Positions 1 to 64,000 of a DNA stretch of 64,000 bases are shown piece by piece. The first letter of the stretch is position 1. Every line of letters starts with the position of its first letter. This DNA comes from Rhodobacterales bacterium. Lineage in GTDB: Bacteria; Pseudomonadota; Alphaproteobacteria; Rhodobacterales; Rhodobacteraceae. Made by a program: the position numbers and the translations under genes. The notes under the pieces were generated by a model. It had not been told where the DNA came from. It made no database searches and worked only from the letters and a program-made list of their open reading frames with translations. The stretch is taken from contig PDRW01000026.1 of the NCBI GenBank assembly GCA_002746935.1, positions 1 to 64,000 of the forward strand, read 5' to 3'.

Positions 1-708
1 CTGCGCAATGCCGGTGGCAAAAACCGAGAAGAAGCCGAACAGGTTGGTAAACCGCACCCGCGCGTCAAACAGCGACATTTTCTTCGCCTCGCCGGTCTTC
101 TTGTGGCTGTCCGGCAGGGCTTTTGCGATGTAGATCGCGGCCAGGACAACAAGGGCGGTCAGGATGATCAGCGCGGTTTCCATGGAGAAAAACATCGCCA
201 GCGCCACCAGTCCGGGGCCGAAAATCATCCCCATCGCCTGCGCCGCGCCAAAGCGGCCCATGAAGGCGGCGCGGTCGTCCGGCGCAATGTAATCGGCGAT
301 CAGCGCGTTGGACCCGGCGGGCACGGCGGCGTAGCCAAAGCCGATGGCGGCGCGGGTCACGATCAGCCCGGCAAGGATGAGATAGGCTCCGGCCCAGCCG
401 TAAAACCCGGCGATGATGACCAGCGAAATCGCGGCATAGCTCACCGCGAAAATGGCCAACCCGGTAAGGATGACCGGCTTGCGCCCGATGCGGTCGGAAA
501 CGCGCCCCCAATAGGTCGCCGCCACCACCCAGGCCAGCCCGGCCACGGTCACGGTGATCCCCAGTTGCCACGCCGCCAGCCCGGTCGCCTCCGCCAGCGG
601 CCCGGCGAAGGAAACAAAGGCGAGCATGGCAGCGGAACAGGCGAAAGAAGCAAAATAGGCGGGGGCGAAATTGGGGATCGCGGAAGGTTGGAAGGCGGTG
701 TCGGTCAT
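1..708 (-). CDS. MFS transporter, 3' part beyond left edge
   Basis: The first 236 residues of a major facilitator superfamily permease are present; the C-terminal half lies outside the window. The ATG at 708 opens a frame that runs unbroken to base 1. Several hydrophobic helices are visible, and the loop between helices 2 and 3 carries GRVSDRIGRKP (about residues 68-78), the MFS motif A (GxxxDRxGRR/K). The sequence resembles drug:H+ antiporters of the TetA class, so export of a small molecule across the inner membrane is the likely role; the substrate cannot be read. It lies 205 bp downstream of mraY on the same strand, a place where Rhodobacterales usually carry murD. Confidence 0.85.
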   Translation of the reverse strand, partial: MTDTAFQPSAIPNFAPAYFASFACSAAMLAFVSFAGPLAEATGLAAWQLGITVTVAGLAWVVAATYWGRVSDRIGRKPVILTGLAIFAVSYAAISLVIIAGFYGWAGAYLILAGLIVTRAAIGFGYAAVPAGSNALIADYIAPDDRAAFMGRFGAAQAMGMIFGPGLVALAMFFSMETALIILTALVVLAAIYIAKALPDSHKKTGEAKKMSLFDARVRFTNLFGFFSVFATGIAQ

Positions 709-865
709 GGCAGGCTCAGGGTGGGATACTGGACAGGGTACTGGGTCGGGTGGAAGGTCGATGCCTTGACCCAAGGGTAAGCGCCGGGTCTGGGAACCAG
801 CGCAGGGGACCATGTTCAAAGCTTCTGGTCAATATTGCGCGGGCGGCGCGCCCTGTGCTTGTGTT

Positions 866-914
866 GCATGTGCCGGAAAGCGCCAGACCCGGGCCCGGGG
901 TCGCGCGGCGTGCT
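866..914. repeat. Degenerate copy of dispersed palindromic repeat
   Basis: This segment matches the outline of the units arrayed at 31822-32094. It has GCATG and GCCGGAAAGCGC on the left, a GC-rich centre, and TCGCGCGGCGTGCT on the right, so it can fold into a long hairpin. It ends exactly at the mraY stop codon and could work as a transcript 3' end element for mraY. Similarity was judged by eye and several positions differ. Confidence 0.45.
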
Positions 915-2002
915 CAGCGCAGTTTCAGCGTCGCCAGCCCGATCAGCGCCAGAACAAGCGCGATGATCCAGAAGCGGATGACGATCTGCGGTTCGGCCCA
1001 GCCGCGTTTCTCGAAATGATGGTGGATCGGCGCCATCAGGAACACCCGCTTGCCGGTGCGCTTGTAGTAGAGCACCTGGATGATCACCGACAGCGCCTCG
1101 ACCACGAACAGCCCGCCGACGATCGCCAGCACGATCTCGTGTTTCATCGCCACCGCGATCGCGCCCAGCGCGCCCCCCAGCGCCAGCGAACCGGTGTCGC
1201 CCATGAACACCGCCGCGGGCGGCGCATTATACCACAGGAAGCTGAGCCCCGCCCCCGCGAGCCCGGCCGCAAACACCAGAAGCTCCCCGGTGCCCGGCAC
1301 ATAGTGAACGTCGAGATATTCGGTATAATCGACCCGGCCAACCGCATAGGCGATCAGGCCGAGCGTGGCGGCGGCGATGATCGCGGGCATGATCGCCAGC
1401 CCGTCGAGCCCGTCGGTAAGGTTGACCGCGTTGGCCGAGCCCACCACCACCAGCGCCCCGAAGGGAATGAAGAACCAGCCGAGATTGATCAGCGTGTCCT
1501 TCAGCACCGGCAGCGCGAGGCGGAAGGCAAGCTCGTCCGGATGCACCGAAGCGGCCGCCCAGACCGCAAGAAAGGCGATCAGCGTTTCCAGCGCCAGCCG
1601 GGTGCGCCCCGAGAGCCCGCCATAATTGTCGCGCGCGGCAATCTTGCGGTGATCGTCGGTAAAGCCGATGAGCCCGAAGCCGAGGGTCACGGCGAGCACG
1701 ATCCAGACGAAGGGATTGTCCCAGCGGGCGCAAAGCAGGGTCGACACCGTGAGCCCGCCGAGGATCAGCGCACCGCCCATGGTGGGCGTGCCCGCCTTGG
1801 TCTCGATATGCCCCTGCGGCCCGTCCACCCGGATCGGCTGGCCATTGCCCTGGCGGGCCTTCAGAAGGTTGATCAGCGGCCGGCCGAACAGAAAGCCGAA
1901 GACCAGCGCCGTGGCAAAGGCCGCCCCGGCCCGGAAGGTGATGTAGCGGAACAGATTGAAGATATCGCCGCCATCGGAGAATTCGGTCAGCCAGTACAAC
2001 AT
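914..2002 (-). CDS. mraY: Phospho-N-acetylmuramoyl-pentapeptide-transferase
   Basis: MraY moves phospho-MurNAc-pentapeptide from UDP to undecaprenyl phosphate, forming lipid I at the inner membrane. The 362-residue length is typical and about ten hydrophobic helices are visible. Family signatures are present: GTPTMGG (71-77), the Asp pair in GFTDDHRK (113-120), NLTDGLDGL, and the C-terminal HHHFEKRGW. It starts 6 bp after the murF stop and is the last gene of the visible dcw cluster. The usual next genes (murD, ftsW, murG) are not found; an MFS gene follows after 205 bp. Confidence 0.98.
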
Positions 2003-2008
2003 CGAAAA

Positions 2009-3451
2009 TCAGCCCTCCCGGTTGTCCTGCGGATGACCCAGTTTGCGCACCGCGTCAACCACCAGCGACACGCGCGCCCCCTTGGAGCCCTTGACCAGCA
2101 GCACATCGCCCGGGTCGATCAGCTTGTGGATGCGCGCGGCCATTTCCGGCGCTTCGGCCACCCATGCGCCCTGCTTTTCCACCGGCAGGGATTGCCACAG
2201 CGCCTGCATGAGCGGCCCCACCGCATGCACCACGTCGATGGCGGCGAAACCGGGGCTGTCGGCCAGCGCCCGGTGCATCGCCACCTCTTCCGGCCCGAGT
2301 TCCAGCATGTCGCCCAGCACCGCGATCCGCCGTCCGCGCAGGATGCGGCCCTTGCCGTCTTCGGGGGTGGCGACGGCGAGGGCTTCGAAGGCGGCCTCCA
2401 TCGAGGCCGGGTTGGCGTTGAACGCGTCGTCGATCAGGGTGATCGCCTGATCTTCCACCGGGTCGAGCAGGATGCGTTCATGGCAGCCGCGCCCCGGCGG
2501 CGGTGCCCAGGCCGAAAGGCTGCGCGCCGCCCGGGTGACATCGGCGCCCAGCGCCTCCGCCGTCGCCAGCACCCCGAGCGCATTGGCGGCGAAATGCCGC
2601 CCCGGTGCGGCGAGCTTGAAGAGCTGCGGCCCGGAGATCAGATCGGCCTCGATCACCGTCGCCTCCGGGGTGATCTCCACCCGGGTCAGCCGGTAGTCGC
2701 AGCCGGGGCTGGCACCGAACCGCAAGGGCTGGGCGCCCGCGGCGCGGGCGGCGGCGGCGATGAGGCGCACAAGCTCAGGCGCCAGATCGCCGTTGAACAG
2801 CGCCAGCCCCGCGGGGGCAAGCCCTTCGAACACCGTGGCCTTTTCCCGGGCGATGCCGGCGAGACCGTCGAAGGCCGCGAGATGCGCCGCCACCACGGTG
2901 GTGATCAGCGCCACATCGGGCCGGGCGAGCCGCGCCAGCGGCGCAATCTCGCCGGGATGGTTCATGCCGATCTCGATCAGGGCGAAATCGGTGTCTTCCG
3001 GCATCCGCGCCAGCGTCAGCGGCACGCCCCAATGGTTGTTGTAACTCGCCTCGGCCGCATGCACCCGGCCCTGCCCGGCAAGCGCGGCGCGCAGCATCTC
3101 CTTGGCCGAGGTCTTGCCCACCGACCCGGTGATCGCCGCCACCCGCGCATGTGTCCGCGCCCGCGCCGCCGCGCCGAGCCCGCGGAGGCCCTCAAGCACA
3201 TCGCCGACGATCAGCAGCGGCGCGCCCTCGTCGACCCCCTCGGGCAGATGGGTCACCATCGCCGCGCCCGCGCCCCTGGCCAGCGCATCGGCCACGAAAT
3301 CATGACCGTCGCGCGCCGCGGTGAGCGCCACGAACAGATCGCCGGGCGCGATGTTGCGGCTGTCGATCGAGACCCCGCTCACCTCCCAGCCCCCGCGCGC
3401 CTCCCCGCCGGTGGCCGCCGCGGCCGTCTCGGAGGTCCAGAGCGCGCTCAT
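2009..3451 (-). CDS. murF: UDP-MurNAc-tripeptide--D-Ala-D-Ala ligase
   Basis: MurF adds D-Ala-D-Ala to UDP-MurNAc-tripeptide with ATP in the cytoplasm. The 480-residue protein shows the Mur ligase order: an N-terminal substrate domain (about 1-95), the central ATPase domain with GSVGKTSAKEML, and the C-terminal domain with VLGDMLELG (about 365) and LLVKGSKGAR. Its start overlaps the murE stop by 4 bp (ATGA), which implies translational coupling. Nothing unusual was seen. Confidence 0.97.
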   Translation of the reverse strand: MSALWTSETAAAATGGEARGGWEVSGVSIDSRNIAPGDLFVALTAARDGHDFVADALARGAGAAMVTHLPEGVDEGAPLLIVGDVLEGLRGLGAAARARTHARVAAITGSVGKTSAKEMLRAALAGQGRVHAAEASYNNHWGVPLTLARMPEDTDFALIEIGMNHPGEIAPLARLARPDVALITTVVAAHLAAFDGLAGIAREKATVFEGLAPAGLALFNGDLAPELVRLIAAAARAAGAQPLRFGASPGCDYRLTRVEITPEATVIEADLISGPQLFKLAAPGRHFAANALGVLATAEALGADVTRAARSLSAWAPPPGRGCHERILLDPVEDQAITLIDDAFNANPASMEAAFEALAVATPEDGKGRILRGRRIAVLGDMLELGPEEVAMHRALADSPGFAAIDVVHAVGPLMQALWQSLPVEKQGAWVAEAPEMAARIHKLIDPGDVLLVKGSKGARVSLVVDAVRKLGHPQDNREG

Positions 3452-4941
3452 GCCGGCCGCCCGTCGAGCGCCGCCACGGCCACGCTCGCCTGTTCGCTGT
3501 CGTCAAACGGCAGCAGATCGTCGCCGATCTGCTGGCCGGTCTCGTGTCCCTTGCCGGCGATCAGCAGCGCGTCGCCCGGCTCCAGCATGTCGACACCCCG
3601 CAGGATCGCCTCGGCACGGTCGCCGACCTCGTTGGCCTCGGGGCAGCCCTCAAGCACTCCGGCACGGATCGCCGCCGGGTCTTCCGAGCGCGGATTGTCG
3701 TCGGTGACGATCACCACATCGGCATTTTCCGCCGCCGCCCGCCCCATCAGCCGGCGCTTCGAGGCATCGCGGTCGCCGCCCGCGCCGAGCACCACCACCA
3801 CCTTGCCCATCACATGCGGCCTCAGCGCCCTGAGCGCGGTCTCCACCGCGTCGGGCGTATGGGCATAATCGACGAACACCGCCGCGCCATTGCCGCGTTT
3901 CGCCGCCAGCTGCATCCGCCCGCGCACGGTTTCGAGCCGGTCGAAGGTGTCGAACACCGCCTGCGGCGGCGCCCCCGACGCAATCGCCAGCCCCGCCGCC
4001 ATCAGCACGTTTTCCGCCTGAAAACCGCCGATGAGGTTCAGCCGCGCCTGATGCGCCGCCTTGCGCCAGTGGAACCGCAGCTCCTGCCCGGTGGCGCCGA
4101 AACGCTGGGCGATCAGCCTCAGGTCGCTTTCCTCGGAACGCCCGACGGTCAGAACCTTCTGGCCCCGGGCCTCGGCATCGCGCGCGATCACCCAGCCCTT
4201 TGACCGCTCGACATTGACAACCGCCACCCCGTCAACCGGCAGAACCCGGCTGAACAGGCCCTCCTTGGCGAGGAAATAGTCTTCGAAAGTTTCATGGTAA
4301 TCAAGGTGATCCTGGGTGAAGTTGGTAAATCCCGCGGCCGCGAGATGCACCGCGTCGAGCCGCCGCTGGGCGAGCCCGTGGGAGCTTGCCTCCATGCAGG
4401 CATGGGTCACCCCCGCCGCCGCCATCTCGGCCAGCAGCCGGTGCAGGGTGACCGGTTCCGGCGTGGTGTGGGCAGTGGGCGCCGACCACGCCCCCTCGAC
4501 CCCGGTGGTGCCGATATTGACCGCCTCATGGCCCAGAAGCTGCCAGATCTGCCGGGTGAAACTCGCCACCGAGGTCTTGCCATTGGTGCCGGTGACAGCG
4601 CAGATCACCTCCGGCTGGCGCCCGTAAAACAGCGCCGCCGCGAAGGCCAGCGCCGCGCGCGGATCTTCCGCCACCACCAGCGCGACACCGGGGTTCGCGC
4701 CCAGCGCATCCGCCGCGCGCCGCGCGCCCTCCTTGTCGGTCAGCACCGCCGCCGCGCCCATGCGTAGCGCGTAAGGGATGAACTCGGCGCCATGCACCCG
4801 GGTGCCGGGCAGCGCGGCGAACAGATGCCCCGGTCCGGTCTTGCGGCTGTCAACCGACAGCCCGGTCACCAGCACATCGGCCCCGCCCTGCGCCGTCAGC
4901 CCGAGGGCGGCAAGCGGTCTCGGTGGATAGGTCGCGCTCAT
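3448..4941 (-). CDS. murE: UDP-MurNAc-L-Ala-D-Glu--meso-DAP ligase
   Basis: MurE adds the third stem-peptide residue. The 497-residue protein has the P-loop GTNGKTSV (about 118-125), the HTTPEP region, and DDNPRSEDP in the C-terminal domain. DNPR is the signature for meso-diaminopimelate rather than lysine, as expected for a Gram-negative. The ATG at 4941 is preceded by GAGGAGG six bases upstream, inside the end of ftsI. It is part of the mraZ-to-mraY operon. Confidence 0.98.
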   Translation of the reverse strand: MSATYPPRPLAALGLTAQGGADVLVTGLSVDSRKTGPGHLFAALPGTRVHGAEFIPYALRMGAAAVLTDKEGARRAADALGANPGVALVVAEDPRAALAFAAALFYGRQPEVICAVTGTNGKTSVASFTRQIWQLLGHEAVNIGTTGVEGAWSAPTAHTTPEPVTLHRLLAEMAAAGVTHACMEASSHGLAQRRLDAVHLAAAGFTNFTQDHLDYHETFEDYFLAKEGLFSRVLPVDGVAVVNVERSKGWVIARDAEARGQKVLTVGRSEESDLRLIAQRFGATGQELRFHWRKAAHQARLNLIGGFQAENVLMAAGLAIASGAPPQAVFDTFDRLETVRGRMQLAAKRGNGAAVFVDYAHTPDAVETALRALRPHVMGKVVVVLGAGGDRDASKRRLMGRAAAENADVVIVTDDNPRSEDPAAIRAGVLEGCPEANEVGDRAEAILRGVDMLEPGDALLIAGKGHETGQQIGDDLLPFDDSEQASVAVAALDGRPA

Positions 4942-4951
4942 TCTGGCCTCC

Positions 4952-6733
4952 TCAGTTGGAGGTGAGTGTTACACCGGGCCTCTCCCCGGTGGCAATCTCG
5001 GGCTTGAGCCCCAGAAGCGGCGCCACCCGGCGGATCATCTCCGCCGCGATCGGCACCGCGGTATAACCGGCGGTGCGGCGCGGCTCCGGCCCGGACGTGT
5101 CGACACCGTTGTCGAGCATCACCACCAGCACATATTCCGGGTCATGCGCCGGAAAGACACTGGCAAAGGTGGCGATGACATCGTCGCCGTCATAGCCGCC
5201 TGTGGGGCTTGGCTTGTCGGCGGAGCCGGTCTTGCCGCCCACCGCATAGCCTTCCACCTCGCCCCGGCTCGCGGTGCCGCGCACCACCACCTGGCGCAGC
5301 ATGTCGCGCAGGATCGCCGAGGTTTCAGGCGAAATCACCCGGGGCCCCGGCGCGGGCGGCGCGCTGCGCAGCAGCGTGGGCACCACCAGCGTGCCGCCGT
5401 TCACCATCGCCGCATAGCCGCTGGCAAGATGCAGCGGCGAAACCGAAAGCCCGTGGCCATAGGAGATCGTCATCGCCGAAAGCTCCGACCAGCGCGGCGG
5501 CAGCAGCGGCTTCACTTTCGGCGCCTCCGCGAGTTCCACCGGCACCGCCGCGCCGAAGCCGAGGCGGCCGAGGAAATCCTGCTGCCGCTCGGGGCCGATC
5601 ATCCGGGCGATGCGCGCGGTGCCGACGTTGGAGCTGTTGACCAGAACATCGGTGACGCTCATCACCGGGTCCATCCGGTGCATGTCGCGGATACTGTGCC
5701 TGCCCCAGCGGATCGGGCCTCTGGTTTCGATCGCGGTTGCGGGGTTCACCAGCCCGAGATCGAGCGCCTGGGCGACGGTGAACACCTTGAAGGTCGAGCC
5801 CAGTTCATAGACCCCCTGCACCGCGCGGTTGAACAGCGGGCTCTCGTCCGCACGGCCCTTCGTCAGAGGCGGCGGGCGGTCGTTCGGGTCGAAATCCGGC
5901 AGGCTCGCCAGCGCGAGAATCTCGCCGGTATGCACATCCATCAGCACCGCCGCCGCGCCTTCGGCATTCATGATCTTCATGCCGCCCGCCAGCACCCGCT
6001 CGACGGCCGCCTGCACGGTGAGGTCGATGGTGAGCGCCAGCGGCGTATCGGCGCGGCCGGGATCGCCGAGGTGGTCATTGAAGGCCAGTTCCACACCTGC
6101 GACGCCAACCACCTCGGCGGCGTTCACGCCTTCCTCGCCGAAACGCGCACCACCCAGCACATGCGAGGCGACGGGGCCATTGGGATAAAGCCGCATCTCG
6201 CGCGGGCCAAACAGCAGCCCCGGCTCGCCGATGTCGAACACCGCCTGCTGCTGCTCCGGGCTCAGGGTCTTGCGGATCCACAGGAATTTCCGGTTTCCGG
6301 TGAACGCCTCATAAAGCTTCGCCGGATCCATGTCCGGGAAAATCACCGCCAGTTCACGCGCCGCCCGCGCCGGGTCGGCCATGTCGCGGGTCTGGGCATA
6401 GAGGCTGTGTGTCACCATGTTGGTGGCCAGCAGCCGCCCGCGCCGGTCGACAATATCGCCCCTGGCACCGGCGATCGCCGTTCCGGCCGCCCGGGCCCGC
6501 GGCTCGACCGGCTCTGAAGAGGCAATCGCCGTCATTTTCGCCCCGACCGCGGCAAAGGCCACGAAAAACAGCACCGCAAGCACCAGAAGCCGCCCTTCGG
6601 CGCGCAGCCGCGCCCGGTCGGCGATTTCCTCATGGCGCGCCCGCAGGTTTTCGCGCTCGATCAGGTCGGGGTTCTCGCCCCGCGCCCGCGCGTCGAGAAT
6701 CCGCGCCAGCGGACGGAGCGGCACCCGGGTCAT
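4952..6733 (-). CDS. ftsI: Septal peptidoglycan transpeptidase (PBP3)
   Basis: FtsI is the class B penicillin-binding protein that cross-links peptidoglycan at the septum. The 593-residue protein has a short cytoplasmic N-terminus, one membrane anchor (about residues 47-65), a PBP dimerisation domain and a transpeptidase domain. Active-site motifs are STFK (catalytic Ser about 313), SSN, and KTG (about 501-503). The frame stays open further upstream to 6931, but the ATG at 6733 is chosen because it overlaps the ftsL stop by 4 bp (ATGA) and gives the normal N-terminus; the longer version would cover ftsL. Confidence 0.96.
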   Translation of the reverse strand: MTRVPLRPLARILDARARGENPDLIERENLRARHEEIADRARLRAEGRLLVLAVLFFVAFAAVGAKMTAIASSEPVEPRARAAGTAIAGARGDIVDRRGRLLATNMVTHSLYAQTRDMADPARAARELAVIFPDMDPAKLYEAFTGNRKFLWIRKTLSPEQQQAVFDIGEPGLLFGPREMRLYPNGPVASHVLGGARFGEEGVNAAEVVGVAGVELAFNDHLGDPGRADTPLALTIDLTVQAAVERVLAGGMKIMNAEGAAAVLMDVHTGEILALASLPDFDPNDRPPPLTKGRADESPLFNRAVQGVYELGSTFKVFTVAQALDLGLVNPATAIETRGPIRWGRHSIRDMHRMDPVMSVTDVLVNSSNVGTARIARMIGPERQQDFLGRLGFGAAVPVELAEAPKVKPLLPPRWSELSAMTISYGHGLSVSPLHLASGYAAMVNGGTLVVPTLLRSAPPAPGPRVISPETSAILRDMLRQVVVRGTASRGEVEGYAVGGKTGSADKPSPTGGYDGDDVIATFASVFPAHDPEYVLVVMLDNGVDTSGPEPRRTAGYTAVPIAAEMIRRVAPLLGLKPEIATGERPGVTLTSN

Positions 6734-7092
6734 GGCGTCCCCCCGGCGCGGGCTTCGACGAGGCCGGAAAGCCCCGTCTGATCGAACGGGTGGCCGGTGC
6801 CCATCGCCAGCGGATAGCCGATGCTGCCGACCTCGCCGAACTGCCCGGGTGTCAGCGGCAACAGGCCGAGACGGTCGAAATTCATTTCCGCAAGCACGCG
6901 CAGCCGGTCGGGGCGGTTGAGATAGGCCCATTCGGCGCGCAGCACCGCCAGTTCCTCGCGCAAGGTGCCGATCTCGCGCCGCAAATCCGCCACCCGGTCG
7001 AGCGATGCCTTGGTCTTGTAATTGCCCATGTTGGCCCAGGTGCCGAGCCCGATCACCGCAAGCGTGGCAAGGATGTAGAAAAACACGCGCAT
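6730..7092 (-). CDS. ftsL: Cell division protein FtsL
   Basis: FtsL is a small bitopic protein of the FtsQLB complex. The 120-residue product has one N-terminal transmembrane helix (about 3-20), then a periplasmic coiled coil (about 30-60) with LRREIGTLREEL heptads, then the FtsL-type segment NRPDRLRVLAEMN. Sequence conservation in this family is low, so position between rsmH and ftsI is the strongest evidence. It begins immediately after the rsmH stop and overlaps ftsI by 4 bp. Confidence 0.88.
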   Translation of the reverse strand: MRVFFYILATLAVIGLGTWANMGNYKTKASLDRVADLRREIGTLREELAVLRAEWAYLNRPDRLRVLAEMNFDRLGLLPLTPGQFGEVGSIGYPLAMGTGHPFDQTGLSGLVEARAGGTP

Positions 7093-8115
7093 CTAGCGCC
7101 TCCCCTCGTTCAGTGCCGGCCCCGGCAGGCCCAGCGCCCCGCGGTCGGACGGTTCGGCAGGCGCCGCGGTGCGGGTGGCGATCCGCAGCCGCGCCGACCG
7201 CGCCCGGGGATTGGCCGCAAGCTCCGCCGCATCCGGCACCAGCGCCTTCTTCGGCGTCAGCCGGAAGCGCGGCTCATGTGCCGCCAGCTCGGGGGCATGG
7301 CGCGAGCCGCCGCCGCCGGTGGAGCCCGCCGCCTGAAGGAAGCGCTTCACCACCCGGTCCTCGAGCGAATGGAAGGTCACCACCGCGAGCTTGCCGCCGG
7401 GCTTCAAGGCGCGTTCCGCCGCGTCCAGCCCGGCGGCCAACTGGCCGAATTCGTCGTTTACCGCGATCCTCAGCGCCTGAAAACTGCGGGTCGCCGGGTG
7501 GCTTTGCCCCGGCTTCGGACGCGGCAGCAACCGCTCGATCAGCCCGGCCAACTGCAAGGTGCGGGTGACCGGCGCGTCTGCCCGCGCCCGGACAATCGCC
7601 CGCGCGATCCGCCGCGCCTGCCGCTCCTCGCCATAGTGAAACAGGATGTCGGCCAGCTCCGCCTCGGAGGCGCGCGCCACCAGATCCGCCGCGCTCTCGC
7701 CGCTGCCCTCCATGCGCATGTCGAGCGGCCCGTCGCGCAGGAAAGAAAACCCGCGCTCCGCCCGGTCGAGCTGCATCGAGGAAACGCCGAGATCGAGCAC
7801 CACGCCATCGACCCTGTCCCCGGCGATGGTATCAAGCTCCGAGAATGTGCCCTGCACCAAGTCGAGCCGGCCGCCCCAGGCCCCCGCCCAGCCAGAGGCC
7901 AGTTCGAAGGCCAGCGGGTCGCGGTCGATGCCGATCACCCTGTCCGCCCCCGCCGCCAGCAGCCCGCGCGCATAGCCACCCGCGCCGAAGGTGCCGTCGA
8001 CCCAGACACCGCCGACCGGCGCGACCCCGGCGAGCAGCGGCGCCAGCAGGACCGGAACATGCGGGGTGCCGGCCGCCTCGGCCCCGGTCCGGCCATCCCC
8101 GGCGGACGCGGTCAT
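7093..8115 (-). CDS. rsmH: 16S rRNA (cytosine1402-N4)-methyltransferase
   Basis: RsmH (MraW) methylates N4 of C1402 in 16S rRNA using S-adenosylmethionine. Hallmarks are HVPVLL near the N-terminus, the SAM loop [27 protein letters not shown], and the C-terminal RSARLR motif. The ATG at 8115 gives 340 residues and leaves 1 bp after the mraZ stop. An ATG at 8130 would add five residues and overlap mraZ; it is less likely but cannot be excluded. It is the second gene of the dcw operon. Confidence 0.96.
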
Positions 8116-8116
8116 C

Positions 8117-8620
8117 TCACACGCCCTCACCGTCGGGAAGCAGGGTCAGCGGATCGAAATCTTCCGGAAGATCGTCAAGCCAGGCCTCGGTGCGGGCCTC
8201 CTCGACCTCGTCATAGGTCTCCGGGTTCCAGATCTGGAAGGTGTCGCCGGTGGCGATGAAATAGGCCTGGTTGCCGAGGCCGATCTTCTGGCGCAGCTTG
8301 GCGGGCAGCACCAGCCGGCCGGTCTCGTCCACGCTGGTGGGGAAGGACTGGCCGTTGAACATCTTTTCGAGCATCCGCCGCTCCATCGAGCCGCGCTGCA
8401 TCTTCGCGATCCGGGCATCGACCTCGGAAATCGCCTCCATCGTGTAGCATTCGAGATATTGCCGGCTCTTGCCGCCGTAGACGATGACCAGGTTGGGGTT
8501 CAGCCCCTCGGTCCAGTCCGGGTCCGAGGCTTCCAGCACGCGCCGGAACAGGGCCGGGATCGAGACCCTGCCCTTGCTGTCCACCTTGTGGTGGCCCTCT
8601 CCTCTGAACACGCGTGCCAC
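8117..8620 (-). CDS. mraZ: Transcriptional regulator MraZ, GTG start
   Basis: MraZ is an AbrB-fold DNA-binding protein that heads dcw operons and regulates them. Two SpoVT/AbrB-like repeats are visible, around [14 protein letters not shown] and [15 protein letters not shown]. The GTG at 8620 (reading [11 protein letters not shown]) is chosen because the family starts at this point and GAGGA lies 8-9 bases upstream; this gives 167 residues. An upstream ATG at 8698 would add 26 residues with no family similarity. A leader of several hundred bases precedes it. Confidence 0.94.
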
Positions 8621-9014
8621 GTAAGTGGTCCTCGTCTGCCCCTCGTTTGCGCCGTTTCCGGCCCCTGAAACGGAAACGACGGATCGAGCTGCTGCCACTG
8701 CCCGATCCGCCGCCCTCGTCCCATTGCTGGGTAAGTCCGATCACGAGCGCCACCTGGGGGGGGGGGATGTCTGCTCGCGCCCGTGCCGGATCTCTTTGTT
8801 ACGATCGGAAAGTGGGGTGCCTGTATGAAACCTGACTTGGGAGATGATTTCCGGATCTTGCTGTCCGTTGGTGTTTCCCGCTTCCTTTCGATGGACTATG
8901 TTTCGCACGGGAAATCGTGGGAAGCAATGGCCTTTTGAGCCACCAGCAGCCGAAACCGCCCCGGACATCTTCCGAAAAATCGAGCGCCGCGAAAACGAAG
9001 GGGGAACGTTTCGG

Positions 9015-9042
9015 CAAATATCGCGTAATTACACAATTTCAA
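9015..9042 (-). promoter_or_regulatory. Possible sigma-70 promoter for mraZ operon
   Basis: On the minus strand TTGAAA (9042-9037) is followed after 16 bp by TATTTG (9020-9015). The -35 element is good and the -10 is poor. Its position in the only AT-rich block upstream of mraZ supports it, but it implies a leader of nearly 400 nt. Confidence 0.3.
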
Positions 9043-9208
9043 CACAAAATATAGGTCGGCACCGGGCAATAAATTTTCCCCAAAAAATATATATTTTTTT
9101 CCGAGTCAGCCAACTGAACGGCCCGCCCAACCGTCATTTTGGCGTTCGGCGGGAGGTTTTCTTGGGAAAGTGGAGCCTTTTCCCATAGCGATCCGGCCGG
9201 TTTCACCA

Positions 9209-9226
9209 CGAATCAGCATTGATTCG
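9209..9226. promoter_or_regulatory. Inverted repeat with two GANTC methylation sites
   Basis: CGAATCA and TGATTCG form perfect 7-bp arms around the spacer GCAT. Each arm contains GANTC, the target of the alphaproteobacterial cell-cycle methyltransferase CcrM. A third GANTC lies at 9103-9107. GANTC clusters upstream of division genes are known to link transcription to chromosome replication in Caulobacter; the function here is inferred. Confidence 0.4.
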
Positions 9227-9423
9227 CCAAATCTCTGCGGATTGTTCACATGGCCGGATCAGCGCGCCGGACGGGGCGCGGGTTTGTCGGGGGGCCTGAG
9301 CGGCTCTTCCCGCGTTTGTCCCATGATTTCCCGTGGGGCTTCCCGTTTCCGGCCAACCGCCCCGGACCTCCCCAAATCGAACCCTCCGGAACCGCCTCGC
9401 AAGCCCCCAGCACCCCCAGAACA

Positions 9424-9450
9424 AAGGGCAGGACGAACCGCCCTGCCCTT
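9424..9450 (-). terminator. Intrinsic terminator downstream of mrp
   Basis: Perfect 9-bp arms AAGGGCAGG and CCTGCCCTT enclose a 9-nt loop. Read on the minus strand, the hairpin is followed by TGTTCT, a weak U-rich tail. It starts about 40 bp after the mrp stop codon. Confidence 0.55.
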
Positions 9451-9490
9451 CCGCGCAACCGTACTGTGTAGGTGCGGCCCCGCCGCAGCC

Positions 9491-10600
9491 TCAGCCGACA
9501 CCGACCTCGATCAGATCCCGGGCCAGTTGCCGGTAGGCCTCCGCCACCGGCCCCTCACCCAGCGCCACCGGCCTGCCCGCATCGCCGGCGGTGCGGACTT
9601 CGCGCGCCAGCGGGATCTCGCCGAGGAACGGAATATCCAGCCGCTTCGCCTCCGCCTTCACCCCGCCCTCGCCGAAGATATGGTCTTCGTGGCCGCAGTT
9701 CGGACAGACATACATCGCCATGTTCTCGATCAGCCCGAGAACCGGGATGTCGACCCTGTGGAACATGTCGACCGCCTTGTGGGCGTCGACCAGCGCCACA
9801 TCCTGCGGCGTCGAGACCACCAGCGCGCCGGTCATCTGCACCTTCTGCGCCAGCGTGATCTGCACATCGCCGGTGCCGGGCGGCAGGTCGATCAGCAACA
9901 GATCGAGCTCGCCCCAGTGCACCATGAACAGAAACTGCTGAAGCGTGCCGGTGATCAGCGGCCCGCGCCAGATCACCGCCTGGTCGGGATCGACGAACAG
10001 GCCGATGGAGACCATTTTGACCCCATGCGCCTCGACCGGATACATCGTCTTGCCATCGTCGGACTTCGGCTTTTCGCTGGTGCCCATCATCATCTGCTGG
10101 CTCGGGCCGAGCACGTCGGCATCCAGCAGACCGATCTTCCGCCCCTGTGCGGCCAGCGCCACAGCGAGGTTCGACGCCACGGTCGACTTGCCGACCCCCC
10201 CCTTGCCGGAAGCGATCGCCACCACGTTGGTCACGCCGGGAATGGGTTCGGGACCGTCCTGCGGCATCGGGTGCTGGCCGATCTTGAGCGACGGCGGCGC
10301 CCCCTTCCCGGCAGACGGTGCAGGCGCGGGCCGGGGCGGACCCTTCGGCGTCGCGTCATGCGCGGTCAGGATCACCGTGGCCTTGCTTACCCCGTCGAGC
10401 CGTTCCACCCGGGCCTGAGCAGCATCACGCTGCGGCGCGAGGGTGGCGGCAAGCTCCGCCGGAGCTTCGATCAGAAAGCTGACCGCCCCGTTTTCCTGCA
10501 CCATCAGCCCCCGGATCAGATCGCGCGACACCAGGTCGCCGCCATCGGGCAGGCTGACGGTTGCCAGGGTTTCAAGGATCTTCTCGCGTGTCGGTGCCAT
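9491..10600 (-). CDS. mrp: Mrp/ApbC-type iron-sulfur carrier ATPase
   Basis: Mrp/ApbC (NBP35 family) binds and transfers Fe-S clusters in the cytoplasm using a deviant Walker A ATPase. The 369-residue protein has an N-terminal MIP18/DUF59 domain (about 1-80), a Pro-rich linker (about 85-105), then a P-loop domain with SGKGGVGKST (about 131-140), DLPPGTGD, and CPNCG (Cys about 299 and 302) for cluster binding. The ATG at 10600 begins MAPTREKIL, the usual DUF59 start. A longer frame reaches 10669 but adds unrelated residues. It is monocistronic with its own terminator. Confidence 0.95.
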   Translation of the reverse strand: MAPTREKILETLATVSLPDGGDLVSRDLIRGLMVQENGAVSFLIEAPAELAATLAPQRDAAQARVERLDGVSKATVILTAHDATPKGPPRPAPAPSAGKGAPPSLKIGQHPMPQDGPEPIPGVTNVVAIASGKGGVGKSTVASNLAVALAAQGRKIGLLDADVLGPSQQMMMGTSEKPKSDDGKTMYPVEAHGVKMVSIGLFVDPDQAVIWRGPLITGTLQQFLFMVHWGELDLLLIDLPPGTGDVQITLAQKVQMTGALVVSTPQDVALVDAHKAVDMFHRVDIPVLGLIENMAMYVCPNCGHEDHIFGEGGVKAEAKRLDIPFLGEIPLAREVRTAGDAGRPVALGEGPVAEAYRQLARDLIEVGVG

Positions 10601-10967
10601 ATGCGTCTTTGTGCCTCTCGGTGATCTCGGGTTCCCCCAGCAAATTGGCGATCCAATCGCCAGACGCAAGGGCAGACTGACCTACGACGCCGAGATTGCG
10701 CGGAACTGCGGCAATACACCCGGGTCCGTGGCGGCAAGGGGTCCGTGGTGGCAAAGGGTCTGCACCGGACGCGGCCGCCCGAAATAGGTCAGCAATACGT
10801 ATGCATTTCACGCATGGCGGCAATACCGAAGCGGAGATTGCGCAACCGCAGCATCGCGTCCATCTTTGCCTCAACGCCAAAGAGCGACACTGGGGACGAC
10901 ACCCACGCAAAGCTGACAGGGCAAACCCGACACCGCCGGCCCGCCGGCAGAAGAGAAAGCAAAAGAC
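10601..10967. other. Divergent intergenic region between mrp and ccaF1-like gene
   Basis: 367 bp with no supported gene. It must hold the promoters of both flanking divergent genes. The only candidate signals I can offer are the RpoH-like pair listed separately and the purine-rich AGAAGAGAAAG just upstream of the small gene at 10968. Confidence 0.5.
10838..10865 (+). promoter_or_regulatory. Possible heat-shock-sigma-type promoter
   Basis: TTGCGC (10838-10843) and CCATCT (10860-10865) are separated by 16 bp, resembling RpoH-type -35 and -10 elements. In Rhodobacter sphaeroides the orthologous ccaF1-ccsR locus is driven by RpoHI/RpoHII, which is why I searched for this. The match is approximate. 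Confidence 0.3.
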
Positions 10968-11189
10968 ATGGCCTTCGCATCCGACATCCGCACCGGCTCC
11001 TCCGGCAGCCTCGCCGCAGTCGCGCACAACATTGCCGAAAACTTCCGCAAAGCCCGCGCCCAGCGCCGGGTCTACCGGCAGACCGTCAACGAACTGTCGG
11101 TCCTCAGCGACCGCGAGCTCAACGACCTTGGCATCAGTGCCTGTCAGATCCGCTCCATCGCCCGCGAAGCGGCGCAGATGGTCAGGTAA
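10968..11189 (+). CDS. ccaF1: DUF1127 small RNA-binding-type protein, CcaF1-like
   Basis: A 73-residue basic protein with a C-terminal DUF1127 domain: LSDRELNDLGIS (about 46-57) followed by IRSIAREAA. In Rhodobacter sphaeroides the DUF1127 protein CcaF1 is encoded directly upstream of the CcsR small RNAs, is induced by stress, and acts on RNA. The same arrangement is seen here, with the first hairpin 8 bp after the stop codon. The start is the only ATG and follows a purine-rich stretch. The family assignment is firm; the ccaF1 symbol rests on synteny. Confidence 0.87.
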   Translation: MAFASDIRTGSSGSLAAVAHNIAENFRKARAQRRVYRQTVNELSVLSDRELNDLGISACQIRSIAREAAQMVR

Positions 11190-11196
11190 CGGTTTC

Positions 11197-11223
11197 GGGC
11201 GCCCGCCTTTCTTTCGGGTGCCC
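11197..11223 (+). ncRNA. Hairpin between ccaF1-like gene and ccsR array
   Basis: GGGCGCCCG and CGGGTGCCC pair over 9 bp (one G-U) around the loop CCTTTCTTT. It sits directly after the DUF1127 stop codon. The pyrimidine-only loop looks like a decayed version of the CCTCCTCCC loops that follow. It could be a processing or attenuation point between the mRNA and the small RNAs. Confidence 0.45.
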
Positions 11224-11224
11224 A

Positions 11225-11269
11225 TGACCTGGGTCCACGCTTCCTCCTCCCTTGGGCGGGACCGGGTCA
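11225..11269 (+). ncRNA. CcsR-type hairpin 1 (CCTCCTCCC loop)
   Basis: The outer stem TGACC/GGTCA and inner stem GGTCC/GGACC enclose a loop containing CCTCCTCCC (11243-11251). That loop is complementary to the Shine-Dalgarno consensus. The shape and motif match the CcsR small RNAs (cuckoo RNA family), which in R. sphaeroides modulate C1 metabolism and pyruvate dehydrogenase under stress. Confidence 0.8.
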
Positions 11270-11275
11270 CCTTTT

Positions 11276-11306
11276 CGCGCGCCACTCCTCCTCCCTGAGG
11301 CGCGCG
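11276..11306 (+). ncRNA. CcsR-type hairpin 2 (CCTCCTCCC loop)
   Basis: A perfect 8-bp stem, CGCGCGCC/GGCGCGCG, encloses a 15-nt loop with CCTCCTCCC at 11287-11295. It may be the second stem-loop of the same small RNA as hairpin 1; processing sites cannot be read from sequence. Confidence 0.8.
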
Positions 11307-11314
11307 TGACCTGC

Positions 11315-11349
11315 CGGCGGCACCTTCTCCTCCTCCCTGGGTGCCGCCG
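11315..11349 (+). ncRNA. CcsR-type hairpin 3 (CCTCCTCCC loop)
   Basis: A perfect 10-bp stem, CGGCGGCACC/GGTGCCGCCG, encloses a 15-nt loop with CCTCCTCCC at 11329-11337. Stem sequences differ completely between copies while the loop is constant. That is the pattern expected if the exposed loop is the functional part. Confidence 0.82.
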
Positions 11350-11391
11350 CGCAGAGTCAGCCCGAAGCCGGGGCGGAAGAAACGCAATTGC

Positions 11392-11418
11392 GGTGCCCTG
11401 CCTTCTCCCCGGGGCGCC
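11392..11418 (+). ncRNA. Degenerate CcsR-type hairpin
   Basis: GGTGCCC/GGGCGCC pair over 7 bp with one G-U. The loop TGCCTTCTCCCCG resembles the intact loop TGCCTCCTCCCTG of the copy at 11491 but has lost the exact motif. Confidence 0.45.
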
Positions 11419-11430
11419 AACAGCCCTGCC

Positions 11431-11451
11431 GGCCCTGCCTCCTTTTGGGCC
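11431..11451 (+). ncRNA. Degenerate CcsR-type hairpin
   Basis: GGCCC/GGGCC enclose TGCCTCCTTTT. The first half of the conserved loop (TGCCTCC) is kept and the second half is replaced by T residues. At 11464-11479 a separate GGGGCG-GAAA-CGCCCC tetraloop hairpin follows. Confidence 0.45.
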
Positions 11452-11490
11452 CAGGGGCGAAATGGGGCGGAAACGCCCCGACGCGTGCAA

Positions 11491-11515
11491 CGGTCTTGCC
11501 TCCTCCCTGAGACCG
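11491..11515 (+). ncRNA. CcsR-type hairpin 4 (CCTCCTCCC loop)
   Basis: A 6-bp stem, CGGTCT/AGACCG, encloses a 13-nt loop with CCTCCTCCC at 11499-11507. It is the fourth intact copy of the motif. Confidence 0.8.
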
Positions 11516-11526
11516 GGTGCCAACAG

Positions 11527-11563
11527 AACGGCGGCGCCTCTCCTCCTCCCTGGCGCCGCCGTT
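11527..11563 (+). ncRNA. CcsR-type hairpin 5 (CCTCCTCCC loop)
   Basis: A perfect 12-bp stem, AACGGCGGCGCC/GGCGCCGCCGTT, encloses a loop with CCTCCTCCC at 11542-11550. It is the longest stem of the series and is followed by TTTGCC, so it could also end the transcript. Confidence 0.82.
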
Positions 11564-11570
11564 TGCCATA

Positions 11571-11587
11571 CGGGTCCGCCGGACCCG
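11571..11587 (+). terminator. Hairpin closing the small RNA array
   Basis: CGGGTCC-GCC-GGACCCG is a perfect 7-bp hairpin, 7 nt after the last CcsR-type stem. It has no clear T run, so termination here is a guess. Confidence 0.3.
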
Positions 11588-11755
11588 GTTCACAGAAATG
11601 CAACCCTTGCCATGCAAATGACCCTTGACCCTTGCCTAACGACCCGTTTGGGTGGCATTCGCCCGGGCAACCGGCCGCAAACGCATGGCGTCAGCGGCCC
11701 TTCCGGGCCACGTGGCACCGGCAACGACACCAATCCGCCAAGTTCAGGAGAGACC

Positions 11756-12820
11756 ATGGCCCGCCAGTTCATCCCCTTCGACACGCTGTGGAAAATGCGG
11801 ATTCCGCTGCCCTATTCCGGCCTCGTTGTTGATGGCGACCGGGCCTGGACGACCGGCCTCCTGCCGCTCGACACCGACGGCGACGTGCGCTTTCCCGCCA
11901 ACCCGGTGGAACAGGCCAGGGTACTGATCGCCAACGCCCGCACCCTGCTGGCCGAGGCCGGTCTCGGCAGCGGTGACGTGAGCCGCGCGGTGCTTTACCT
12001 GGCCGTGCACGAACCGGCCGTCATGGCGCGGCTGGTGACCATGTTCACCGAGGCGTTTGGACGCGATACCCTGGTCGAGACCGTGCCGGTGCCACGGTTT
12101 CACTACGGTGGCGCGCTGATCGAGGCCGACATCTTCTGCGCCCCCTCGGAACCGGTGATCGAGGAAGACCTGGCCGGCGGCGGCCATGCCCGGGTCAAGC
12201 GCGAAGGCGGGCTGGTGCTGCTGAACGTCACCACGCCGATCCAGACCCTCGGGCGCGCTGTCGGCGAGATGCTGCACCTGCACGATCTCTCGCCCGACCA
12301 GCTGCTGTCCGGATGGGGCATCGCCCCCGAACCCTACCTCACCGCCGTGCCCGGACAGATTGCGCCAAAGCTCCCGGGGTTTTTCTCGGGCGCGCTGATG
12401 CCGTGCTACAACATCTTCGACATGGCCCACCTCTACCTCGCCTTCGGCGTGGGCGAGGTGGAGATCACCGAGAGCCGCGAAGAACATGTCAGGCTGCACC
12501 TCGCCGATGCCGGCGACCTCGCGGTGCTCGACGGGCGCTATCTCGGCGGTGAACCGGTGGATCTCAACACCCAGACCAAGGTGGTGATGAGCGGCCTGTC
12601 GGTGGCACTGGCGGCGCGCGGCATGAGCTTTGCCAATGTGGTCAAGAGCACCACCTTCTTTGCCGGCGGCGAAACCGTGGAGGAGATGCACAGCAACATG
12701 ACGGTGCGCAAACTGGCCTACGAAAGGCCCGGGCCCGCCTCCACCTCGGTGCCCATCGCCCGCATGGCCGACCCGGGCGCCAAGGTACGCATCGAACTGG
12801 TGCTGCGGCCGCTCGACTGA
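11756..12820 (+). CDS. Tandem RidA/YjgF-fold protein
   Basis: The 354-residue protein has two RidA-like halves. The first (about 5-125) has the RidA pattern SGLVVDGDRAWTTGLLPLDTDG and a late VPVPRFHYGGALIEAD strand. The second (about 145-354) includes DLNTQTKVVMSGLSVAL and ends with STSVPIARMADPGAKVRIELVL. Single-domain RidA proteins deaminate reactive enamine/imine intermediates in the cytoplasm; the fused form is less studied and no substrate can be named. The ATG at 11756 has AGGAGAG five bases upstream. An open frame extends back to 11252 through the RNA array and is not coding. A terminator follows. Confidence 0.82.
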   Translation: MARQFIPFDTLWKMRIPLPYSGLVVDGDRAWTTGLLPLDTDGDVRFPANPVEQARVLIANARTLLAEAGLGSGDVSRAVLYLAVHEPAVMARLVTMFTEAFGRDTLVETVPVPRFHYGGALIEADIFCAPSEPVIEEDLAGGGHARVKREGGLVLLNVTTPIQTLGRAVGEMLHLHDLSPDQLLSGWGIAPEPYLTAVPGQIAPKLPGFFSGALMPCYNIFDMAHLYLAFGVGEVEITESREEHVRLHLADAGDLAVLDGRYLGGEPVDLNTQTKVVMSGLSVALAARGMSFANVVKSTTFFAGGETVEEMHSNMTVRKLAYERPGPASTSVPIARMADPGAKVRIELVLRPLD

Positions 12821-12876
12821 GGCGCACGCGCCGCGATCCGGCGCCCTGACGGCCCCATTTTCCACGTGTATTGCGT

Positions 12877-12900
12877 GAGGCCCTGCGGGGCCTCTCGTGT
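12877..12900 (+). terminator. Terminator of RidA-like gene
   Basis: GAGGCCC-TGCG-GGGCCTC is a 7-bp hairpin followed by TCGTGTTTTGG. It lies about 57 bp after the stop codon. Confidence 0.5.
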
Positions 12901-13081
12901 TTTGGCCATGCGGCCCCTCCCATGCGGCCTCCCCCCGGAAGCCCGGCTGTCCATGCACCCCGCACCCAGGCGCCGGGTTTGCACCCGTCGCGGCACAAAT
13001 GTCGGGCGGGCAATCCGCTTTCGCCGGATCATGACCCACGGCCCGCCATCTCACCGGGTTTCCAGGCTGTTGCATTGTTCG

Positions 13082-13133
13082 GGAAGTCCGGAAGTCCGGA
13101 AGTCCGGAAGTCCGGAAGTCCGGAAGTCCGGAA
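13082..13133. repeat. Tandem repeat, six GGAAGTCC units
   Basis: Six exact head-to-tail copies of the octamer GGAAGTCC are followed by a partial GGAA. Each junction creates TCCGGA. The exactness suggests recent expansion by replication slippage. Confidence 0.97.
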
Positions 13134-13218
13134 TAATGGACTTTGAATGTGTCGATAAAGCAAGCCTTGTCAATATGTTACACGGTTAACAAAAAATGGA
13201 TGCCACCGCGACCGCCCC

Positions 13219-15624
13219 TCAGAACGGCACATCCTCGCCGCCGGCGCGCTCTGCGGGCCGGACGAATTTCGCCACCACCTTCTTGCCGCCCGCCTTCTCG
13301 AACTCGATGTCGAGCTTGTCGCCCTCGACCCCCATCACATAGCCATAGCCGAACTTCTGGTGAAACACCCGGTCGCCCTGGGTAAAAGCCGAAACCGCGG
13401 TCGCGTCGATGGTCAGCCCGCGGGCCTCGCCCGGGCTCCGGAGCCCGCGCTGGTCGCCCCTGGCCTGCATCCGTTTCCAGCCGGGGCTGTTGTAGGCATC
13501 GGCCCGCGCGGCGCGTTCTTCAAGCCGCGACCCGCCCCGCGCCCCATCGCGCGCCGCCACCGCCCCGCCGCCGTAGAGCCCCGGCGGGGTCAGCACCTCC
13601 ACATGTTCGGACGGCAATTCGTCAATGAAGCGGCTCGGCATTTGCGACTGCCACTGGCCATAGACCCGCCGGTTCGCCGCGAAACTGACGGTGCACAGCC
13701 GCTCCGCCCGGGTGATCCCCACATAGGCCAGCCGCCGCTCTTCCTCGAGCCCGCGCAGCCCGGTCTCGTCCATCGAACGCTGCGACGGAAACAGCCCGTC
13801 CTCCCAGCCCGGCAGAAACACCGCCGGGTATTCCAGCCCCTTCGCCGCATGCAGCGTCATCAGCGTGACCTTCTCGCCCGCGCCCTCGCTCTCATTGTCC
13901 ATGATCAGGCTGACATGTTCCAGAAACCCCTGGAGATTGTCGAATTCTTCCAGGGCCTTGATGAGTTCCTTGAGGTTCTCCAGCCGCCCCGGGGCCTCCG
14001 GCGTCTTGTCGTTCTGCCACATCGCGGTGTAGCCCGACTCGTCGAGCATCTGCTCGGCCAGTTCCACATGACCACCCGCCCCGGTCTCCTCCTCATGCGC
14101 CGCCGCCCGCTCATGCCAGCCCGCGATCTGACGCAACAGCAGCGCCAGCCCCTTGGCCCCGCGCCCCCTGATCTCGCCGCGCTCCAGCGCAAGCCCGGCG
14201 CCTTCCACCAGCGAGACGCCCGCCGCCCGCGCCACCCGGGTGAGGCTCTGCACCGCCTTGTCGCCAAGCCCCCGGCGCGGGGTGTTGACGATCCGCTCGA
14301 AGGCCAGATCGTCCTCCGGCGAGACCGCGAGGCGGAAATAGGCCATCGCGTCGCGGATCTCCATCCGCTCGTAGAACCGCGGCCCCCCGATCACCCGATA
14401 CGGCAGGCCGATGGTGAGGAACCGGTCCTCGAAGGCCCGCATCTGATGCGACGCCCGCACGAGGATCGCCATATGGTCGAGCGGCATCGGCGCCTGCCCG
14501 CGCGTCCCGCCCTGCATCGCCTCGATCTCCTCGCCGATCCAGCGCGCCTCCTCCTCGCCGTCCCAATGGCCAATGAGCCGGAGCTTCTCGCCATCGCCAT
14601 CGGCGGTCCAGAGCTCCTTGCCGAGCCGGTCTTCGTTGCCCCGGATCACCCCCGCCGCGGCGCCCAGAATATGCCCGGTGGAGCGGTAGTTCTGCTCCAG
14701 CCGGACCACCTTTGCACCCGGAAAATCCTTTTCGAACCGCAGGATATTGCCCACCTCGGCGCCGCGCCAGCCATAGATCGACTGGTCGTCATCGCCGACG
14801 CAGCAGATGTTGCGGTGCCCCGCCGCCAGCAGCCGCAGCCACAGATACTGGGCGACGTTGGTGTCCTGATATTCGTCCACCAGAATATAGCGGAACCAGC
14901 GCTGGTATTGCCTCAGCACATCCTCATGGGCCTGAAACACATGCACCATATGCAGGATCAGATCGCCGAAATCGACCGCGTTGAGGGTCTTCAGCCGCGC
15001 CTGATAAGCCGCATAAAGCTCGCCTCCGCGGTGGTTGAACGCCCCCGCCTCCGCCGCGGGCAGCTTCTCCGGCTCCCAGGCGCGGTTCTTCCAGCCGTCG
15101 ATCAGCCCCGCCAGCTGCCGCGCCGGCCAGCGCTTCTCGTCGATCCCCTCGGCGATGATGATCTGCTTCAGCAGGCGCAGCTGATCGTCTGTGTCGAGAA
15201 TGGTGAAATTCGATTTCAGCCCCACCAGCTCGGCATGGCGGCGCAGAAGCTTCACGCAGACCGAATGAAACGTGCCGAGCCAGGGCATCCCCTCCACCGG
15301 CTGGCCGAGCAGCCCGGCGACCCGGGCCTTCATCTCCCGCGCCGCCTTGTTGGTGAAGGTGACGGCGAGAATCTCGTTGGTCCGCGCCGTGCCGGTGGTG
15401 AGCAGATGCGCGATCCGCGCGGTCAGGGCCCGGGTCTTGCCGGTGCCCGCGCCCGCGAGCATCAGCACCGGCCCGTCGAGCGCCTCCACCGCCTCGCGCT
15501 GCGCCGGGTTCAACCCGTCAAGCCAGGGCATCGGCCGCGCCGCCATCGCCTGCTGGCTGAGGGGCGCGGGCGCGGCATCACGGGGCGGCGCGGGGTCGAA
15601 ATCGAACGGGTCAGGACTGCTCAT
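13219..15624 (-). CDS. uvrD: UvrD/PcrA-type 3'-5' DNA helicase
   Basis: A superfamily 1A helicase of 801 residues acting in nucleotide excision or mismatch repair and replication restart. Motifs in order: Q-motif LNPAQREAV (about 38), Walker A AGAGTGKT (about 57-64), TFTNKAAREM, VDEYQDTN (Walker B), GDDDQSIYGWRGA, LEQNYRST, and VTLMTLHAAKGLEYPAVF. The C-terminus carries a basic UvrD/PcrA-type tail with GDRVFHQKFGYGYV, which in PcrA binds RNA polymerase. UvrD and PcrA cannot be separated on this evidence. Confidence 0.95.
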   Translation of the reverse strand: MSSPDPFDFDPAPPRDAAPAPLSQQAMAARPMPWLDGLNPAQREAVEALDGPVLMLAGAGTGKTRALTARIAHLLTTGTARTNEILAVTFTNKAAREMKARVAGLLGQPVEGMPWLGTFHSVCVKLLRRHAELVGLKSNFTILDTDDQLRLLKQIIIAEGIDEKRWPARQLAGLIDGWKNRAWEPEKLPAAEAGAFNHRGGELYAAYQARLKTLNAVDFGDLILHMVHVFQAHEDVLRQYQRWFRYILVDEYQDTNVAQYLWLRLLAAGHRNICCVGDDDQSIYGWRGAEVGNILRFEKDFPGAKVVRLEQNYRSTGHILGAAAGVIRGNEDRLGKELWTADGDGEKLRLIGHWDGEEEARWIGEEIEAMQGGTRGQAPMPLDHMAILVRASHQMRAFEDRFLTIGLPYRVIGGPRFYERMEIRDAMAYFRLAVSPEDDLAFERIVNTPRRGLGDKAVQSLTRVARAAGVSLVEGAGLALERGEIRGRGAKGLALLLRQIAGWHERAAAHEEETGAGGHVELAEQMLDESGYTAMWQNDKTPEAPGRLENLKELIKALEEFDNLQGFLEHVSLIMDNESEGAGEKVTLMTLHAAKGLEYPAVFLPGWEDGLFPSQRSMDETGLRGLEEERRLAYVGITRAERLCTVSFAANRRVYGQWQSQMPSRFIDELPSEHVEVLTPPGLYGGGAVAARDGARGGSRLEERAARADAYNSPGWKRMQARGDQRGLRSPGEARGLTIDATAVSAFTQGDRVFHQKFGYGYVMGVEGDKLDIEFEKAGGKKVVAKFVRPAERAGGEDVPF

Positions 15625-15771
15625 GGGCCAGAAGATAACCGCCCGCCCACGAAAGGGAAAGTTCCTTTAATGTTCCGCCCCACCCGCGAAAGCCTCCGGC
15701 GATGAACCGCCCAAAAACCCATGACCGCCAGATCCGGCCCCCGGGAAGCCAATCCCGCGCGCCCCGCGACC

Positions 15772-16914
15772 CTATTTGCGGTAGGCCCTGAGATAGCGCC
15801 CCTCGAACGCCCGCTTTGCCCAGTGGAACAGGCGCAGCGGCGGCAAGGTGACCGAAAACCTGTGGCCGCGGAAAACCAGGATGCCCTTGTCGGCGGTGTC
15901 GATGATGCAGACGAGCTCCGACTTGAAATCGTGCCCCGGTTCCCGCCCGGCCATCTGATCGGCAATATTGGCCACCGCCGCTTCGGCCTGCAAATCCGCC
16001 TGATGCGCCTGTTTCGCCAGCCAGACGGGGCCCGGATAGGCGCCGCTGTCGCCCACCACATAAGTGCCGGCCCAGGCCTCGCCCACCACCCGGGTCTTCT
16101 CGTCGGCCTGCACGAAACCGCCGGGCGAGCGCGGCAGATCGGTATTGTCGAGCCAGGCCGGCCCGGTGAGCCCGGGCATGAACAGGATCAGATCGGTCGC
16201 GATCTCCTCGCGTTCGGTCACCACCTTGTCGGCCTCCATCCGCACCGGCTTGGCGCCGATATGAATGCCGATCTCCCGCCGCCGCATCTCGCCCAGAAGC
16301 CTGTCGACCGACTTCTCGCCCAGCCGCTGACCCGGCTTTTCGGCCGCGCTGACGAACACCAGCCGGAACCTGTCGCGCCGCCCCTGCCGCCGCAGCATGG
16401 TGTCGACCCCGAACAGAAACTCGAACATCGGCCCGCCCCGCACCGCCGACATGTCCTTCGGGTTGGCGCCGAAGCCGAAGGCGATGGTGCCGCCCTCCAT
16501 CTCCGCGATCCGGTCATGGATCCGCTGCCCCATCGCCACGCCCTCGCAGGGGACGACCGCGTGTTCGGCCAGCCCCGGCAGCTTCTTGATGTAGCGCCCG
16601 CCACTGGCGATGATCAGATAATCATTCGTGAGCACCTCGCCCGCCTCGGTCTCGACCGTGCGGCCGCCGTCGCGCACAGCGGTCACCCGGCCCTGGTGCC
16701 ACGCGACCCTTTCACGCGCGAAGAACCCGCCGAGATCGACGTCGAGATCCGCCGCCTTGCGCAGCCCCGATGGCATCCAGATCAGGCTCGGCAGATAGGT
16801 GAGATGGTTCGTCGGCGAGATCACGGTGATCTCGGCTGCGAGCTTCCGCTTGCGAATCGCGCGCACGGCGGTCAGCGCGCCGAAGCCGCTGCCGATGATG
16901 GTAATCTGGGTCAT
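15772..16914 (-). CDS. SQR-like FAD-dependent oxidoreductase
   Basis: A 380-residue flavoprotein of the two-dinucleotide-binding-domain superfamily, closest in pattern to sulfide:quinone oxidoreductases and flavocytochrome c. GSGFGALTA (8-16) binds FAD, IIASGGRY is the second FAD motif, GTYVVGDSGAYPGP (about 283-296) is the ATG/GD motif, and a basic amphipathic C-terminus could bind the membrane. Only Cys 123 and Cys 336 are present, so the middle Cys of the canonical three-Cys SQR site is missing. Sulfide oxidation is therefore doubtful; another quinone-linked or regulatory role is possible. It is a single gene. Confidence 0.78.
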   Translation of the reverse strand: MTQITIIGSGFGALTAVRAIRKRKLAAEITVISPTNHLTYLPSLIWMPSGLRKAADLDVDLGGFFARERVAWHQGRVTAVRDGGRTVETEAGEVLTNDYLIIASGGRYIKKLPGLAEHAVVPCEGVAMGQRIHDRIAEMEGGTIAFGFGANPKDMSAVRGGPMFEFLFGVDTMLRRQGRRDRFRLVFVSAAEKPGQRLGEKSVDRLLGEMRRREIGIHIGAKPVRMEADKVVTEREEIATDLILFMPGLTGPAWLDNTDLPRSPGGFVQADEKTRVVGEAWAGTYVVGDSGAYPGPVWLAKQAHQADLQAEAAVANIADQMAGREPGHDFKSELVCIIDTADKGILVFRGHRFSVTLPPLRLFHWAKRAFEGRYLRAYRK

Positions 16915-17080
16915 GATCCGGCCTTCCGGGTGGATTTGGCTTGTTCACAAGGGTGATACCGGTTCTGCCATGAAGGCGCAAATCCCCTCTCCCGCCTGTG
17001 CCAAAACGCCTGTCCCCGGCCCGGTACCACCACGACCTTCAGCCGGGGCCCAAAAAAATGACCCCTCCCGAAATTTTCCC

Positions 17081-17109
17081 TTGCACCCCCCCGCACGATT
17101 GCCTAAATC
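17081..17109 (+). promoter_or_regulatory. Sigma-70 promoter of tRNA-Gly
   Basis: TTGCAC (17081-17086) and TAAATC (17104-17109) are 17 bp apart. The predicted start lies a few bases before the mature tRNA 5' end at 17127, which fits a short leader removed by RNase P. Confidence 0.6.
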
Positions 17110-17126
17110 ACGCCTCACCAAAGGAT

Positions 17127-17201
17127 GCGGGCGTAGCTCAGGGGTAGAGCATTACCTTGCCAAGGTAAGGGTCGTGAGTTCGAATCTCATCGCCCGCTCC
17201 A
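17127..17201 (+). tRNA. tRNA-Gly (anticodon GCC)
   Basis: Complete cloverleaf. The acceptor stem is GCGGGCG/CGCCCGC. The D arm has GCTC/GAGC around AGGGGTA. The anticodon stem TTACC/GGTAA has loop TTGCCAA with GCC at 17159-17161. The T arm has GTGAG/CTCAT with loop TTCGAAT, and the discriminator is T. The 3' CCA is encoded (17199-17201). It reads GGC and GGU glycine codons, heavily used in this GC-rich genome. Confidence 0.98.
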
Positions 17202-17994
17202 TTTGGTCCTCCCCCGTCAGATATTCAGACGACGCGTGGCTGTCGTTGCTCGGTCGGGTGTTTTGCCCATGAAATGCCCGATTTTTCAGTGGTTTGAAGC
17301 ATGCCGCGCAAAAGCGGGAACCGGTTTGCCACCTGTCGCCGCGACCGTGTCCCGGGTGGTGGTGCAGAAGGCTGCGGGCGGAGCCTTCGGCGTAGCGCAG
17401 CGCGTGGCCGGTGGTGATGCTGGCGGTCACCGTCGATCTTCGGAGAAGGTTCGGGTTGCACAGCTTGAACCGGGAACGGAGACGACGATGACCGATGAGA
17501 GAATGGCCTGATCGGGCTGACTGAACAGCAGGCCGACGGCGACCTCGTGCGCGAGAGGCCGGCTTTTGCAGCCGGGCGGATCATGGCAACCGGGGTTGAG
17601 GGGCGGACCGGTGCCGCGAAGGGCGCGCGCTCGCCGCTGCGGGAGGTCCAGCGCAACGGGTATGGCGCGTAACGACCCAATTCTGATTGTGCCTTTTGGC
17701 GATAAAGCGTCATGCGAAAAACCTGAATCACCCAGGCGCTGCCTGAAATCAGAGATTTTGGGCGCGTCAGGTGATGCTTTCGGTGTCAGGTATTTCGTCA
17801 AACGCTATAGCCAAAGCGGTCTGCTTTTTTCGTGGGAAAAATACTCACTGTCCCGGCCGCGCCACGACCGCCACCCTCTCCGCCATCTGCTTTTGCAGGC
17901 CATGTTCCATTGCGGAACGGGCCACCCTTCTCCGGAAGGGCGGCCAGTCATGGGCCGGATGGCCCCGTTGCACTTCAGAGGAAGCCGGAGCGCA
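17202..17994. other. Gene-poor region 3' of tRNA-Gly
   Basis: Nearly 800 bp with no convincing coding sequence on either strand. Open frames exist but lack ribosome binding sites, plausible codon use and recognisable motifs. The stretch around 17680-17830 is lower in GC than its surroundings. A half copy of the dispersed palindromic repeat lies at 17299-17330. Its position beside a tRNA is typical for remnants of integrated elements, but I saw no integrase fragment and no second copy of the tRNA 3' end. Confidence 0.45.
17299..17330. repeat. Partial copy of dispersed palindromic repeat
   Basis: It begins GCATGCCGCGCAAAAG and continues through GGAACCGGTTTG. This is the inverted-orientation match to the left two-thirds of the units at 31822-32094. 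The distal arm is missing. Confidence 0.5.
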
Positions 17995-18681
17995 TCACGG
18001 CTTGAGCGGCACGAAATTGACCTTCTTGCGGGTTGTGATCCGGATGTCGACACGGCGGTTCAGGGCACGGCCTTCGGGGTTGTCCTGCCCGTTGATCTCG
18101 TTCGCCGCGACCGGCCGGGTCTCACCGAAGCCCGCCGTCGTCATCAGACTGCCGTCCATACCCCTGGCGAGAAACCACTCATACACCGCCCTCGCCCGGT
18201 TTTCGGAAAGGGTCTGGTTATACGCATCCGATCCCTTGCTGTCGGTATGGCCCTCAATGGCGATTTCGGTGCCTTCGTATTCGTGATACAGATCCAGCAC
18301 CTGTGCCAGGGCGGTCTGTGCCTCTTCGGAGAGCGTGAACTCATCGAAGGCAAACAGATAGTCGCCCGAAAGGCCGATGGTAAAGCCGAAACCGCTCGGA
18401 TCGCTCAGAAGGCTCGCGGCCCCGTCGATCGCCGAAGGGTCGCCGCTCAGGGCGCTGGCCTTCCTGGCCAGGGACACAGCGCCAGGAACCAGAGCGACAC
18501 CGCCCCGCTTCAGGGCAATGCCGCTGCCCTCCGGCCCGTAACCCGCCAGCACGGCCGCCATATCGACATCTGCGAAAGGATCGGGGTTTTCAGCCAGAAT
18601 GGCCTCGATATCCACCCCGTCCGCCAACAGCGGGTGCGCGCCCATGCACAGCACGACCGCCAGCCTCTTGAGAGAGCGCAT
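17995..18681 (-). CDS. OmpA-domain cell envelope protein
   Basis: A 228-residue secreted protein. Residues 1-20 form a Sec signal peptide ending LLADG. A novel N-terminal region (about 22-105) precedes an OmpA/MotB-type peptidoglycan-binding domain (about 110-215) with IAIEGHTDSKGSDAYN, LSENRARAV and GRALNRRVDI. It has no beta-barrel, so it is probably a periplasmic protein that anchors a complex to peptidoglycan. It starts 11 bp after the small secreted protein gene upstream, so the two are probably co-transcribed. It is the last gene of the long minus-strand run from 33.9 kb. Confidence 0.88.
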   Translation of the reverse strand: MRSLKRLAVVLCMGAHPLLADGVDIEAILAENPDPFADVDMAAVLAGYGPEGSGIALKRGGVALVPGAVSLARKASALSGDPSAIDGAASLLSDPSGFGFTIGLSGDYLFAFDEFTLSEEAQTALAQVLDLYHEYEGTEIAIEGHTDSKGSDAYNQTLSENRARAVYEWFLARGMDGSLMTTAGFGETRPVAANEINGQDNPEGRALNRRVDIRITTRKKVNFVPLKP

Positions 18682-18692
18682 CTGCCTGACCC

Positions 18693-19163
18693 TTATTGCG
18701 AGGGTTTGGCGATGACAAAGGGCGAGACGCCCGGAAGCGAAAGGTCCACCGGCCAGTCGGTGTCGCCCGGGGCTTCGAACTTGACCCAGCCGACCTGCTT
18801 TTCGCCGCCAGACATGTAGATCGTTGAGCCTTGAGCATCGGGGCCCCTGAACAGATTGCCGTCATCGCTTGATTGTTCGTATGTGATGGGCGAGGCGAGG
18901 TAGTCTCCATTGGCATCCTGGAGAACGGGAAACTTCTTGTCGCTGGTCGTGTAGACGACTTCGGTAACGTCCAGCAAATCCATGCGCTCGCCGTCCGTGC
19001 CGGTATTCTCGATCATGAAGGCAACGGTCAGAACGTCGTTGGCAACCGTGGCTTTCAGCAGATGCACTTCCCAGCCATACGGGCCGAATTGGGTATCCAG
19101 ATAATTGTCCGCAATGGCCGGACCGGCGATGGTGAGGGCGGCAGCGAGCAGCAGGCGTTTCAT
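18693..19163 (-). CDS. Small periplasmic protein, unknown function
   Basis: The 156-residue product starts at the ATG at 19163, supported by GGAGG seven bases upstream. Residues 1-18 are a signal peptide (cut near AIADN). The mature part is predicted mainly beta, with TVAFMIENTGTDGE, resembling immunoglobulin-like domains of the DUF4352 type, but I cannot assign it. No cysteines are seen in the mature part. It lies 11 bp before the OmpA-domain gene, so a joint envelope role is likely. Confidence 0.75.
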   Translation of the reverse strand: MKRLLLAAALTIAGPAIADNYLDTQFGPYGWEVHLLKATVANDVLTVAFMIENTGTDGERMDLLDVTEVVYTTSDKKFPVLQDANGDYLASPITYEQSSDDGNLFRGPDAQGSTIYMSGGEKQVGWVKFEAPGDTDWPVDLSLPGVSPFVIAKPSQ

Positions 19164-19378
19164 TCGTATCCTCCATGACAACGGCTGCCAAACATTTTGC
19201 CCGCATGCATGAATTGTCAAGCTGCCCGTTTGTCAGCGGCGGTTCTGCGCCCCTGTTTGCCGCTGGGGCCCGGTCCGGGAAGCGCCACTGCGCCCTTCGG
19301 CCCGGGCTCCCCGGCTCAAAAGGCGGCGCGCGCGCGGCGGCCAGGGCAGGCCGGTTTGCGGGCCGGTTCAGGCGATGC

Positions 19379-19966
19379 TCAGGCGGGGGTGCGGGTGCGG
19401 AGCCTCGGGAAGAAACGCCCGGCGAGGCTGCGCGCGCCCCTGCCCGCGCGCGGCGCGACCAGCGCGTCGAGCTTTGCCTCCACCGCCGCCCCCGGCACCG
19501 CCGGGCGGCCCGCTTCCACCTCGGCAAACAGGAATTCCGCCAGCGGCAGGATCGCGTTGTGGGTGCGCTGGTCGGAAAACACCTGTTCGGCCACTTCCTC
19601 AAGTTCGAACCAGATCGAGTCCGGGTCGCGCTTGCCGTCGATCCCGGCGATCAGCCGGCACAGCTCGTCGATCCGCGCCACGTCGCCCGAGCAGCAGGAA
19701 TTGGTGCCGCAGGCATGTTGTTCGGCGATCTGGCCGCCGAACAGTTCGATACAGCGGTTTTCCAGCACCGCGATCAGCGAGTTCAGGCTGTTGCCCTTGA
19801 GGATCTTGTCGCTCTCCATCACCGGCGGGCGCGGCAGCATGGTGATCGACAGGATTTCGAACCCCATGGCGCGTGCGGTCAGCGCGTGGCCTGCCTCGTA
19901 GACCGCCAGCCGGTAGTTGAGATCGGCGCAGCGGCCCCGCGGCAGCGGGCAGACGTCTTCATACAT
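19379..19966 (-). CDS. Degenerate FtsH-type (M41-like) peptidase domain protein
   Basis: A 195-residue protein without an AAA domain or membrane helix. VYEAGHAL (about 22-29) aligns with the FtsH zinc motif HEAGHA, but the first zinc ligand His is Tyr. IELFGGQIAEQ (about 73-83) aligns with FtsH LGGRxAEE, and SGDVARIDEL with the TGASNDI region holding the third ligand. The cluster CGTNSCC adds Cys residues that could bind metal instead. Proteolysis is doubtful; a binding or regulatory role is possible. It overlaps the dynamin-like gene upstream by 8 bp, implying coupled translation. Confidence 0.7.
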   Translation of the reverse strand: MYEDVCPLPRGRCADLNYRLAVYEAGHALTARAMGFEILSITMLPRPPVMESDKILKGNSLNSLIAVLENRCIELFGGQIAEQHACGTNSCCSGDVARIDELCRLIAGIDGKRDPDSIWFELEEVAEQVFSDQRTHNAILPLAEFLFAEVEAGRPAVPGAAVEAKLDALVAPRAGRGARSLAGRFFPRLRTRTPA

Positions 19967-21563
19967 CGGCGCCCTCCGGCTTCGCCCTGGAGGTTTTCTC
20001 CGGCTTCGCCTCCGGTGCCTGATCCGGCTTCGCCTCCGGGGCCTGATCCGGCTTCGCCTCCGGGCCTTGAGCCGGCTTCGCCTCCGGGGCTTCCGGCTCC
20101 ACCCTCGGGGCCTTCGCCGCTTCCACCGGCTCCAGCGGACGCGACTTCACCGAAGGATCGGCGTAGCGGTCGTTGAGCGACTGGATATGGCCCGCGACGG
20201 TATCGCGCACCGCGCGCAGCCGCGACTGCGCCCGTTTCGACCAGCCGACCGGACGCTTGCGCAGGATCGTCCGCCACGCCTTGGTGCCCTTGAGGAAAGC
20301 GGCGCGCAGATCGAGTTCGATCTCGCCATAGGCTTCCGGGAGGCTGCGGGCCACGCGCTTCGCCACCCGCGACCGGGCCGAGAAATGCACCACCCCGGCC
20401 ATCACCAGCGCGGCGATCGCCACCGCACCGGTCTCGATCCTGTTGGCGGCGATCCAGTCGAGACTGAAGAAATCGAGCAACGGCCAGTCGAAGGCCACCG
20501 CAAGCCCGCCGGTCGCGGCCAGCACCAGCACCAGCGCCACCAGGTCGATGATCCCCACCGACCGCCGCCAGCGGTCGCGCGCAGCCTCGAGCTGGGGCAG
20601 CACGTCATGTTCGAGCTCCTTCGACATGGTTTCGAGGAAGGAGACGATGCGGTAATTGCGGTGCAGCTCCACCTCTTCGATCCGGGCGCGGATCCGCGCC
20701 ATGTCGGTGTCGCGCTTCTCGCGGAACCGCTTCTCGCGCGCCGGATCCTTGATGACCACCGCCGCGCCTTCATCGTAGATGGTGAAGAACTGCCCCGCGG
20801 CAAGCCCGGCGGCGGCCAGCGAGCGCTGCCAGGCGCCGGTGATGTCTTCGGGGTTGTCTTCCGCGGCGGCTGTGTCGATCTGGTTGAGAACATAGAGGAA
20901 TTTCGACGCATCGGTGCGCACGGCGGTGCGCGCGACGAGATGGTCGAGGGTGTCCTGCATGGCGCCGGGCTCCGGGTGGCGGGCATCGAAGAACACCAGC
21001 ACCAGGTCGGACAGATCGAGGATGTGATCGGTGATCCTCAGCGTCGAGCGGCGCTGGTCGTCGGCATCGAACCCGGGGCTGTCGATGATGATCTTGTTTT
21101 CGATCGCCGGGGTCCGGGTGGTGCGCAGTTGCAGATAGCTCTCGATATGCTTGCCCTCGCCCTGCGCCACCTTCTCGATCTCGGAAGAAATCCGGAAGAA
21201 GGGGAAACGCGGGTCGGCGTCGAGCGCGGTGCCGGGGAGCGTGAGGTTGCCCGCCTGGTCCGACGAGCGGTGGCAGATCACGGTGAACTTGTCGTCCACC
21301 GCCTGGTTGCCGGTGTCCTGCACCTTTTCGCCCACGAAGGAGTTGATGAAGGTGGATTTGCCGGAGGAGAACGTGCCCAGCACGGCGATCAGCGGCCACC
21401 AGGAGATCCTTGTGGCAAGCGAGGTCTGGGCGTCGATCAGCCCCATGCCGCGCAGGATCCGGTCGGCCTTGTAATAGGTCGGCAGAACGTCGAGCAGCAC
21501 CGGGTTTTCGGCCTTGAGATGGCTTTCGAGCCGTTTGAGACGGGTAGTGAGTGACTGGTTCAT
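19959..21563 (-). CDS. Dynamin-like GTPase with membrane segment
   Basis: A 534-residue protein of the dynamin/EHD superfamily. The G domain (about 55-290) has the P-loop GTFSSGKSTFIN (G1), a G3-type region IIIDSPGFDADDQ (D-x-P-G), and LNQID (G4, N/TKxD-like). A helical stalk follows. Two hydrophobic helices at about 338-360 and 378-398 can anchor it in the inner membrane. The C-terminal 60 residues repeat EAKPDQAP. Bacterial dynamins remodel or fuse membranes. It overlaps the TPR gene upstream by 4 bp and the M41-like gene downstream by 8 bp, so the three are one translational unit. Confidence 0.85.
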   Translation of the reverse strand: MNQSLTTRLKRLESHLKAENPVLLDVLPTYYKADRILRGMGLIDAQTSLATRISWWPLIAVLGTFSSGKSTFINSFVGEKVQDTGNQAVDDKFTVICHRSSDQAGNLTLPGTALDADPRFPFFRISSEIEKVAQGEGKHIESYLQLRTTRTPAIENKIIIDSPGFDADDQRRSTLRITDHILDLSDLVLVFFDARHPEPGAMQDTLDHLVARTAVRTDASKFLYVLNQIDTAAAEDNPEDITGAWQRSLAAAGLAAGQFFTIYDEGAAVVIKDPAREKRFREKRDTDMARIRARIEEVELHRNYRIVSFLETMSKELEHDVLPQLEAARDRWRRSVGIIDLVALVLVLAATGGLAVAFDWPLLDFFSLDWIAANRIETGAVAIAALVMAGVVHFSARSRVAKRVARSLPEAYGEIELDLRAAFLKGTKAWRTILRKRPVGWSKRAQSRLRAVRDTVAGHIQSLNDRYADPSVKSRPLEPVEAAKAPRVEPEAPEAKPAQGPEAKPDQAPEAKPDQAPEAKPEKTSRAKPEGADV

Positions 21564-22774
21564 GGCCGTGTTCCCTGGTGGTCCTGAAGGCGCGCGGCGA
21601 GTGCGGCGGCCTTGTCAGGGGCAATGGATTGCAGGATCGGTTGCCAGGACATCACCCGCGCGCCCTCGCCGCGCTCGATGAGCAGAAGCCCGGCCTCATA
21701 CCAGGCGCTGGCGGCGGCGGCATAGTCCTGGGTGGCGAAAGCGAGATTGCCAAGCTCGCCGAGCACCTCGGCATTGGCCGGATGGGCCTTGGCAAGGGCG
21801 TCCATCTTCGCGCGGGCACCGGCGAGGTCGCCCGACCAATAGGCGGCGCGCATCTCCGCCAGCGCATCAGTGAGGCCGCCGGGGGTAGCGGCAGAGGGCG
21901 CCGGGACGGGTGCGGGCAGCGGCATGGTGAGCAGTGCGGGCTGCGGGGCAGCCAAGGGCGCGGGCTGCGGGGCGGCCAAGGGCGCAGGCTGCGGTGCAGC
22001 CAAGGGCGCGGGCTGCGGGGCAGCCAAGGGCGCAGGCTGCGGGGCGGCCAAGGGCGCGGGTTGCGGTGCGGGCGCAGGTGCGGCCGGGGCCGCCGCGGCA
22101 TCCGGGGTCTGTGCCCCGGCGAGCGGCGGGGGGACGGCCACCGGCTGAGCCTCGGCAACAAACGGCGGCACGACGACCGGCCCGGCTTCGGCAAGAAACG
22201 GCGGCACGGCGACCGGTTCGGCTTCGGCCAGAGGGGCGGGCGCGGGCATTTGCGCGGGCGCCGGGGCGCCGGGGCTGGCATGCTGGCCCGGCAAGACCGG
22301 CACGGCCCGTGGCAGGGGGTGCGGCACCGGGTGTTGCAGCGCGGCCGGGGCCGGTTGTGAAACAGGGTCCGCCGCGCCCGGCGCAGCCTCGCCCCCGTTT
22401 GAAGCCCCGTTTGAAGCCCCGTTCGAAACACTGTCCGGTGCCCCGTCCGACGCACTCTCCGCGAAGAGCGACGGGTCGGGGTAGACCGGGCCTTCGCCGG
22501 GCGCTTCCACGGCTGCCGCGGGGGCGCCCTCGGCAGATGCCGGGGCCGCCGCTTCCGGCGCGGGTGCGGCCAGCGGCTGCGGGGTGGTCTGAGGCGCGGG
22601 TGCGGTGGCGGCTGCGGGTGCGGCCCCGGGCGCGGCGGTTGTGGCCTCTGCGACCGGCGCCGCCGCACCGTACCCCGGGAGCAACCGGGCCAGCCTGTCG
22701 CGGTTGAACACCGCCACAACGCCCGCCACCAGCAGGAAATAGATCAGTACCAGACGCAGGATCGGCAGGACCAT
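21560..22774 (-). CDS. Membrane-anchored Pro/Ala-rich protein with TPR-like C-terminus
   Basis: A 404-residue protein. One N-terminal transmembrane helix (about 5-22) is followed by some 270 residues of Pro/Ala-rich linker, and a C-terminal helical region (about 305-404) reads as tetratricopeptide-like, with NAEVLGELGNLAFATQDY. The linker contains about five tandem copies of an 8-residue block PQPAPLAA, encoded by a 24-bp DNA repeat at about 21948-22070. A tether holding a protein-binding domain away from the membrane is the simplest reading. It is 35 bp after parA and overlaps the dynamin gene by 4 bp. Confidence 0.75.
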   Translation of the reverse strand: MVLPILRLVLIYFLLVAGVVAVFNRDRLARLLPGYGAAAPVAEATTAAPGAAPAAATAPAPQTTPQPLAAPAPEAAAPASAEGAPAAAVEAPGEGPVYPDPSLFAESASDGAPDSVSNGASNGASNGGEAAPGAADPVSQPAPAALQHPVPHPLPRAVPVLPGQHASPGAPAPAQMPAPAPLAEAEPVAVPPFLAEAGPVVVPPFVAEAQPVAVPPPLAGAQTPDAAAAPAAPAPAPQPAPLAAPQPAPLAAPQPAPLAAPQPAPLAAPQPAPLAAPQPALLTMPLPAPVPAPSAATPGGLTDALAEMRAAYWSGDLAGARAKMDALAKAHPANAEVLGELGNLAFATQDYAAAASAWYEAGLLLIERGEGARVMSWQPILQSIAPDKAAALAARLQDHQGTRP

Positions 22775-22809
22775 GAGGCGGTCTCCTCTTGAGGTTGGAT
22801 GCGGTGGTG

Positions 22810-23418
22810 TCAGTCGAAAACCGCAAGTGCCAGCGCTTCGAGTTCAGCCGCGGCCTTGCCACCCGGCTCCAGTTCGAAGGCCGCCAGCCCTTCGGAAAAC
22901 GACCGCCGGAAAGCCATGCGCTGCACCAGCTTGCACCCGAGCGCGGTGACGCCCGGCAGCATTTCGAGCGCGGCCAGCGTCTCTTCGTTTTCGCGGCTCA
23001 GCGGATGCGGATCGGCGCGGTTGACAAAGGCGCGGATGTCGAGCCCGTGGCCCTTGCCGCGCTCTTCCCCGACGATCTCGAGAAACCGCTGGGTGGCCCA
23101 GATGTCGGCCTGGGAGGGCGACACCGGCAGCAGCACCCGGTCTGCCCGGGCGATCGCGGCGCGCATTGCGGTCATGTCGGAAAGCCCGACGTCGATCAGC
23201 AGATCGCCCTTGCCGGATGCGGGCAGATCGGTCACCACGGTGATCTCCGGCTGGTAGCCGTATTCGCGGCGGATGTCGGCGGTGTCGACGATGGTGCGTT
23301 GCGGATCGAGGTCGGCCACGGTCACCTCACGCCCCGAAACCGCGCGCCAGACCGCGAGATTGAACACCACCGTGCTCTTGCCCGTCCCGCCCTTGAAATT
23401 GGCAACCAGAGTTTCCAT
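22810..23418 (-). CDS. Orphan ParA/MinD-type positioning ATPase
   Basis: A 202-residue deviant Walker A ATPase: FKGGTGKST (about 8-16) with the signature Lys, ADLDPQRT (switch I), and LLIDVGLSDM (Walker B). ParA relatives dimerise with ATP on nucleoid DNA or membrane and position plasmids, chromosomes, chemoreceptors or carboxysomes. No parB gene or parS-like repeat is nearby, so this is a cargo-positioning type and the cargo is likely encoded in the same run. The ATG at 23418 directly precedes the METLVANFKGG start; a frame to 23463 adds 15 unlikely residues. Confidence 0.87.
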   Translation of the reverse strand: METLVANFKGGTGKSTVVFNLAVWRAVSGREVTVADLDPQRTIVDTADIRREYGYQPEITVVTDLPASGKGDLLIDVGLSDMTAMRAAIARADRVLLPVSPSQADIWATQRFLEIVGEERGKGHGLDIRAFVNRADPHPLSRENEETLAALEMLPGVTALGCKLVQRMAFRRSFSEGLAAFELEPGGKAAAELEALALAVFD

Positions 23419-23514
23419 TGCGCCCCCCTTTCGCATTGCTTGCCGTCCGCTGCGGCCCCCCATTGCGGCCCCCGTCGCGGCCCATCATCGCGGCCCGCCC
23501 GTTCAGACCGGATT

Positions 23515-24414
23515 TCAGTTGGCCGGCGGCGGCACCGGGGCACCCGGGGCGCCGGCCCCCGGCGCCCGCCTCGCCACCGGCGGCTCGACCTCGCGCCAAC
23601 CCGCAGGCGGCGCGAAAGCCGCCGGGTCGACCGGTCCGACGACGATGTTGCGCAGGCTGCGGGTCGGCCCCCCGGGAATTTCCTCGCGCAGATCGACGCG
23701 CAGTTCAGGGTCGAAGTACCAGGCACCGGATTCCGGCGGCTGGCCAGGACGGGTGAGCGTGATCGCCCAGTGTTCGGCGCTGCGGCCCTCGATCTCCACC
23801 ATCGCCTGGAAGGTCCGCGTCAGCACGGTGCCGTCGGGGCCCTGCTCGCGCAGCGCCCGCTGGCGGGTGCCGTCCCACAGGATGCGGCTGACATCGGCGC
23901 CGCCGGGCGGGCCGATCTCCCAGAGTTCGGCGGTGATCCCGGAGGCCACTTCGGTGCCGAGGCGGCGGCAGAGGTCGGCGCTCATCATGGTCTCGCCGCA
24001 GGGTGCCCTGTAGGCGCCGCTTCCGGCTTGCGGGTCCGGCTCGGTCCGGACCTTGAACCAGACCTGCCGGGCCGGGTCGAGCATGTACATCATGCCTTCG
24101 CCCTGGCGCAGGATCTGCACCATGGCGCGGCCGCCGTCATTGCGTTCCATCCGCATGTCGGGGCCGGACTGGACCACCCGGCCGGTGGATTCGCTGCCGT
24201 CGGGCATCTGGTAGAGCACATCGGCGGCATAGGCCGGGATTGCGTCCGCGGCCGCGGCGGGACCGGCCGCGCCACCGGCAACCGAAAAAGACAATGCCAG
24301 AAGCGGCAGCACCGGCATCAGCGCGGCAGTCTTGCGCAGGACACTCCGGCGGGTCCGGCCAGTGTGGCGCCGGGCGGCCTGACGAGGGGATGTATTAAGC
24401 CGGAACAGTCGCAT
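23515..24414 (-). CDS. Secreted protein of unknown function
   Basis: The 299-residue product starts at the ATG at 24414, with AGGAGG six bases upstream; open frame continues to 24696 but is unsupported. A long basic N-region with TGRTRRSVLRK precedes a hydrophobic core (about 30-50), consistent with a signal peptide, possibly Tat. The mature part is beta-rich (VLYQMPDGSESTGRVVQSG, FQAMVEIEGRSAEHWAI), and the pattern recalls periplasmic beta-barrel domains such as DUF4412 or LolA-like proteins, without certainty. Two Cys (in APCGETMMSADLC) could form a disulfide. It sits between the sulfur-globule-like gene and parA. Confidence 0.75.
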   Translation of the reverse strand: MRLFRLNTSPRQAARRHTGRTRRSVLRKTAALMPVLPLLALSFSVAGGAAGPAAAADAIPAYAADVLYQMPDGSESTGRVVQSGPDMRMERNDGGRAMVQILRQGEGMMYMLDPARQVWFKVRTEPDPQAGSGAYRAPCGETMMSADLCRRLGTEVASGITAELWEIGPPGGADVSRILWDGTRQRALREQGPDGTVLTRTFQAMVEIEGRSAEHWAITLTRPGQPPESGAWYFDPELRVDLREEIPGGPTRSLRNIVVGPVDPAAFAPPAGWREVEPPVARRAPGAGAPGAPVPPPAN

Positions 24415-24760
24415 CTGAGCCTCCTGAACGTCAGTGTTCCCGGGAAATTCTTCAAGGAACAGCGGTGCTTTCCAGGCCAAGGCTACATTGGCCGAATTGG
24501 CTCCACAAGTGGCCGGGGCGGCCGGGATGGCCCGGATTGCGGGAACCGGCCCGGATTGCGGGAACCGGACGTATGCCCCCGGGATCGCGGCCCCGGAGCC
24601 GCCTGTGGCCGCCTGCGCCGTTTCACCGGCGGTTTCAGGGCCGGAGCCTGGCGGAACGGGACGGGCGCCGGGCGGCACATCCGGGTGGCCAAGCAAGGCC
24701 GCGGCCTGCCCCCGGACAACCGGAGACAGGCCAGATTTTCAGCCGGAAACCCGAAGGGCC
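24415..24760. other. Intergenic region with 19-bp duplication
   Basis: 346 bp between two genes of the run. It contains two adjacent copies of a 19-bp unit (24531-24568) and the ribosome binding site of the downstream gene. No gene is supported. A promoter for parA and the downstream genes could lie here, but none was recognised. Confidence 0.5.
24531..24568. repeat. Two tandem 19-bp repeats
   Basis: CCCGGATTGCGGGAACCGG occurs twice head to tail, at 24531-24549 and 24550-24568, identical in both copies. Confidence 0.95.
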
Positions 24761-25240
24761 TTACTGGGCGGCCGGGGCTTCGGCCGGGGCGGCTTCCGCC
24801 GGGGCCTGACCTTCCGGAGCGGCCGGCATCGGCGGCGGCGGCATCATGCCCGGCTGCGGACCCCAGCCATAGGGGCCATAGCCATAGGGAGCGTTGTAGC
24901 CGTAGCCATAGCCGCGGCCGTAGCCGGAACCACGACCGGCGCCGGACCCGGAGGCCGAGAAGCCGAAGTCGAAGTCGCCGGTGCCGTCCATCAGGCCGTC
25001 AAACGGACCCCAGTCGGAGCCCCAGTTGTTGCCGTTGTTCCAGGGGAACCAGTTGTTGCCCCAGCCGTTGTTCCAGCCGTTGTTCCAGGGCGCACCGCCC
25101 CAGCCGTTGTTCCACGGAGCCCAGCCACCGCCATAGGGGGCATAGCCGTAGCCCGGACCCCAGTACTGGGCATCGGCGGCGGTGGCGAGGCCCGCGGCCA
25201 TGCCGGCGGCGAGGGCGATCGTCGTCAGTTGCTTGCGCAT
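24761..25240 (-). CDS. Secreted Gly/Trp/Asn/Tyr-rich protein, sulfur-globule-like
   Basis: A 159-residue protein. The signal peptide is residues 1-24 (cut after ADAQ). The mature protein is built from aromatic-glycine repeats: PWNNGWGG and NNGWGNNW blocks (about 40-75), then [20 protein letters not shown] (about 100-125), and a Pro/Ala tail. Composition and pattern resemble the structural envelope proteins of bacterial sulfur globules (Sgp) and other glycine/aromatic-rich secreted proteins. Deposition of sulfur is a possibility, not shown; no sox or dsr genes are in the window. Its position in the RND-dynamin run suggests it is an exported structural component. Confidence 0.72.
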
Positions 25241-25337
25241 GTTGGTTTACTCCCAAATTGTCCTGTCCCTAGAAATCTCTGGTTCCAAGCACCGGGACCT
25301 GCGCTCTTCCCCTTTGCCTCGCCCTGAGGAGAGACGT

Positions 25338-26708
25338 TCACATCACCCCGGGCATCATGCCGAAAGGTGAATATCCCATTACCGGCCAGCCAGCTCCCAG
25401 ACCGCCGGGCCAGCCTGTCGCGATGCCACCGGGCCAGCCGCCGGCGCCCAGCCCGCCCGGCCAGCCCGTGCCAGCCCCGGCAAGACCCGGCCAGAGGGTG
25501 CTGGCACCCGTGAGACCCGGCCAGAGGGGGCTGGCACCCGTCGCACCCGGCCAGAGGGGGCTGGCACCCGTGACACCCGGCAAGAGCGCGCTGGCACCGG
25601 CAGCTGTCGCCGGCCAGCCGCTGCCCGTCAGTCCGGGCCAGGCTCCGGCGCCGCCGGGCCAGAGCGGCGTAGTGTTCGTTGTAGCGGCGCTGCCAGCTCC
25701 CGCAAAGGGCGTTGTCGTCGCACCCTGATAGGGCTGCGCGGGCGCGGGTCTGTTGCCGGAAGGATAATAAGGCCCCGTCGCAGCCCCGGAGGGCCAGCCC
25801 GGCGCAGGGGTCGCTGTGGGGGCCGCCGTGGGGGCTCCCGGATAAGTGCCGTTACGGCCGCTGTTGTAACCGCTGCCCGTTACCGGGGCTGCCGTAAAGC
25901 CCGCCCCCCCCGGCGCCGATGCAACGGGTGCTCCCGGCGCGGGCGCGGCCTGGGGCACGACCGCCCCCGGCAGAAAGACCGCCGACGGTACAGGCAGGCC
26001 GCTACCGGGCAACGTGGTGACAGGCGGCGGCACCGGCTGCGCCAGAGGCACGGCAGCCATGCCCGGCGGATAGGGGGCCGGGGTCAGGAAAGGCGATGTC
26101 GCCGCCGGGCCGGAATAGGGGGCCGGAGGTGTATAGGCCGGAGCCGGTGTGTAGGCCGGGGCCGGTGTGTAGGCCTGCGGCGCAGCCGGGACTGGCGCTG
26201 TAGAGAGCGGCGCTGTTGCGGGCGGCTCGGCCACCGGTGTCTGAAGCGCGTCTTCCGGGGCGACACCCGTTGCGGGCGGGAAAGACGGCCGGGCGGCAGG
26301 CCCGGCGGGCGCCACCGGCGGCCAGGCCACCGCTCCGCCCGGGTAAACGGCTTCTCCCGGGTAGACGGCTCCACCCGGGTAGCCAGCCGGGGCTTCCGGA
26401 TAGGCCGGGGCGGTTGTATCGTCACGCCCGGTGCCGCCCGAGGACAGGGCGGCATCAAGCGACGACGGCGCGTAAGGTCCATTGTCCGCGCCCATCGCGT
26501 CCCCCGGGAAGCGGCTGGGCGGGGCGGCAGCATCGCCGGGGTAAACCGGAGCGCCGGACGTGCCGGCCGGCACCCACGGGTTTGCGGCATCGGCTCCCGC
26601 TGGCGTTCCGGCGGCACCGGCAAGCGCCGCAGCGATCAGGAGCACGCAGACACGCCGCCCTGAATGATCCGCAAGTCCCGGTGTCATCGTCATGGTCCCC
26701 GTTGTCAT
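25338..26708 (-). CDS. Secreted low-complexity Pro/Ala/Gly-rich protein
   Basis: About 456 residues. The ATG at 26708 is preferred; ATGs at 26693 and 26687 are alternatives, and none has a good ribosome binding site. A signal peptide follows (hydrophobic core CVLLIAAALAGAAG). The rest is low complexity. A YPGxAV repeat lies near residue 105-125, YTPAPA repeats in the middle, and a C-terminal block of LWPGxTGAS decapeptides is encoded by a 30-bp DNA repeat (25487-25577). The upstream extension of the frame to 27518 overlaps the preceding gene and is rejected. No function can be named. Confidence 0.62.
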   Translation of the reverse strand: MTTGTMTMTPGLADHSGRRVCVLLIAAALAGAAGTPAGADAANPWVPAGTSGAPVYPGDAAAPPSRFPGDAMGADNGPYAPSSLDAALSSGGTGRDDTTAPAYPEAPAGYPGGAVYPGEAVYPGGAVAWPPVAPAGPAARPSFPPATGVAPEDALQTPVAEPPATAPLSTAPVPAAPQAYTPAPAYTPAPAYTPPAPYSGPAATSPFLTPAPYPPGMAAVPLAQPVPPPVTTLPGSGLPVPSAVFLPGAVVPQAAPAPGAPVASAPGGAGFTAAPVTGSGYNSGRNGTYPGAPTAAPTATPAPGWPSGAATGPYYPSGNRPAPAQPYQGATTTPFAGAGSAATTNTTPLWPGGAGAWPGLTGSGWPATAAGASALLPGVTGASPLWPGATGASPLWPGLTGASTLWPGLAGAGTGWPGGLGAGGWPGGIATGWPGGLGAGWPVMGYSPFGMMPGVM

Positions 26709-26734
26709 CTGGCCGACGTGCGCAAACGAGCGGT

Positions 26735-27574
26735 TTACCGGTCCGGCCGCATCGGATAGGGCGCCACAGCGCCTGTCGTTGGCGAGGATGAGTATCCCCA
26801 GGTCGGTTGGCCAGGGAATGCGGCAGGTTGACCCGGTGCGACCGAAATGCCCGGCTGCGCCCCGCCAACCGGGGCCACCGGCGCCGGAGCGCGCGGCGGA
26901 GCGCGAAGCTGAGACGGCGCCTGGACGGGAGCAAACCCGGGGGCTTGCGGTGGGGAATACCCCTGACCGGCGGCATCCGGCGCATGCCGGAACTGCCAGT
27001 TTGGAGGCTGCCAGCCCTGCATCTGCCAGCCAGCGGCCGGTTGCGTGCCGCCCGCCGAAGACGCCTGCGGCGCCGCCCTGCCCGGCCCGTACCCCGCCCC
27101 GTAACCCGGCCTGTAACCCTGCGGCATATAGGGCATGGGCTTCAGGGCGCTGCGGCCCGGCCGGGACCGGACCGGCATGCCCGGTGCAAAGGCCGGGGCG
27201 GTCGCGGTGGCTTCGCCGCCCGGCGGAGTGGCAGGGCCCGCGGCCCCCTCCCCGCCCGGCGGCGGCGCGGGGGGCTGCATCCAGTAGGGCAGTTGCAGCG
27301 CGGCGCCGGAGCCGTTGTGGCCGAAGCGCGGCACTGTCTCCCGGGCCTGCGGAACCGGCGGCACCGGAACCGGCGGGCCGAAGCCGCCTGCGGGCATGAC
27401 CGGAAACGGCCCGGGCACCGGCGGCAACGCAGTCTGCGGCGGCTGCATCGGGGGTGGCGGCACCTGTGGAGCCTCTGCGACCGCTGGTCCGGCAGCGGCA
27501 AGCGCCACCGCGAGACAAAGCGCGGCCCGGTGCCGGAAATGGCGCGGCAGATCGTGGCGAGCGGGATCATTCAT
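26735..27574 (-). CDS. Secreted proline-rich protein
   Basis: The 279-residue product starts at the ATG at 27574, with GGAGG nine bases upstream inside the RND coding sequence; the start overlaps the RND stop by 8 bp. A signal peptide covers about residues 12-33 (ends AVAEA). The mature part is about one quarter proline with short blocks such as PPPPMQPP and YGAGYGPGR, and contains no domain I recognise. Translational coupling to the RND permease argues that it is made with the transporter. Confidence 0.66.
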   Translation of the reverse strand: MNDPARHDLPRHFRHRAALCLAVALAAAGPAVAEAPQVPPPPMQPPQTALPPVPGPFPVMPAGGFGPPVPVPPVPQARETVPRFGHNGSGAALQLPYWMQPPAPPPGGEGAAGPATPPGGEATATAPAFAPGMPVRSRPGRSALKPMPYMPQGYRPGYGAGYGPGRAAPQASSAGGTQPAAGWQMQGWQPPNWQFRHAPDAAGQGYSPPQAPGFAPVQAPSQLRAPPRAPAPVAPVGGAQPGISVAPGQPAAFPGQPTWGYSSSPTTGAVAPYPMRPDR

Positions 27575-30500
27575 CTGCACTGTCCTCCAGACCCTTCAGA
27601 CGGATGCCACGCCGTCCGCCGCGCGCGGCGGCGGGCTTTGCCGGTCCGGTCTGAGCGGCCGGTTTCGGCGCGGGATTTGCGCGGGCAGAAGGCTTCGCGG
27701 GCGCGCGCCGGGGCTTCACCGCCGGTTTGGCCTTCGCCTTTGGCGTCGCGGCGGGCGCGGGGCGGGCCTTCGGTTTGGCTGAGGGCGCCGCGCCGGCTTC
27801 TGCCTTCGCGGGGGCTTCCGGCCCGGCCTTCGGCTTCGCGGCGGGCTTCGGCTTCGCCACCGGCCCGGCCTTCGGCGTCTTGGCAGGTTTGGGCCTTGCC
27901 GCCGGTTTGGTCTTTGCCACCGGGCTGGCCGCGGGTTTCGGCTTTGCCGCCGGTCTGGCCTTCGGCTTCGTGGCGGGCGCTTTCGGCTTCGCCACCGGTT
28001 CTGCGGCCTGCTTCGCCGCCGGTCTGGCCTTCGGCCTCGCCGCCGGTTTCGCCTGCACCGCCGCCGCTGCGGATTTCGCCTCCGTCGGCGCGTCTTCGGC
28101 GCGCGCTTCGGGCTCCTCCCCGACCACAGCATCCGCCCGTGCCACCGCCGGTTCGACAGCGGCAAGCGCTTCGGCGATGCTCTCCCCGGCGGGCTCCGCC
28201 GCCGGTCCGGCGGCGGTCACCTCTGCCCGGGGCGCCCGGACACGCGCCCATCCGCTCGCCACCCGGGCCACCAGCCCCGAGGCCGCCGCGCTCACCTTGC
28301 CGAGCGACCGGGCAATGCCGCCGCCGGTGGTGGGACCACCCGGACCATCGTCCGGCCCCTGCGGCTTCGGCATCTCCGGCACCTGACCCGCTGCCGGGTC
28401 GACCGGCCCGTCGATCGACGCCAGCAGCGCCTTCGACCATGTGACGCAGCCCAGCGGGATCACGATCAGCGTGAGCAACGTCGACACCAGCCCGCCGAAC
28501 ATCAGCGAAATCGCCATGCCCTGGAAGATCGGGTCGGAGAGGATCACCGAAGACCCCGCGATCAGCGCCAGCGCGGTGATGATGATCGGCCGCGTCCGGG
28601 TCTGACAGGAATAGATCACCGCATCCTGCACCCGCATGCCGGTCTTCACCGCATGCAGCGAGAAATCCACCAGCAGGATCGAGTTTCGCACGATGATTCC
28701 TGCCAGCGCGATGAAACCGATCATCGAGGTCGCGGTGAACGACGCGCCGAACATCCAGTGGCCGGGCACGATGCCGATCAGCGTCAGCGGGATCGGCGCC
28801 ATCACGATCGCCGGGATGGTGAAATTGCCGAATTCCCAGACCACCAGCACATAGATCAGCAGCAGCGCCACCCCATAGGCCAGCCCCATGTCGCGGAAGG
28901 TCTCATAGGTCACGGTCCATTCGCCGGTCCATTCGAGCGCCGATTTCATCGAGACATCGGGCGGTCCGAGGTAGTTGGTCTCGACCCGCACCCCGTCGGG
29001 GGCGGTGTAGCCGTCGAGCATGTCCTCGATCTCGAAGATCGCGTAGATCGGCGCGCCGAGGGCGCCGGTGACATCGGCGGTGACGAATTCCACCGCGCGC
29101 AGGTTCTTGTGGAAGATCGGGTCGTCGAGCCGGAATTCCTCGAAGGAGCCCAGCTCCGTCAGCGGGATCATCGCCCCGGTCGCCGAGGGCACCGGCAATT
29201 GCCCGAGCCGGCCGAACTGGCCGCGCAGCGACAGCGGCATTTGCAGGTAGATATAGGTCGGCTCCACGGCGCGGTCGTTCTTCACGTCGCCCAGGATGTA
29301 ACCGCCCATCGCCATTTCCAGCTGCCGGTTGATGGTCTCCACCGAAACCCCGCGGCGCGAGGCCTTTTCACGGTCGACCACGAACCGCCAGGAGCTGTAG
29401 CTGTCCTGCATCAGCGCGTCGGCGTCGACGGTGATTTCCGCCGCGTCGAACATGTCGCGGATGTCGCGCGCCACCTGACGGCGGGTTTCGGCATCAGGCC
29501 CGTAGACCTCGGCGACCATGGTTTGCAGCACCGGCGGCCCGGGCGGCATTTCGATCACCTCGATCCGCGCGCCCATCTCGCGGGCCAGCGGGGTCAGCAT
29601 CTCGCGCACCACCACGGCGAGGTCTTCCGACGACCGGTCGCGATGGTGCTTGAGGCCGATTTCCACCTGAATATCCGCCATCCACGGGCGGTTGCGCAGA
29701 TAGGTATGCCGCACCAGACCGTTGAAGTTGAACGGGCTCGCGGTGCCCACATAGCTTTGCAGCGCCACCACTTCGGGGATGTCCATCAGCTTTTCGGAGA
29801 GCCGCGAGGCCACGTTGGCGGTGACCGGAAGCGGGGTGCCCTCGGGCATGTTGATGGTGACGTTGAACTCCGGCTTGTTGTCCTTCGGCAGCATCTTCAC
29901 CGTCACCGACTGGGTGTAGAACAAAAACAGCGACAGGAAGAACACCACCACCAGACCGATCAGGAACGACCAGCCCGCGACCCGCTTGTGGATCAGCGGC
30001 ACCAGCGTCTTCACGAAGAAGCGGTTGAGCCAGAGGGTCTGCCTGTGTTCGCTCTCCTGGCTCTTTTCCAGCGACGCCATGGAGGGGCGGATCCGCTGCG
30101 CGAGCCAGGGGGTGAACAGGAAGGCGGCGAACAGCGAGAACAGCATCGCCACCGAACCCAGCGCCGGGATCGGCGCCATGTAGGGGCCCATCATGCCGCG
30201 CACGAAGCCCATCGGCAACAGCGCCGCGATCACCGTGAAGGTCGCGAGAATGGTCGGGTTGCCGACCTCGCGCACCGCGTCGACCGAGACCGCTTCCGAG
30301 ACCTCGCCATCCTCGAGCCACCTTCGATAGATGTTTTCCACCACGACAATGGCGTCGTCCACCAGAATGCCGATCGAGAAGATCAGCGCGAATAGTGACA
30401 CCCTGTCGATGGTGAAGCCCAGGATCCAGGCCGAGAACACCGTCATCAGGATCACGATCGGGATCACGATCAGCACCACGATGGCGGCACGGACACCCAG

Positions 30501-31733
30501 CGCCAGCCAGATCAGCAGCGTCACCGCGCCGGTCACCACGAACAGCTTGAAGATCAGCTCGTTGACCTTTTCGTTCGCGGTCTCGCCATAGTTGCGGGTG
30601 ATTTCCACATGGACATTGTCGGGGATCAGGCTGCCCTTCAGCCGCTCGACCGAGGCCAGCACCGCATTGGCGACCGAGACCCCGTTGGAGCCGGATTTCT
30701 TGGCCACCGCGATGGTCACCGCCGGGGCGCCGAGCGGGGCCAGCTCGATCTCGCCATGATCGCCGCCTTCGCCGGCTTCACCATGTTCGGCATGATGGCC
30801 ATAGGCCGGGCCGGTGTAGTAGCTCACCATCGAGGTGGCATCGTCGGTGCCCTGGGTCACCAGCGCCACATCGCGGATATAGGTCGGCTGGCCGTGGCTC
30901 ACGCCGATCATCAGGTTTTCGATGTCACGCGCATTGCGCAGGAAGGAGCCGGTGTAGAGCGTGAACGAGCTCGTGCCCGCCTCCACCATGCCGACGCCGC
31001 GTTCCGAATTGGCGGCGTTGATGGTCTGGGCGATCTCGTCAAGGCCGATGCCGAAGCCTGCGAGACGTTCGGGGAAGACCTCGACCTTGATCGCATCGGA
31101 ACGCCCGCCAACCACGAAGCTCTGCGAGGTGTTGGGCACCTCCTTCAGCCGCTGCATCACGTCAAGCGACAGCGAGCGCAGCGCGCCTTCGTCGACCGTG
31201 TGGCTCCACAGCGTCAGCGTCACCACCGGCACGTCGTCCACGCCCTTGGGCTTGATCAGCGGCTGGCTGACCCCGGGCGGGATCTTGTCGAGGTTGGACT
31301 GGATCTTGTCGTTAAGCTTGACCAGCGACGGGCCCATCTCCTCGCCGACCTCGAACTGCACGGTCACCATGGCGCCGTTGCGTTCGGAGGTCGAATAGAC
31401 ATGCTCGACACCGGGGATCTCGCTCATCAGCCGCTCCAGCGGGTCGGTGGCGAGCGAGGCCACCTGTTCGGCGGAAATCCCGGGGTACTGGAACATCACG
31501 TCCACCATCGGCACCGAGATCTGCGGATCTTCCTGCCGGGGGGTAACGACGATGCCCATCAGGCCGAGCGCGAAACACGCGATCAGCAGCAGCGGCGAAA
31601 GCGGCGAGTTGATGAAGGCTTTCGCAAGGCGGCCGGCCAGGCCGAGATCTTCGCCATGCCCGTTGCCATTTTCGCTGCCGTTCACGGTGGCACCATTGCC
31701 GGTGCCGTTCTGTTTGGCGGTCTGATCGGTCAT
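27567..31733 (-). CDS. RND-family efflux permease with long H1-like tail
   Basis: A 1388-residue inner-membrane proton-driven transporter. Residues about 30-1090 form a full RND permease: TM1 at about 42-60, a first periplasmic domain beginning PRQEDPQISVPMVDV, and the proton relay ILVDDAIVVVEN in TM4. A second half repeats the fold. The first periplasmic part carries a His-rich insert, YGHHAEHGEAGEGGDHGE. After the last helix comes a cytoplasmic tail of nearly 300 residues made of Lys/Ala/Pro repeats (KPKA, KPAA), like histone H1 or AlgP, which is not a normal RND feature. GGAG lies seven bases before the ATG. The adaptor gene is upstream. Confidence 0.94.
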   Translation of the reverse strand: MTDQTAKQNGTGNGATVNGSENGNGHGEDLGLAGRLAKAFINSPLSPLLLIACFALGLMGIVVTPRQEDPQISVPMVDVMFQYPGISAEQVASLATDPLERLMSEIPGVEHVYSTSERNGAMVTVQFEVGEEMGPSLVKLNDKIQSNLDKIPPGVSQPLIKPKGVDDVPVVTLTLWSHTVDEGALRSLSLDVMQRLKEVPNTSQSFVVGGRSDAIKVEVFPERLAGFGIGLDEIAQTINAANSERGVGMVEAGTSSFTLYTGSFLRNARDIENLMIGVSHGQPTYIRDVALVTQGTDDATSMVSYYTGPAYGHHAEHGEAGEGGDHGEIELAPLGAPAVTIAVAKKSGSNGVSVANAVLASVERLKGSLIPDNVHVEITRNYGETANEKVNELIFKLFVVTGAVTLLIWLALGVRAAIVVLIVIPIVILMTVFSAWILGFTIDRVSLFALIFSIGILVDDAIVVVENIYRRWLEDGEVSEAVSVDAVREVGNPTILATFTVIAALLPMGFVRGMMGPYMAPIPALGSVAMLFSLFAAFLFTPWLAQRIRPSMASLEKSQESEHRQTLWLNRFFVKTLVPLIHKRVAGWSFLIGLVVVFFLSLFLFYTQSVTVKMLPKDNKPEFNVTINMPEGTPLPVTANVASRLSEKLMDIPEVVALQSYVGTASPFNFNGLVRHTYLRNRPWMADIQVEIGLKHHRDRSSEDLAVVVREMLTPLAREMGARIEVIEMPPGPPVLQTMVAEVYGPDAETRRQVARDIRDMFDAAEITVDADALMQDSYSSWRFVVDREKASRRGVSVETINRQLEMAMGGYILGDVKNDRAVEPTYIYLQMPLSLRGQFGRLGQLPVPSATGAMIPLTELGSFEEFRLDDPIFHKNLRAVEFVTADVTGALGAPIYAIFEIEDMLDGYTAPDGVRVETNYLGPPDVSMKSALEWTGEWTVTYETFRDMGLAYGVALLLIYVLVVWEFGNFTIPAIVMAPIPLTLIGIVPGHWMFGASFTATSMIGFIALAGIIVRNSILLVDFSLHAVKTGMRVQDAVIYSCQTRTRPIIITALALIAGSSVILSDPIFQGMAISLMFGGLVSTLLTLIVIPLGCVTWSKALLASIDGPVDPAAGQVPEMPKPQGPDDGPGGPTTGGGIARSLGKVSAAASGLVARVASGWARVRAPRAEVTAAGPAAEPAGESIAEALAAVEPAVARADAVVGEEPEARAEDAPTEAKSAAAAVQAKPAARPKARPAAKQAAEPVAKPKAPATKPKARPAAKPKPAASPVAKTKPAARPKPAKTPKAGPVAKPKPAAKPKAGPEAPAKAEAGAAPSAKPKARPAPAATPKAKAKPAVKPRRAPAKPSARANPAPKPAAQTGPAKPAAARGGRRGIRLKGLEDSADE

Positions 31734-31821
31734 GTCAGCTCCACGATCCTGCGTGTCTCACCCAGAACGTGCCCGCGCTCATTCGCATTCATACGGGGCG
31801 CCGCTCTGTTCTTTCGTTCTC

Positions 31822-32094
31822 ACATGCCGGAAGGCGCAAACCGGGGCCGATTTGCGCGGCATGCTGAGTTGTGGTCGCATGCCGGAAAGCGCAAAACCGG
31901 GGTCCACTTTTGCGCGGCATGCTGAGTTGTGGTCGCATGCCGGAAAGCGCAAAACCGGGGTCCACTTTTGCGCGGCATGCTGAGGGTCGTCGCATGCCGA
32001 AAGGCGCAAAACCGGTTTCCACTTTTGCGCGGCATGCTGAGGGTCGTCGCATGCCGAAAGGCGCAAAACCGGTTTCCACTTTTGCGCGGCATGC
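31822..32094. repeat. Palindromic repeat array, five units of 57-58 bp period
   Basis: Four 46-bp units (31877-31922, 31935-31980, 31992-32037, 32049-32094) plus a shorter first unit (about 31822-31863), separated by about 11 bp. Each unit is a hairpin: GCATGCC and GCGCAAAA on the left pair with TTTTGCGC and GGCATGC on the right, with a small bulge and an ACCGG-type loop. The array fills the gap between the adaptor and permease genes. Related single copies occur at 866 and 17299. It may be a REP-like element that stabilises the upstream mRNA or attenuates expression of the permease. Confidence 0.93.
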
Positions 32095-32096
32095 TT

Positions 32097-33257
32097 TTAA
32101 TGCCCGGAAATCAGCGACGAGGGCGGCGACAGGATCACCGTTTCGCCGCCGGACAGGCCGGAGACCACCGAAATCGACCCGTCCGCAAGCGGATAGCCCA
32201 CGCGCACGATGCGCAGAGACGGCACCCCCTGGTCGAGCACGAAGACGGCCGGAAGCGAGCCGCGCCAGATCAGCGCTTCGGCCGGCACCGAGGTCTGCCC
32301 CGAGGTCGGCACGGAGGCGTCCGGCACGGTCACTTCGGCATACATGCCGGGGCCGCCGGGGGTACCGATCGGCAGGTCGAACTTGACGGTGACGGTATGG
32401 CGCCTGGCGTCGGCCACCGGATAGATCTGCGCCACCCGCGCCTCCACCGGCCCGCCGCCCGAATCGAGCCGCGCCGGCACCAGCATGCCCTCGGCCAGCC
32501 CCGCCGCGAGCCGCACCGGCACATCGGCCTCGATGCGCAGATAGTCGATGAAGGCGAAGTCGATGATCGGCATCCCCGGCTGCACGGTGTCGCCCACCTC
32601 CACATGCTTGCGCATGATGATGCCGTCGAACTCGGCGGTGGCCTGGAAATCCTTGAGCGTCGCGTCGATGGCGTCGAGATTGGCCTGGGCGGCAGCCAGC
32701 CCGCTGGTGGCGGTTTCAACGCCGATGCCCTGGGCATAGAGGTCGGCATGGCGCTCGACGCCGCTGTCCGACTGGCCCATCATCTCCGAGAACCCTTGCG
32801 TGAAGAACTGGTCGAAGGTGGCCGGAATCCCCATGCCCGGAACCCCGGTCACCGAGTTGACCCGCGGCGAATAGATTTCGCGCGAATATTGCATGTAGGA
32901 GTTGCGCAGCGCCGCTTCCGCCTGCCGGACCTGGCTTTCGGCCGCGCGGCGTTTGGCACGAAGGTCGGCGTCGTCGATCCGCACCAGCATTTCGCCGGTC
33001 TTGGCGCGGTGGCCCTCGGAACCGGCAAGATAGGTGATCCGCCCCGGCACCTGCGCAGCAACGGTGATCTCCTTGTAGGGAATGACCGTACCGCCGACGA
33101 TGGCCGAGCCGCCGACCTGCGACACCATGACCGGGGCCGTACGATACCCCTCCGCCAAGGCGGACACCGGATTGTCCTGCGACAGCGCCGCCTGACCGGC
33201 GATGACCGCCAGAGCGAAGGCCGCAAGAACGGGTGCGATTCCAGCAGTTTTCTGCAT
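32097..33257 (-). CDS. RND efflux periplasmic adaptor subunit
   Basis: A 386-residue membrane fusion protein that links an RND permease to an outer-membrane channel. Signal peptide about 1-26. A lipoyl half-motif around GTVIPYKEITVAAQVPGRITYL, an alpha-hairpin (about 95-210) and the second lipoyl half EFDGIIMRKHVEVGDTVQPG follow, then a beta-barrel and membrane-proximal domain. The hairpin is interrupted by about 40 residues including a GVPGMGIPATFDQFFTQGF stretch, longer than in typical adaptors. AAAGGGG lies upstream of the ATG. No TolC-type gene is in the window. Confidence 0.92.
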   Translation of the reverse strand: MQKTAGIAPVLAAFALAVIAGQAALSQDNPVSALAEGYRTAPVMVSQVGGSAIVGGTVIPYKEITVAAQVPGRITYLAGSEGHRAKTGEMLVRIDDADLRAKRRAAESQVRQAEAALRNSYMQYSREIYSPRVNSVTGVPGMGIPATFDQFFTQGFSEMMGQSDSGVERHADLYAQGIGVETATSGLAAAQANLDAIDATLKDFQATAEFDGIIMRKHVEVGDTVQPGMPIIDFAFIDYLRIEADVPVRLAAGLAEGMLVPARLDSGGGPVEARVAQIYPVADARRHTVTVKFDLPIGTPGGPGMYAEVTVPDASVPTSGQTSVPAEALIWRGSLPAVFVLDQGVPSLRIVRVGYPLADGSISVVSGLSGGETVILSPPSSLISGH

Positions 33258-33427
33258 CCCTACCCCTTTGTTTCAAGTCCCGACCGGATTGGCCCGATCC
33301 GCCTCCCCGTGCCTGCGCGAAGTATATTTGGCACCTGCGGGATTTCACTACGGTTTTTCAGGCATCCACACAACATGCTATCTGAATGGTTGCAAGAGGC
33401 AGGGCACCGGGCCGGGCCGGCAGGCGG

Positions 33428-33883
33428 TCAGAACGGCGAAAACCACCCCATCGGGTTGGCCATGACATTGCCGACCCGGCTCATGTCGCGGGTCATCCGG
33501 CTCATGTTGGCGTTGACCCCATAGATGTTGCCGACCATCGCATTGACTCCCTTGTCCATGCTCTCGATGTCGCCCGACACGGCCGCGAGCGCGCCGTCCA
33601 TGGAGCCGATCGCGCCCGTCATGGTCTCCATCGTCCCGACCATGGTCTGCATCGCCAGCGTCATCTCGCCCATGTTGACGGTGAGCTTGTCCATGTTGGC
33701 CGAAATGCGGTCCATGTCGTCCACCATTTCCGCAAAATGCTGGTTCATCTCCACCATTGTGCCGGTGAGGGTATAGACCTGCCGGGCCATGCCGTAGAGC
33801 ACCCAGGACAACAGAGCCATGACCACCACGATCAGAAAGGTGGTGATGACGATGAATCCACCGCTGGTTGCGCGCCGGTACAT
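33428..33883 (-). CDS. Met-rich membrane-anchored helical protein
   Basis: The 151-residue product starts at the ATG at 33883, with GGAGG five bases upstream. A transmembrane helix at about 12-34 is followed by about 110 residues of predicted continuous helix in the periplasm, with a hydrophobic heptad pattern and some 22 methionines (about 15%). Examples are GEMTLAMQTM and NMSRMTRDMSRVGNVM. The form is a long coiled-coil rod; the Met content could bind copper(I)-like metals or simply fill the core. I recognise no named family. It is 170 bp upstream of the RND adaptor on the same strand. Confidence 0.7.
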   Translation of the reverse strand: MYRRATSGGFIVITTFLIVVVMALLSWVLYGMARQVYTLTGTMVEMNQHFAEMVDDMDRISANMDKLTVNMGEMTLAMQTMVGTMETMTGAIGSMDGALAAVSGDIESMDKGVNAMVGNIYGVNANMSRMTRDMSRVGNVMANPMGWFSPF

Positions 33884-34254
33884 GCTGCCTCCGTTCCGAT
33901 CCCATGGCCGCCCGCGCCGGTTACGCCGAAGCGCCTTGCCTGCCGGGCGGGCGGGCTTTGGGCCGCAGACATATATCAATGAAAGAATTTGTTCCAGCTA
34001 AAAAGGGTCGCATGGGGTCCGGGCTGGCAGCGGGCCCGCGCCGGAAAACGCGGAGACAGCGCGGACCCGCTGCATCATGAGTTTTTTTGCCAGGAAAACG
34101 GGTGCGCAGGGTTGGGCAGGAGATCTCCGGGCAGGGCCGGCGCATCCGGCCCCCAGGACCGGCACCGGCCGGCGGTGGAGGCATGGCGACGCGCTGGCAG
34201 GGAGCCTGCATGGCCCGCCGGGTCTGCACCGTTCAACGCCGGATCCCGCTGCTC
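33884..34254. other. Intergenic region between fpr and Met-rich gene
   Basis: 371 bp with no supported gene. A short AT-rich stretch near 33968-34005 is the best place for the promoter of the Met-rich gene and perhaps of the whole run. No consensus elements could be fixed. Confidence 0.45.
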
Positions 34255-35064
34255 TCAGTCGACGAAAGCCTTCTCGACCACATATTCCGCCGGCTCCGAA
34301 TTCGCCCCCTCGCGGAGATCCCAGCCTTCGAGGATCTCCTTGATGTCAAGGTTGAAGGCCAGCGAGCCGCAGACCATGCCACGATCCTCCGCGGGGTCGA
34401 GCCTGTCGATGCCGAGGCCAAGGTCGCGGAACACCTTGCCGGAGATCAGATTGTCGGTCACCCGGCCCTTGTGCGGAAAGTCGTCGCGGGTGGTGGTCGG
34501 GTAGTAGACCAGCTTGCCATCGACCGCATCGCCGATCAGCGGATCGTCTTTCAGGCCCTCCACCAGACGGCGACCGTATTCCAGCTCCGGCGCGATCCGG
34601 CAGGTGTGCATCATGATCACCTGATCGTAACGCTCGTAGGTATCCGGGTCGCGCATCAGCGAGGCGAAGGGGGCGATACCGGTGCCGGTGGCGAAGAACC
34701 ACAGCCGTTTGCCGGGCAGCAGCGCGTCAAGCACCAGCGTGCCGACGGGCTTCGGCCGCAGGATGATCTGGTCGCCCACCCTGATATGCTGAAGCCGCGA
34801 GGTGAGCGGGCCGTTGGGCACCTTGATCGAGTAGAATTCCAGCTCCTCGTCCCAGGCCGGCGAGGCGATGGAATAGGCCCGCAACAGCGGTTTGCCGCGG
34901 TCTTCGTCCATCAGGCCGATCATCACGAATTCGCCCGAGCGGAACCGCAGCGATTGCGGCCGGGTGCAGCGGAAGCGGAACAGACGGTCGGTATAATGCT
35001 CGACCTCGGTGACGATCTGGGCATCGGGCAGGGTGGGCACGGGTCTGGGCTTGGTTTCGGTCAC
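34255..35064 (-). CDS. fpr: Ferredoxin--NADP+ reductase
   Basis: Bacterial subclass FNR of 269 residues, moving electrons between NADPH and ferredoxin or flavodoxin. RAYSIASP binds FAD, GTGIAPFASL and MVCGS bind NADP, and the C-terminus ends VVEKAFVD, matching the Rhodobacter-type tail in which an extension stacks on the flavin. No in-frame ATG is suitable; GTG at 35064 (MTETKPRPV) or GTG at 35073 are the candidate starts, and I chose 35064 because family members begin MTETKP. A palindrome lies about 70 bp upstream. Confidence 0.92.
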   Translation of the reverse strand: MTETKPRPVPTLPDAQIVTEVEHYTDRLFRFRCTRPQSLRFRSGEFVMIGLMDEDRGKPLLRAYSIASPAWDEELEFYSIKVPNGPLTSRLQHIRVGDQIILRPKPVGTLVLDALLPGKRLWFFATGTGIAPFASLMRDPDTYERYDQVIMMHTCRIAPELEYGRRLVEGLKDDPLIGDAVDGKLVYYPTTTRDDFPHKGRVTDNLISGKVFRDLGLGIDRLDPAEDRGMVCGSLAFNLDIKEILEGWDLREGANSEPAEYVVEKAFVD

Positions 35065-35132
35065 GTCAGTCACGTCGGTCTCGTCATGGAAGGCATTTCC
35101 CGGGCGATAGCAGCCCGGGGCATCGCCGAAAA

Positions 35133-35151
35133 CCTGTATATCGGATACAGG
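35133..35151. promoter_or_regulatory. Candidate operator palindrome upstream of fpr
   Basis: CCTGTAT and ATACAGG are perfect 7-bp inverted arms around ATCGG. The site is about 70 bp before the fpr start. Many bacterial fpr genes respond to redox regulators (SoxRS, FinR), but the regulator here is unknown. Confidence 0.35.
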
Positions 35152-35261
35152 AATAATGCCAGCGCAGAATGGGCAGGCCGCACCGGCAGGGCGGCATCGG
35201 TGAAAAGACCGCCCGGGATCTCTCCCGCGCGGCCGTGGTCTCGTGCGAGGCGCCCGTTCCC

Positions 35262-35295
35262 GGGTACCCGTCTGGGCACCCGTCTGGGCACCCGG
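35262..35295. repeat. Three 12-bp tandem repeats
   Basis: GGGTACCCGTCT is followed by GGGCACCCGTCT and a truncated GGGCACCCGG between rplI and fpr. No function is evident. Confidence 0.85.
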
Positions 35296-35360
35296 CCCCA
35301 AACGCCCGCCCGGGCGGCCGGGTGATGATCCGCCATGCGGGCACCCGGCGGGCGGGCGGG

Positions 35361-35981
35361 TCAGCCGGGCTGCTCGCCGGTATCGCCCGACTCGTCGCCA
35401 ACCATCAGCCCGTCGTCGTCTTCCGAAGCGACACCGATGTCGTCGAAAAGCTCCGCGATCTCGAAATCGTGGGCCTCTTCCTCTTCGGCGGCAAGCTCCT
35501 GGATCGACTTGCCCGAAGCCTGAAGCTCGGCTTCTTCCTCGGAGCGGGCAACGTTGATGGTGATCTCGGCCTCGACCTCCGGGTGCAGGCGCACGTCGAC
35601 CGCATGGAGCCCGAGCTCCTTGATCGGCGCCTTGAGCACCACCTGTTTCCGGTCAACGGAAAAGCCGCCGGCGGTGGCCACTTCGGCGGCGTCGCGCGGG
35701 GTGACCGAGCCGTAGAGCGCGCCCGAATCCGAAGCCGAGCGAATCACCACGAATTGCTGGCCTTGCAGCTTTTCGGCGAGGGCTTCGGCCTCTTTCTTCG
35801 TTTCGAGGTTGCGCGCTTCGAGCTGGGCCTTCTCGGCCTCGAAACGGGCGATGTTGGCGTCCGACGCAGTCAGCGCCTTGCCCTGCGGCAGCAGGAAGTT
35901 GCGGGCGTAGCCGGGTTTGACCTCGACCACCTCGCCCATCTGGCCGAGCTTGGCCACACGTTCGAGAAGAATGACTTGCAT
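35361..35981 (-). CDS. rplI: 50S ribosomal protein L9
   Basis: A 206-residue L9. The N-terminal rRNA-binding domain is [32 protein letters not shown]-type (1-50), joined by a long helix (about 50-75) to the C-terminal domain (about 80-150). The tail beyond 150 is acidic ([28 protein letters not shown]) and makes the protein about 55 residues longer than E. coli L9, a common alphaproteobacterial feature. It is the third gene of rpsF-rpsR-rplI. Confidence 0.97.
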
Positions 35982-35994
35982 GGGGTCGTCCTCC

Positions 35995-36222
35995 TTACTT
36001 CACGGCATAGGGCAGCAGCGCCAGGAACCGGGCGCGCTTGATCGCCCGGGCCAGCTCGCGCTGCTTCTTGGCCGAAACGGCGGTGATGCGCGAGGGCACG
36101 ATCTTGCCGCGCTCGGAAATGTAGCGTTGCAGCAGGCGGGTGTCCTTGTAGTCGATCTTCGGCGCGTTGTCGCCGGAGAACGGGCAGACCTTGCGACGGC
36201 GGAAAAACGGTTTCGCAGCCAT
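35995..36222 (-). CDS. rpsR: 30S ribosomal protein S18
   Basis: A 75-residue basic protein with the S18 core: [18 protein letters not shown] and [31 protein letters not shown]18 binds S6 on the 30S platform. It lies 16 bp after rpsF and 13 bp before rplI on the same transcript. No zinc-ribbon Cys residues are present, so it is the zinc-independent form. Confidence 0.98.
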
Positions 36223-36238
36223 GTGTTAGCTCCTTCTC

Positions 36239-36601
36239 TTACGACCGGTCGCGGCCGCCACGGCGGTCGCCGCGCTCTTCGCGCTTCTGCATCTGGACCG
36301 AGGGGCCCTCGTCATGGGCGTCGACCTTGATGGTGAGCACACGCATCACGTCGTCATGCAGCCGCATCAGGCGCTCCATCTCCTGCACCGCCGAGGCCGG
36401 GGCGTCGGTGCGCAGGAAGGCATAATGGCCCTTGCGGTTCTTGTTGATCTTGTAGGCCATGGTCTTGACACCCCAGTATTCGGTGCCGACGACCTTGCCG
36501 CCGTTGTCATTGAGGACGGTGCTGAAGTGCTCGATGAGGCCTTCAGCCTGCGCGTTGGACAGATCCTGACGCGCGATCATCACATGCTCATAGAGTGGCA
36601 T
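36239..36601 (-). CDS. rpsF: 30S ribosomal protein S6
   Basis: A 120-residue S6 starting MPLYEHVMIARQD, with GGKVVGTEYWGVKTMAYKI and KGHYAFLRTDAPASA. The C-terminal tail is rich in Arg, Asp and Glu. The ATG at 36601 has GGAG six bases upstream. The frame continues to 36682 but that part overlaps the leader hairpin. It is first in the rpsF-rpsR-rplI operon, preceded by a good promoter and a structured leader. Confidence 0.97.
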   Translation of the reverse strand: MPLYEHVMIARQDLSNAQAEGLIEHFSTVLNDNGGKVVGTEYWGVKTMAYKINKNRKGHYAFLRTDAPASAVQEMERLMRLHDDVMRVLTIKVDAHDEGPSVQMQKREERGDRRGGRDRS

Positions 36602-36645
36602 GGAATCTCCAGTTCTGCTGGCGGGCTTCAAAGGGCGGGCTCGAT

Positions 36646-36695
36646 CCTTCCGCGCCCACCCACGAGGGGCCGCGCGGTTCACGTCTCGCGGAAGG
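36646..36695 (-). promoter_or_regulatory. Structured leader of the rpsF operon
   Basis: CCTTCCGCG and CGCGGAAGG form a 9-bp stem around a 32-nt loop that contains ACCGCGCGG on the mRNA sense. It lies between the promoter and the rpsF start. S6:S18 complexes are known to bind a CCG-containing leader hairpin and repress this operon in many bacteria; this is the natural candidate here. The fine structure was not modelled. Confidence 0.5.
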
Positions 36696-36702
36696 ACGGG
36701 CC

Positions 36703-36730
36703 CTTATACACCGCCCCCGCCGCGATGCAA
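36703..36730 (-). promoter_or_regulatory. Sigma-70 promoter of rpsF-rpsR-rplI
   Basis: On the minus strand TTGCAT (36730-36725) is followed after 16 bp by TATAAG (36708-36703). The predicted transcript would begin just before the leader hairpin at 36695, which strengthens both calls. Confidence 0.6.
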
Positions 36731-36798
36731 GCGGCACGGTGCCCACACTTGCGCCCCCGCCTTGCCCCTTTCCCCCGCTCCGGCAGCCACCGCGAATA

Positions 36799-36835
36799 TT
36801 TCGTCAAATTGCCGCGGAGTTTCGTCAAATCGCCG
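36799..36835. repeat. Two direct repeats 21 bp apart
   Basis: TTTCGTCAAATTGCCG (36799-36814) recurs as TTTCGTCAAATCGCCG (36820-36835) with one mismatch. A spacing of exactly two helical turns puts both on one face of the DNA, as for paired regulator sites. They lie between the divergent rpsF and 36911 genes. Confidence 0.6.
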
Positions 36836-36910
36836 GAGTGATGACACATTCATACCACCGTGACGGATAGACTCCGGCCAAACGGAGCAGGCACAACGGG
36901 GGAGCCCGCA

Positions 36911-37561
36911 ATGGCACTCTCTGACGATCACCCCGGTCTCCGGCCCCGGCCCGGAACCGACGGCCAGGGGCCGGTCATCCGCGAGACCCCCTGGGGCTAC
37001 ATCATTGGCGCCAACGAGGCTGAGCCCGACATCCGCGCGGCCGGGTCCATTGCCGGACCTGTTGCGGGATCCCTGCTGCTTCTGGCCGCCGCCGGGCTGT
37101 GGCTGCTGCCGGACCCGAACCACAGCACCGGTCTCGCCGCCATCAGGATCGCCGCAACGGTTATGTTCGCGGTCACCGGCGGCTGTCTCTTCCGGGCCGG
37201 CCGCAACGCCAGGCAGCCCGAATACCGGATTGATCTGCAACGCCGCGAAATCCGCATGGCCTTTCCAGGGCGCGGGTTTCCAGGGCGCGGGCCAGGGCGC
37301 GGGCCAGGGCGCGGGACTGTCCGCCCCTCCGCCCGGGCCGGCTTCGAGGATGTCGGCTCCGTCTTTCTGCTGCGGTCGGAAGGCCTTCAGCCCACACGGC
37401 TGTTCCTGCGGCTTGCCGAGCCCCCCACCGAACTCGAGATCGCGCACGGAAGCCGGGCGCGGATCGAAGCCCTGAAAAACCGCCTGTCCGAAGATCTTTC
37501 CGGCCAGGCCCGCCAACCGGTCGCGCATCAGCTCGGCCGTCACCAGCGCCTCGCCGCCTGA
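36911..37561 (+). CDS. Two-TM membrane protein, unknown function
   Basis: A 216-residue protein; the ATG at 36911 has GGGGAG upstream. Two hydrophobic helices (about 48-66 and 76-95) are followed by a cytoplasmic-type domain with IDLQRREIRMAF, FEDVGSVFLL and PPTELEIAHGSRARIEALKNRLSE. This arrangement resembles small two-helix proteins with a PH-like beta domain, but I cannot name the family. A Gly/Arg/Pro insert (about residues 118-134, GRGFPGRGPGRG) comes from a short tandem DNA repeat at 37266-37316 and may vary in length. It is probably monocistronic. Confidence 0.7.
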   Translation: MALSDDHPGLRPRPGTDGQGPVIRETPWGYIIGANEAEPDIRAAGSIAGPVAGSLLLLAAAGLWLLPDPNHSTGLAAIRIAATVMFAVTGGCLFRAGRNARQPEYRIDLQRREIRMAFPGRGFPGRGPGRGPGRGTVRPSARAGFEDVGSVFLLRSEGLQPTRLFLRLAEPPTELEIAHGSRARIEALKNRLSEDLSGQARQPVAHQLGRHQRLAA

Positions 37562-37740
37562 CCCGGGACGCCTGCCCGCAGAGGCACCCCGACAGGCACG
37601 CGACGCGCTGATCTGCCGCCCGGCAGGCCCGAGGGCCTGCTTCGTCCCGCGCCGCATCGCCGATCTGCCCGGAGGTGCGGCGCTTTCCTTTTGGGTCCGC
37701 CTCCGCTACCAGATGCGGGAGAGACAGAAAGGGAGGGGTC

Positions 37741-38682
37741 ATGACCCGCGCATTCGTATTCCCGGGCCAGGGGGCACAGACGATCGGCATGGGCCGCGCA
37801 CTGGCCGAGGCCTGTCCGGCGGCAAAGGCGGTGTTCGACGAGGTGGACGAGGCGCTCGGCGAGAGCCTGAGCGCGCTGATCTGGGAGGGCGAGCAGGAGG
37901 CGCTCACCCTCACCCGAAACGCCCAGCCCGCGCTGATGGCCACCTCGCTCGCGGCGATGCGCGCGCTCGAAGCCGAAGGCGTGGGCATCGAAGCGGCGGC
38001 CTTCGTCGCCGGCCACTCGCTTGGCGAATATTCGGCGCTGGCCGCGGCCGGGGCGCTTTCGCTCGCCGATACCGCGCGGCTGCTGCGCACCCGGGGCGAA
38101 GCGATGCAGGACGCGGTGCCGGTCGGCGAAGGCGCCATGGCGGCGCTGCTCGGGCTCGATTTCGAGGCCGCGTCGAAAATCGCGAAGGAAGCCGCTGAAG
38201 GCGAGGTCTGCCAGGCGGCAAACGACAACGACCCGACCCAGGTGGTGGTCTCCGGCCACAAGGCGGCGGTCGAACGCGCCGTCGCCCTCGCCAGGGAAAG
38301 CGGCGCCAAACGCGCCATGCTGCTGCCGGTCTCCGCCCCGTTCCACTGCGCGCTGATGCAGCCCGCCGCTGAAGCGATGGCCGAAGCGCTGTCGCATGTG
38401 GACATCCAGCGGCCGGCGGTGCCGCTGGTCGCCAATGTACGCGCGGCGGGCCTCTCGGACCCGACCACCATCCGCTCGCTGCTGGTGGAACAGATCACCG
38501 GCGCGGTGCGCTGGCGCGAAAGCGTGTCCTGGATGGGCGCCCATGGGGTTGAGGAAATCTGGGAGATCGGCGCCGGCAAGGCGCTGTCGGGGATGATCCG
38601 CCGGATCAACCGCGAGATCGCCACGCGTCAGGTGGGCACCCCCGAAGAGGTGAAGGCCGCGGCCGAAAGCCTCGCGCAGTAA
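37741..38682 (+). CDS. fabD: Malonyl-CoA:ACP transacylase
   Basis: FabD transfers malonyl from CoA to acyl carrier protein in fatty acid synthesis. The 313-residue protein has FVFPGQGAQ (5-13), the catalytic GHSLGE (Ser 93), and the conserved His in VSAPFHCALM (about 200). GGAGG lies just before the ATG. fabG follows 99 bp downstream with a strong hairpin in between, and acpP follows fabG: the common fabD-fabG-acpP order without fabH. Confidence 0.97.
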   Translation: MTRAFVFPGQGAQTIGMGRALAEACPAAKAVFDEVDEALGESLSALIWEGEQEALTLTRNAQPALMATSLAAMRALEAEGVGIEAAAFVAGHSLGEYSALAAAGALSLADTARLLRTRGEAMQDAVPVGEGAMAALLGLDFEAASKIAKEAAEGEVCQAANDNDPTQVVVSGHKAAVERAVALARESGAKRAMLLPVSAPFHCALMQPAAEAMAEALSHVDIQRPAVPLVANVRAAGLSDPTTIRSLLVEQITGAVRWRESVSWMGAHGVEEIWEIGAGKALSGMIRRINREIATRQVGTPEEVKAAAESLAQ

Positions 38683-38689
38683 CTGCACC

Positions 38690-38714
38690 CCGGGGCTTTT
38701 CCCAAAAGCCCCGG
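38690..38714 (+). terminator. Strong hairpin between fabD and fabG
   Basis: CCGGGGCTTTT and AAAAGCCCCGG form a perfect 11-bp stem with loop CCC, 7 bp after the fabD stop. No T run follows, so it is more likely an mRNA-stabilising or partial-attenuation element than a full terminator. Confidence 0.45.
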
Positions 38715-38781
38715 CAAATCCGTCACCTGAAAATCCGTCACAAGGACATATCAGGATTTGCCCGCCACGGAAGGAAACACA

Positions 38782-39519
38782 ATGTTCGATCTCACCGGCA
38801 AGACCGCTCTTGTCACCGGCGCCTCCGGCGGCATCGGCGGCGCGATCGCCCGCGCACTGCACGGCGCCGGCGCTGTCGTCGGCCTATCCGGCACCCGCGA
38901 AGCGCCGCTTCAGGCCCTCGCCGCCGAGCTTGGCGACCGCGCCCATGTGCTGCCCTGCAACCTTTCCGACCCCGAAGCCGTCGACGCGCTGCCGAAACAA
39001 GCCATCGCCGCCATGGGCGGGGTCGATATTCTCGTCAACAACGCCGGCATCACCCGCGACCAGGTGTTCATGCGGATGTCCGACGCCGACTGGCAATCGG
39101 TGATCGACGTCAACCTCACCGCCACCATGCGGCTCTGCCGCGGCGTGATGCGGCCGATGATGAAGGCGCGCTGGGGGCGGATCGTCAATATCTCGTCGAT
39201 CGTCGGCGCCACCGGCAACCCGGGCCAGGCCAATTACGCCGCCTCCAAGGCGGGCATGGTCGGGCTCACCAAGTCGATCGCCCATGAGGTCGCGAGCCGC
39301 GGCATCACCGCCAATTGCGTCGCCCCCGGGTTCATCGCCACCGCGATGACCGACAAGCTGACCGATGACCAGAAGGCCACGATCAACGCCCAGATCCCCG
39401 CCGCCCGCATGGGCACGCCGGAGGAGATCGCCGCCGCGGTGCTCTATCTCGCCGCCCCCGAAGCGGCTTACGTCACCGGCGCCACGCTGCATGTCAACGG
39501 CGGCATGGCGATGCTCTGA
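38782..39519 (+). CDS. fabG: 3-oxoacyl-ACP reductase
   Basis: An NADPH-dependent short-chain dehydrogenase of 245 residues that reduces 3-oxoacyl-ACP in fatty acid elongation. TGASGGIG (12-19) binds NADP, NNAG (86-89) is conserved, and the catalytic set is Ser 139, Tyr 152 and Lys 156 (YAASK). The C-terminal YVTGATLHVNGGMAM is typical. The ATG at 38782 follows AAGGAAACACA. Flanking fabD and acpP make this the housekeeping FabG. Confidence 0.97.
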   Translation: MFDLTGKTALVTGASGGIGGAIARALHGAGAVVGLSGTREAPLQALAAELGDRAHVLPCNLSDPEAVDALPKQAIAAMGGVDILVNNAGITRDQVFMRMSDADWQSVIDVNLTATMRLCRGVMRPMMKARWGRIVNISSIVGATGNPGQANYAASKAGMVGLTKSIAHEVASRGITANCVAPGFIATAMTDKLTDDQKATINAQIPAARMGTPEEIAAAVLYLAAPEAAYVTGATLHVNGGMAML

Positions 39520-39744
39520 GGCCCCGGAAACGGGCAGGTCGCGACAATCCGCGCGGCCGGGACAAACCGTTTGCCCCGCTCATCCAGTATGATAAAGGGG
39601 GGCAGATTTGGCCCCCTTGCCATATGAACGGGCGGGGGCCTTGTGGGTGTTGCACCCCGAAAATTTCGAAACGGCCCCTGGCCGGAGCAACCGGGCGAAA
39701 AGCCTGAAACCCGGGCCAAGAGCCTGAAAAAGTGAGGAAAGAAC

Positions 39745-39978
39745 ATGAGCGACATCGCTGATCGCGTGAAGAAAATCGTTGTCGAGCACCTCGGCGTTGA
39801 AGAAGACAAGGTTGTTGAATCGGCCTCCTTCATCGACGATCTCGGCGCCGACAGCCTCGACACCGTTGAGCTGGTCATGGCTTTCGAAGAAGAGTTCGGC
39901 ATCGAGATCCCGGACGACGCGGCAGAAGGCATCCAGACCTTCGGCGATGCAGTCAAGTTCATCGGCGGAGCCGTCTGA
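39745..39978 (+). CDS. acpP: Acyl carrier protein
   Basis: A 77-residue acidic carrier protein. The phosphopantetheine site is Ser 37 in [27 protein letters not shown] lies upstream of the ATG. It is 225 bp after fabG, so it may have its own promoter, and it ends with a strong terminator, as expected for a very abundant transcript. Confidence 0.98.
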
Positions 39979-40023
39979 ACCGCCCGCATGGGCCACCCCG
40001 GGGAAGAGCCCGGACGGAAAATG

Positions 40024-40053
40024 CGGCGTCCCGTTCGGGGCGCCGTTTTCTTT
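40024..40053 (+). terminator. Intrinsic terminator of acpP
   Basis: CGGCGTCCC-GTTC-GGGGCGCCG makes a 9-bp stem (one G-U) followed by TTTTCTTT. It is the clearest rho-independent terminator in the window. Confidence 0.85.
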
Positions 40054-40112
40054 GCCTTACGGCAAGCCCCCCTGCCCCGGCTGCCCCTGCTGGCCGGGCG
40101 GGCGCCCGGTTG

Positions 40113-41369
40113 TCACCCGCCCAGCCGCTCCAGCGCCGCGCGGGTCGCCACCCCGGTCACCGGCAGCCCTTCGGCCGCCTCCCAGGCGCGGATCGCGGCG
40201 GTGGTGCGGTGGCCGAACACCCCGTCAGCACCGCCGGTGTCGAACCCGGCCCGGGTGAGCCTGGTCTGCAACGCCTGACGCGCCTCGAAATCGAGTTCGG
40301 CACGGGTCGCCGCCAGCGGCTTGCCTCCGCCCAGCCGGTCGGCCAGATGCCCGACCCCGAGCGCATATTTGATCGAATCGTTATAGGCCCGCAGCACCCT
40401 GGTATTGGCGAACAGCAGAAAGGCCGGACCGCCCGCGCCATCGGGCAGGATCAGTTCCGCCGCCCCGTGGTCCGGCACCGCGCCGCCGCCGACGCGGGTC
40501 ACGCCACGGGCGCGCCATTCGGCCACGGAACGGGTCGCGAGCGGGTCGCGCCCCCCCGGCAGGCGCACCTGAAGCCCCCAGGGCGCGCCCGCCACCCAGC
40601 CGGAGGCGCTGAGGTAGTTGGCCGCAGAAGCGAGCGCGTCCGCCGGATCCTCGCCCCGGATGTCGCGCCGCCCGTCGCCGTCGAAATCCACGCCATGGGC
40701 GAGCCAGGTCGAGGGCATGAACTGCATGTGCCCCATCGCGCCCGCCCAGCTTCCCCTGAGCGGGCCGGGGCCGGTGTCGCCCGCCTCGACAATCCTGAGC
40801 GCCGCGAGCAATTCGCCCTCGAAATAGCTGGCGCGGCGGGCTTCGAAGGCCAGCGTCGCCAGCGCCGAGATCACCGGGGTCTTGCCGGTCATCGCGCCAA
40901 AGCCGCTCTCCATCCCCCAGATCGCCGCCAGCACCTCGCGGGGCACGCCGAAACGCGCTTCAAGACGGTCGAACAGCCGCCGGTGGCGCTTCAGTTTCGC
41001 GGCGCCGATCCTGAGCCGCTCCGGCGAGGCGGCGCGGGCGATATAGGCTTCGAGCGGGCGGCGGGGGGCGGTCTGGGCGCGATCGGTCGCGGTAACGCGG
41101 GAAAGATATTGCACATTGGCAAAGGCGCGGTCGAAGGTGGCGGGTGCAATGCCTTCGGCCAGCGCGCGGCGGCGGAACCCGGCGACCCAGGCATGAAACC
41201 CCGGGTCTGGCCGGGGTTTCGGGCGGATCTTCGGCGGCCCCCCGGAGCGCCGGTCAGGACGCGGTTCCGGCGGTTCGCCGGCCGATGCCGCAAGCCCCGC
41301 GCGGCAACCGCAGCCAAGCCCGAAAGCGGTGAGCCCGAACGTTAGCTGTCTGCGTCCGATCTCTGCCAT
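40113..41369 (-). CDS. Lytic murein transglycosylase (MltB-type) with PG-binding domain
   Basis: A 418-residue exported enzyme that cleaves MurNAc-GlcNAc bonds. GGAGG lies seven bases before the ATG at 41369. The N-terminus GRRQLTFGLTAFGLGCG looks like a Tat or lipoprotein-like signal. The SLT/MltB domain (about 60-350) has IWGMESGFGAMTGKTPV with the catalytic Glu (E of GMESGFG), FEGELLAAL, and GSWAGAMGHMQFMPSTW. A C-terminal peptidoglycan-binding domain (about 355-418) has ARQALQTRLTRAGFD. It is convergent with acpP. Confidence 0.93.
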   Translation of the reverse strand: MAEIGRRQLTFGLTAFGLGCGCRAGLAASAGEPPEPRPDRRSGGPPKIRPKPRPDPGFHAWVAGFRRRALAEGIAPATFDRAFANVQYLSRVTATDRAQTAPRRPLEAYIARAASPERLRIGAAKLKRHRRLFDRLEARFGVPREVLAAIWGMESGFGAMTGKTPVISALATLAFEARRASYFEGELLAALRIVEAGDTGPGPLRGSWAGAMGHMQFMPSTWLAHGVDFDGDGRRDIRGEDPADALASAANYLSASGWVAGAPWGLQVRLPGGRDPLATRSVAEWRARGVTRVGGGAVPDHGAAELILPDGAGGPAFLLFANTRVLRAYNDSIKYALGVGHLADRLGGGKPLAATRAELDFEARQALQTRLTRAGFDTGGADGVFGHRTTAAIRAWEAAEGLPVTGVATRAALERLGG

Positions 41370-41478
41370 TGTCTGCCTCCGATCGCGGCCCCGCAGAAAG
41401 GCTAAACCAAACCGGGCGGGGCACAAGCCGCAACGGGACGGACAAGCGAAAAGCGGCGCGCCGGAACCCCGCCGCGCC

Positions 41479-41501
41479 GCCCGGGTAAGCTTTGCCCGGG
41501 C
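41479..41501 (-). terminator. Hairpin downstream of ppk2
   Basis: GCCCGGG and CCCGGGC form a 7-bp stem around TAAGCTTTG, 26 bp after the ppk2 stop. It lacks a T tract, so termination is only possible. Confidence 0.35.
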
Positions 41502-41527
41502 GAGCGCAGCCCCCGGGACTTCCCCGG

Positions 41528-42619
41528 TTACTTCTTCTGCTTGCGCCGATGGCTCGGATGCAGGCTCGAACCCAGGATATGCTCAGCCCCGTGGATCACC
41601 TGGCTGGCATGGCCGATGATCAGCGGATCGGGCTCGGTCACCAGCGAGGTGTTCTTTTCAGGATAGTCCAGCGTGTGCAGGAAGTGGCGGATCGCTTCGA
41701 GACGCGCGCGCTTCTTGTCGTTGGATTTCACGATGGTCCAGGGCGCGTCGGCGGTGTGGGTGTAGAAGAACATCGCCTCTTTCGCCTCGGTGTAATCGTC
41801 CCACTTGTCGAGCGAGGCCTTGTCCACCGGCGACAGCTTCCACTGTTTCAGCGGATCATGCTCGCGCGACTTGAAGCGGCGCAGCTGCTCGTCGCGGGTC
41901 ACCGAGAACCAGAATTTGTAGAGCCGGATGCCGGAACGGACGAGCATCCGCTCAAGATCGGGTGCCTGACGCATGAATTCGAGATATTCGTTGGGCGAAC
42001 AGAAACCCATCACCCGCTCGACACCGGCGCGGTTATACCACGACCGGTCGAACAGCACGATCTCGCCCGCCGTCGGCAGATGCGCGAGATAGCGCTGGAA
42101 GAACCACTGGCCCTTTTCCTCGTCGGTGGGCTTGTTGAGCGCCACGACACGGGCTTCGCGCGGGTTCAGATGCTCCATGAAGCGCTTGATGGTGCCGCCC
42201 TTGCCGGCGGCGTCGCGGCCCTCGAAAACCAGCACGAATTTCTGGCCGGTGTCCTTGACCCATTTCTGGACCTTCAGAAGCTCGGCCTGAAGCTTCGCCT
42301 TCTCACGCTCGTAGCTCTTGCGGTCGAGCTTGCCTTCATAGGGGTATTCGCCGTTTTCGAAGGTCTGGCGGATGAGATCGGAGGTCACCTGCGGGAACAT
42401 GCGCTTGCGTTCGGCCGCCTTTTCGCGGGCCAGTTCTTCTTCCATCTGCTTTTCTTCGGCGAGTTTCGCGCGTGCCCGGCGGCGCAGCTCTTCGCGCTCT
42501 TTCGGGGTGCGCTCGCGCTTCTTCAGCGCCTTGGCGCCGGCTTTCGCCTTTCCGGCCCCTGATTCCATGCCCCCGTTGGGCTTGGCCTTGTCGGCCGGCT
42601 TGCTGGACGGTGCTGGCAT
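41528..42619 (-). CDS. ppk2: Polyphosphate kinase 2
   Basis: PPK2 reversibly transfers phosphate between polyphosphate and nucleotides. The 363-residue protein has a highly charged helical N-terminal extension (about 1-75), then the PPK2 domain with Walker A FEGRDAAGKGGTIKRF, lid residues, and Walker B FDRSWYNRAGVERVMGF. WFSVTRDEQLRRF and SPVDKASLDKWDDYTEAKEAMF are family hallmarks. The ATG at 42619 has GGGAG upstream; a GTG seven codons earlier is less likely. Preference for ADP or GDP cannot be read. Confidence 0.95.
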   Translation of the reverse strand: MPAPSSKPADKAKPNGGMESGAGKAKAGAKALKKRERTPKEREELRRRARAKLAEEKQMEEELAREKAAERKRMFPQVTSDLIRQTFENGEYPYEGKLDRKSYEREKAKLQAELLKVQKWVKDTGQKFVLVFEGRDAAGKGGTIKRFMEHLNPREARVVALNKPTDEEKGQWFFQRYLAHLPTAGEIVLFDRSWYNRAGVERVMGFCSPNEYLEFMRQAPDLERMLVRSGIRLYKFWFSVTRDEQLRRFKSREHDPLKQWKLSPVDKASLDKWDDYTEAKEAMFFYTHTADAPWTIVKSNDKKRARLEAIRHFLHTLDYPEKNTSLVTEPDPLIIGHASQVIHGAEHILGSSLHPSHRRKQKK

Positions 42620-42851
42620 TTCTTCTCTCCCTTTGTTCACTTGGCAACGGTTTTATTGGAGCCTCGGGCCTTCCGCCTTGATCCGGGTCAACAAGCCCGA
42701 AGACATTCAGTTTACGGAATATCAAAGAAATGGCCGATCGACCGGAATTGTAAACAACCCTTTCGAAATACCATTCTGAAACCGCCCCCACGCCCAAATC
42801 CCGCCGCCTTTGAAAGCGAGTTTCGCCGCGCCAGCAGACGAGGAGAACACC

Positions 42852-43007
42852 ATGCCGCTTTTCGGGCTTCACAGCCTCACCGTCGATCAGGTCATTCTTG
42901 CCATTCTGACAACCGCCGCCCTGCGCGAATTGCTTCCCGTCGTGCTTCCGGCTTCGGTGGCCGGTCCGAACGGCTGGCTGCTGCGGATCGAGGACGACGA
43001 AGAATAG
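42852..43007 (+). CDS. Small protein with hydrophobic segment, 51 residues
   Basis: The ATG at 42852 has AGGAG seven bases upstream. The predicted product has one hydrophobic segment (about residues 11-36) and an acidic end, RIEDDEE. The ribosome binding site, clean start and membrane-protein composition argue that it is real. No family was recognised. Confidence 0.55.
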   Translation: MPLFGLHSLTVDQVILAILTTAALRELLPVVLPASVAGPNGWLLRIEDDEE

Positions 43008-43188
43008 ACCCCACCGCCCGGCGCGGACAAGCGCGCCGGAAACGGGGGCTCCCCACAGCGGGATTCCCCTTCTGCCTTTCAGCGCAGCCCGCTTTCCAGC
43101 ACAACCGCCGCAACCGCCGCAACCTGCCGCAGCGCAGGCCCGGTGCCGCGGGCGTACGGCGTCCGGCATCTGGCGTACGGCACCCGGA

Positions 43189-44787
43189 TCAGCCGCCCGA
43201 AGGCGCCTCCGGCCCGACCAGCTCGCCCGCCAGCGCCTTGTCGATCAGCGCCACGGTCTCGCCCACCCCGTAGAGCGCCACGAAGGAGCCGAAACGCGGG
43301 CCCTGATCGGCGCCCAGAAGCACCTGATAGAGCGCCTTGAACCAGTCGCGCATCGGGTCAAAGCGTTCGCGCCCACAGGCGAAAACCTCCGATTGCAACG
43401 CCTCGCCATCGGCCGGGCCGTCCCACGCCGCCAGCCGGGCGCGCAGGTCTTCGAGCGCCACACGCTCCAGCGCCGTGGCCTCCCGGTAGGTCTTCGCGGG
43501 GGCCACGAAATCCTGATAATATTTCACCGCGAAACCCGCCGCCGCATCGAGGTCGGGATGGGTTTCGGGCGAGGCGTCGGGGGCGTAATTGCGGATGAAG
43601 CCCCAGAGCACGTTCTTGTCATCGGCGCTCGCCACCGAGGCGAGGTTGAGCAGCATCGCGAAGCTCACCACCATGTTCGACGCCGGCGGGTTGGGCCCGT
43701 GGATATGGAACACCGGGTTGGCGAGGCGCTGCTTGTCGTCCTGACGCGGGAAGGCGGCGAGCTGCTGATGGTATTCGTCCACCGCTTTGGGGATCACGTC
43801 GAAATACAGCCGCTTCGCCGTCTTCGGCTTCTGATACATGAAATATTGCAGGCTCTCGGGGGCGGCATAGGTGAGCCATTCCTCCATCGACAGGCCGTTG
43901 CCCTTCGACTTGGAGATCTTCTGGCCATGCTCGTCGTTGAACAGCTCATAGCTCAGCGTCTCCGGCGGGGTCTTGCCGAGCGCGCGGCAGATCTTCGTGC
44001 TCTGGGTCACCGAGTCGATCAGATCCTTGCCGGACATTTCGTAATCCACCCCCAGCGCCGCCCAGCGCATGCCCCAGTCGGGCTTCCATTGCAGCTTCAC
44101 ATGGCCGCCGGTGACCGGGATCTCGACCCGCTCGCCGTCGGGCTCTTCATAGACGATCGTGCCCCGCGCCAGATTGCGCTCCAGCGTCGGCACCTGAAGC
44201 ACATGGCCGGTTTTCGGGCTGACCGGCAGGAAGGGCGAATAGGTGGCGCGGCGCTCTTCGCCCAGCGTCGGCAGCATGATCGCCATGATCTTGTCGAACC
44301 GCTCCAGCGCCACCATCAGCATCTCGTCGAACCGGCCGGAGGTGTAATATGCCGTCGCCGAGGCGAATTCGTAGTCGAAGCCGAAACTGTCGAGAAAGGC
44401 GTTAAGACGGGCGTTGTTATGGGCACCGAAGCTCTCATGGGTGCCGAAAGGGTCGCGCACGCGGGTGAGCGGCAGGTGCAGGTCTTCGGCCATCTCCGCC
44501 TGGTTCGGCACATTGCCGGGCACCTTCCTGAGCCCGTCCATATCGTCGGAAAAGCAGATCAGCCGGGTCGGGATGTCGCTGAGCAGCTCAAAAGCCCGGC
44601 GCACCATGGTGGTGCGGGCGACCTCGCCGAACGTGCCGATATGCGGCAGGCCCGAGGGGCCATAGCCGGTTTCGAACAGCACATGGCCTTTTTCGGGCGG
44701 CGCCTTGCGGAAGCGTTTCACCAGACGGCGGGCCTCTTCGAAGGGCCAGGCCTTCGAGCTTTCTGCAAGGGCGCGCAATTCGGACAT
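43189..44787 (-). CDS. lysS: Lysyl-tRNA synthetase, class I
   Basis: A 532-residue class I LysRS (also called LysK), the archaeal-type enzyme found in alphaproteobacteria in place of the class II form. The HIGH-like motif is in [14 protein letters not shown] (about 44-57) and the KMSKS-like motif in [13 protein letters not shown] lies six bases before the ATG at 44787. A run of 10 C (44837-44846) lies in the leader region. It is divergent from the TerB gene. Confidence 0.96.
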
Positions 44788-44934
44788 GTCTCTCTCCTTC
44801 GAAGTGCCGCGGGCGGGGGGCTGCGGGGTATCACGACCCCCCCCCCGGCCCCCCGCGATCACCGGTTCCTATTGAAGCCTTTCGCGGGGGTCAATATTCT
44901 GCGGGGAAACAGCCTGAGCGTAAAGGAGGCCGAG

Positions 44935-45363
44935 GTGCCCGACGAACCCCATGCCCTGTCGCCCGAGGATTGTCTCGTCGCGGTGATGATCGCGGTTTCC
45001 GCCTCCGACAGCGAGATCCGCACGGTCGAGCTTCTGCATATAGAGGCGAGCGTCAACAACCTGCCGGTCTTCGGCGCCTATGACGCCGACCGGATCAAGG
45101 TGGTCGCTCAGGTGGTGTTCGACCTTCTCGGCGAGGAAGACGGGCTGGATGCGCTGTTCGGTCTGGTGCGCGAGAACCTCCCCGAACGGCTCTATGAAAC
45201 CGCCTATGCGCTGGCCTGCGACGTGGGCGCCTCGGACGGGGCGCTGCACACCCAGGAATTGCGCATTCTCGAGGAGATCCGCCATGAGCTGTCGATCGAC
45301 CGGCTGCACGCGGCAGCGATCGAACGGGGCGCGCGGGCGCGGCATCTGACGCTGGAGGCTTAG
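44935..45363 (+). CDS. TerB-domain (tellurite resistance-type) protein, GTG start
   Basis: A 142-residue all-helical, acidic protein. The GTG at 44935 has a full GGAGG (44925-44929) five bases upstream, which fixes the start. SPEDCLVAVMIAVSASDSEI at the N-terminus and ALACDVGASDGALHTQELRILEEI match the two-repeat TerB/DjlA-like fold, in which acidic residues may bind a metal ion. Despite the name, most members are not shown to resist tellurite. No other ter genes are present. Confidence 0.82.
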   Translation: MPDEPHALSPEDCLVAVMIAVSASDSEIRTVELLHIEASVNNLPVFGAYDADRIKVVAQVVFDLLGEEDGLDALFGLVRENLPERLYETAYALACDVGASDGALHTQELRILEEIRHELSIDRLHAAAIERGARARHLTLEA

Positions 45364-45532
45364 GCGGCCGGCGTTGCGAGCGCACCGGGCGGTCGGGTCT
45401 TGAGTATTTGAGCCAAGAAAAAGGGGGGGTGCCGGGCTGGCGTGGTTTGGCGTCCGGCTTGACCTCGGGCAGCGATTGCGGGACATCTCGTGCAAACCGC
45501 CGCCTGCGCGGCCCGATATTGCGGAGTGCCTC

Positions 45533-46231
45533 ATGCTCGAAGACTTCCCCATCACCCAACGCTGGCCGGCGAAAGATCCCTCCGTCATCCAGCTCTATTC
45601 CTTCCCGACCCCCAACGGGGTGAAGGTTTCGGCCATGCTGGAGGAATGCGGGCTGGCCTATGAGGCCCATGCGATCCGGTTTTCCGAGGCCGACCAGTTC
45701 ACGCCTGAGTTCCTGTCGCTCAACCCCAACAACAAGATCCCCGCGATCATCGACCCCGACGGCCCCGGCGGGGCGCCGATGGGGCTGTTCGAATCCGGCG
45801 CCATTCTGGTGTATCTTGCGGAAAAGACGGGGAAATTCCTGCCCTCCGAGCCGCAGGCGCGGTATCAGGTGCTGCAATGGCTGATGTGGCAGATGGGCGG
45901 GTTCGGACCGATGCTGGGGCAGTTCGGCTATTTTCAGGCCTTCGCCGGCAAGGAGATCGAGGACCGGCGCCCCTGGACCCGGTACAAGGAGGAAAGCGAG
46001 CGTCTGCTCGACGTGCTGGACGGGCATCTCGAGGGCCGGGAATTTGTTGCGGGCGGGGAATACTCGGTCGCCGACATGGCGATCTGGCCATGGGTCCGGG
46101 TGATCGGGCTGGCCTATGAGGCCTGGGAGGTGCTGGAACTCGACAACCGCGCCAATGTGATCCGCTGGTATGAGGCCTGCGCGAACCGGCCCGCCAGCAA
46201 ACGGGCGGTGAACGTGCCGCCGCGGGGGTAA
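45533..46231 (+). CDS. Glutathione S-transferase family, YfcG-like
   Basis: A 232-residue GST-fold protein. The thioredoxin-like domain (about 18-100) has LYSFPTPNGVKVSAMLEE and the cis-Pro/Ser region NNKIPAIIDP with LFESGAILVYLAE for glutathione binding; the helical C-terminal domain has SVADMAIWPWV. TPNG at the active site and an N-terminal extension of about 17 residues match the YfcG/YghU disulfide-reductase group rather than classical transferases. The ATG at 45533 has GGAG seven bases upstream. Confidence 0.9.
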   Translation: MLEDFPITQRWPAKDPSVIQLYSFPTPNGVKVSAMLEECGLAYEAHAIRFSEADQFTPEFLSLNPNNKIPAIIDPDGPGGAPMGLFESGAILVYLAEKTGKFLPSEPQARYQVLQWLMWQMGGFGPMLGQFGYFQAFAGKEIEDRRPWTRYKEESERLLDVLDGHLEGREFVAGGEYSVADMAIWPWVRVIGLAYEAWEVLELDNRANVIRWYEACANRPASKRAVNVPPRG

Positions 46232-46276
46232 GCGAGGCTTGGGAGCGGCGCCGGGCGGGACAGCCCCGCGACAGGT

Positions 46277-46732
46277 TCAGAGCGGCCCCGGCCGGCGTTC
46301 CTCGGACAGCAGCACATTCGCTTCCACCTCGCCGACCCCGGGGAGCGTCATCACCCGGCGGCGGAGGATGCGTTCGAAATCGGCGAGATCGCGGGCGACG
46401 ATCCGCAGGCGGTAGTCGTAAAGCCCGAGCACATGGTGGACCAGCTGCACCTCCGGGATCGCGCGGACGGCGCGTTCGAAGTCTTCGAGGCTCACCCGCC
46501 CCTTCCGCGCCAGTTTCACCCCGAGGAAGACCGTGACCCCGAAGCCGAGCGCCTCGCGGTCGAGGTCGATGCGCCGACCGCGCAGCACGCCCGCATCGCT
46601 CAGCCGTTTCAGCCGCCGCCAGGCCGCCGGTTGTGACAGGCCGAACTGCCGCCCCAGCGCCCCGGCCGACAGCGTCGCATCGGCTTCGAGCGCCCGCAGA
46701 AAGCCGCGGTCGGTATCGTCGAGCCGGATCAT
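46277..46732 (-). CDS. Lrp/AsnC family regulator (downstream of pair)
   Basis: A 151-residue regulator. An N-terminal helix-turn-helix (about 15-55, LGRQFGLSQPAAWRRLKRL) is followed by a RAM effector domain (about 65-145) with HHVLGLYDYRLRIVARDLADFERILRR. It overlaps the upstream Lrp gene by 4 bp, so the two are translated together. Lrp proteins form dimers and octamers and sense amino acids; mixed oligomers of the pair are possible. The effector is unknown. Confidence 0.93.
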   Translation of the reverse strand: MIRLDDTDRGFLRALEADATLSAGALGRQFGLSQPAAWRRLKRLSDAGVLRGRRIDLDREALGFGVTVFLGVKLARKGRVSLEDFERAVRAIPEVQLVHHVLGLYDYRLRIVARDLADFERILRRRVMTLPGVGEVEANVLLSEERRPGPL

Positions 46733-47187
46733 AGCGGGAGGGCGTCGCGTTCGCTGATCACCGCCACCAGCATCAGCGCTTCGATATCGGCGATATGCGG
46801 CAGCACAAGTATCTTTTCGCGGTAGATCTGCTGATAATGCGCCATGTCGCGGGCGATCACGTGGAGCCGCACGTCGACCCGGCCGAGAAAGGTCTGGATC
46901 TCGGTCACCTCCGGCACCTCGCGCGCGGCGGCGAGGAATTCGTCAAAGGCGCGCGGGTCGGTCTTGTCGAGGGTGAAGCGGAGCGACACCTCGACCTCCC
47001 AGCCGAGCGCCGCCCAGTCGATCACCGCATGCTGGCCGCGGATGATCCCGCCCTTGCGCATCCGTTCGAGACGGCGGCTGCACGTGGTGGCCGTCACCCC
47101 CGCAAGCTCCGCCAGCTCGCCCGCGCAAAGCGCCGGATTGCCCTGCAACCGCCGCAGGATCCGCCGGTCGGTATCGTTGACTTGCAT
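46729..47187 (-). CDS. Lrp/AsnC family regulator (upstream of pair)
   Basis: A 152-residue regulator starting at the ATG at 47187, with GGAG six bases upstream. HTH region ELAELAGVTATTCSRRLERM, then a RAM domain with EIQTFLGRVDVRLHVIARDMAHYQQIYREKI. It is divergent from ilvC across 132 bp, which suggests that this pair may regulate ilvC in response to leucine or another branched-chain metabolite. It shares only moderate similarity with its downstream partner, so the duplication is not recent. Confidence 0.93.
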   Translation of the reverse strand: MQVNDTDRRILRRLQGNPALCAGELAELAGVTATTCSRRLERMRKGGIIRGQHAVIDWAALGWEVEVSLRFTLDKTDPRAFDEFLAAAREVPEVTEIQTFLGRVDVRLHVIARDMAHYQQIYREKILVLPHIADIEALMLVAVISERDALPL

Positions 47188-47220
47188 GAATTCTCCGATA
47201 TTACGGGCTTTCACGAATGA

Positions 47221-48342
<1,122 letters not shown>

Positions 48343-48360
48343 ACCGGGACGTGACGGTTT

Positions 48361-48398
48361 CGCCCGGGGCGCGCGCGCGCACGCATAGCGCCCGGGCG
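48361..48398 (+). terminator. Long GC hairpin after ilvC
   Basis: CGCCCGGGGCGC pairs with GCGCCCGGGCG (one bulged G) about 20 bp after the ilvC stop. No T run follows, so the call is tentative. Confidence 0.4.
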
Positions 48399-48513
48399 AC
48401 CCGCCGGGGAGGCCAGCCCTCCCCGGACCCCTCCCGAGGTATTTCTGGACCGAAGAAACAGACGGGGGGATAAAACCGCCCGCGCGACCCGGGTTTCGGC
48501 GGAGTTGGAAATC

Positions 48514-49428
48514 ATGGCCGGACAAGCGAAAGCGCAGGATTGGGCCGGGCTGATCGCCCTCAGCCTGTTCTGGGGCGCGAGTTTCATGGCGGTGACGGTC
48601 GCGCTCGAAGGTTTCGGGCCGCTGCAACTCGCCGCCAGCCGGATCGTGCTGGGCGCATTGGTGCTGACCGGGTTCGCGCGGGCGATGGGGATCAGCCTGC
48701 CGCCGCTGTCAAACCGGCGGCTGTGGCTGCATATCGCCGGCATCGCCTTGTTTTCCAACGCAATTCCATTTTTTCTGCTCAGCTGGGGTCAGCAACATGT
48801 GGCCAGCGGTTTCGCCGGGATCACCATGGCCGTGGTGCCATTGTTCGTGCTGCCGCTGGCGCATGTCTTCCTGCCCGACGAACCGCTGACGCCCCAAAAG
48901 GCGCTGGGGTTCGGCATCGGCTTCGCGGGCGTTGCGGTGCTGATCGGGCCCGGGGCCTGGGCGAGCACCGGGGCCTTGGGCGAAGGCTGGGCGCGGCTCG
49001 CCTGCGTTGGGGCGGCGGGGTGCTACGCGATCGGCGCGATCATCATCCGCCGCGCACCAAAGGCCGATCTCGTGGCGGTCTCGGCCTCGGCGCTGATCGT
49101 GTCGAGCCTCGCGATCGCCCCGGTGGCGCTCGCCCTCGAAGGGCTGCCCGCCCTGCCCGGCCCCCGCGCGGCGGCGGCGATGATCTATCTCGGCCTGTTG
49201 CCGACGGCGCTGGCCACGGTGCTGCTGGTGCGGGTGATCGTCTCGGCGGGCCCCGGCTTTCTGAGCCTGGTCAATTACTTTGTGCCGCTCTGGAGCGTGG
49301 TCTTCGGCGTGGCACTACTCGACGAACAGCTGCCCGCAAGTTTCATCGGCGCGCTCGGGTTGATCCTCATGGGGCTTCTGGTCAGCCGCGGACGGGGGTC
49401 AGGGCTGGGGCTGCGGCGCGGGCCCTGA
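48514..49428 (+). CDS. EamA/DMT family permease
   Basis: A 304-residue inner-membrane protein with ten predicted helices made of two EamA repeats (about 8-140 and 155-290). LSLFWGASFMAVTVAL at the start and PLWSVVFGVALLDEQL near the end are typical of drug/metabolite transporters that export amino acids or other small molecules. The ATG at 48514 is preferred over a TTG three codons earlier. It lies after ilvC on the same strand, so amino-acid export is an attractive but unproven role. Confidence 0.9.
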   Translation: MAGQAKAQDWAGLIALSLFWGASFMAVTVALEGFGPLQLAASRIVLGALVLTGFARAMGISLPPLSNRRLWLHIAGIALFSNAIPFFLLSWGQQHVASGFAGITMAVVPLFVLPLAHVFLPDEPLTPQKALGFGIGFAGVAVLIGPGAWASTGALGEGWARLACVGAAGCYAIGAIIIRRAPKADLVAVSASALIVSSLAIAPVALALEGLPALPGPRAAAAMIYLGLLPTALATVLLVRVIVSAGPGFLSLVNYFVPLWSVVFGVALLDEQLPASFIGALGLILMGLLVSRGRGSGLGLRRGP

Positions 49429-49470
49429 CTTCGGGCATTGACCCGGGGGGCGGAGACGCCCCCGGCCGCC

Positions 49471-50817
49471 TCAACTCGCCTCGGCCACCGCCGCGACGAT
49501 CTCTTCGACCACCTCGGTCATCAAGCCCTCGTCCTCGCATTCCGCCATCACCCGGATCAGCGGCTCGGTGCCCGATTTTCGGATCAGGAGACGGCCGGTT
49601 CCTTTCAGACGCGCCTCGCCACTCTCTATCACTTTTCGAACTTTTTCGCTCTCAAGCGGCGCGGAATCCGCCTCAAACCGCACGTTTTTCAACATCTGCG
49701 GGATTCTGTCGAACACCTCGGACAGTTCCGAGGCGCGTTTGCCCGTGGTGACCATTTCGCCGAGATACTGTAGCCCCGACAGCAGCCCGTCACCGGTGGT
49801 GGCATAGTCGGTCATCACGATATGGCCCGATTGCTCGCCGCCGAGATTGTAGCCCCCGGCCCGCATCGCCTCGACCACATAGCGGTCGCCGACCGCGGTG
49901 CGCAGCAGCCGGAGCCCCTGCCCTTCGAGAAAGCGTTCGAGGCCGAGGTTCGACATCACCGTCGCCACCAGCGTATTCTTGTTGAGCCGTCCCTCGGCGG
50001 CCCAATGCGTGGCAAACAACCCCATCACCTGGTCGCCATCGGCGATCCGGCCCTTCTCGTCGATCAGCGTCACCCGGTCGGCATCGCCGTCGAGGCAGAT
50101 GCCGAGATCGGCGCCCTCGGCCAGCACCCGGGCCACCGCAGCCTCCGGGGCGGTGGAGCCGACACCATCGTTGATATTGACCCCGTTGGGCGAAACGCCC
50201 ATGGGCACCACCTCGGCGCCGAGTTCCCAAAGCGCTTCGGGCGCGGCGCGATACCCGGCGCCGTGCGCACAATCGACCACCACCTTGAGGCCGTGCAGTT
50301 TGCGGGCCGAGGGGAAGGTGGTCTTGATGAATTCGACATAGCGGTGACGGCCCTCGTCGATCCGCGTGGCGCGGCCGATATTCGCCGGCCGGGCGAGTTC
50401 GACCGCCTGTTCGAGCAGCGCTTCGATAGCGGCTTCGTCCTCGTCCGAAAGCTTGAACCCGTCCGGCCCGAACAGCTTGATGCCGTTGTCGTGGAACGGG
50501 TTGTGCGAGGCGGAAATCATGATGCCGAGGTCGGCGCGCATGGAATGGGTCAGATGCCCGACCGCCGGGGTCGGCACCGGCCCGAGCAGCAACACGTTCA
50601 TGCCGGTGGAGGTCAGCCCCGCGGTCAGCGCGTTTTCCAGCATGTAGCCCGACAGCCGGGTGTCCTTGCCGATCACCACCCGGTGCTCGCTGGCGCCGTC
50701 GTGGCGGCGGAAGAACTTGCCCGCGGCCTCGCCCAGTTTCAGCGCCATTTCGGCGGTCATCGGCGGGGTGTTGGCGAGGCCCCGGACCCCGTCGGTTCCA
50801 AAGAATTTGCGGCTCAT
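49471..50817 (-). CDS. glmM: Phosphoglucosamine mutase
   Basis: GlmM interconverts glucosamine-6-P and glucosamine-1-P for UDP-GlcNAc synthesis. The 448-residue protein has [10 protein letters not shown] at the N-terminus, the catalytic phosphoserine in [10 protein letters not shown] (Ser about 104), the magnesium loop [16 protein letters not shown] for sugar binding, and [12 protein letters not shown] for phosphate. It is 4 bp after folP; the folB-folP-glmM operon order is common in this group. Confidence 0.98.
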
Positions 50818-50821
50818 GCGG

Positions 50822-51862
50822 TCAGGCCTCCTCTTGCGGTTCGGCTGCGTTCAACGCCGCGAACAGCCGCAGCGCCTGTATGGTCTCGTGGGTATCATGC
50901 ACCCGCAGGATGTGAACCCCCTGCGCCGCCCCGTGCAGCGCCACGGCCAGCGATCCGCCGAGCCTGTCTTTCGCCTCGGGCGCGCCGCCGACCGCGCCGA
51001 TGAAGCGCTTGCGCGAGGCGCCGAGCAGCACCGGGGCGCCGAGGTCGTGGAGCGCGGCGAGGTTTTTGAGCAGGGTGAGGTTGTGGGCTTCGGTCTTGCC
51101 GAACCCGATGCCGGGGTCGATGATGATGGCTTCGCGCGCGATCCCCTGCGCCTCGCTGTAGACAATCCGTTCCTCAAGGAAATCAAGCACTTCGCGGGTC
51201 ACATCGGTATAGCTGGGGGCCGTTTGCATGGTCTCCGGGCGGCCCTGGGCATGCATCAGGATCACCGGCACCCGGCGTGTGGCACAAAGCCCGGCAAGCT
51301 CCGGATCGAAGGTGAAGGCGGCCACGTCGTTGACGATATCGGCCCCCTCGTCGAGGGCCGCTTCGGCCACCGCGGCCTTGCGGGTGTCGATCGAGATCGG
51401 GGTGGCGATCCCGGCGGCGCGGATCTCGGCGATCAGCGGCCGGGTGCGGGCGATTTCTTCGGCCGCCGGCACCGCGCGGGCGCCGGGACGGGTGCTTTCG
51501 CCGCCGATGTCGATGATGTCGACGCCCTCCGCCGCCATCTCCCGGGCGCGGGCCACGGCGGCCTTGCGGGATGCGAAATCGCCGCCATCGGAAAAGCTGT
51601 CGGGGGTGGCGTTGAGGATGCCCATCACCCGGGGGTGGTCGAGCGGCATCCCGCAAAGCGCCGGACGCGGGCCGGAGAGCCGGGCGCGTGTGGCGGCGTC
51701 GAGGCCGGATGCGCTGAGGGGGGCGGCGCGGCTCTCGGCGGCCTCGGCGGCCTCGGCGCCGTGCCGTTCGACGCGGTCGAACCAGGCAAAGCGGGAGCCC
51801 GCGAGCAGAAGGCCCTCTGCCGTGCGGTCCCCGAGACGGGGGATCGGGCGCAAACGGGTCAT
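50822..51862 (-). CDS. folP: Dihydropteroate synthase
   Basis: FolP joins 6-hydroxymethyl-dihydropterin pyrophosphate to p-aminobenzoate. The 346-residue protein has [63 protein letters not shown] and [11 protein letters not shown], all substrate-binding loops of the TIM barrel. About 75 N-terminal residues precede the barrel, longer than E. coli FolP. Its start overlaps the folB stop by 4 bp. Confidence 0.97.
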
Positions 51863-52803
51863 GGCATGTCTCCCACCGCGAGGCGGCGCAGCGGCAGGCC
51901 GGTTTCGGGCCCGGTTTCAGGCCGGATTTCAGGCGCCGCGTCGCCCACGACCACCAGTTCGGTCGCCTGCATCAGCCCGGCAAACCACGCCGCAAGCGCC
52001 ACCGCGTCACCGGGCGCGGCCGAGGGCCCGTCGACTGCGTCGAGGACGATTTTCGACGGCGCCCAGACGCAGATCTGCCCATGTTTCATCGCCCAGTCGA
52101 GCTCGGTCCGTGTGGCCACCACCACGCAGCGCGGGTCGCGGGCGGCGAGGGTCCAGGCGTTCTGTTCGATGGCCAGAAGGTCGATCCGGCGCTGGGTCAG
52201 CGCGTGGCCGGTCTCGGGGCGCGCGGTGTCGGGGAGGCCGACGCAGAGGATCGCGGGCTGGCCACCGGCCTCCAGCGCGTCGAGAAAGGCCGACAGCCCG
52301 GCGCCGGCAATGGCGGCGTTGGAGAGATGGACCACACGGGGGTGCGGCACATCGCCCGCATCGGCCACGGCGGGCGCGGTCTCGCCGCGGGCCCGCACGA
52401 TCTCGACCCCCAGCGCCCCCGGCCCCCGGTCGAGCTTCTCGATCCGCACGAAGACCCGCAGCGCCTGCGGGGCGAGAAGAATACGGTCGGCGAGGCGTTC
52501 GGCGAGGGTTTCGAGCAGGTTCAGCCGTTCCTCGGCCAGCTCATGGGCGATGGCCTCGGTGAGGGTGTCGTAGGAAAGGATACGGTCAACATCGTCGTCA
52601 AGCGGCCCGGCATGGGGCGCGACCTCGACCACCAGATTGAAGGCCAGCCGCTGGCTGCGCCCGCGTTCCTGCTGGAAGGCGCCGATATCGGCCTCGACCA
52701 CATGGTCGCGCAGCGAGATCCGGTCGGGGGGCCGGACCGGCTGGCCCGGGGCCGAAGCCCGCGCGCCCGGATGCTCGAAGGCAAGGCGGATATCGGATGT
52801 CAT
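51859..52803 (-). CDS. folB: Dihydroneopterin aldolase fused to kinase-like domain
   Basis: A 314-residue protein in two parts. Residues about 25-150 are FolB: RISLRDHVVEADIGAFQQERGRSQR, LSYDTLTEAI, LNLLETLAERLADRIL and VRIEKLDRGPGALGVEI carry the aldolase residues. Residues about 165-310 align by eye with the amino-acid-kinase fold of the MfnE/COG2054 type: RRIDLLAIEQNAWTLA and DAVALAAWFAGLMQATELVVVGDA match its conserved late motifs, but the Lys and Gly-rich phosphate loops (expected near VVHLSNA) are lost. The second domain may therefore bind a ligand without catalysis. AGGAGG lies five bases before the ATG at 52803. Confidence 0.88.
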   Translation of the reverse strand: MTSDIRLAFEHPGARASAPGQPVRPPDRISLRDHVVEADIGAFQQERGRSQRLAFNLVVEVAPHAGPLDDDVDRILSYDTLTEAIAHELAEERLNLLETLAERLADRILLAPQALRVFVRIEKLDRGPGALGVEIVRARGETAPAVADAGDVPHPRVVHLSNAAIAGAGLSAFLDALEAGGQPAILCVGLPDTARPETGHALTQRRIDLLAIEQNAWTLAARDPRCVVVATRTELDWAMKHGQICVWAPSKIVLDAVDGPSAAPGDAVALAAWFAGLMQATELVVVGDAAPEIRPETGPETGLPLRRLAVGDMP

Positions 52804-52906
52804 CGGGGCCTCCTCTGGCGCGGAGCATGGCCTATTCGGGACGCGGGCGCCAGAGGCGTTGCTCCGCCCGACGCCAGCCGGACCTGCACCGCCCGACGCC
52901 GGCCGG

Positions 52907-55474
52907 TCAATACATCGGCGGCGGACGTTTCGCGCCGCGGTCAAGGATCGCGAAATGCGCCGCCGCGAGGCGCGCCACCGGCACCCGGAAGGGCGAGCAG
53001 GAGACGTAATCGAAGCCCGCCCGGCGGCAGAAGGCGATCGAGGCCGGGTTGCCGCCATGTTCGCCGCAGATCGACAGCGTCAGCCCCGGTTGCGCCGCGC
53101 GGGCGCGTTCCGCCCCGATCGCCAGCAGCTCGCCGACCCCGTCCTGATCCAGCGTGTGGAACGGGTCTTCCTCGTAGACGCCCTGGCTCACATAGCCGCC
53201 CATGAACCGGCCGGCATCGTCGCGCGACAGCCCGTAGGCCATCTGGGTGAGGTCGTTGGTGCCGAAGGAGAGAAAGGCGCAATGGGGCGCGATCTGTCCC
53301 GATTGCAGCGCCGCGCGCGGGGTTTCGACCATCACCCCGAGGCGGTAGTCGAATTCCGCGCCCATCCCGATCTTCACCGCCGCCGCCACCGCGTCGATCC
53401 GGCCCTTGACGATCTCCACTTCACGCCGCGCCGAGACCAGCGGGATCATGATTTCCGGCACCACCTCGGCGCCCGACCGCGCCAGCGCCACCTGCGCCTC
53501 GAAGATCGCCCGCGCCTGCATGTCGTAGATTTCCGGCACCATCAACCCGAGGCGCACACCGCGCATCCCCAGCATCGGGTTGAATTCGGTGAGCGCCTGA
53601 GCCCGGCGGGTGACGTCGGACACGGGCAGGCCGAGCGCCTCGGCAAGCTCGCGCAGACCCTCGCGGCTCGCGGGCAGAAATTCGTGCAACGGCAGGTCGA
53701 ACAGCCGGATGGTGACCGGCTTGCCGGCCATGATCTCGAACAATTCGATGAAATCGGCGCGCTGCATCGGGCCGATGCGGTCGAGGATCGAGCGGCGATC
53801 TTCCGCATCGTCGGCAAAGATCATCTCGCGCATCGCCAGCAGCCGGTCTTCGGCGAAGAACATGTGTTCGGTGCGGCAGAGCCCGACACCCTCGGCGGCG
53901 AAACGGTTGGCGGTGCGGGCGTCTTCCGGGGTGTCGGCATTGGCGCGCACGCCGATGTCGCGCGCCGCATCGGCCCAGTCGAGCAGCGATTGGAAGTTTT
54001 CGCCGAGCGCCGGCGCCAGCATCCGCGCTTCGCCCGCCAGCGCCGTACCGGCAGAGCCATCGACCGTGATCATATCGCCCTCGTGAAACACCCGCCCGTC
54101 CCCGGCGGTGAGCGTGCCCGCCTTGAGGTCGATGCCGAGCGCCGCCGCGCCGACCACGCACGGCAGGCCGAGGCCACGGGCGATCACCGCCGCGTGGCTG
54201 GTCACGCCGCCGCGTTCGGTCAGCACCGCCTGGGCCGCATGCATCCCGCGGATGTCTTCGGGCGTGGTCTCCCGGCGCACCAGAATGCAGGGCTCGTCGC
54301 GGGCAAGCGCGGCCTGGGCGGCGCGGGCCGAAAACACGATCCTGCCGATCGCCGCGCCGGGGCTTGCGGCAATGCCCTCGGCGATCACGTCGCGCGCGCC
54401 CTTGGGGTCGACCTGAGAATGCATCAGTTCCGGCAGCGACCGCGGCGGCACCCGGAGCACGGCCTCGTCTTCGGAGATGATCCCGTCCTTTGCCAGCGCC
54501 ACGGCGATCCGCAGATTGGCCCGCGCCGAGCGGGCGACCCGCAGCGCGTCGAGAATGAACAGCCGGTCGTTTTCGACGGTAAACTCGATCTGCATTTCCT
54601 CGCGCAACCGCTTGCGGGCGAGGTCGCCGTAACCCACAAGATCTGCCCAAAGCTCCGGCAGCACCTCCTCAAGCGAGGGCCCGCGCTTGTCGGCGGCGAG
54701 GTAGAGGATACGCCCGCTGCCGGTGTCGCCGCCCAGCGCATCGCGCCCCTGCGCCTGGCTCATGTAGCGGCCGCGGATCCCCGCCCGCCCGCTCTGGCTG
54801 TCGACGAACTGGATCACCCCCGAGCCCGACGCCCCGCGCCCGACCCCGAGCGCCATGCGCTGCACCACAAGGCCCAGCCCGGCATCGGCCGGGGCGCCTT
54901 TCGCCTCGCGCAACAACCGCGCCGAGGTGCCTTCCCAGGCCCGGGCCATGGAGCGCAGCACCTGGGTCAGCTGGACCGCCACATCCTGCGGAAACGGCTC
55001 GTCGGTCTCGGCCTCATAGGCCGCGAGCGCCGCCTTCAGCGCCTCCGCCGAGGGGAGATCGACCGGCTCGAACCCGTCCGGGTCGAGCCGCGCCACATGC
55101 ACCGCATAGGCCTGGATGAAGCGCAGATAGAGCGCATTCGCCGCCGCCTGCCCGTGGTCCGCCGCAAGCCGGGCATGAAGCGCATCGTTCATGCCGATGT
55201 TGAGGATCGCCCCCGGCCCGCCCCAATGCGCGCTTTCCGAAGACGGGCGCACCGAAAGCAGCGGATCGGCGCCGAAACAGGCGAGCATCGCCCCGACATC
55301 GGGCACCTCTCCGCGCGCCAGCCCGGAGACGGTGGCGAAATCGAGCGCCACGCTCTGCGGCACCGGCATCTCGAGACGCACCAGCCGTTGCAGGCATTTG
55401 GCCCGGACCCCATGACGGTTCGCCGCGATGGGCGCGCTGGGGGTGATCTCGGTGCAGCCTTGGGGTTCGGTCAT
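52907..55474 (-). CDS. Pyruvate, phosphate dikinase-like protein
   Basis: A large (855-residue) PEP-utilising enzyme. The swivelling domain has the phospho-His in RGGVTSHAAVIARGLG (His about 427), and the C-terminal PEP/pyruvate barrel is intact with GVGLCRTEHMFF, NPMLGMRGVRLG, LSFGTNDLTQ and SICGEHGG (Cys about 803). The N-terminal ATP-grasp part is divergent: SVRPSSE replaces SVRSGAR and the usual QTRxGKRT nucleotide motif reads DALRVARSA. It may be a PPDK variant with altered nucleotide use or a non-PPDK phosphotransferase. The ATG at 55474 is chosen; an ATG at 55504 is possible. Confidence 0.85.
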   Translation of the reverse strand: MTEPQGCTEITPSAPIAANRHGVRAKCLQRLVRLEMPVPQSVALDFATVSGLARGEVPDVGAMLACFGADPLLSVRPSSESAHWGGPGAILNIGMNDALHARLAADHGQAAANALYLRFIQAYAVHVARLDPDGFEPVDLPSAEALKAALAAYEAETDEPFPQDVAVQLTQVLRSMARAWEGTSARLLREAKGAPADAGLGLVVQRMALGVGRGASGSGVIQFVDSQSGRAGIRGRYMSQAQGRDALGGDTGSGRILYLAADKRGPSLEEVLPELWADLVGYGDLARKRLREEMQIEFTVENDRLFILDALRVARSARANLRIAVALAKDGIISEDEAVLRVPPRSLPELMHSQVDPKGARDVIAEGIAASPGAAIGRIVFSARAAQAALARDEPCILVRRETTPEDIRGMHAAQAVLTERGGVTSHAAVIARGLGLPCVVGAAALGIDLKAGTLTAGDGRVFHEGDMITVDGSAGTALAGEARMLAPALGENFQSLLDWADAARDIGVRANADTPEDARTANRFAAEGVGLCRTEHMFFAEDRLLAMREMIFADDAEDRRSILDRIGPMQRADFIELFEIMAGKPVTIRLFDLPLHEFLPASREGLRELAEALGLPVSDVTRRAQALTEFNPMLGMRGVRLGLMVPEIYDMQARAIFEAQVALARSGAEVVPEIMIPLVSARREVEIVKGRIDAVAAAVKIGMGAEFDYRLGVMVETPRAALQSGQIAPHCAFLSFGTNDLTQMAYGLSRDDAGRFMGGYVSQGVYEEDPFHTLDQDGVGELLAIGAERARAAQPGLTLSICGEHGGNPASIAFCRRAGFDYVSCSPFRVPVARLAAAHFAILDRGAKRPPPMY

Positions 55475-55630
55475 GGCTCGGGCTTTCTGCGCTGCGACAA
55501 ACATGTACCGGCCAAGATAACGCCCCCGGGCGCTGTGGCAAGCGGGCGCGATGTCCCGGGGGGCGTGTTGCGGCGCGGGGAACGCGCGCTTTGGACAGCG
55601 CGCAAGCCCGCGTTGCGCGGGCTTTCCCCC

Positions 55631-57895
55631 TCAGCCCTCGATCCGCGTGAGATCCGCCACGCCAAGGCAGATGTCGCGGATCCGTGCCAGCAGGTTCAGC
55701 CGGTTGCGCCGCACCACCTGGTTGTCGGTATTGACCTGCACCGTGTCGAAAAACGCATCAATCGGGCCGCGCAGCCCCGCCATCGCCGCCATCGCCGCTT
55801 CGAAATCCTCCGCTGCCATCGCCGGGGCGATCGCCGCTTCGGCAGCGTCGAGCGCGGTGAACAACGCGGTTTCCGACGCATCCTCGGCCCATTTCGGATC
55901 GGCCCCAAAGGAATATTCCACCCCATCGGCCGCTTCCGCCTGGGTCAGGATGTTGTTGGCGCGTTTGAAACCCTGGATCAGGTTGGCGCCGTCTTCGGTT
56001 TCCAGCACCGCCTGAAGCGCGCGCGCGCGCCTCACCAGAAGCGTGAGGTCATCGTTTGCGGGCATGTTGAGGCAGGCGTCGATCACATCGTGGCGCATTC
56101 CTTCGCCGCGCAGATGCACCTTCAGCCGGTCGTGGAAAAACGCCAGCAGATCGTCGGACAGATCCGGCACCGCCTTGCCGATGCGCGCAAGATATGTGCC
56201 CTCGGCCAGATCCGGGTCGCGCCGGTCGTCGCGGGCGCGCCAGGCCTCCAGCACCGCGTCGAAGGCCGCCCCGAAGACGCCGTGCTCCGCGATCGCCTCG
56301 ACGGTTTCTTCCAGCGCCGCGATCTCTTCCGCCTCCGCATGGCCCATCCGCGCCTGGGCGATCTCGTGTTTCAGAAGCTGGCTGTCGATGAAGCGGTCGA
56401 GCCGCAGCCGGTGCCCGCCGGCAAGCACGATGCGGATGATCCCGAGCGCGGCGCGGCGCAGCGCAAACGGATCTTTCGAGCCCGTGGGCTTCTCGTCGAT
56501 GGTCCAGAAACCGGTGAGCGTGTCGAGCTTGTCGGCCAGCGCCACGGCGCAGGACACCGCGCCCTCCGGCACCGCGTCCGACGGCCCGAGCGGCGCGTAA
56601 TGCTCCTCGCAGGCCACGGCCACCGCCTCCGGCAGCCCCGCGGCACGCGCGTAATAGCGCCCCATGATCCCCTGCAATTCGGGGAATTCATAGACCATTT
56701 CCGAGGCCAGATCGGTCTTGGCAACCTCGGCCGCCTGCCGCGCCAGACCGCTGTCGGCGCCCACCTCGGGCGCGATCTCGCCCGCCAGCCGCGCGATCCG
56801 CGCGACACGTTCGGCCTGCGAGCCGATCTTCGCGTGGAAGGTGACCTGCGCCAGCTTGTCGAGCCATGGATCGAGCCCGTGGCGGGTGACACTGCGGATG
56901 TCGTTTTCCCAGAAGAACTTGGCGTCCGCCAGCCGCGCCGCCAGCACCTTGCGGTTGCCGGCAAGGATGGTCGCGCCGGCATCGGCGGTCTCGCGGTTGG
57001 CGACGGTGACGAATTTCTCGATCCGCCCGGTCTCGGGGTTGCGCACCGAGAAGAACTTCTGGTGCTCCCGCATGGAGGTTTGCAGCACCTCCGGCGGCAG
57101 TTCGATGAAGGCCGCGTCGATGTCGCCCAGCAGCACCACCGGCCATTCCACCAGCCCTGCCACCTCGGCCAGAAGCCCGCGGTCTTCGACCACTTCGAAG
57201 CCCAGCGCAAAGGCCTTCTGGCTGGCGTCGTTCCAGATGGTGTCCGCGCGCTCTTGCGGGTCGAGCATCACATATGCGGCCTTGAGCTTCTGCCGATACT
57301 CCTCGAAGGACGTCACCGCAAAGGCCGCGGGCGCCATGAAACGGTGGCCGCGGGTGGTGTTGCCGGCCTTGAGCCCGTCGATCTCCAGCGGCACCACCTC
57401 GGCGCCGTGGTCGTCGGTGAGAATGCAGAGGATCGAATGCAGCGGCCGCACCCAGCGCAGGCTGCCCGCGCCCCAGCGCATGGATTTCGGCCAGGGAAAG
57501 CCGCGCACGGTCTTTTCCAGCACTTCGGCGACGATCTCCGCCGCCGCCCGGCCGGGGGTCTCGATGGTGGCGAAATACACCGCGCCCTTCGGCGTGTCGC
57601 GCGCTTCGAGCTGGTCGCGGGTCACCCCGGCACCGCGCAGAAAGCCCTCGATGGCCTTGTCGGGCGCGCCCACCTTCGGCCCCTTGCGCTCCTCGCGGGT
57701 GTCGGCGCTGCGCGCGGGCAGGCCTTCGAGCGCCAGCACCAGACGCCGCGGCGTGGTGAACACCCCGGCAGACGCATAGCTCAGCCCCGCCTCCACCAGC
57801 CCGCCGGTCACCAGGCGTTTGAGGTCTTCGCCGGCGCGGGCCTGCATCCGGGCGGGGATTTCTTCCGAGAAGAGTTCGATGAGCAGATCGGCCAT
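55631..57895 (-). CDS. glyS: Glycyl-tRNA synthetase beta subunit
   Basis: The beta chain of the bacterial alpha2-beta2 GlyRS, 754 residues, which binds tRNA-Gly. The N-terminus LLIELFSEEIPARMQ is diagnostic, followed by GFPWPKSMRWG, EHQKFFSVRN, a HD-like region and a C-terminal anticodon-binding domain of DALR type. It is last in glyQ-DUF6446-glyS and starts 6 bp after the middle gene. The window also contains a tRNA-Gly gene. Confidence 0.98.
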   Translation of the reverse strand: MADLLIELFSEEIPARMQARAGEDLKRLVTGGLVEAGLSYASAGVFTTPRRLVLALEGLPARSADTREERKGPKVGAPDKAIEGFLRGAGVTRDQLEARDTPKGAVYFATIETPGRAAAEIVAEVLEKTVRGFPWPKSMRWGAGSLRWVRPLHSILCILTDDHGAEVVPLEIDGLKAGNTTRGHRFMAPAAFAVTSFEEYRQKLKAAYVMLDPQERADTIWNDASQKAFALGFEVVEDRGLLAEVAGLVEWPVVLLGDIDAAFIELPPEVLQTSMREHQKFFSVRNPETGRIEKFVTVANRETADAGATILAGNRKVLAARLADAKFFWENDIRSVTRHGLDPWLDKLAQVTFHAKIGSQAERVARIARLAGEIAPEVGADSGLARQAAEVAKTDLASEMVYEFPELQGIMGRYYARAAGLPEAVAVACEEHYAPLGPSDAVPEGAVSCAVALADKLDTLTGFWTIDEKPTGSKDPFALRRAALGIIRIVLAGGHRLRLDRFIDSQLLKHEIAQARMGHAEAEEIAALEETVEAIAEHGVFGAAFDAVLEAWRARDDRRDPDLAEGTYLARIGKAVPDLSDDLLAFFHDRLKVHLRGEGMRHDVIDACLNMPANDDLTLLVRRARALQAVLETEDGANLIQGFKRANNILTQAEAADGVEYSFGADPKWAEDASETALFTALDAAEAAIAPAMAAEDFEAAMAAMAGLRGPIDAFFDTVQVNTDNQVVRRNRLNLLARIRDICLGVADLTRIEG

Positions 57896-57901
57896 CAGGG
57901 G

Positions 57902-58459
57902 TTACTCCGCATATGTCTCGTTGAGCTGGGTCCAGGCGAAGGCACGCCCGTCGGGAAACACCGCCACCACCCGGTCGACCCCGGGGTGAACATTCTGTTT
58001 CCCAAGGAAAGCAAAGGCTTCGCCCGTCTCCAGCGCGTCTCCGATGGCTCCGGCGTCAAAACAGCCGAAGCTGTCCGGCGCGGGGCCCGGGGCGGGGGTT
58101 TCGTAGTGCAGAAAGGTTTCCGACAGCGCCGGGAAGCTCATTTCCGGGGTGAAACAGGCCCGGTACCCCTCCGGCGCCGAGGCGGTGCCGGTGCTCTCGA
58201 GGCCCTCGACCCGGATGGTCTCAGGCTCGCCGGTGGCGATGTTCACCAGCGTCACGCCCACCGCCGCACCGGGGGCCTCGGGGGTGTTGGGCACCTCGGG
58301 TGCCCCGGGAGCGTTCGGCGCCTCCGCCGCCTGGGGGGAGGCACCCTCCGGCAGAGCGCGCGGCACCTCACCGGCCATGGCAACGGCCGGGAACGCCCAG
58401 ACCACGCCGGACACCAGAGCGGCACCCACGCTGGCCCGCCCGGCACGCCCCAAGGTCAC
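57902..58459 (-). CDS. DUF6446-type protein between glyQ and glyS, GTG start
   Basis: A 185-residue protein starting at GTG 58459, which overlaps the glyQ stop by 4 bp (GTGA). An N-terminal hydrophobic segment (signal or anchor, about 12-30) is followed by an Ala/Pro-rich linker. The conserved domain contains [36 protein letters not shown] and [22 protein letters not shown]; two Cys may pair. Similar proteins sit at this place in Rhodobacterales genomes and have no known function. An envelope protein inside a tRNA-synthetase operon is unexpected. Confidence 0.8.
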
Positions 58460-59412
58460 GACTCTGCCCTCTGGCCCGCCCTCTGGTCCGCGCCCCCGCC
58501 GCCCGCCTCGGTCTGCACGAAAGCATCGGCGCAGATTTTCGCGAGCCCCCGGACGCGGCCGATATAGGCCTGGCGTTCGGTGACCGAGATCACGCCCCGC
58601 GCGTCCAGCAGGTTGAAGATATGGCTCGCCTTGATGCATTGGTCATAGGCCGGATGCGCCATGACGATGCGCTTGCCGGTCTTGGGGTCGTCGGCCGGGG
58701 CCGCGAGGATCGCCTTGCACTCGGCCTCGGCATCCTCGAAATGGCGAAACAGCGCCTCGGTATTGGCGGCATCGAAATTGTGCCGCGAATACTCCTCCTC
58801 GGTCTGGCGGAAGACGTCGCCATAGCTGAGCGCGATCGGCGCGGATGGATCGTTGAACGGCATGTCCATCACATGGTCGATGCCGAGCACATACATCGCC
58901 AGCCGTTCGAGCCCGTAGGTGAGTTCCCCCGAGACCGGCTTGCAATCGTGGCCGCCGACCTGCTGGAAATAGGTGAACTGGCTCACCTCCATGCCGTCGC
59001 ACCAGACCTCCCAGCCGAGACCCCAGGCGCCCAGCGTCGGGCTCTCCCAATCGTCCTCGACGAAGCGGATGTCGTGCAGATCCATGTCGATGCCGATGGC
59101 TTCGAGCGAACCGAGATAGAGCTCTTGCAGGTCGGGCGGGCTGGGTTTGATCAGCACCTGATACTGATAGTAGTGCTGCAACCGGTTCGGGTTTTCGCCG
59201 TAGCGCCCGTCGGTCGGACGGCGCGAGGGCTGCACATAGGCCGCCGCCCAGGGCCGGGAGCCGAGCGAACGCAGGGTCGTCGCCGGGTGGAAGGTTCCGG
59301 CCCCCACCTCCATGTCATAGGGCTGCAACACCGCGCAGCCCTTGCCGGCCCAATAGGACTGGAGCCGCAGGACAATTTCCTGAAAACTTTTGGGGGCTTG
59401 GGTCTCGGACAT
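58456..59412 (-). CDS. glyQ: Glycyl-tRNA synthetase alpha subunit
   Basis: The catalytic alpha chain of tetrameric GlyRS, 318 residues. [51 protein letters not shown] and [18 protein letters not shown] are class II core motifs of this subunit. The ATG at 59412 has GAGG seven bases upstream. The C-terminal 15 residues are Gly/Ala-rich and run into the GTG of the next gene. It is divergent from the pseudoprotease gene. Confidence 0.98.
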
Positions 59413-59596
59413 GGGGCACCTCGGCCTGGAAAAGGACGCGCCCTCCATAGGGCGCGGACGGCCGGGGGTCAATCATGGCTGCAACACTGCGCAGGCCGTT
59501 GCGGCAGGGCGCGGGCAAATCCTTGACCTTGCACGGGCTTTGCGTGTTAGTGGCCCGCAAACCGAGCCTGTTCCCATGAAATGCGGGAGAAACCAG

Positions 59597-61540
59597 ATGA
59601 AACGGATCGTTTCAGCGATCGTGATGTTTGCCGCCCTGTTCGCCGCCGGGCTTGCCCAGGCGCAAAACGCCTATTGGGTGCAGCTTTCTGCCAATGCCAC
59701 CCTGCGCGAGGCCGAGGACGATGCCCGCGCCTATGCGTCACGGCTGGAGGGGGTCAACGGCTTCCGGCTGGGCAATTCCGGCTGGTACGCGGTGACCCTC
59801 GGCCCCTTCACCGCCGAGGCGGCAACCGCCACGCTGATCGAATTGCGCGCCGCCGGGCGGATCCCGTCGGATGCCTATATTTCCGATGGCGCCCCCTACC
59901 GCCAGCGGTTCTGGCCGGTGGGCTCGACCCGGCCCGCCGCAGCGGCGGTGGCGGTGGAGCCGCTCGCGCCGGTCGCCGCGCCCCAGGCGCCTGAGGTGCC
60001 CGCGGCGCCCCCGACCCCCGAGGCCCCTGTGGCCTCCGAGGCTTCTGTGGCTCCCGAGACTCCTGTGGCCCCTGTGGCCTCCGAGACAGTGCCCGTCCCG
60101 GCGCCGCTCCCCGAAACCCCGGTGGTCGCCGCACCCGCGGCCGCGCCCGTGCCGGAACCGGCGGTGATCCCGGTTGAAGAGACCCGCAAACAGGCCCGTG
60201 CCGCTGAACGCGCGCTCGATGGCGAGGCCCGCAAGGCGCTCCAGGTCGCGCTGAAATGGGAAGGCTTCTACCGCTCCGCCATCGACGGCGATTTCGGCCC
60301 CGGCACCCGGTCCGCCATGAGCGCCTGGCAGGCCGCGAAGGGCTACGAGGAAACCGGCATTCTCACCACCCGGCAGCGCGCCGAATTGCTGGGCGGCTAC
60401 AACGAGGCCATGGCCTCGATCGGCCTCGCTCAGGTGCGGGATGCCCGCGCGGGCATCCAGATGACCATTCCCGCGGCGATGGTCGGCTTTACCCGCTACG
60501 AAGCGCCGTTTGCCCATTACGAGGGCGACGAGGGCGTGCGCGTGGTGCTGATCAGCCAGCGCGGCGACAAGGCCACGCTCTGGGGGCTTTACGACATTCT
60601 GCAAACCCTCGCCGTGGTGCCGCCGGAGGGCAACCGCAAACGTGGCGACAAGAGCTTCACCATCGAAGGCGCGAACGAGCAGATCGTGTCCTTCACCGAG
60701 GCGAAGCTGGTGGATGGCGCGGTCAAGGGCTGGATGCTGGTCTGGCCGCAGGGCGCCGAACAGGTGGATGCCGGGACAGGCGCCACCACCCGGAAGCCGG
60801 ACCCGCGCTTCGCCGTGGTGCGCGACGCGATGCGCGAAAGCTTCGCATCGCTCGGTGAAGCAGCGCTCGACGACAACGCCGGGCTCGACAGCGCCACCCA
60901 GTCGATCGACCTGATCTCCGGGCTGGAAATCCGCCGCCCCGCGAAATCGCGTTCGGGCTTCTATGTCTCCGACACCGGCGCGGTGCTCACCACCACCGAG
61001 GCCGTGGAGGGCTGCCGCCGGATCACCCTCGACGAAGCCTATGACGCGCAAGTCACCGCGCGCGACGAGGGCCTCGGCCTTGCGCTGCTCATCCCGGCGC
61101 AGGCGCTGTCGCCTCTCGAGGTGGCGGCCTTTCTCGGGGCGGACCCCCGGCTGCAATCGGAACTCGCGGTGGCGGGGTATTCCTACGGCGGGCGGCTGTC
61201 GTCCCCGACGCTGACCTACGGGCGGCTCGCGGAACTTCAGGGGCTCTCGGGCGAACCGCAGATTGCCCGGCTCGAGATCAACGCCCAGGACGGCGACACC
61301 GGCGGCCCGGTGATCGACCGCGGCGGCGCGGTGGCCGGGATGCTGCTGGCCACGCCCTCGGCCAATGGCCGGGTGTTGCCCGCCGATGTCGGTTTCGTCG
61401 CCAAGGGATCGGTGCTCGGCGACTTCCTGGCGCAGAACGGGATCGAGCCGCGCACCACCGCGATTGCCGGCGCGCTGAGCCCCTACGAGCTTTCCGGCCA
61501 TGCCGCCGACCTCACCGTTCTGGTGAGCTGCTGGGAATAG
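59597..61540 (+). CDS. SPOR / PG-binding / trypsin-fold pseudoprotease
   Basis: A 647-residue secreted protein. Signal peptide about 1-23. A SPOR-like domain (about 25-100, AYWVQLSANATLREAEDDAR) is followed by a Pro/Ala/Val linker (about 115-195), a peptidoglycan-binding domain (about 205-265, KALQVALKWEGFYRSAIDGDFGPGTR) and a trypsin-like domain (about 450-640). All three catalytic positions are changed: His to Glu 468 (TTTEAVEGC), Asp to Gly (GLGLALL), and Ser to Thr 568 (GDTGGP). It is therefore most likely a peptidoglycan-associated binding protein, not a protease. The ATG at 59597 has GGGAG upstream. Confidence 0.85.
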   Translation: MKRIVSAIVMFAALFAAGLAQAQNAYWVQLSANATLREAEDDARAYASRLEGVNGFRLGNSGWYAVTLGPFTAEAATATLIELRAAGRIPSDAYISDGAPYRQRFWPVGSTRPAAAAVAVEPLAPVAAPQAPEVPAAPPTPEAPVASEASVAPETPVAPVASETVPVPAPLPETPVVAAPAAAPVPEPAVIPVEETRKQARAAERALDGEARKALQVALKWEGFYRSAIDGDFGPGTRSAMSAWQAAKGYEETGILTTRQRAELLGGYNEAMASIGLAQVRDARAGIQMTIPAAMVGFTRYEAPFAHYEGDEGVRVVLISQRGDKATLWGLYDILQTLAVVPPEGNRKRGDKSFTIEGANEQIVSFTEAKLVDGAVKGWMLVWPQGAEQVDAGTGATTRKPDPRFAVVRDAMRESFASLGEAALDDNAGLDSATQSIDLISGLEIRRPAKSRSGFYVSDTGAVLTTTEAVEGCRRITLDEAYDAQVTARDEGLGLALLIPAQALSPLEVAAFLGADPRLQSELAVAGYSYGGRLSSPTLTYGRLAELQGLSGEPQIARLEINAQDGDTGGPVIDRGGAVAGMLLATPSANGRVLPADVGFVAKGSVLGDFLAQNGIEPRTTAIAGALSPYELSGHAADLTVLVSCWE

Positions 61541-61755
61541 GCCCGGTCAGACAACCCGGCGGACGCGTTGCAGGTTTCGGCAGGTTTCTTCAGGGGCCAG
61601 CCGGGGTCTGCGGCTTTCGGCAGGGTTCTCTGGCTGCGCCACTTGCTGAAGCCCCGGGAAAGCTTCGCACCGGAAGCCCGCCGGTCCCGGCGCGGCGCGA
61701 CCTCCCGGCGCGCGCCCCCCGGCCCGGGGGCGTCCGCCTCACCCCGCTCGCGCCC

Positions 61756-63204
61756 TCAGTCCCGCCAGAACCGCAGGGTAAACAGCACATAGACCGACAG
61801 CACTTCAAGCCGGCCCACCAGCATCGCCGCCGTCAGCAGCCATTTGGCGGTGTCGTTGAGGCTCTCGAAATTGCCCGACGGTCCGATGATCGGCCCGAAA
61901 CCGGGGCCGACATTCGCCAGCGCCGTCGCCGCCCCCGAAACGGCGGTGATCGTGTCGAGCCCGGTCATGCCCAGCGCCACCGACAGCACCCCGAGCGACA
62001 CCACGAACATGCCGAAAAAGGCCATCACCGAGGACAGGATGTCTTCCGTCACCGGGCGGCCGTTGTAACGTGGGGTGAACACCCCGTGCGGCAGGTGGAT
62101 CGCCCGGATCTGGGCGCGCACCGCGGCGAACAGCAGCTGATAGCGGAAGATCTTGACCGAACAGGCCGCTGACCCGGCGCAGCCCCCGACCAGCCCGAGG
62201 AAGAAGAAGACCACCACCGGGAACGGTCCCCAGAGCTGGTAATCGGTGCTGGCGTAGCCGGTGCCGGACAGGATCGAGGTGACGTTGAACAGGCTTTCGC
62301 GAAAGGCCTGTTCGAGCGGGCCGGTGCTGTCGAAGATGCGAAAGAGCGTCATCGCCAGCACCACCACCGCTGTCAGCCCGAAAAAGGCGCGCACCTGCGG
62401 GTCTGTAAACAGCGGGCGCGCGCTGCCCTGCACCATCTGGATATACCGCACGAAGGGCAGGCTGCCGAGGATCATGAACAGCGAGGCGACATATTCAGGC
62501 GCCCCGGAAAACGCCCCGAAACTCGCGTCATGGGTCGACGAGCCCCCGGTGGCGATGGTGGTGAACGCATGGTTTACCGCATCGAACGGCCCCATGCCGA
62601 CGGCGAGATAGGCCAGCGTGTTGATCGCGGTCAGCGCCACATAGATGAGCGTAATCCGTCCGGCAATGTCGACCGCGCGGGGCAGCACCTTGCCCAGGGT
62701 ATCGAACCCCTCCGAGCGGAAAATCTGCATCCCGCCAACGCGCAGTTCCGGCAGGAAGGCCATTGCCACCACGATGATCCCGACACCGCCGAACCATTGC
62801 AGCATCGAGCGCCACAGCAACAGACCCTTGGGCAGATCGTCGAGCCCCTGAAGCACCGTCGAGCCGGTGGTGGTCAGCCCCGACATCGCCTCGAACATGG
62901 CGTCCACCGGGCGGGCGCCGAGCGCGCCGAGCGCAAAGGGGAGCGCCGCGAATACCGGCAGCGCGATCCAGATCAGCGTGGTCAGCAGGAAGGTCTGCTG
63001 GATCGTCAGCCCCTGGCGCGCGGTGTTGAACGTTGCCAGCGCCAGGGATCCGCCAACCACCATCGTGATCGTCGCGGTGGAGAGAAACACCATCCAGTCA
63101 GGCGAGCCGAAATAGAGATCGACCAGCATCGGCACAAGCATCGTCGCGCCGAGAATGGCGGTGACGAGCCCGATCACGTAGACAATGGGGCGCAGGTCGA
63201 TCAT
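61756..63204 (-). CDS. trkH: TrkH-type potassium transporter
   Basis: The membrane subunit of a Trk/Ktr K+ uptake system, 482 residues, with four M1-P-M2 repeats. Selectivity-filter glycines are seen in GLTTTGSTVL, TTIATGGSST, LSGTGYASTD and ALANVGPGFGP. The C-terminus ends LSVYVLFTLRFWRD as in other TrkH/TrkG proteins. The ATG at 63204 is preferred although no clear ribosome binding site precedes it; a TTG 12 codons upstream is an alternative. No trkA gene is in the window. Confidence 0.96.
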   Translation of the reverse strand: MIDLRPIVYVIGLVTAILGATMLVPMLVDLYFGSPDWMVFLSTATITMVVGGSLALATFNTARQGLTIQQTFLLTTLIWIALPVFAALPFALGALGARPVDAMFEAMSGLTTTGSTVLQGLDDLPKGLLLWRSMLQWFGGVGIIVVAMAFLPELRVGGMQIFRSEGFDTLGKVLPRAVDIAGRITLIYVALTAINTLAYLAVGMGPFDAVNHAFTTIATGGSSTHDASFGAFSGAPEYVASLFMILGSLPFVRYIQMVQGSARPLFTDPQVRAFFGLTAVVVLAMTLFRIFDSTGPLEQAFRESLFNVTSILSGTGYASTDYQLWGPFPVVVFFFLGLVGGCAGSAACSVKIFRYQLLFAAVRAQIRAIHLPHGVFTPRYNGRPVTEDILSSVMAFFGMFVVSLGVLSVALGMTGLDTITAVSGAATALANVGPGFGPIIGPSGNFESLNDTAKWLLTAAMLVGRLEVLSVYVLFTLRFWRD

Positions 63205-63410
63205 CGCCAGAGCGTTGGCGCGCGGCGCGGGCGGTGTCAAGCGGCACCGCGCATGGGAGGGGGCGGAAAGCCTGCCCCGGGGAAAGGAACAGCGCCCGGT
63301 GACCCGGAGCTGTTGCCCCCGACGCGGCAGTCAGCGAAGGGCCAGTGAAAGCGTCCGTTCCGCCGGGGGCGAGAGCGCCGCCTGCGGCCCGCGCCCGGGC
63401 ATCGGCATCG

Positions 63411-63605
63411 GCCTGAGCTCTGGCCTGAGCTTTGGCCTGAGCTTTGGCCTGAGCTTTGGCTTGGGCTTCGGTCTGGGCTCGGATCGCGGCTCGGATCAGA
63501 GCTCGGGTCGGCGTCGGGGCTCGGGTCTGGGCTTGGGTCGCGGCTCGGGTCTGGGCTTGGGTCGCGGCTTGGGTCTGGGCTTCGGCCTGGGCTTCGGCCT
63601 GGGCT
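63411..63605. repeat. Short tandem repeats spanning the Hint gene 3' end
   Basis: On the plus strand GGCCTGAGCTTT-type 12-bp units (63417-63458) grade into CTGGGCTTGGGTCGCGGCT and CTTCGGCCTGGG 12-18 bp units up to about 63605. The units to the right of 63496 encode the PKPR tail of the Hint protein; those to the left are beyond its stop codon. Lengths that are multiples of 6 bp and near identity favour slippage. Confidence 0.85.
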
Positions 63606-64000
63606 TCGGGCCCGGCTCCGATCCGGGCACCGGGCCTGGTTCCAGAACCCCTGCCAGTTCCCGCCGGGGGATCTCCCGCAGTGCCAACGGGCCATAGATG
63701 CGCCTTGCATCGGCCTTCGTCCGGATTGCGGCAAGCACCGGAAAACGGCGAAACAATCGCGCCCGGCTCGCAGGATCGAGCGCCGCGAGCCCGTCCGGCC
63801 CCGGATAGAAGCTCTCGACCCAGGCCCCATCCGCCCGGATCAGGCCGTGTTCCGCCAGCATCAGATGGACATAGCTCACCTGCCTCTGCCCGCGGGCCAC
63901 GCGGAACCGCCCGTCGCCCGCCGCGGCCAGCCAGCGGGCGGGCACAAAACCCTCTGGCGCGCCCGCCCGGCCGAGCGCAATCCGGTGTTGCGGCGAGACC
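63496..64000 (-). CDS. Hint-domain protein, 5' part beyond right edge
   Basis: The last 168 residues of a Hedgehog/intein (Hint)-type protein are present. VSPQHRIAL at the right edge is the conserved block F/G-like motif of bacterial Hint domains, and QVSYVHLMLAEHGLIRADGAWVESFYPG matches the following segment in Rhodobacterales Hint proteins, many of which are secreted. The C-terminus is a run of PKPR and PEPR tetrapeptides (about 40 residues) from a tandem DNA repeat, ending RRRPEL. The catalytic N-terminal Cys or Ser of the Hint domain is outside the window. Confidence 0.82.
   Translation of the reverse strand, partial: VSPQHRIALGRAGAPEGFVPARWLAAAGDGRFRVARGQRQVSYVHLMLAEHGLIRADGAWVESFYPGPDGLAALDPASRARLFRRFPVLAAIRTKADARRIYGPLALREIPRRELAGVLEPGPVPGSEPGPKPRPKPRPKPRPKPRPKPRPEPRPKPRPEPRRRPEL

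Follow-up and report, generated by a model that had tools for sequence, protein, structure and literature searches.

A conserved module of minus-strand genes in a member of the Rhodobacteraceae probably makes and places sulfur globules, as an assembly and positioning machine in which a ParA-family ATPase would act on an RND pump through a peptide in the pump's tail. The module comprises 11 genes, from a Met-rich rod to an M41-like protein (19379-33883), and lies within the region under study (17995-33883) of a 64,000-nucleotide stretch of DNA from a Rhodobacterales bacterium (assembly GCA_002746935.1, contig PDRW01000026.1, positions 1-64,000 of the forward strand; hereafter the window). Gene order, its conservation in two bacterial classes, the association with globule proteins and DsrA, and the way ParA and the tail peptide vary together were all computed here.

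A sequence-only reading of this DNA had described 13 genes following one another in one direction, several with overlapping starts and stops, as parts of a single system; its gene labels are broadly correct, and its interpretation is supported in part. The minus strand does carry all 13, which run from 33883 to 17995. Overlaps occur at three junctions, of 14 nt at permease/p4, 4 nt at TPR/dynamin and 8 nt at dynamin/M41-like. The remaining junctions are gapped, most widely between the adaptor and the permease (363 nt), the SGP-like gene and G7 (346 nt), and the M41-like gene and g12 (215 nt). Most of the adaptor-permease gap is filled by 4.8 copies of a palindromic 57-bp tandem repeat (31823..32095, no strand assigned), which is a member of a repeat family dispersed in the window's genome and is placed outside the module. 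A scan of the run for promoters and terminators gave no excess over shuffled sequences (1 vs. 1.1; 10 vs. 9.7), and a single transcript is possible. A same-strand run is weak proof by itself, and the real evidence is conserved order.

The order rod-RND adaptor (RNDA)-RND permease (RNDB)-(low complexity)-G7-ParA-TPR-dynamin-M41-like was found in four other genera of Rhodobacteraceae, with the exceptions of G169, where the rod is placed after the M41-like gene, and G108, where neither of these two genes was detected in the stretch examined. The same order, without the M41-like gene and with variable, often lower completeness, was found in Gammaproteobacteria. Thiothrix eikelboomii, Sinisalibacter and Maritimibacter are among the named carriers of the cluster. 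The scattering of homologues that had been put forward as a sign against a common system did not occur; since the order recurs in two classes, we reject a chance run of genes. The shared neighbourhood nonetheless stops short of the full 13-gene unit: the OmpA-domain gene (17995..18681, minus strand; OmpA 9.3e-20) and g12 (18693..19163, minus strand; a small secreted protein with no Pfam match) had matches in 0 of 46 named loci, a number of which stop shortly past the dynamin or the M41-like gene, and both were rejected as members and are considered neighbours only. A SQR-like gene at 15772 is a weak candidate member (79.6 bits vs. a cut-off of 525), similar genes occurring among the 46 loci only in two Magnetospira loci (L040, L042).

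At the centre of the module is an RND pump, in which both an ACR_tran permease and a HlyD-type adaptor, as in the HAE group, are present. The adaptor RNDA (32097..33257, minus strand) matches HlyD_D23 (1.6e-14, 54 bits) and RND_mfp (155 bits), both over cut-off, and its identity is 43-79% wherever a counterpart was detected. The 1388-aa permease RNDB (27567..31733, minus strand; ACR_tran 467 bits, over cut-off) shows 58-84% identity to the cluster copies of alpha- and gammaproteobacteria, the alphaproteobacterial RND sequences forming one clade (support 100/100). The pump scores far under the NCBIfam cut-offs of the named pump families that it matched, and a profile scan of the 13 window genes revealed no outer-membrane factor or channel and no secretion channel gene among them.

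Three low-complexity, putatively secreted proteins follow the permease, as had been noted from the sequence; one of them resembles sulfur-globule envelope proteins and the other two match no family. The latter are p4 (26735..27580, minus strand), Pro-rich and patterned as GPF...PYWMQ, with an uncertain start codon and no Pfam match, and p5 (25338..26708, minus strand; NPW...APxxLDxxLS...SPFG), with no Pfam match in the scanned interval 25338-26660. Both have signal-like starts, and their counterparts occupy the same position in many loci. The SGP-like, N/W/G/Y-rich protein (24761..25240, minus strand), whose N-terminal 25 residues resemble a signal peptide on inspection, matches PF17228 at 4.6e-05 and 24.6 bits, under the cut-off of 26.7; a six-frame search gave 22.3 bits, and a score over the cut-off (29.9) only with in-frame neighbours. 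Two gammaproteobacterial SGPs within the cluster reach 51.1 and 56.2 bits against the same cut-off. Regular-expression counts of p4, p5 and SGP were dropped as unreliable because the SGP-like gene of the window itself escaped them.

PF17228 was found in 3 of 248 Rhodobacteraceae genomes, and all three matches fall within the cluster. Across a sample of 321 gammaproteobacterial genomes, cluster-type RND occurred in 43/48 genomes with PF17228 and 22/273 without, and the dynamin in 43/48 and 36/273, respectively. The RND threshold used here was chosen once the break in the scores was visible (full-length matches at 1485 then 1180, with one partial match at 1352), only the best two RND candidates per genome were scored, and RND-dynamin neighbours were counted on either strand. 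No PF17228 match was seen in 22 of the 65 gammaproteobacterial genomes with cluster-type RND (including Thiothrix G266), nor in 14 of 27 genomes holding a relative of the dynamin.

A link to sulfur oxidation is suggested by reverse DsrA, with dsrA over cut-off in 18/20 alphaproteobacterial cluster genomes vs. 5/48 controls (those five carrying dsrA without the dynamin); of 13 additional cluster genomes, 9 also had it over cut-off. Among 100 gammaproteobacterial genomes whose dsrA match had an E-value of 1e-100 or lower (97 of them over cut-off), RND was present in 36/40 with PF17228 and 16/60 without. SoxB did not discriminate as a sulfur marker (17/20 cluster genomes vs. 31/48 controls, p 0.14; our co-occurrence p-values ignore the relatedness of genomes). 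In the window's own genome, which is 84% complete, dsrA gave no match and SoxB none above its cut-off. Overall, the in-cluster PF17228 and the association with dsrA and PF17228 lend support to what had been offered as a guess, i.e., a function in sulfur deposition.

The pump also carries a feature that the sequence-only reading had not seen. Its permease ends in a low-complexity, K/A/P-rich tail of ~290 aa and net charge +28 (27570..28442, minus strand), and near the end of this tail lies a conserved peptide, GRRGIRLK (27594..27617, minus strand), which conservation and co-variation with ParA single out as a candidate ParA-interaction peptide. The co-variation was evaluated on 79 gammaproteobacterial RND loci, namely all 78 matches of at least 1350 bits (from 65 genomes of the 321-genome sample) plus L055; 25 loci without ParA that met a contig end or had <6 kb downstream were left out, leaving 54 usable loci, and L009, L013 and L015, which repeat the contigs of L029, L028 and L044, were counted once in the peptide tests. 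ParA was called from tblastn matches of at least 100 bits on the same strand within 13 kb, and the peptide from the pattern RGI(R/K/Q)(L/I/V)(K/N), accepted in frame as well as in whichever frame of the 1500 nt that follow the core.

The peptide was present in 32/32 ParA loci vs. 4/22 ParA-less loci (p 7.5e-11, kinship ignored), a count that includes L170 (RKGIRLK), added by hand (31/32, p 1.3e-9 before the addition). A narrower in-frame rule retrieved it in 27/32 ParA loci, the others being variants (L175, L190, L206) or having an interrupted frame (L148, L055). Four loci keep the peptide without a nearby ParA (L153, L174, L177, L198), and the ParA-less L209 has a partial form, RRGIRA, scored as lacking the peptide. 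Agreement of the peptide with other genes was 32 of the 54 loci for dynamin, 29 for rod, 21 for TPR and 29 for G7, and in loci with either ParA or dynamin but not both the peptide followed ParA in 18/18. Phylogenetically, ParA and the peptide changed on the same branch six times, which 0 of 20000 random placements reached (all branches weighted equally, one parsimony reconstruction, midpoint-rooted FastTree tree). The in-frame peptide occurred in 58/99 tails vs. 0.004 expected after shuffling. The basic charge of the whole tail was set aside as the link to ParA, since tails close to neutral occur at some ParA loci (L056, net -2), whereas the terminal peptide holds. A positively charged disordered terminus has been reported for ParA/MinD partners, there the N-terminus, in the part of PMC10241942 dealing with such partners. 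Here the candidate for such a contact is an RRGIRLK-type peptide that sits in the pump tail and co-varies with ParA.

The ParA itself (22810..23418, minus strand) matches CbiA at 2.1e-11, ParA_partition at 120 bits (under the cut-off of 180) and ParF/ParA in the PDB at ~9e-15. Its deviant Walker A motif (KGGxGKS/T) is intact, reading KGGTGKST in the window and KGG(T/S)GKST in 6/7 relatives, the remaining row starting past the motif; no ParB gene was seen in the cluster. Next to it, the periplasmic G7 (23515..24414, minus strand; start at 24414 or 24318) has no Pfam match of its own and is DUF4412/LolA-like via its relatives, DUF4412 being found in 8/21 family members (best 2.2e-07). The TPR protein (21560..22774, minus strand; TPR_16 2e-05, below cut-off) has an N-terminal TM anchor at residues 5-23 and a Pro/Ala-rich linker. 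The 151-aa rod (33428..33883, minus strand; called from its ORF and GC3) combines one N-terminal TM helix (residues 11-29 by hydropathy) with a Met-rich coiled-coil-like segment, and its relatives adjoin the cluster in both alpha- and gammaproteobacteria.

The dynamin-like GTPase (19959..21563, minus strand) has two predicted TM segments, matches Dynamin_N (1.1e-15, 58.4 bits vs. a cut-off of 27) and is EHD-like by profile, its G1 motif GTFSSGKST being present in 4/4 aligned rows and its nearest PDB sequences being EHD2/EHD4 (1e-06 to 6e-05). It is weakened as a marker of the system because it is also found alone: the family occurs in 79 of the 321 gammaproteobacterial genomes, and related dynamins had no other cluster genes in the stretches examined of L047, L048, L052, L058, L059 and L060. 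The M41-like protein (19379..19966, minus strand), found in alphaproteobacterial loci only, scores 13.6 bits vs. the M41 cut-off of 29.9 and has no AAA match. Its YEAGH (19886-19900) carries Tyr for the first His of HExxH (HEAGH in FtsH) in 18/18 aligned rows, a departure from the zinc site.

From these patterns we infer the substrate of the pump, the direction of transport, the binding of ParA to the peptide, what p4, p5, TPR, rod and dynamin do, and positioning itself. In the proposed machine, the SGP-like protein, perhaps with p4 and p5, would be secreted to coat a growing periplasmic globule, towards which the RND pair, perhaps helped by the LolA-like G7, would move hydrophobic sulfur species. 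On the cytoplasmic side, ParA would engage the pump through the RRGIRLK peptide ending its flexible tail, and its action might spread the pump complexes over the nucleoid together with the globule sites fed by them, so that they are shared at division. The membrane-anchored TPR protein and rod may hold the assembly, and the EHD-like dynamin could shape the inner membrane around it.

The module might instead serve envelope protection, with the pump expelling polysulfides or other hydrophobic sulfur species under sulfur stress, the low-complexity proteins guarding the periplasm, the dynamin repairing the inner membrane, ParA just distributing pumps, and globules arising as a side effect. RND pumps are commonly exporters, and in the stretches examined of the dsrA-positive L160 and L162 the pump pair stands without other module genes. 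Yet the pump in dsrA-positive gammaproteobacterial genomes tracks PF17228 and not sulfur oxidation alone (the 36/40 vs. 16/60 above), an SGP gene sits within the cluster in both classes, and the 13 genes include no outer-membrane factor; we consider this reading unlikely. Envisaged from the sequence alone, a structure outside the cell or on its surface that the pump would feed, for which p4, p5 and the SGP-like protein would be exported past the outer membrane to bind sulfur or minerals outside, was not supported and appears quite improbable. In its favour, an OmpA-domain gene adjoins the cluster in the window, and several sulfur oxidisers deposit sulfur outside the cell (PMC10386293). Against it, that gene is not conserved as part of the module, a secretion channel is absent from the 13 genes, the SGPs studied in Allochromatium vinosum are periplasmic (PMC10386293), and ParA with a membrane-anchored GTPase would better suit an inner-membrane process.

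A pump with coat proteins for sulfur and a ParA-TPR-dynamin set with a general envelope or cell-cycle role could also be unrelated units, joined as a block by horizontal transfer. The wide, partly cluster-free distribution of the dynamin family (79/321) and the single alphaproteobacterial RND clade (100/100) would fit such a history, but the order recurs in two classes and the pump-tail peptide changes together with ParA on the tree, which points to a functional tie between the two units; we consider this reading very improbable. Going beyond the globule-making and globule-placing machine that we favour, one may speculate, with more doubt than confidence, about a sulfur-organelle machine in which the RND pump is the transmembrane partner of an orphan ParA and RRGIRLK a switch, the motor placing, counting and segregating a protein-coated mineral store across the membrane while the EHD-like dynamin forms an inner-membrane pouch, which would parallel, for sulfur, the positioning of carboxysomes or magnetosomes.

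How sulfur globules are formed, fed and placed is poorly known, and the cluster brings together, as one unit, named candidates for the coat, for transport, for the shaping of membranes and for positioning, with a short tail peptide as a precise handle on the proposed ParA link. The pump is a proposed partner for a ParA that otherwise stands orphan, and ParA-type positioning would gain a transmembrane cargo. Cluster-type pumps with the tail peptide, ParA and SGP could also mark possible globule formers among reverse-Dsr Rhodobacteraceae. In a literature search for sulfur globules and ParA, the matches opened were false (name etymology; funding text), and the others were judged by title.

Compared with known systems, the pump resembles HAE-type RND efflux pumps of the AcrB/MdtB kind in its adaptor, permease and ACR_tran profile, and differs in the long permease tail with its RRGIRLK end and in the lack of an outer-membrane channel gene among the 13 window genes. 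The dynamin shares Dynamin_N, two predicted TMs and EHD2/EHD4 as nearest solved sequences with EHD and bacterial dynamin-like proteins, and forms a family of its own, part of which is tied to these clusters. In magnetosome gene clusters, one cluster makes, shapes and places a mineral-bearing compartment, and the likeness to our module lies in that idea. A further comparison is with SgpA-D of A. vinosum (PF17228 and SgpD), which are secreted repetitive envelope proteins, as the SGP-like window protein may be, although on its own it falls under the Pfam cut-off. There, according to the sgpD passages of PMC10386293, SgpD sits on the globules and its gene adjoins one for a hydrophobic/amphiphilic exporter; sgpD is its own transcription unit, its deletion had no visible effect, and those passages name no ParA or dynamin. 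Finally, McdAB of carboxysomes and other ParA/MinD cargo systems, as outlined in the relevant parts of PMC10241942 and PMC12204374, share with the module a ParA-type ATPase with an intact deviant Walker A motif, and the module's putative partner, like theirs, may use a terminus that is basic and disordered; here that partner would be an RND pump bearing the conserved peptide near its C-terminus, while the cargo would sit on the periplasmic side of the membrane.

The gene run proposed by the sequence-only reading is real, and more specific than that reading supposed: the module is conserved, goes with sulfur-globule proteins and with reverse Dsr, and shows a link between an RND pump and ParA that was not expected. 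No description of such a system was found in the open-licence literature searched. The thirteen minus-strand genes claimed are present, from 33883 down to 17995, and the labels assigned to them score over the Pfam cut-off for the RND adaptor, permease, ParA, dynamin and OmpA proteins, but below it for TPR and M41. The sulfur-globule-like protein lies just under the cut-off of the sulfur-globule-protein (SGP) profile PF17228 (4.6e-05, Pfam search). Junctions in the run include three overlaps and three gaps >200 nt, so one transcript is not established. Between the adaptor and permease genes sits a 57-bp palindromic tandem repeat (31823-32095, 4.8 copies), which with 38 matches in the window's genome (own copy counted) belongs to a dispersed repeat family; at 13082-13133, the 8-bp unit GGAAGTCC is repeated perfectly in tandem (6.5 copies). 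Downstream of the cluster, an FAD oxidoreductase (15772-16914) weakly resembles type III sulfide:quinone reductase (79.6 bits vs. a cut-off of 525), and in two Magnetospira loci (L040, L042) a similar gene comes after that for dynamin.

Dynamin matches were detected in 8 of 248 Rhodobacteraceae genomes: the window's own, four from other genera (64-68% identity) and three weak ones. All four other-genus relatives carry the run of adaptor, permease, low-complexity genes, G7 (a periplasmic protein), ParA, TPR and dynamin, with the M41-like gene in three and the rod gene in three (once at a different position). A wider scan with two peptide patterns and one genome per species yielded 46 loci, the majority from Rhodobacteraceae (including Sinisalibacter, Maritimibacter and Marinosulfonomonas) and the rest from Magnetospira, Leucothrix, Thiothrix, Thiomargarita, Thiohalobacter, other Thiotrichales, Chromatiales, Aquisalimonas and Vicinamibacteria. 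Gene order is largely kept in alphaproteobacterial loci, as far as these extend, and gammaproteobacterial loci (e.g., L055, L056, L144) hold, with varying completeness, adaptor, permease, low-complexity p4/p5-like, SGP, G7, ParA, TPR, rod, DUF302 and dynamin genes; Leucothrix L045 shows TPR and dynamin only, and several further loci dynamin only. None of the 46 loci, of which some are short, yielded an OmpA or g12 (small secreted protein) gene. In the RND tree, Rhodobacterales form a single clade (support 100/100; 20 rows, including two pairs from the same contigs).

A TM-anchored DUF302 protein, not found in the window module, recurs in gammaproteobacterial clusters and beside some alphaproteobacterial ones (L055 8790-9380; L010 1274-1861). 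In L144, a gene for a PAS-sigma54 activator (1948-3288) is oriented divergently to the adaptor, and upstream of the adaptor gene lies a small protein with no Pfam hit (3590-3985), which small proteins in L146 and L157 resemble by eye. Vicinamibacteria loci L046, L050 and L051 contain the family dynamin, with no other cluster gene detected except a weak RND match, and L160, L162 and L163 contain a cluster-type RND pair lacking the tail peptide, with the rest of the module absent in the stretches read.

PF17228 matched 3 of the 248 family genomes, each time within the cluster; the other two cluster genomes of this sample encode at the same place an N/W/G-rich secreted protein missed by the profile. 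It also matched 13 of 27 genomes holding a dynamin relative. Among 321 gammaproteobacterial genomes (the class of Thiothrix), cluster-type RND, dynamin and PF17228 were found in 65, 79 and 48, respectively; RND co-occurred with PF17228 in 43 (Fisher 2.6e-31, kinship ignored), as did dynamin (43 genomes; 6.6e-26, kinship ignored). Pairs ≤12 kb apart on either strand were seen for RND-PF17228 in 15 genomes, RND-dynamin in 26 and dynamin-PF17228 in 11. When the sample was split by dsrA, the 100 genomes matching it at E 1e-100 or better had RND in 36/40 with PF17228 and 16/60 without, and the remaining 221 in 7/8 and 6/213.

The cluster also tracks reverse Dsr: dsrA scored over cut-off in 18 of 20 alphaproteobacterial cluster genomes (one of them Magnetospira) vs. 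5 of 48 family genomes without dynamin (p 4e-10); for soxB, the counts were 17/20 and 31/48. Another 13 genomes carrying genes of the cluster, which in some was seen in part, gave nine with dsrA over cut-off, three partial (G594, G596, G602) and one without (G603). The two exceptions among the 20 are G590 (fragments) and the window's own genome, which at 84% completeness (2.8 Mb, 94 contigs) gives no match to dsrA at all and none over cut-off to SoxB, and this counts against the sulfur reading. G594 (locus L043), a near relative whose dynamin is 96% identical over the matched part, has two dsrA pieces, both at contig ends, which makes incompleteness a fair, if unproven, explanation.

In the established RND topology, the permease C-terminus is cytoplasmic, i.e., in the compartment of ParA. 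In the window it forms a tail of ~290 residues, of which 52 are basic (K or R) and 24 acidic (D or E), and GRRGIRLK lies close to the end of this tail. Across permeases, these tails vary in length and composition, and the end is conserved: R(R/K)GI(R/K/Q)(L/I/V)(K/N) occurs in frame in 58 of 99 tails (20 alpha- and 79 gammaproteobacterial, cut tails included), whereas shuffled tails would give 0.004, and its median distance from the tail end is 8 residues. When wide regions around gammaproteobacterial RND loci were scored for ParA and other genes (54 usable loci), the peptide was present in 32/32 loci with ParA and absent from 18/22 without. A narrow in-frame rule retained 27 of these 32, the other five being three variants and two peptides in an interrupted frame. 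Agreement with the peptide was lower for dynamin (32 of 54), rod (29), G7 (29) and TPR (21), and where ParA and dynamin disagreed it followed ParA in 18/18 loci. L147, L149, L157, L159 and L186 keep dynamin, TPR and rod and lack both ParA and peptide; in the first three, the TPR gene overlaps the G7 gene or lies ≤65 nt from it, leaving no room for parA. In a 74-permease tree, 11 branches show a change in ParA, 9 a change in the peptide and 6 both at once. All 20 alphaproteobacterial loci have both (18 by the narrow rule; L039 and L040 are variants). ParA-peptide binding and positioning are what we infer here, as are the pump's substrate and direction of transport.

The M41-like protein (19379-19966), whose gene was found in alphaproteobacterial loci only, has two Cys residues that are invariant, and where HExxH has its first zinc His it has a conserved Tyr (18/18 rows); it is probably no ordinary FtsH-type protease. 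Among 21 members of the G7 family, eight resemble DUF4412 and one, weakly, LolA_like. With two predicted TM segments and EHD-like profile matches, dynamin may shape the inner membrane around a globule. The SGP-like protein would fit a globule envelope; Allochromatium vinosum SgpD is reported to sit on globules in the periplasm, its gene adjoining that of a hydrophobic/amphiphilic exporter (PMC10386293). ParA/MinD partners are reported to touch the ATPase via a positively charged disordered N-terminus (PMC10241942), with a single lysine critical in McdB (PMC10241942, PMC12204374). Carried on the pump's long flexible tether, a basic peptide would thus suit a ParA partner, although the candidate peptide sits at the opposite, C-terminal end.
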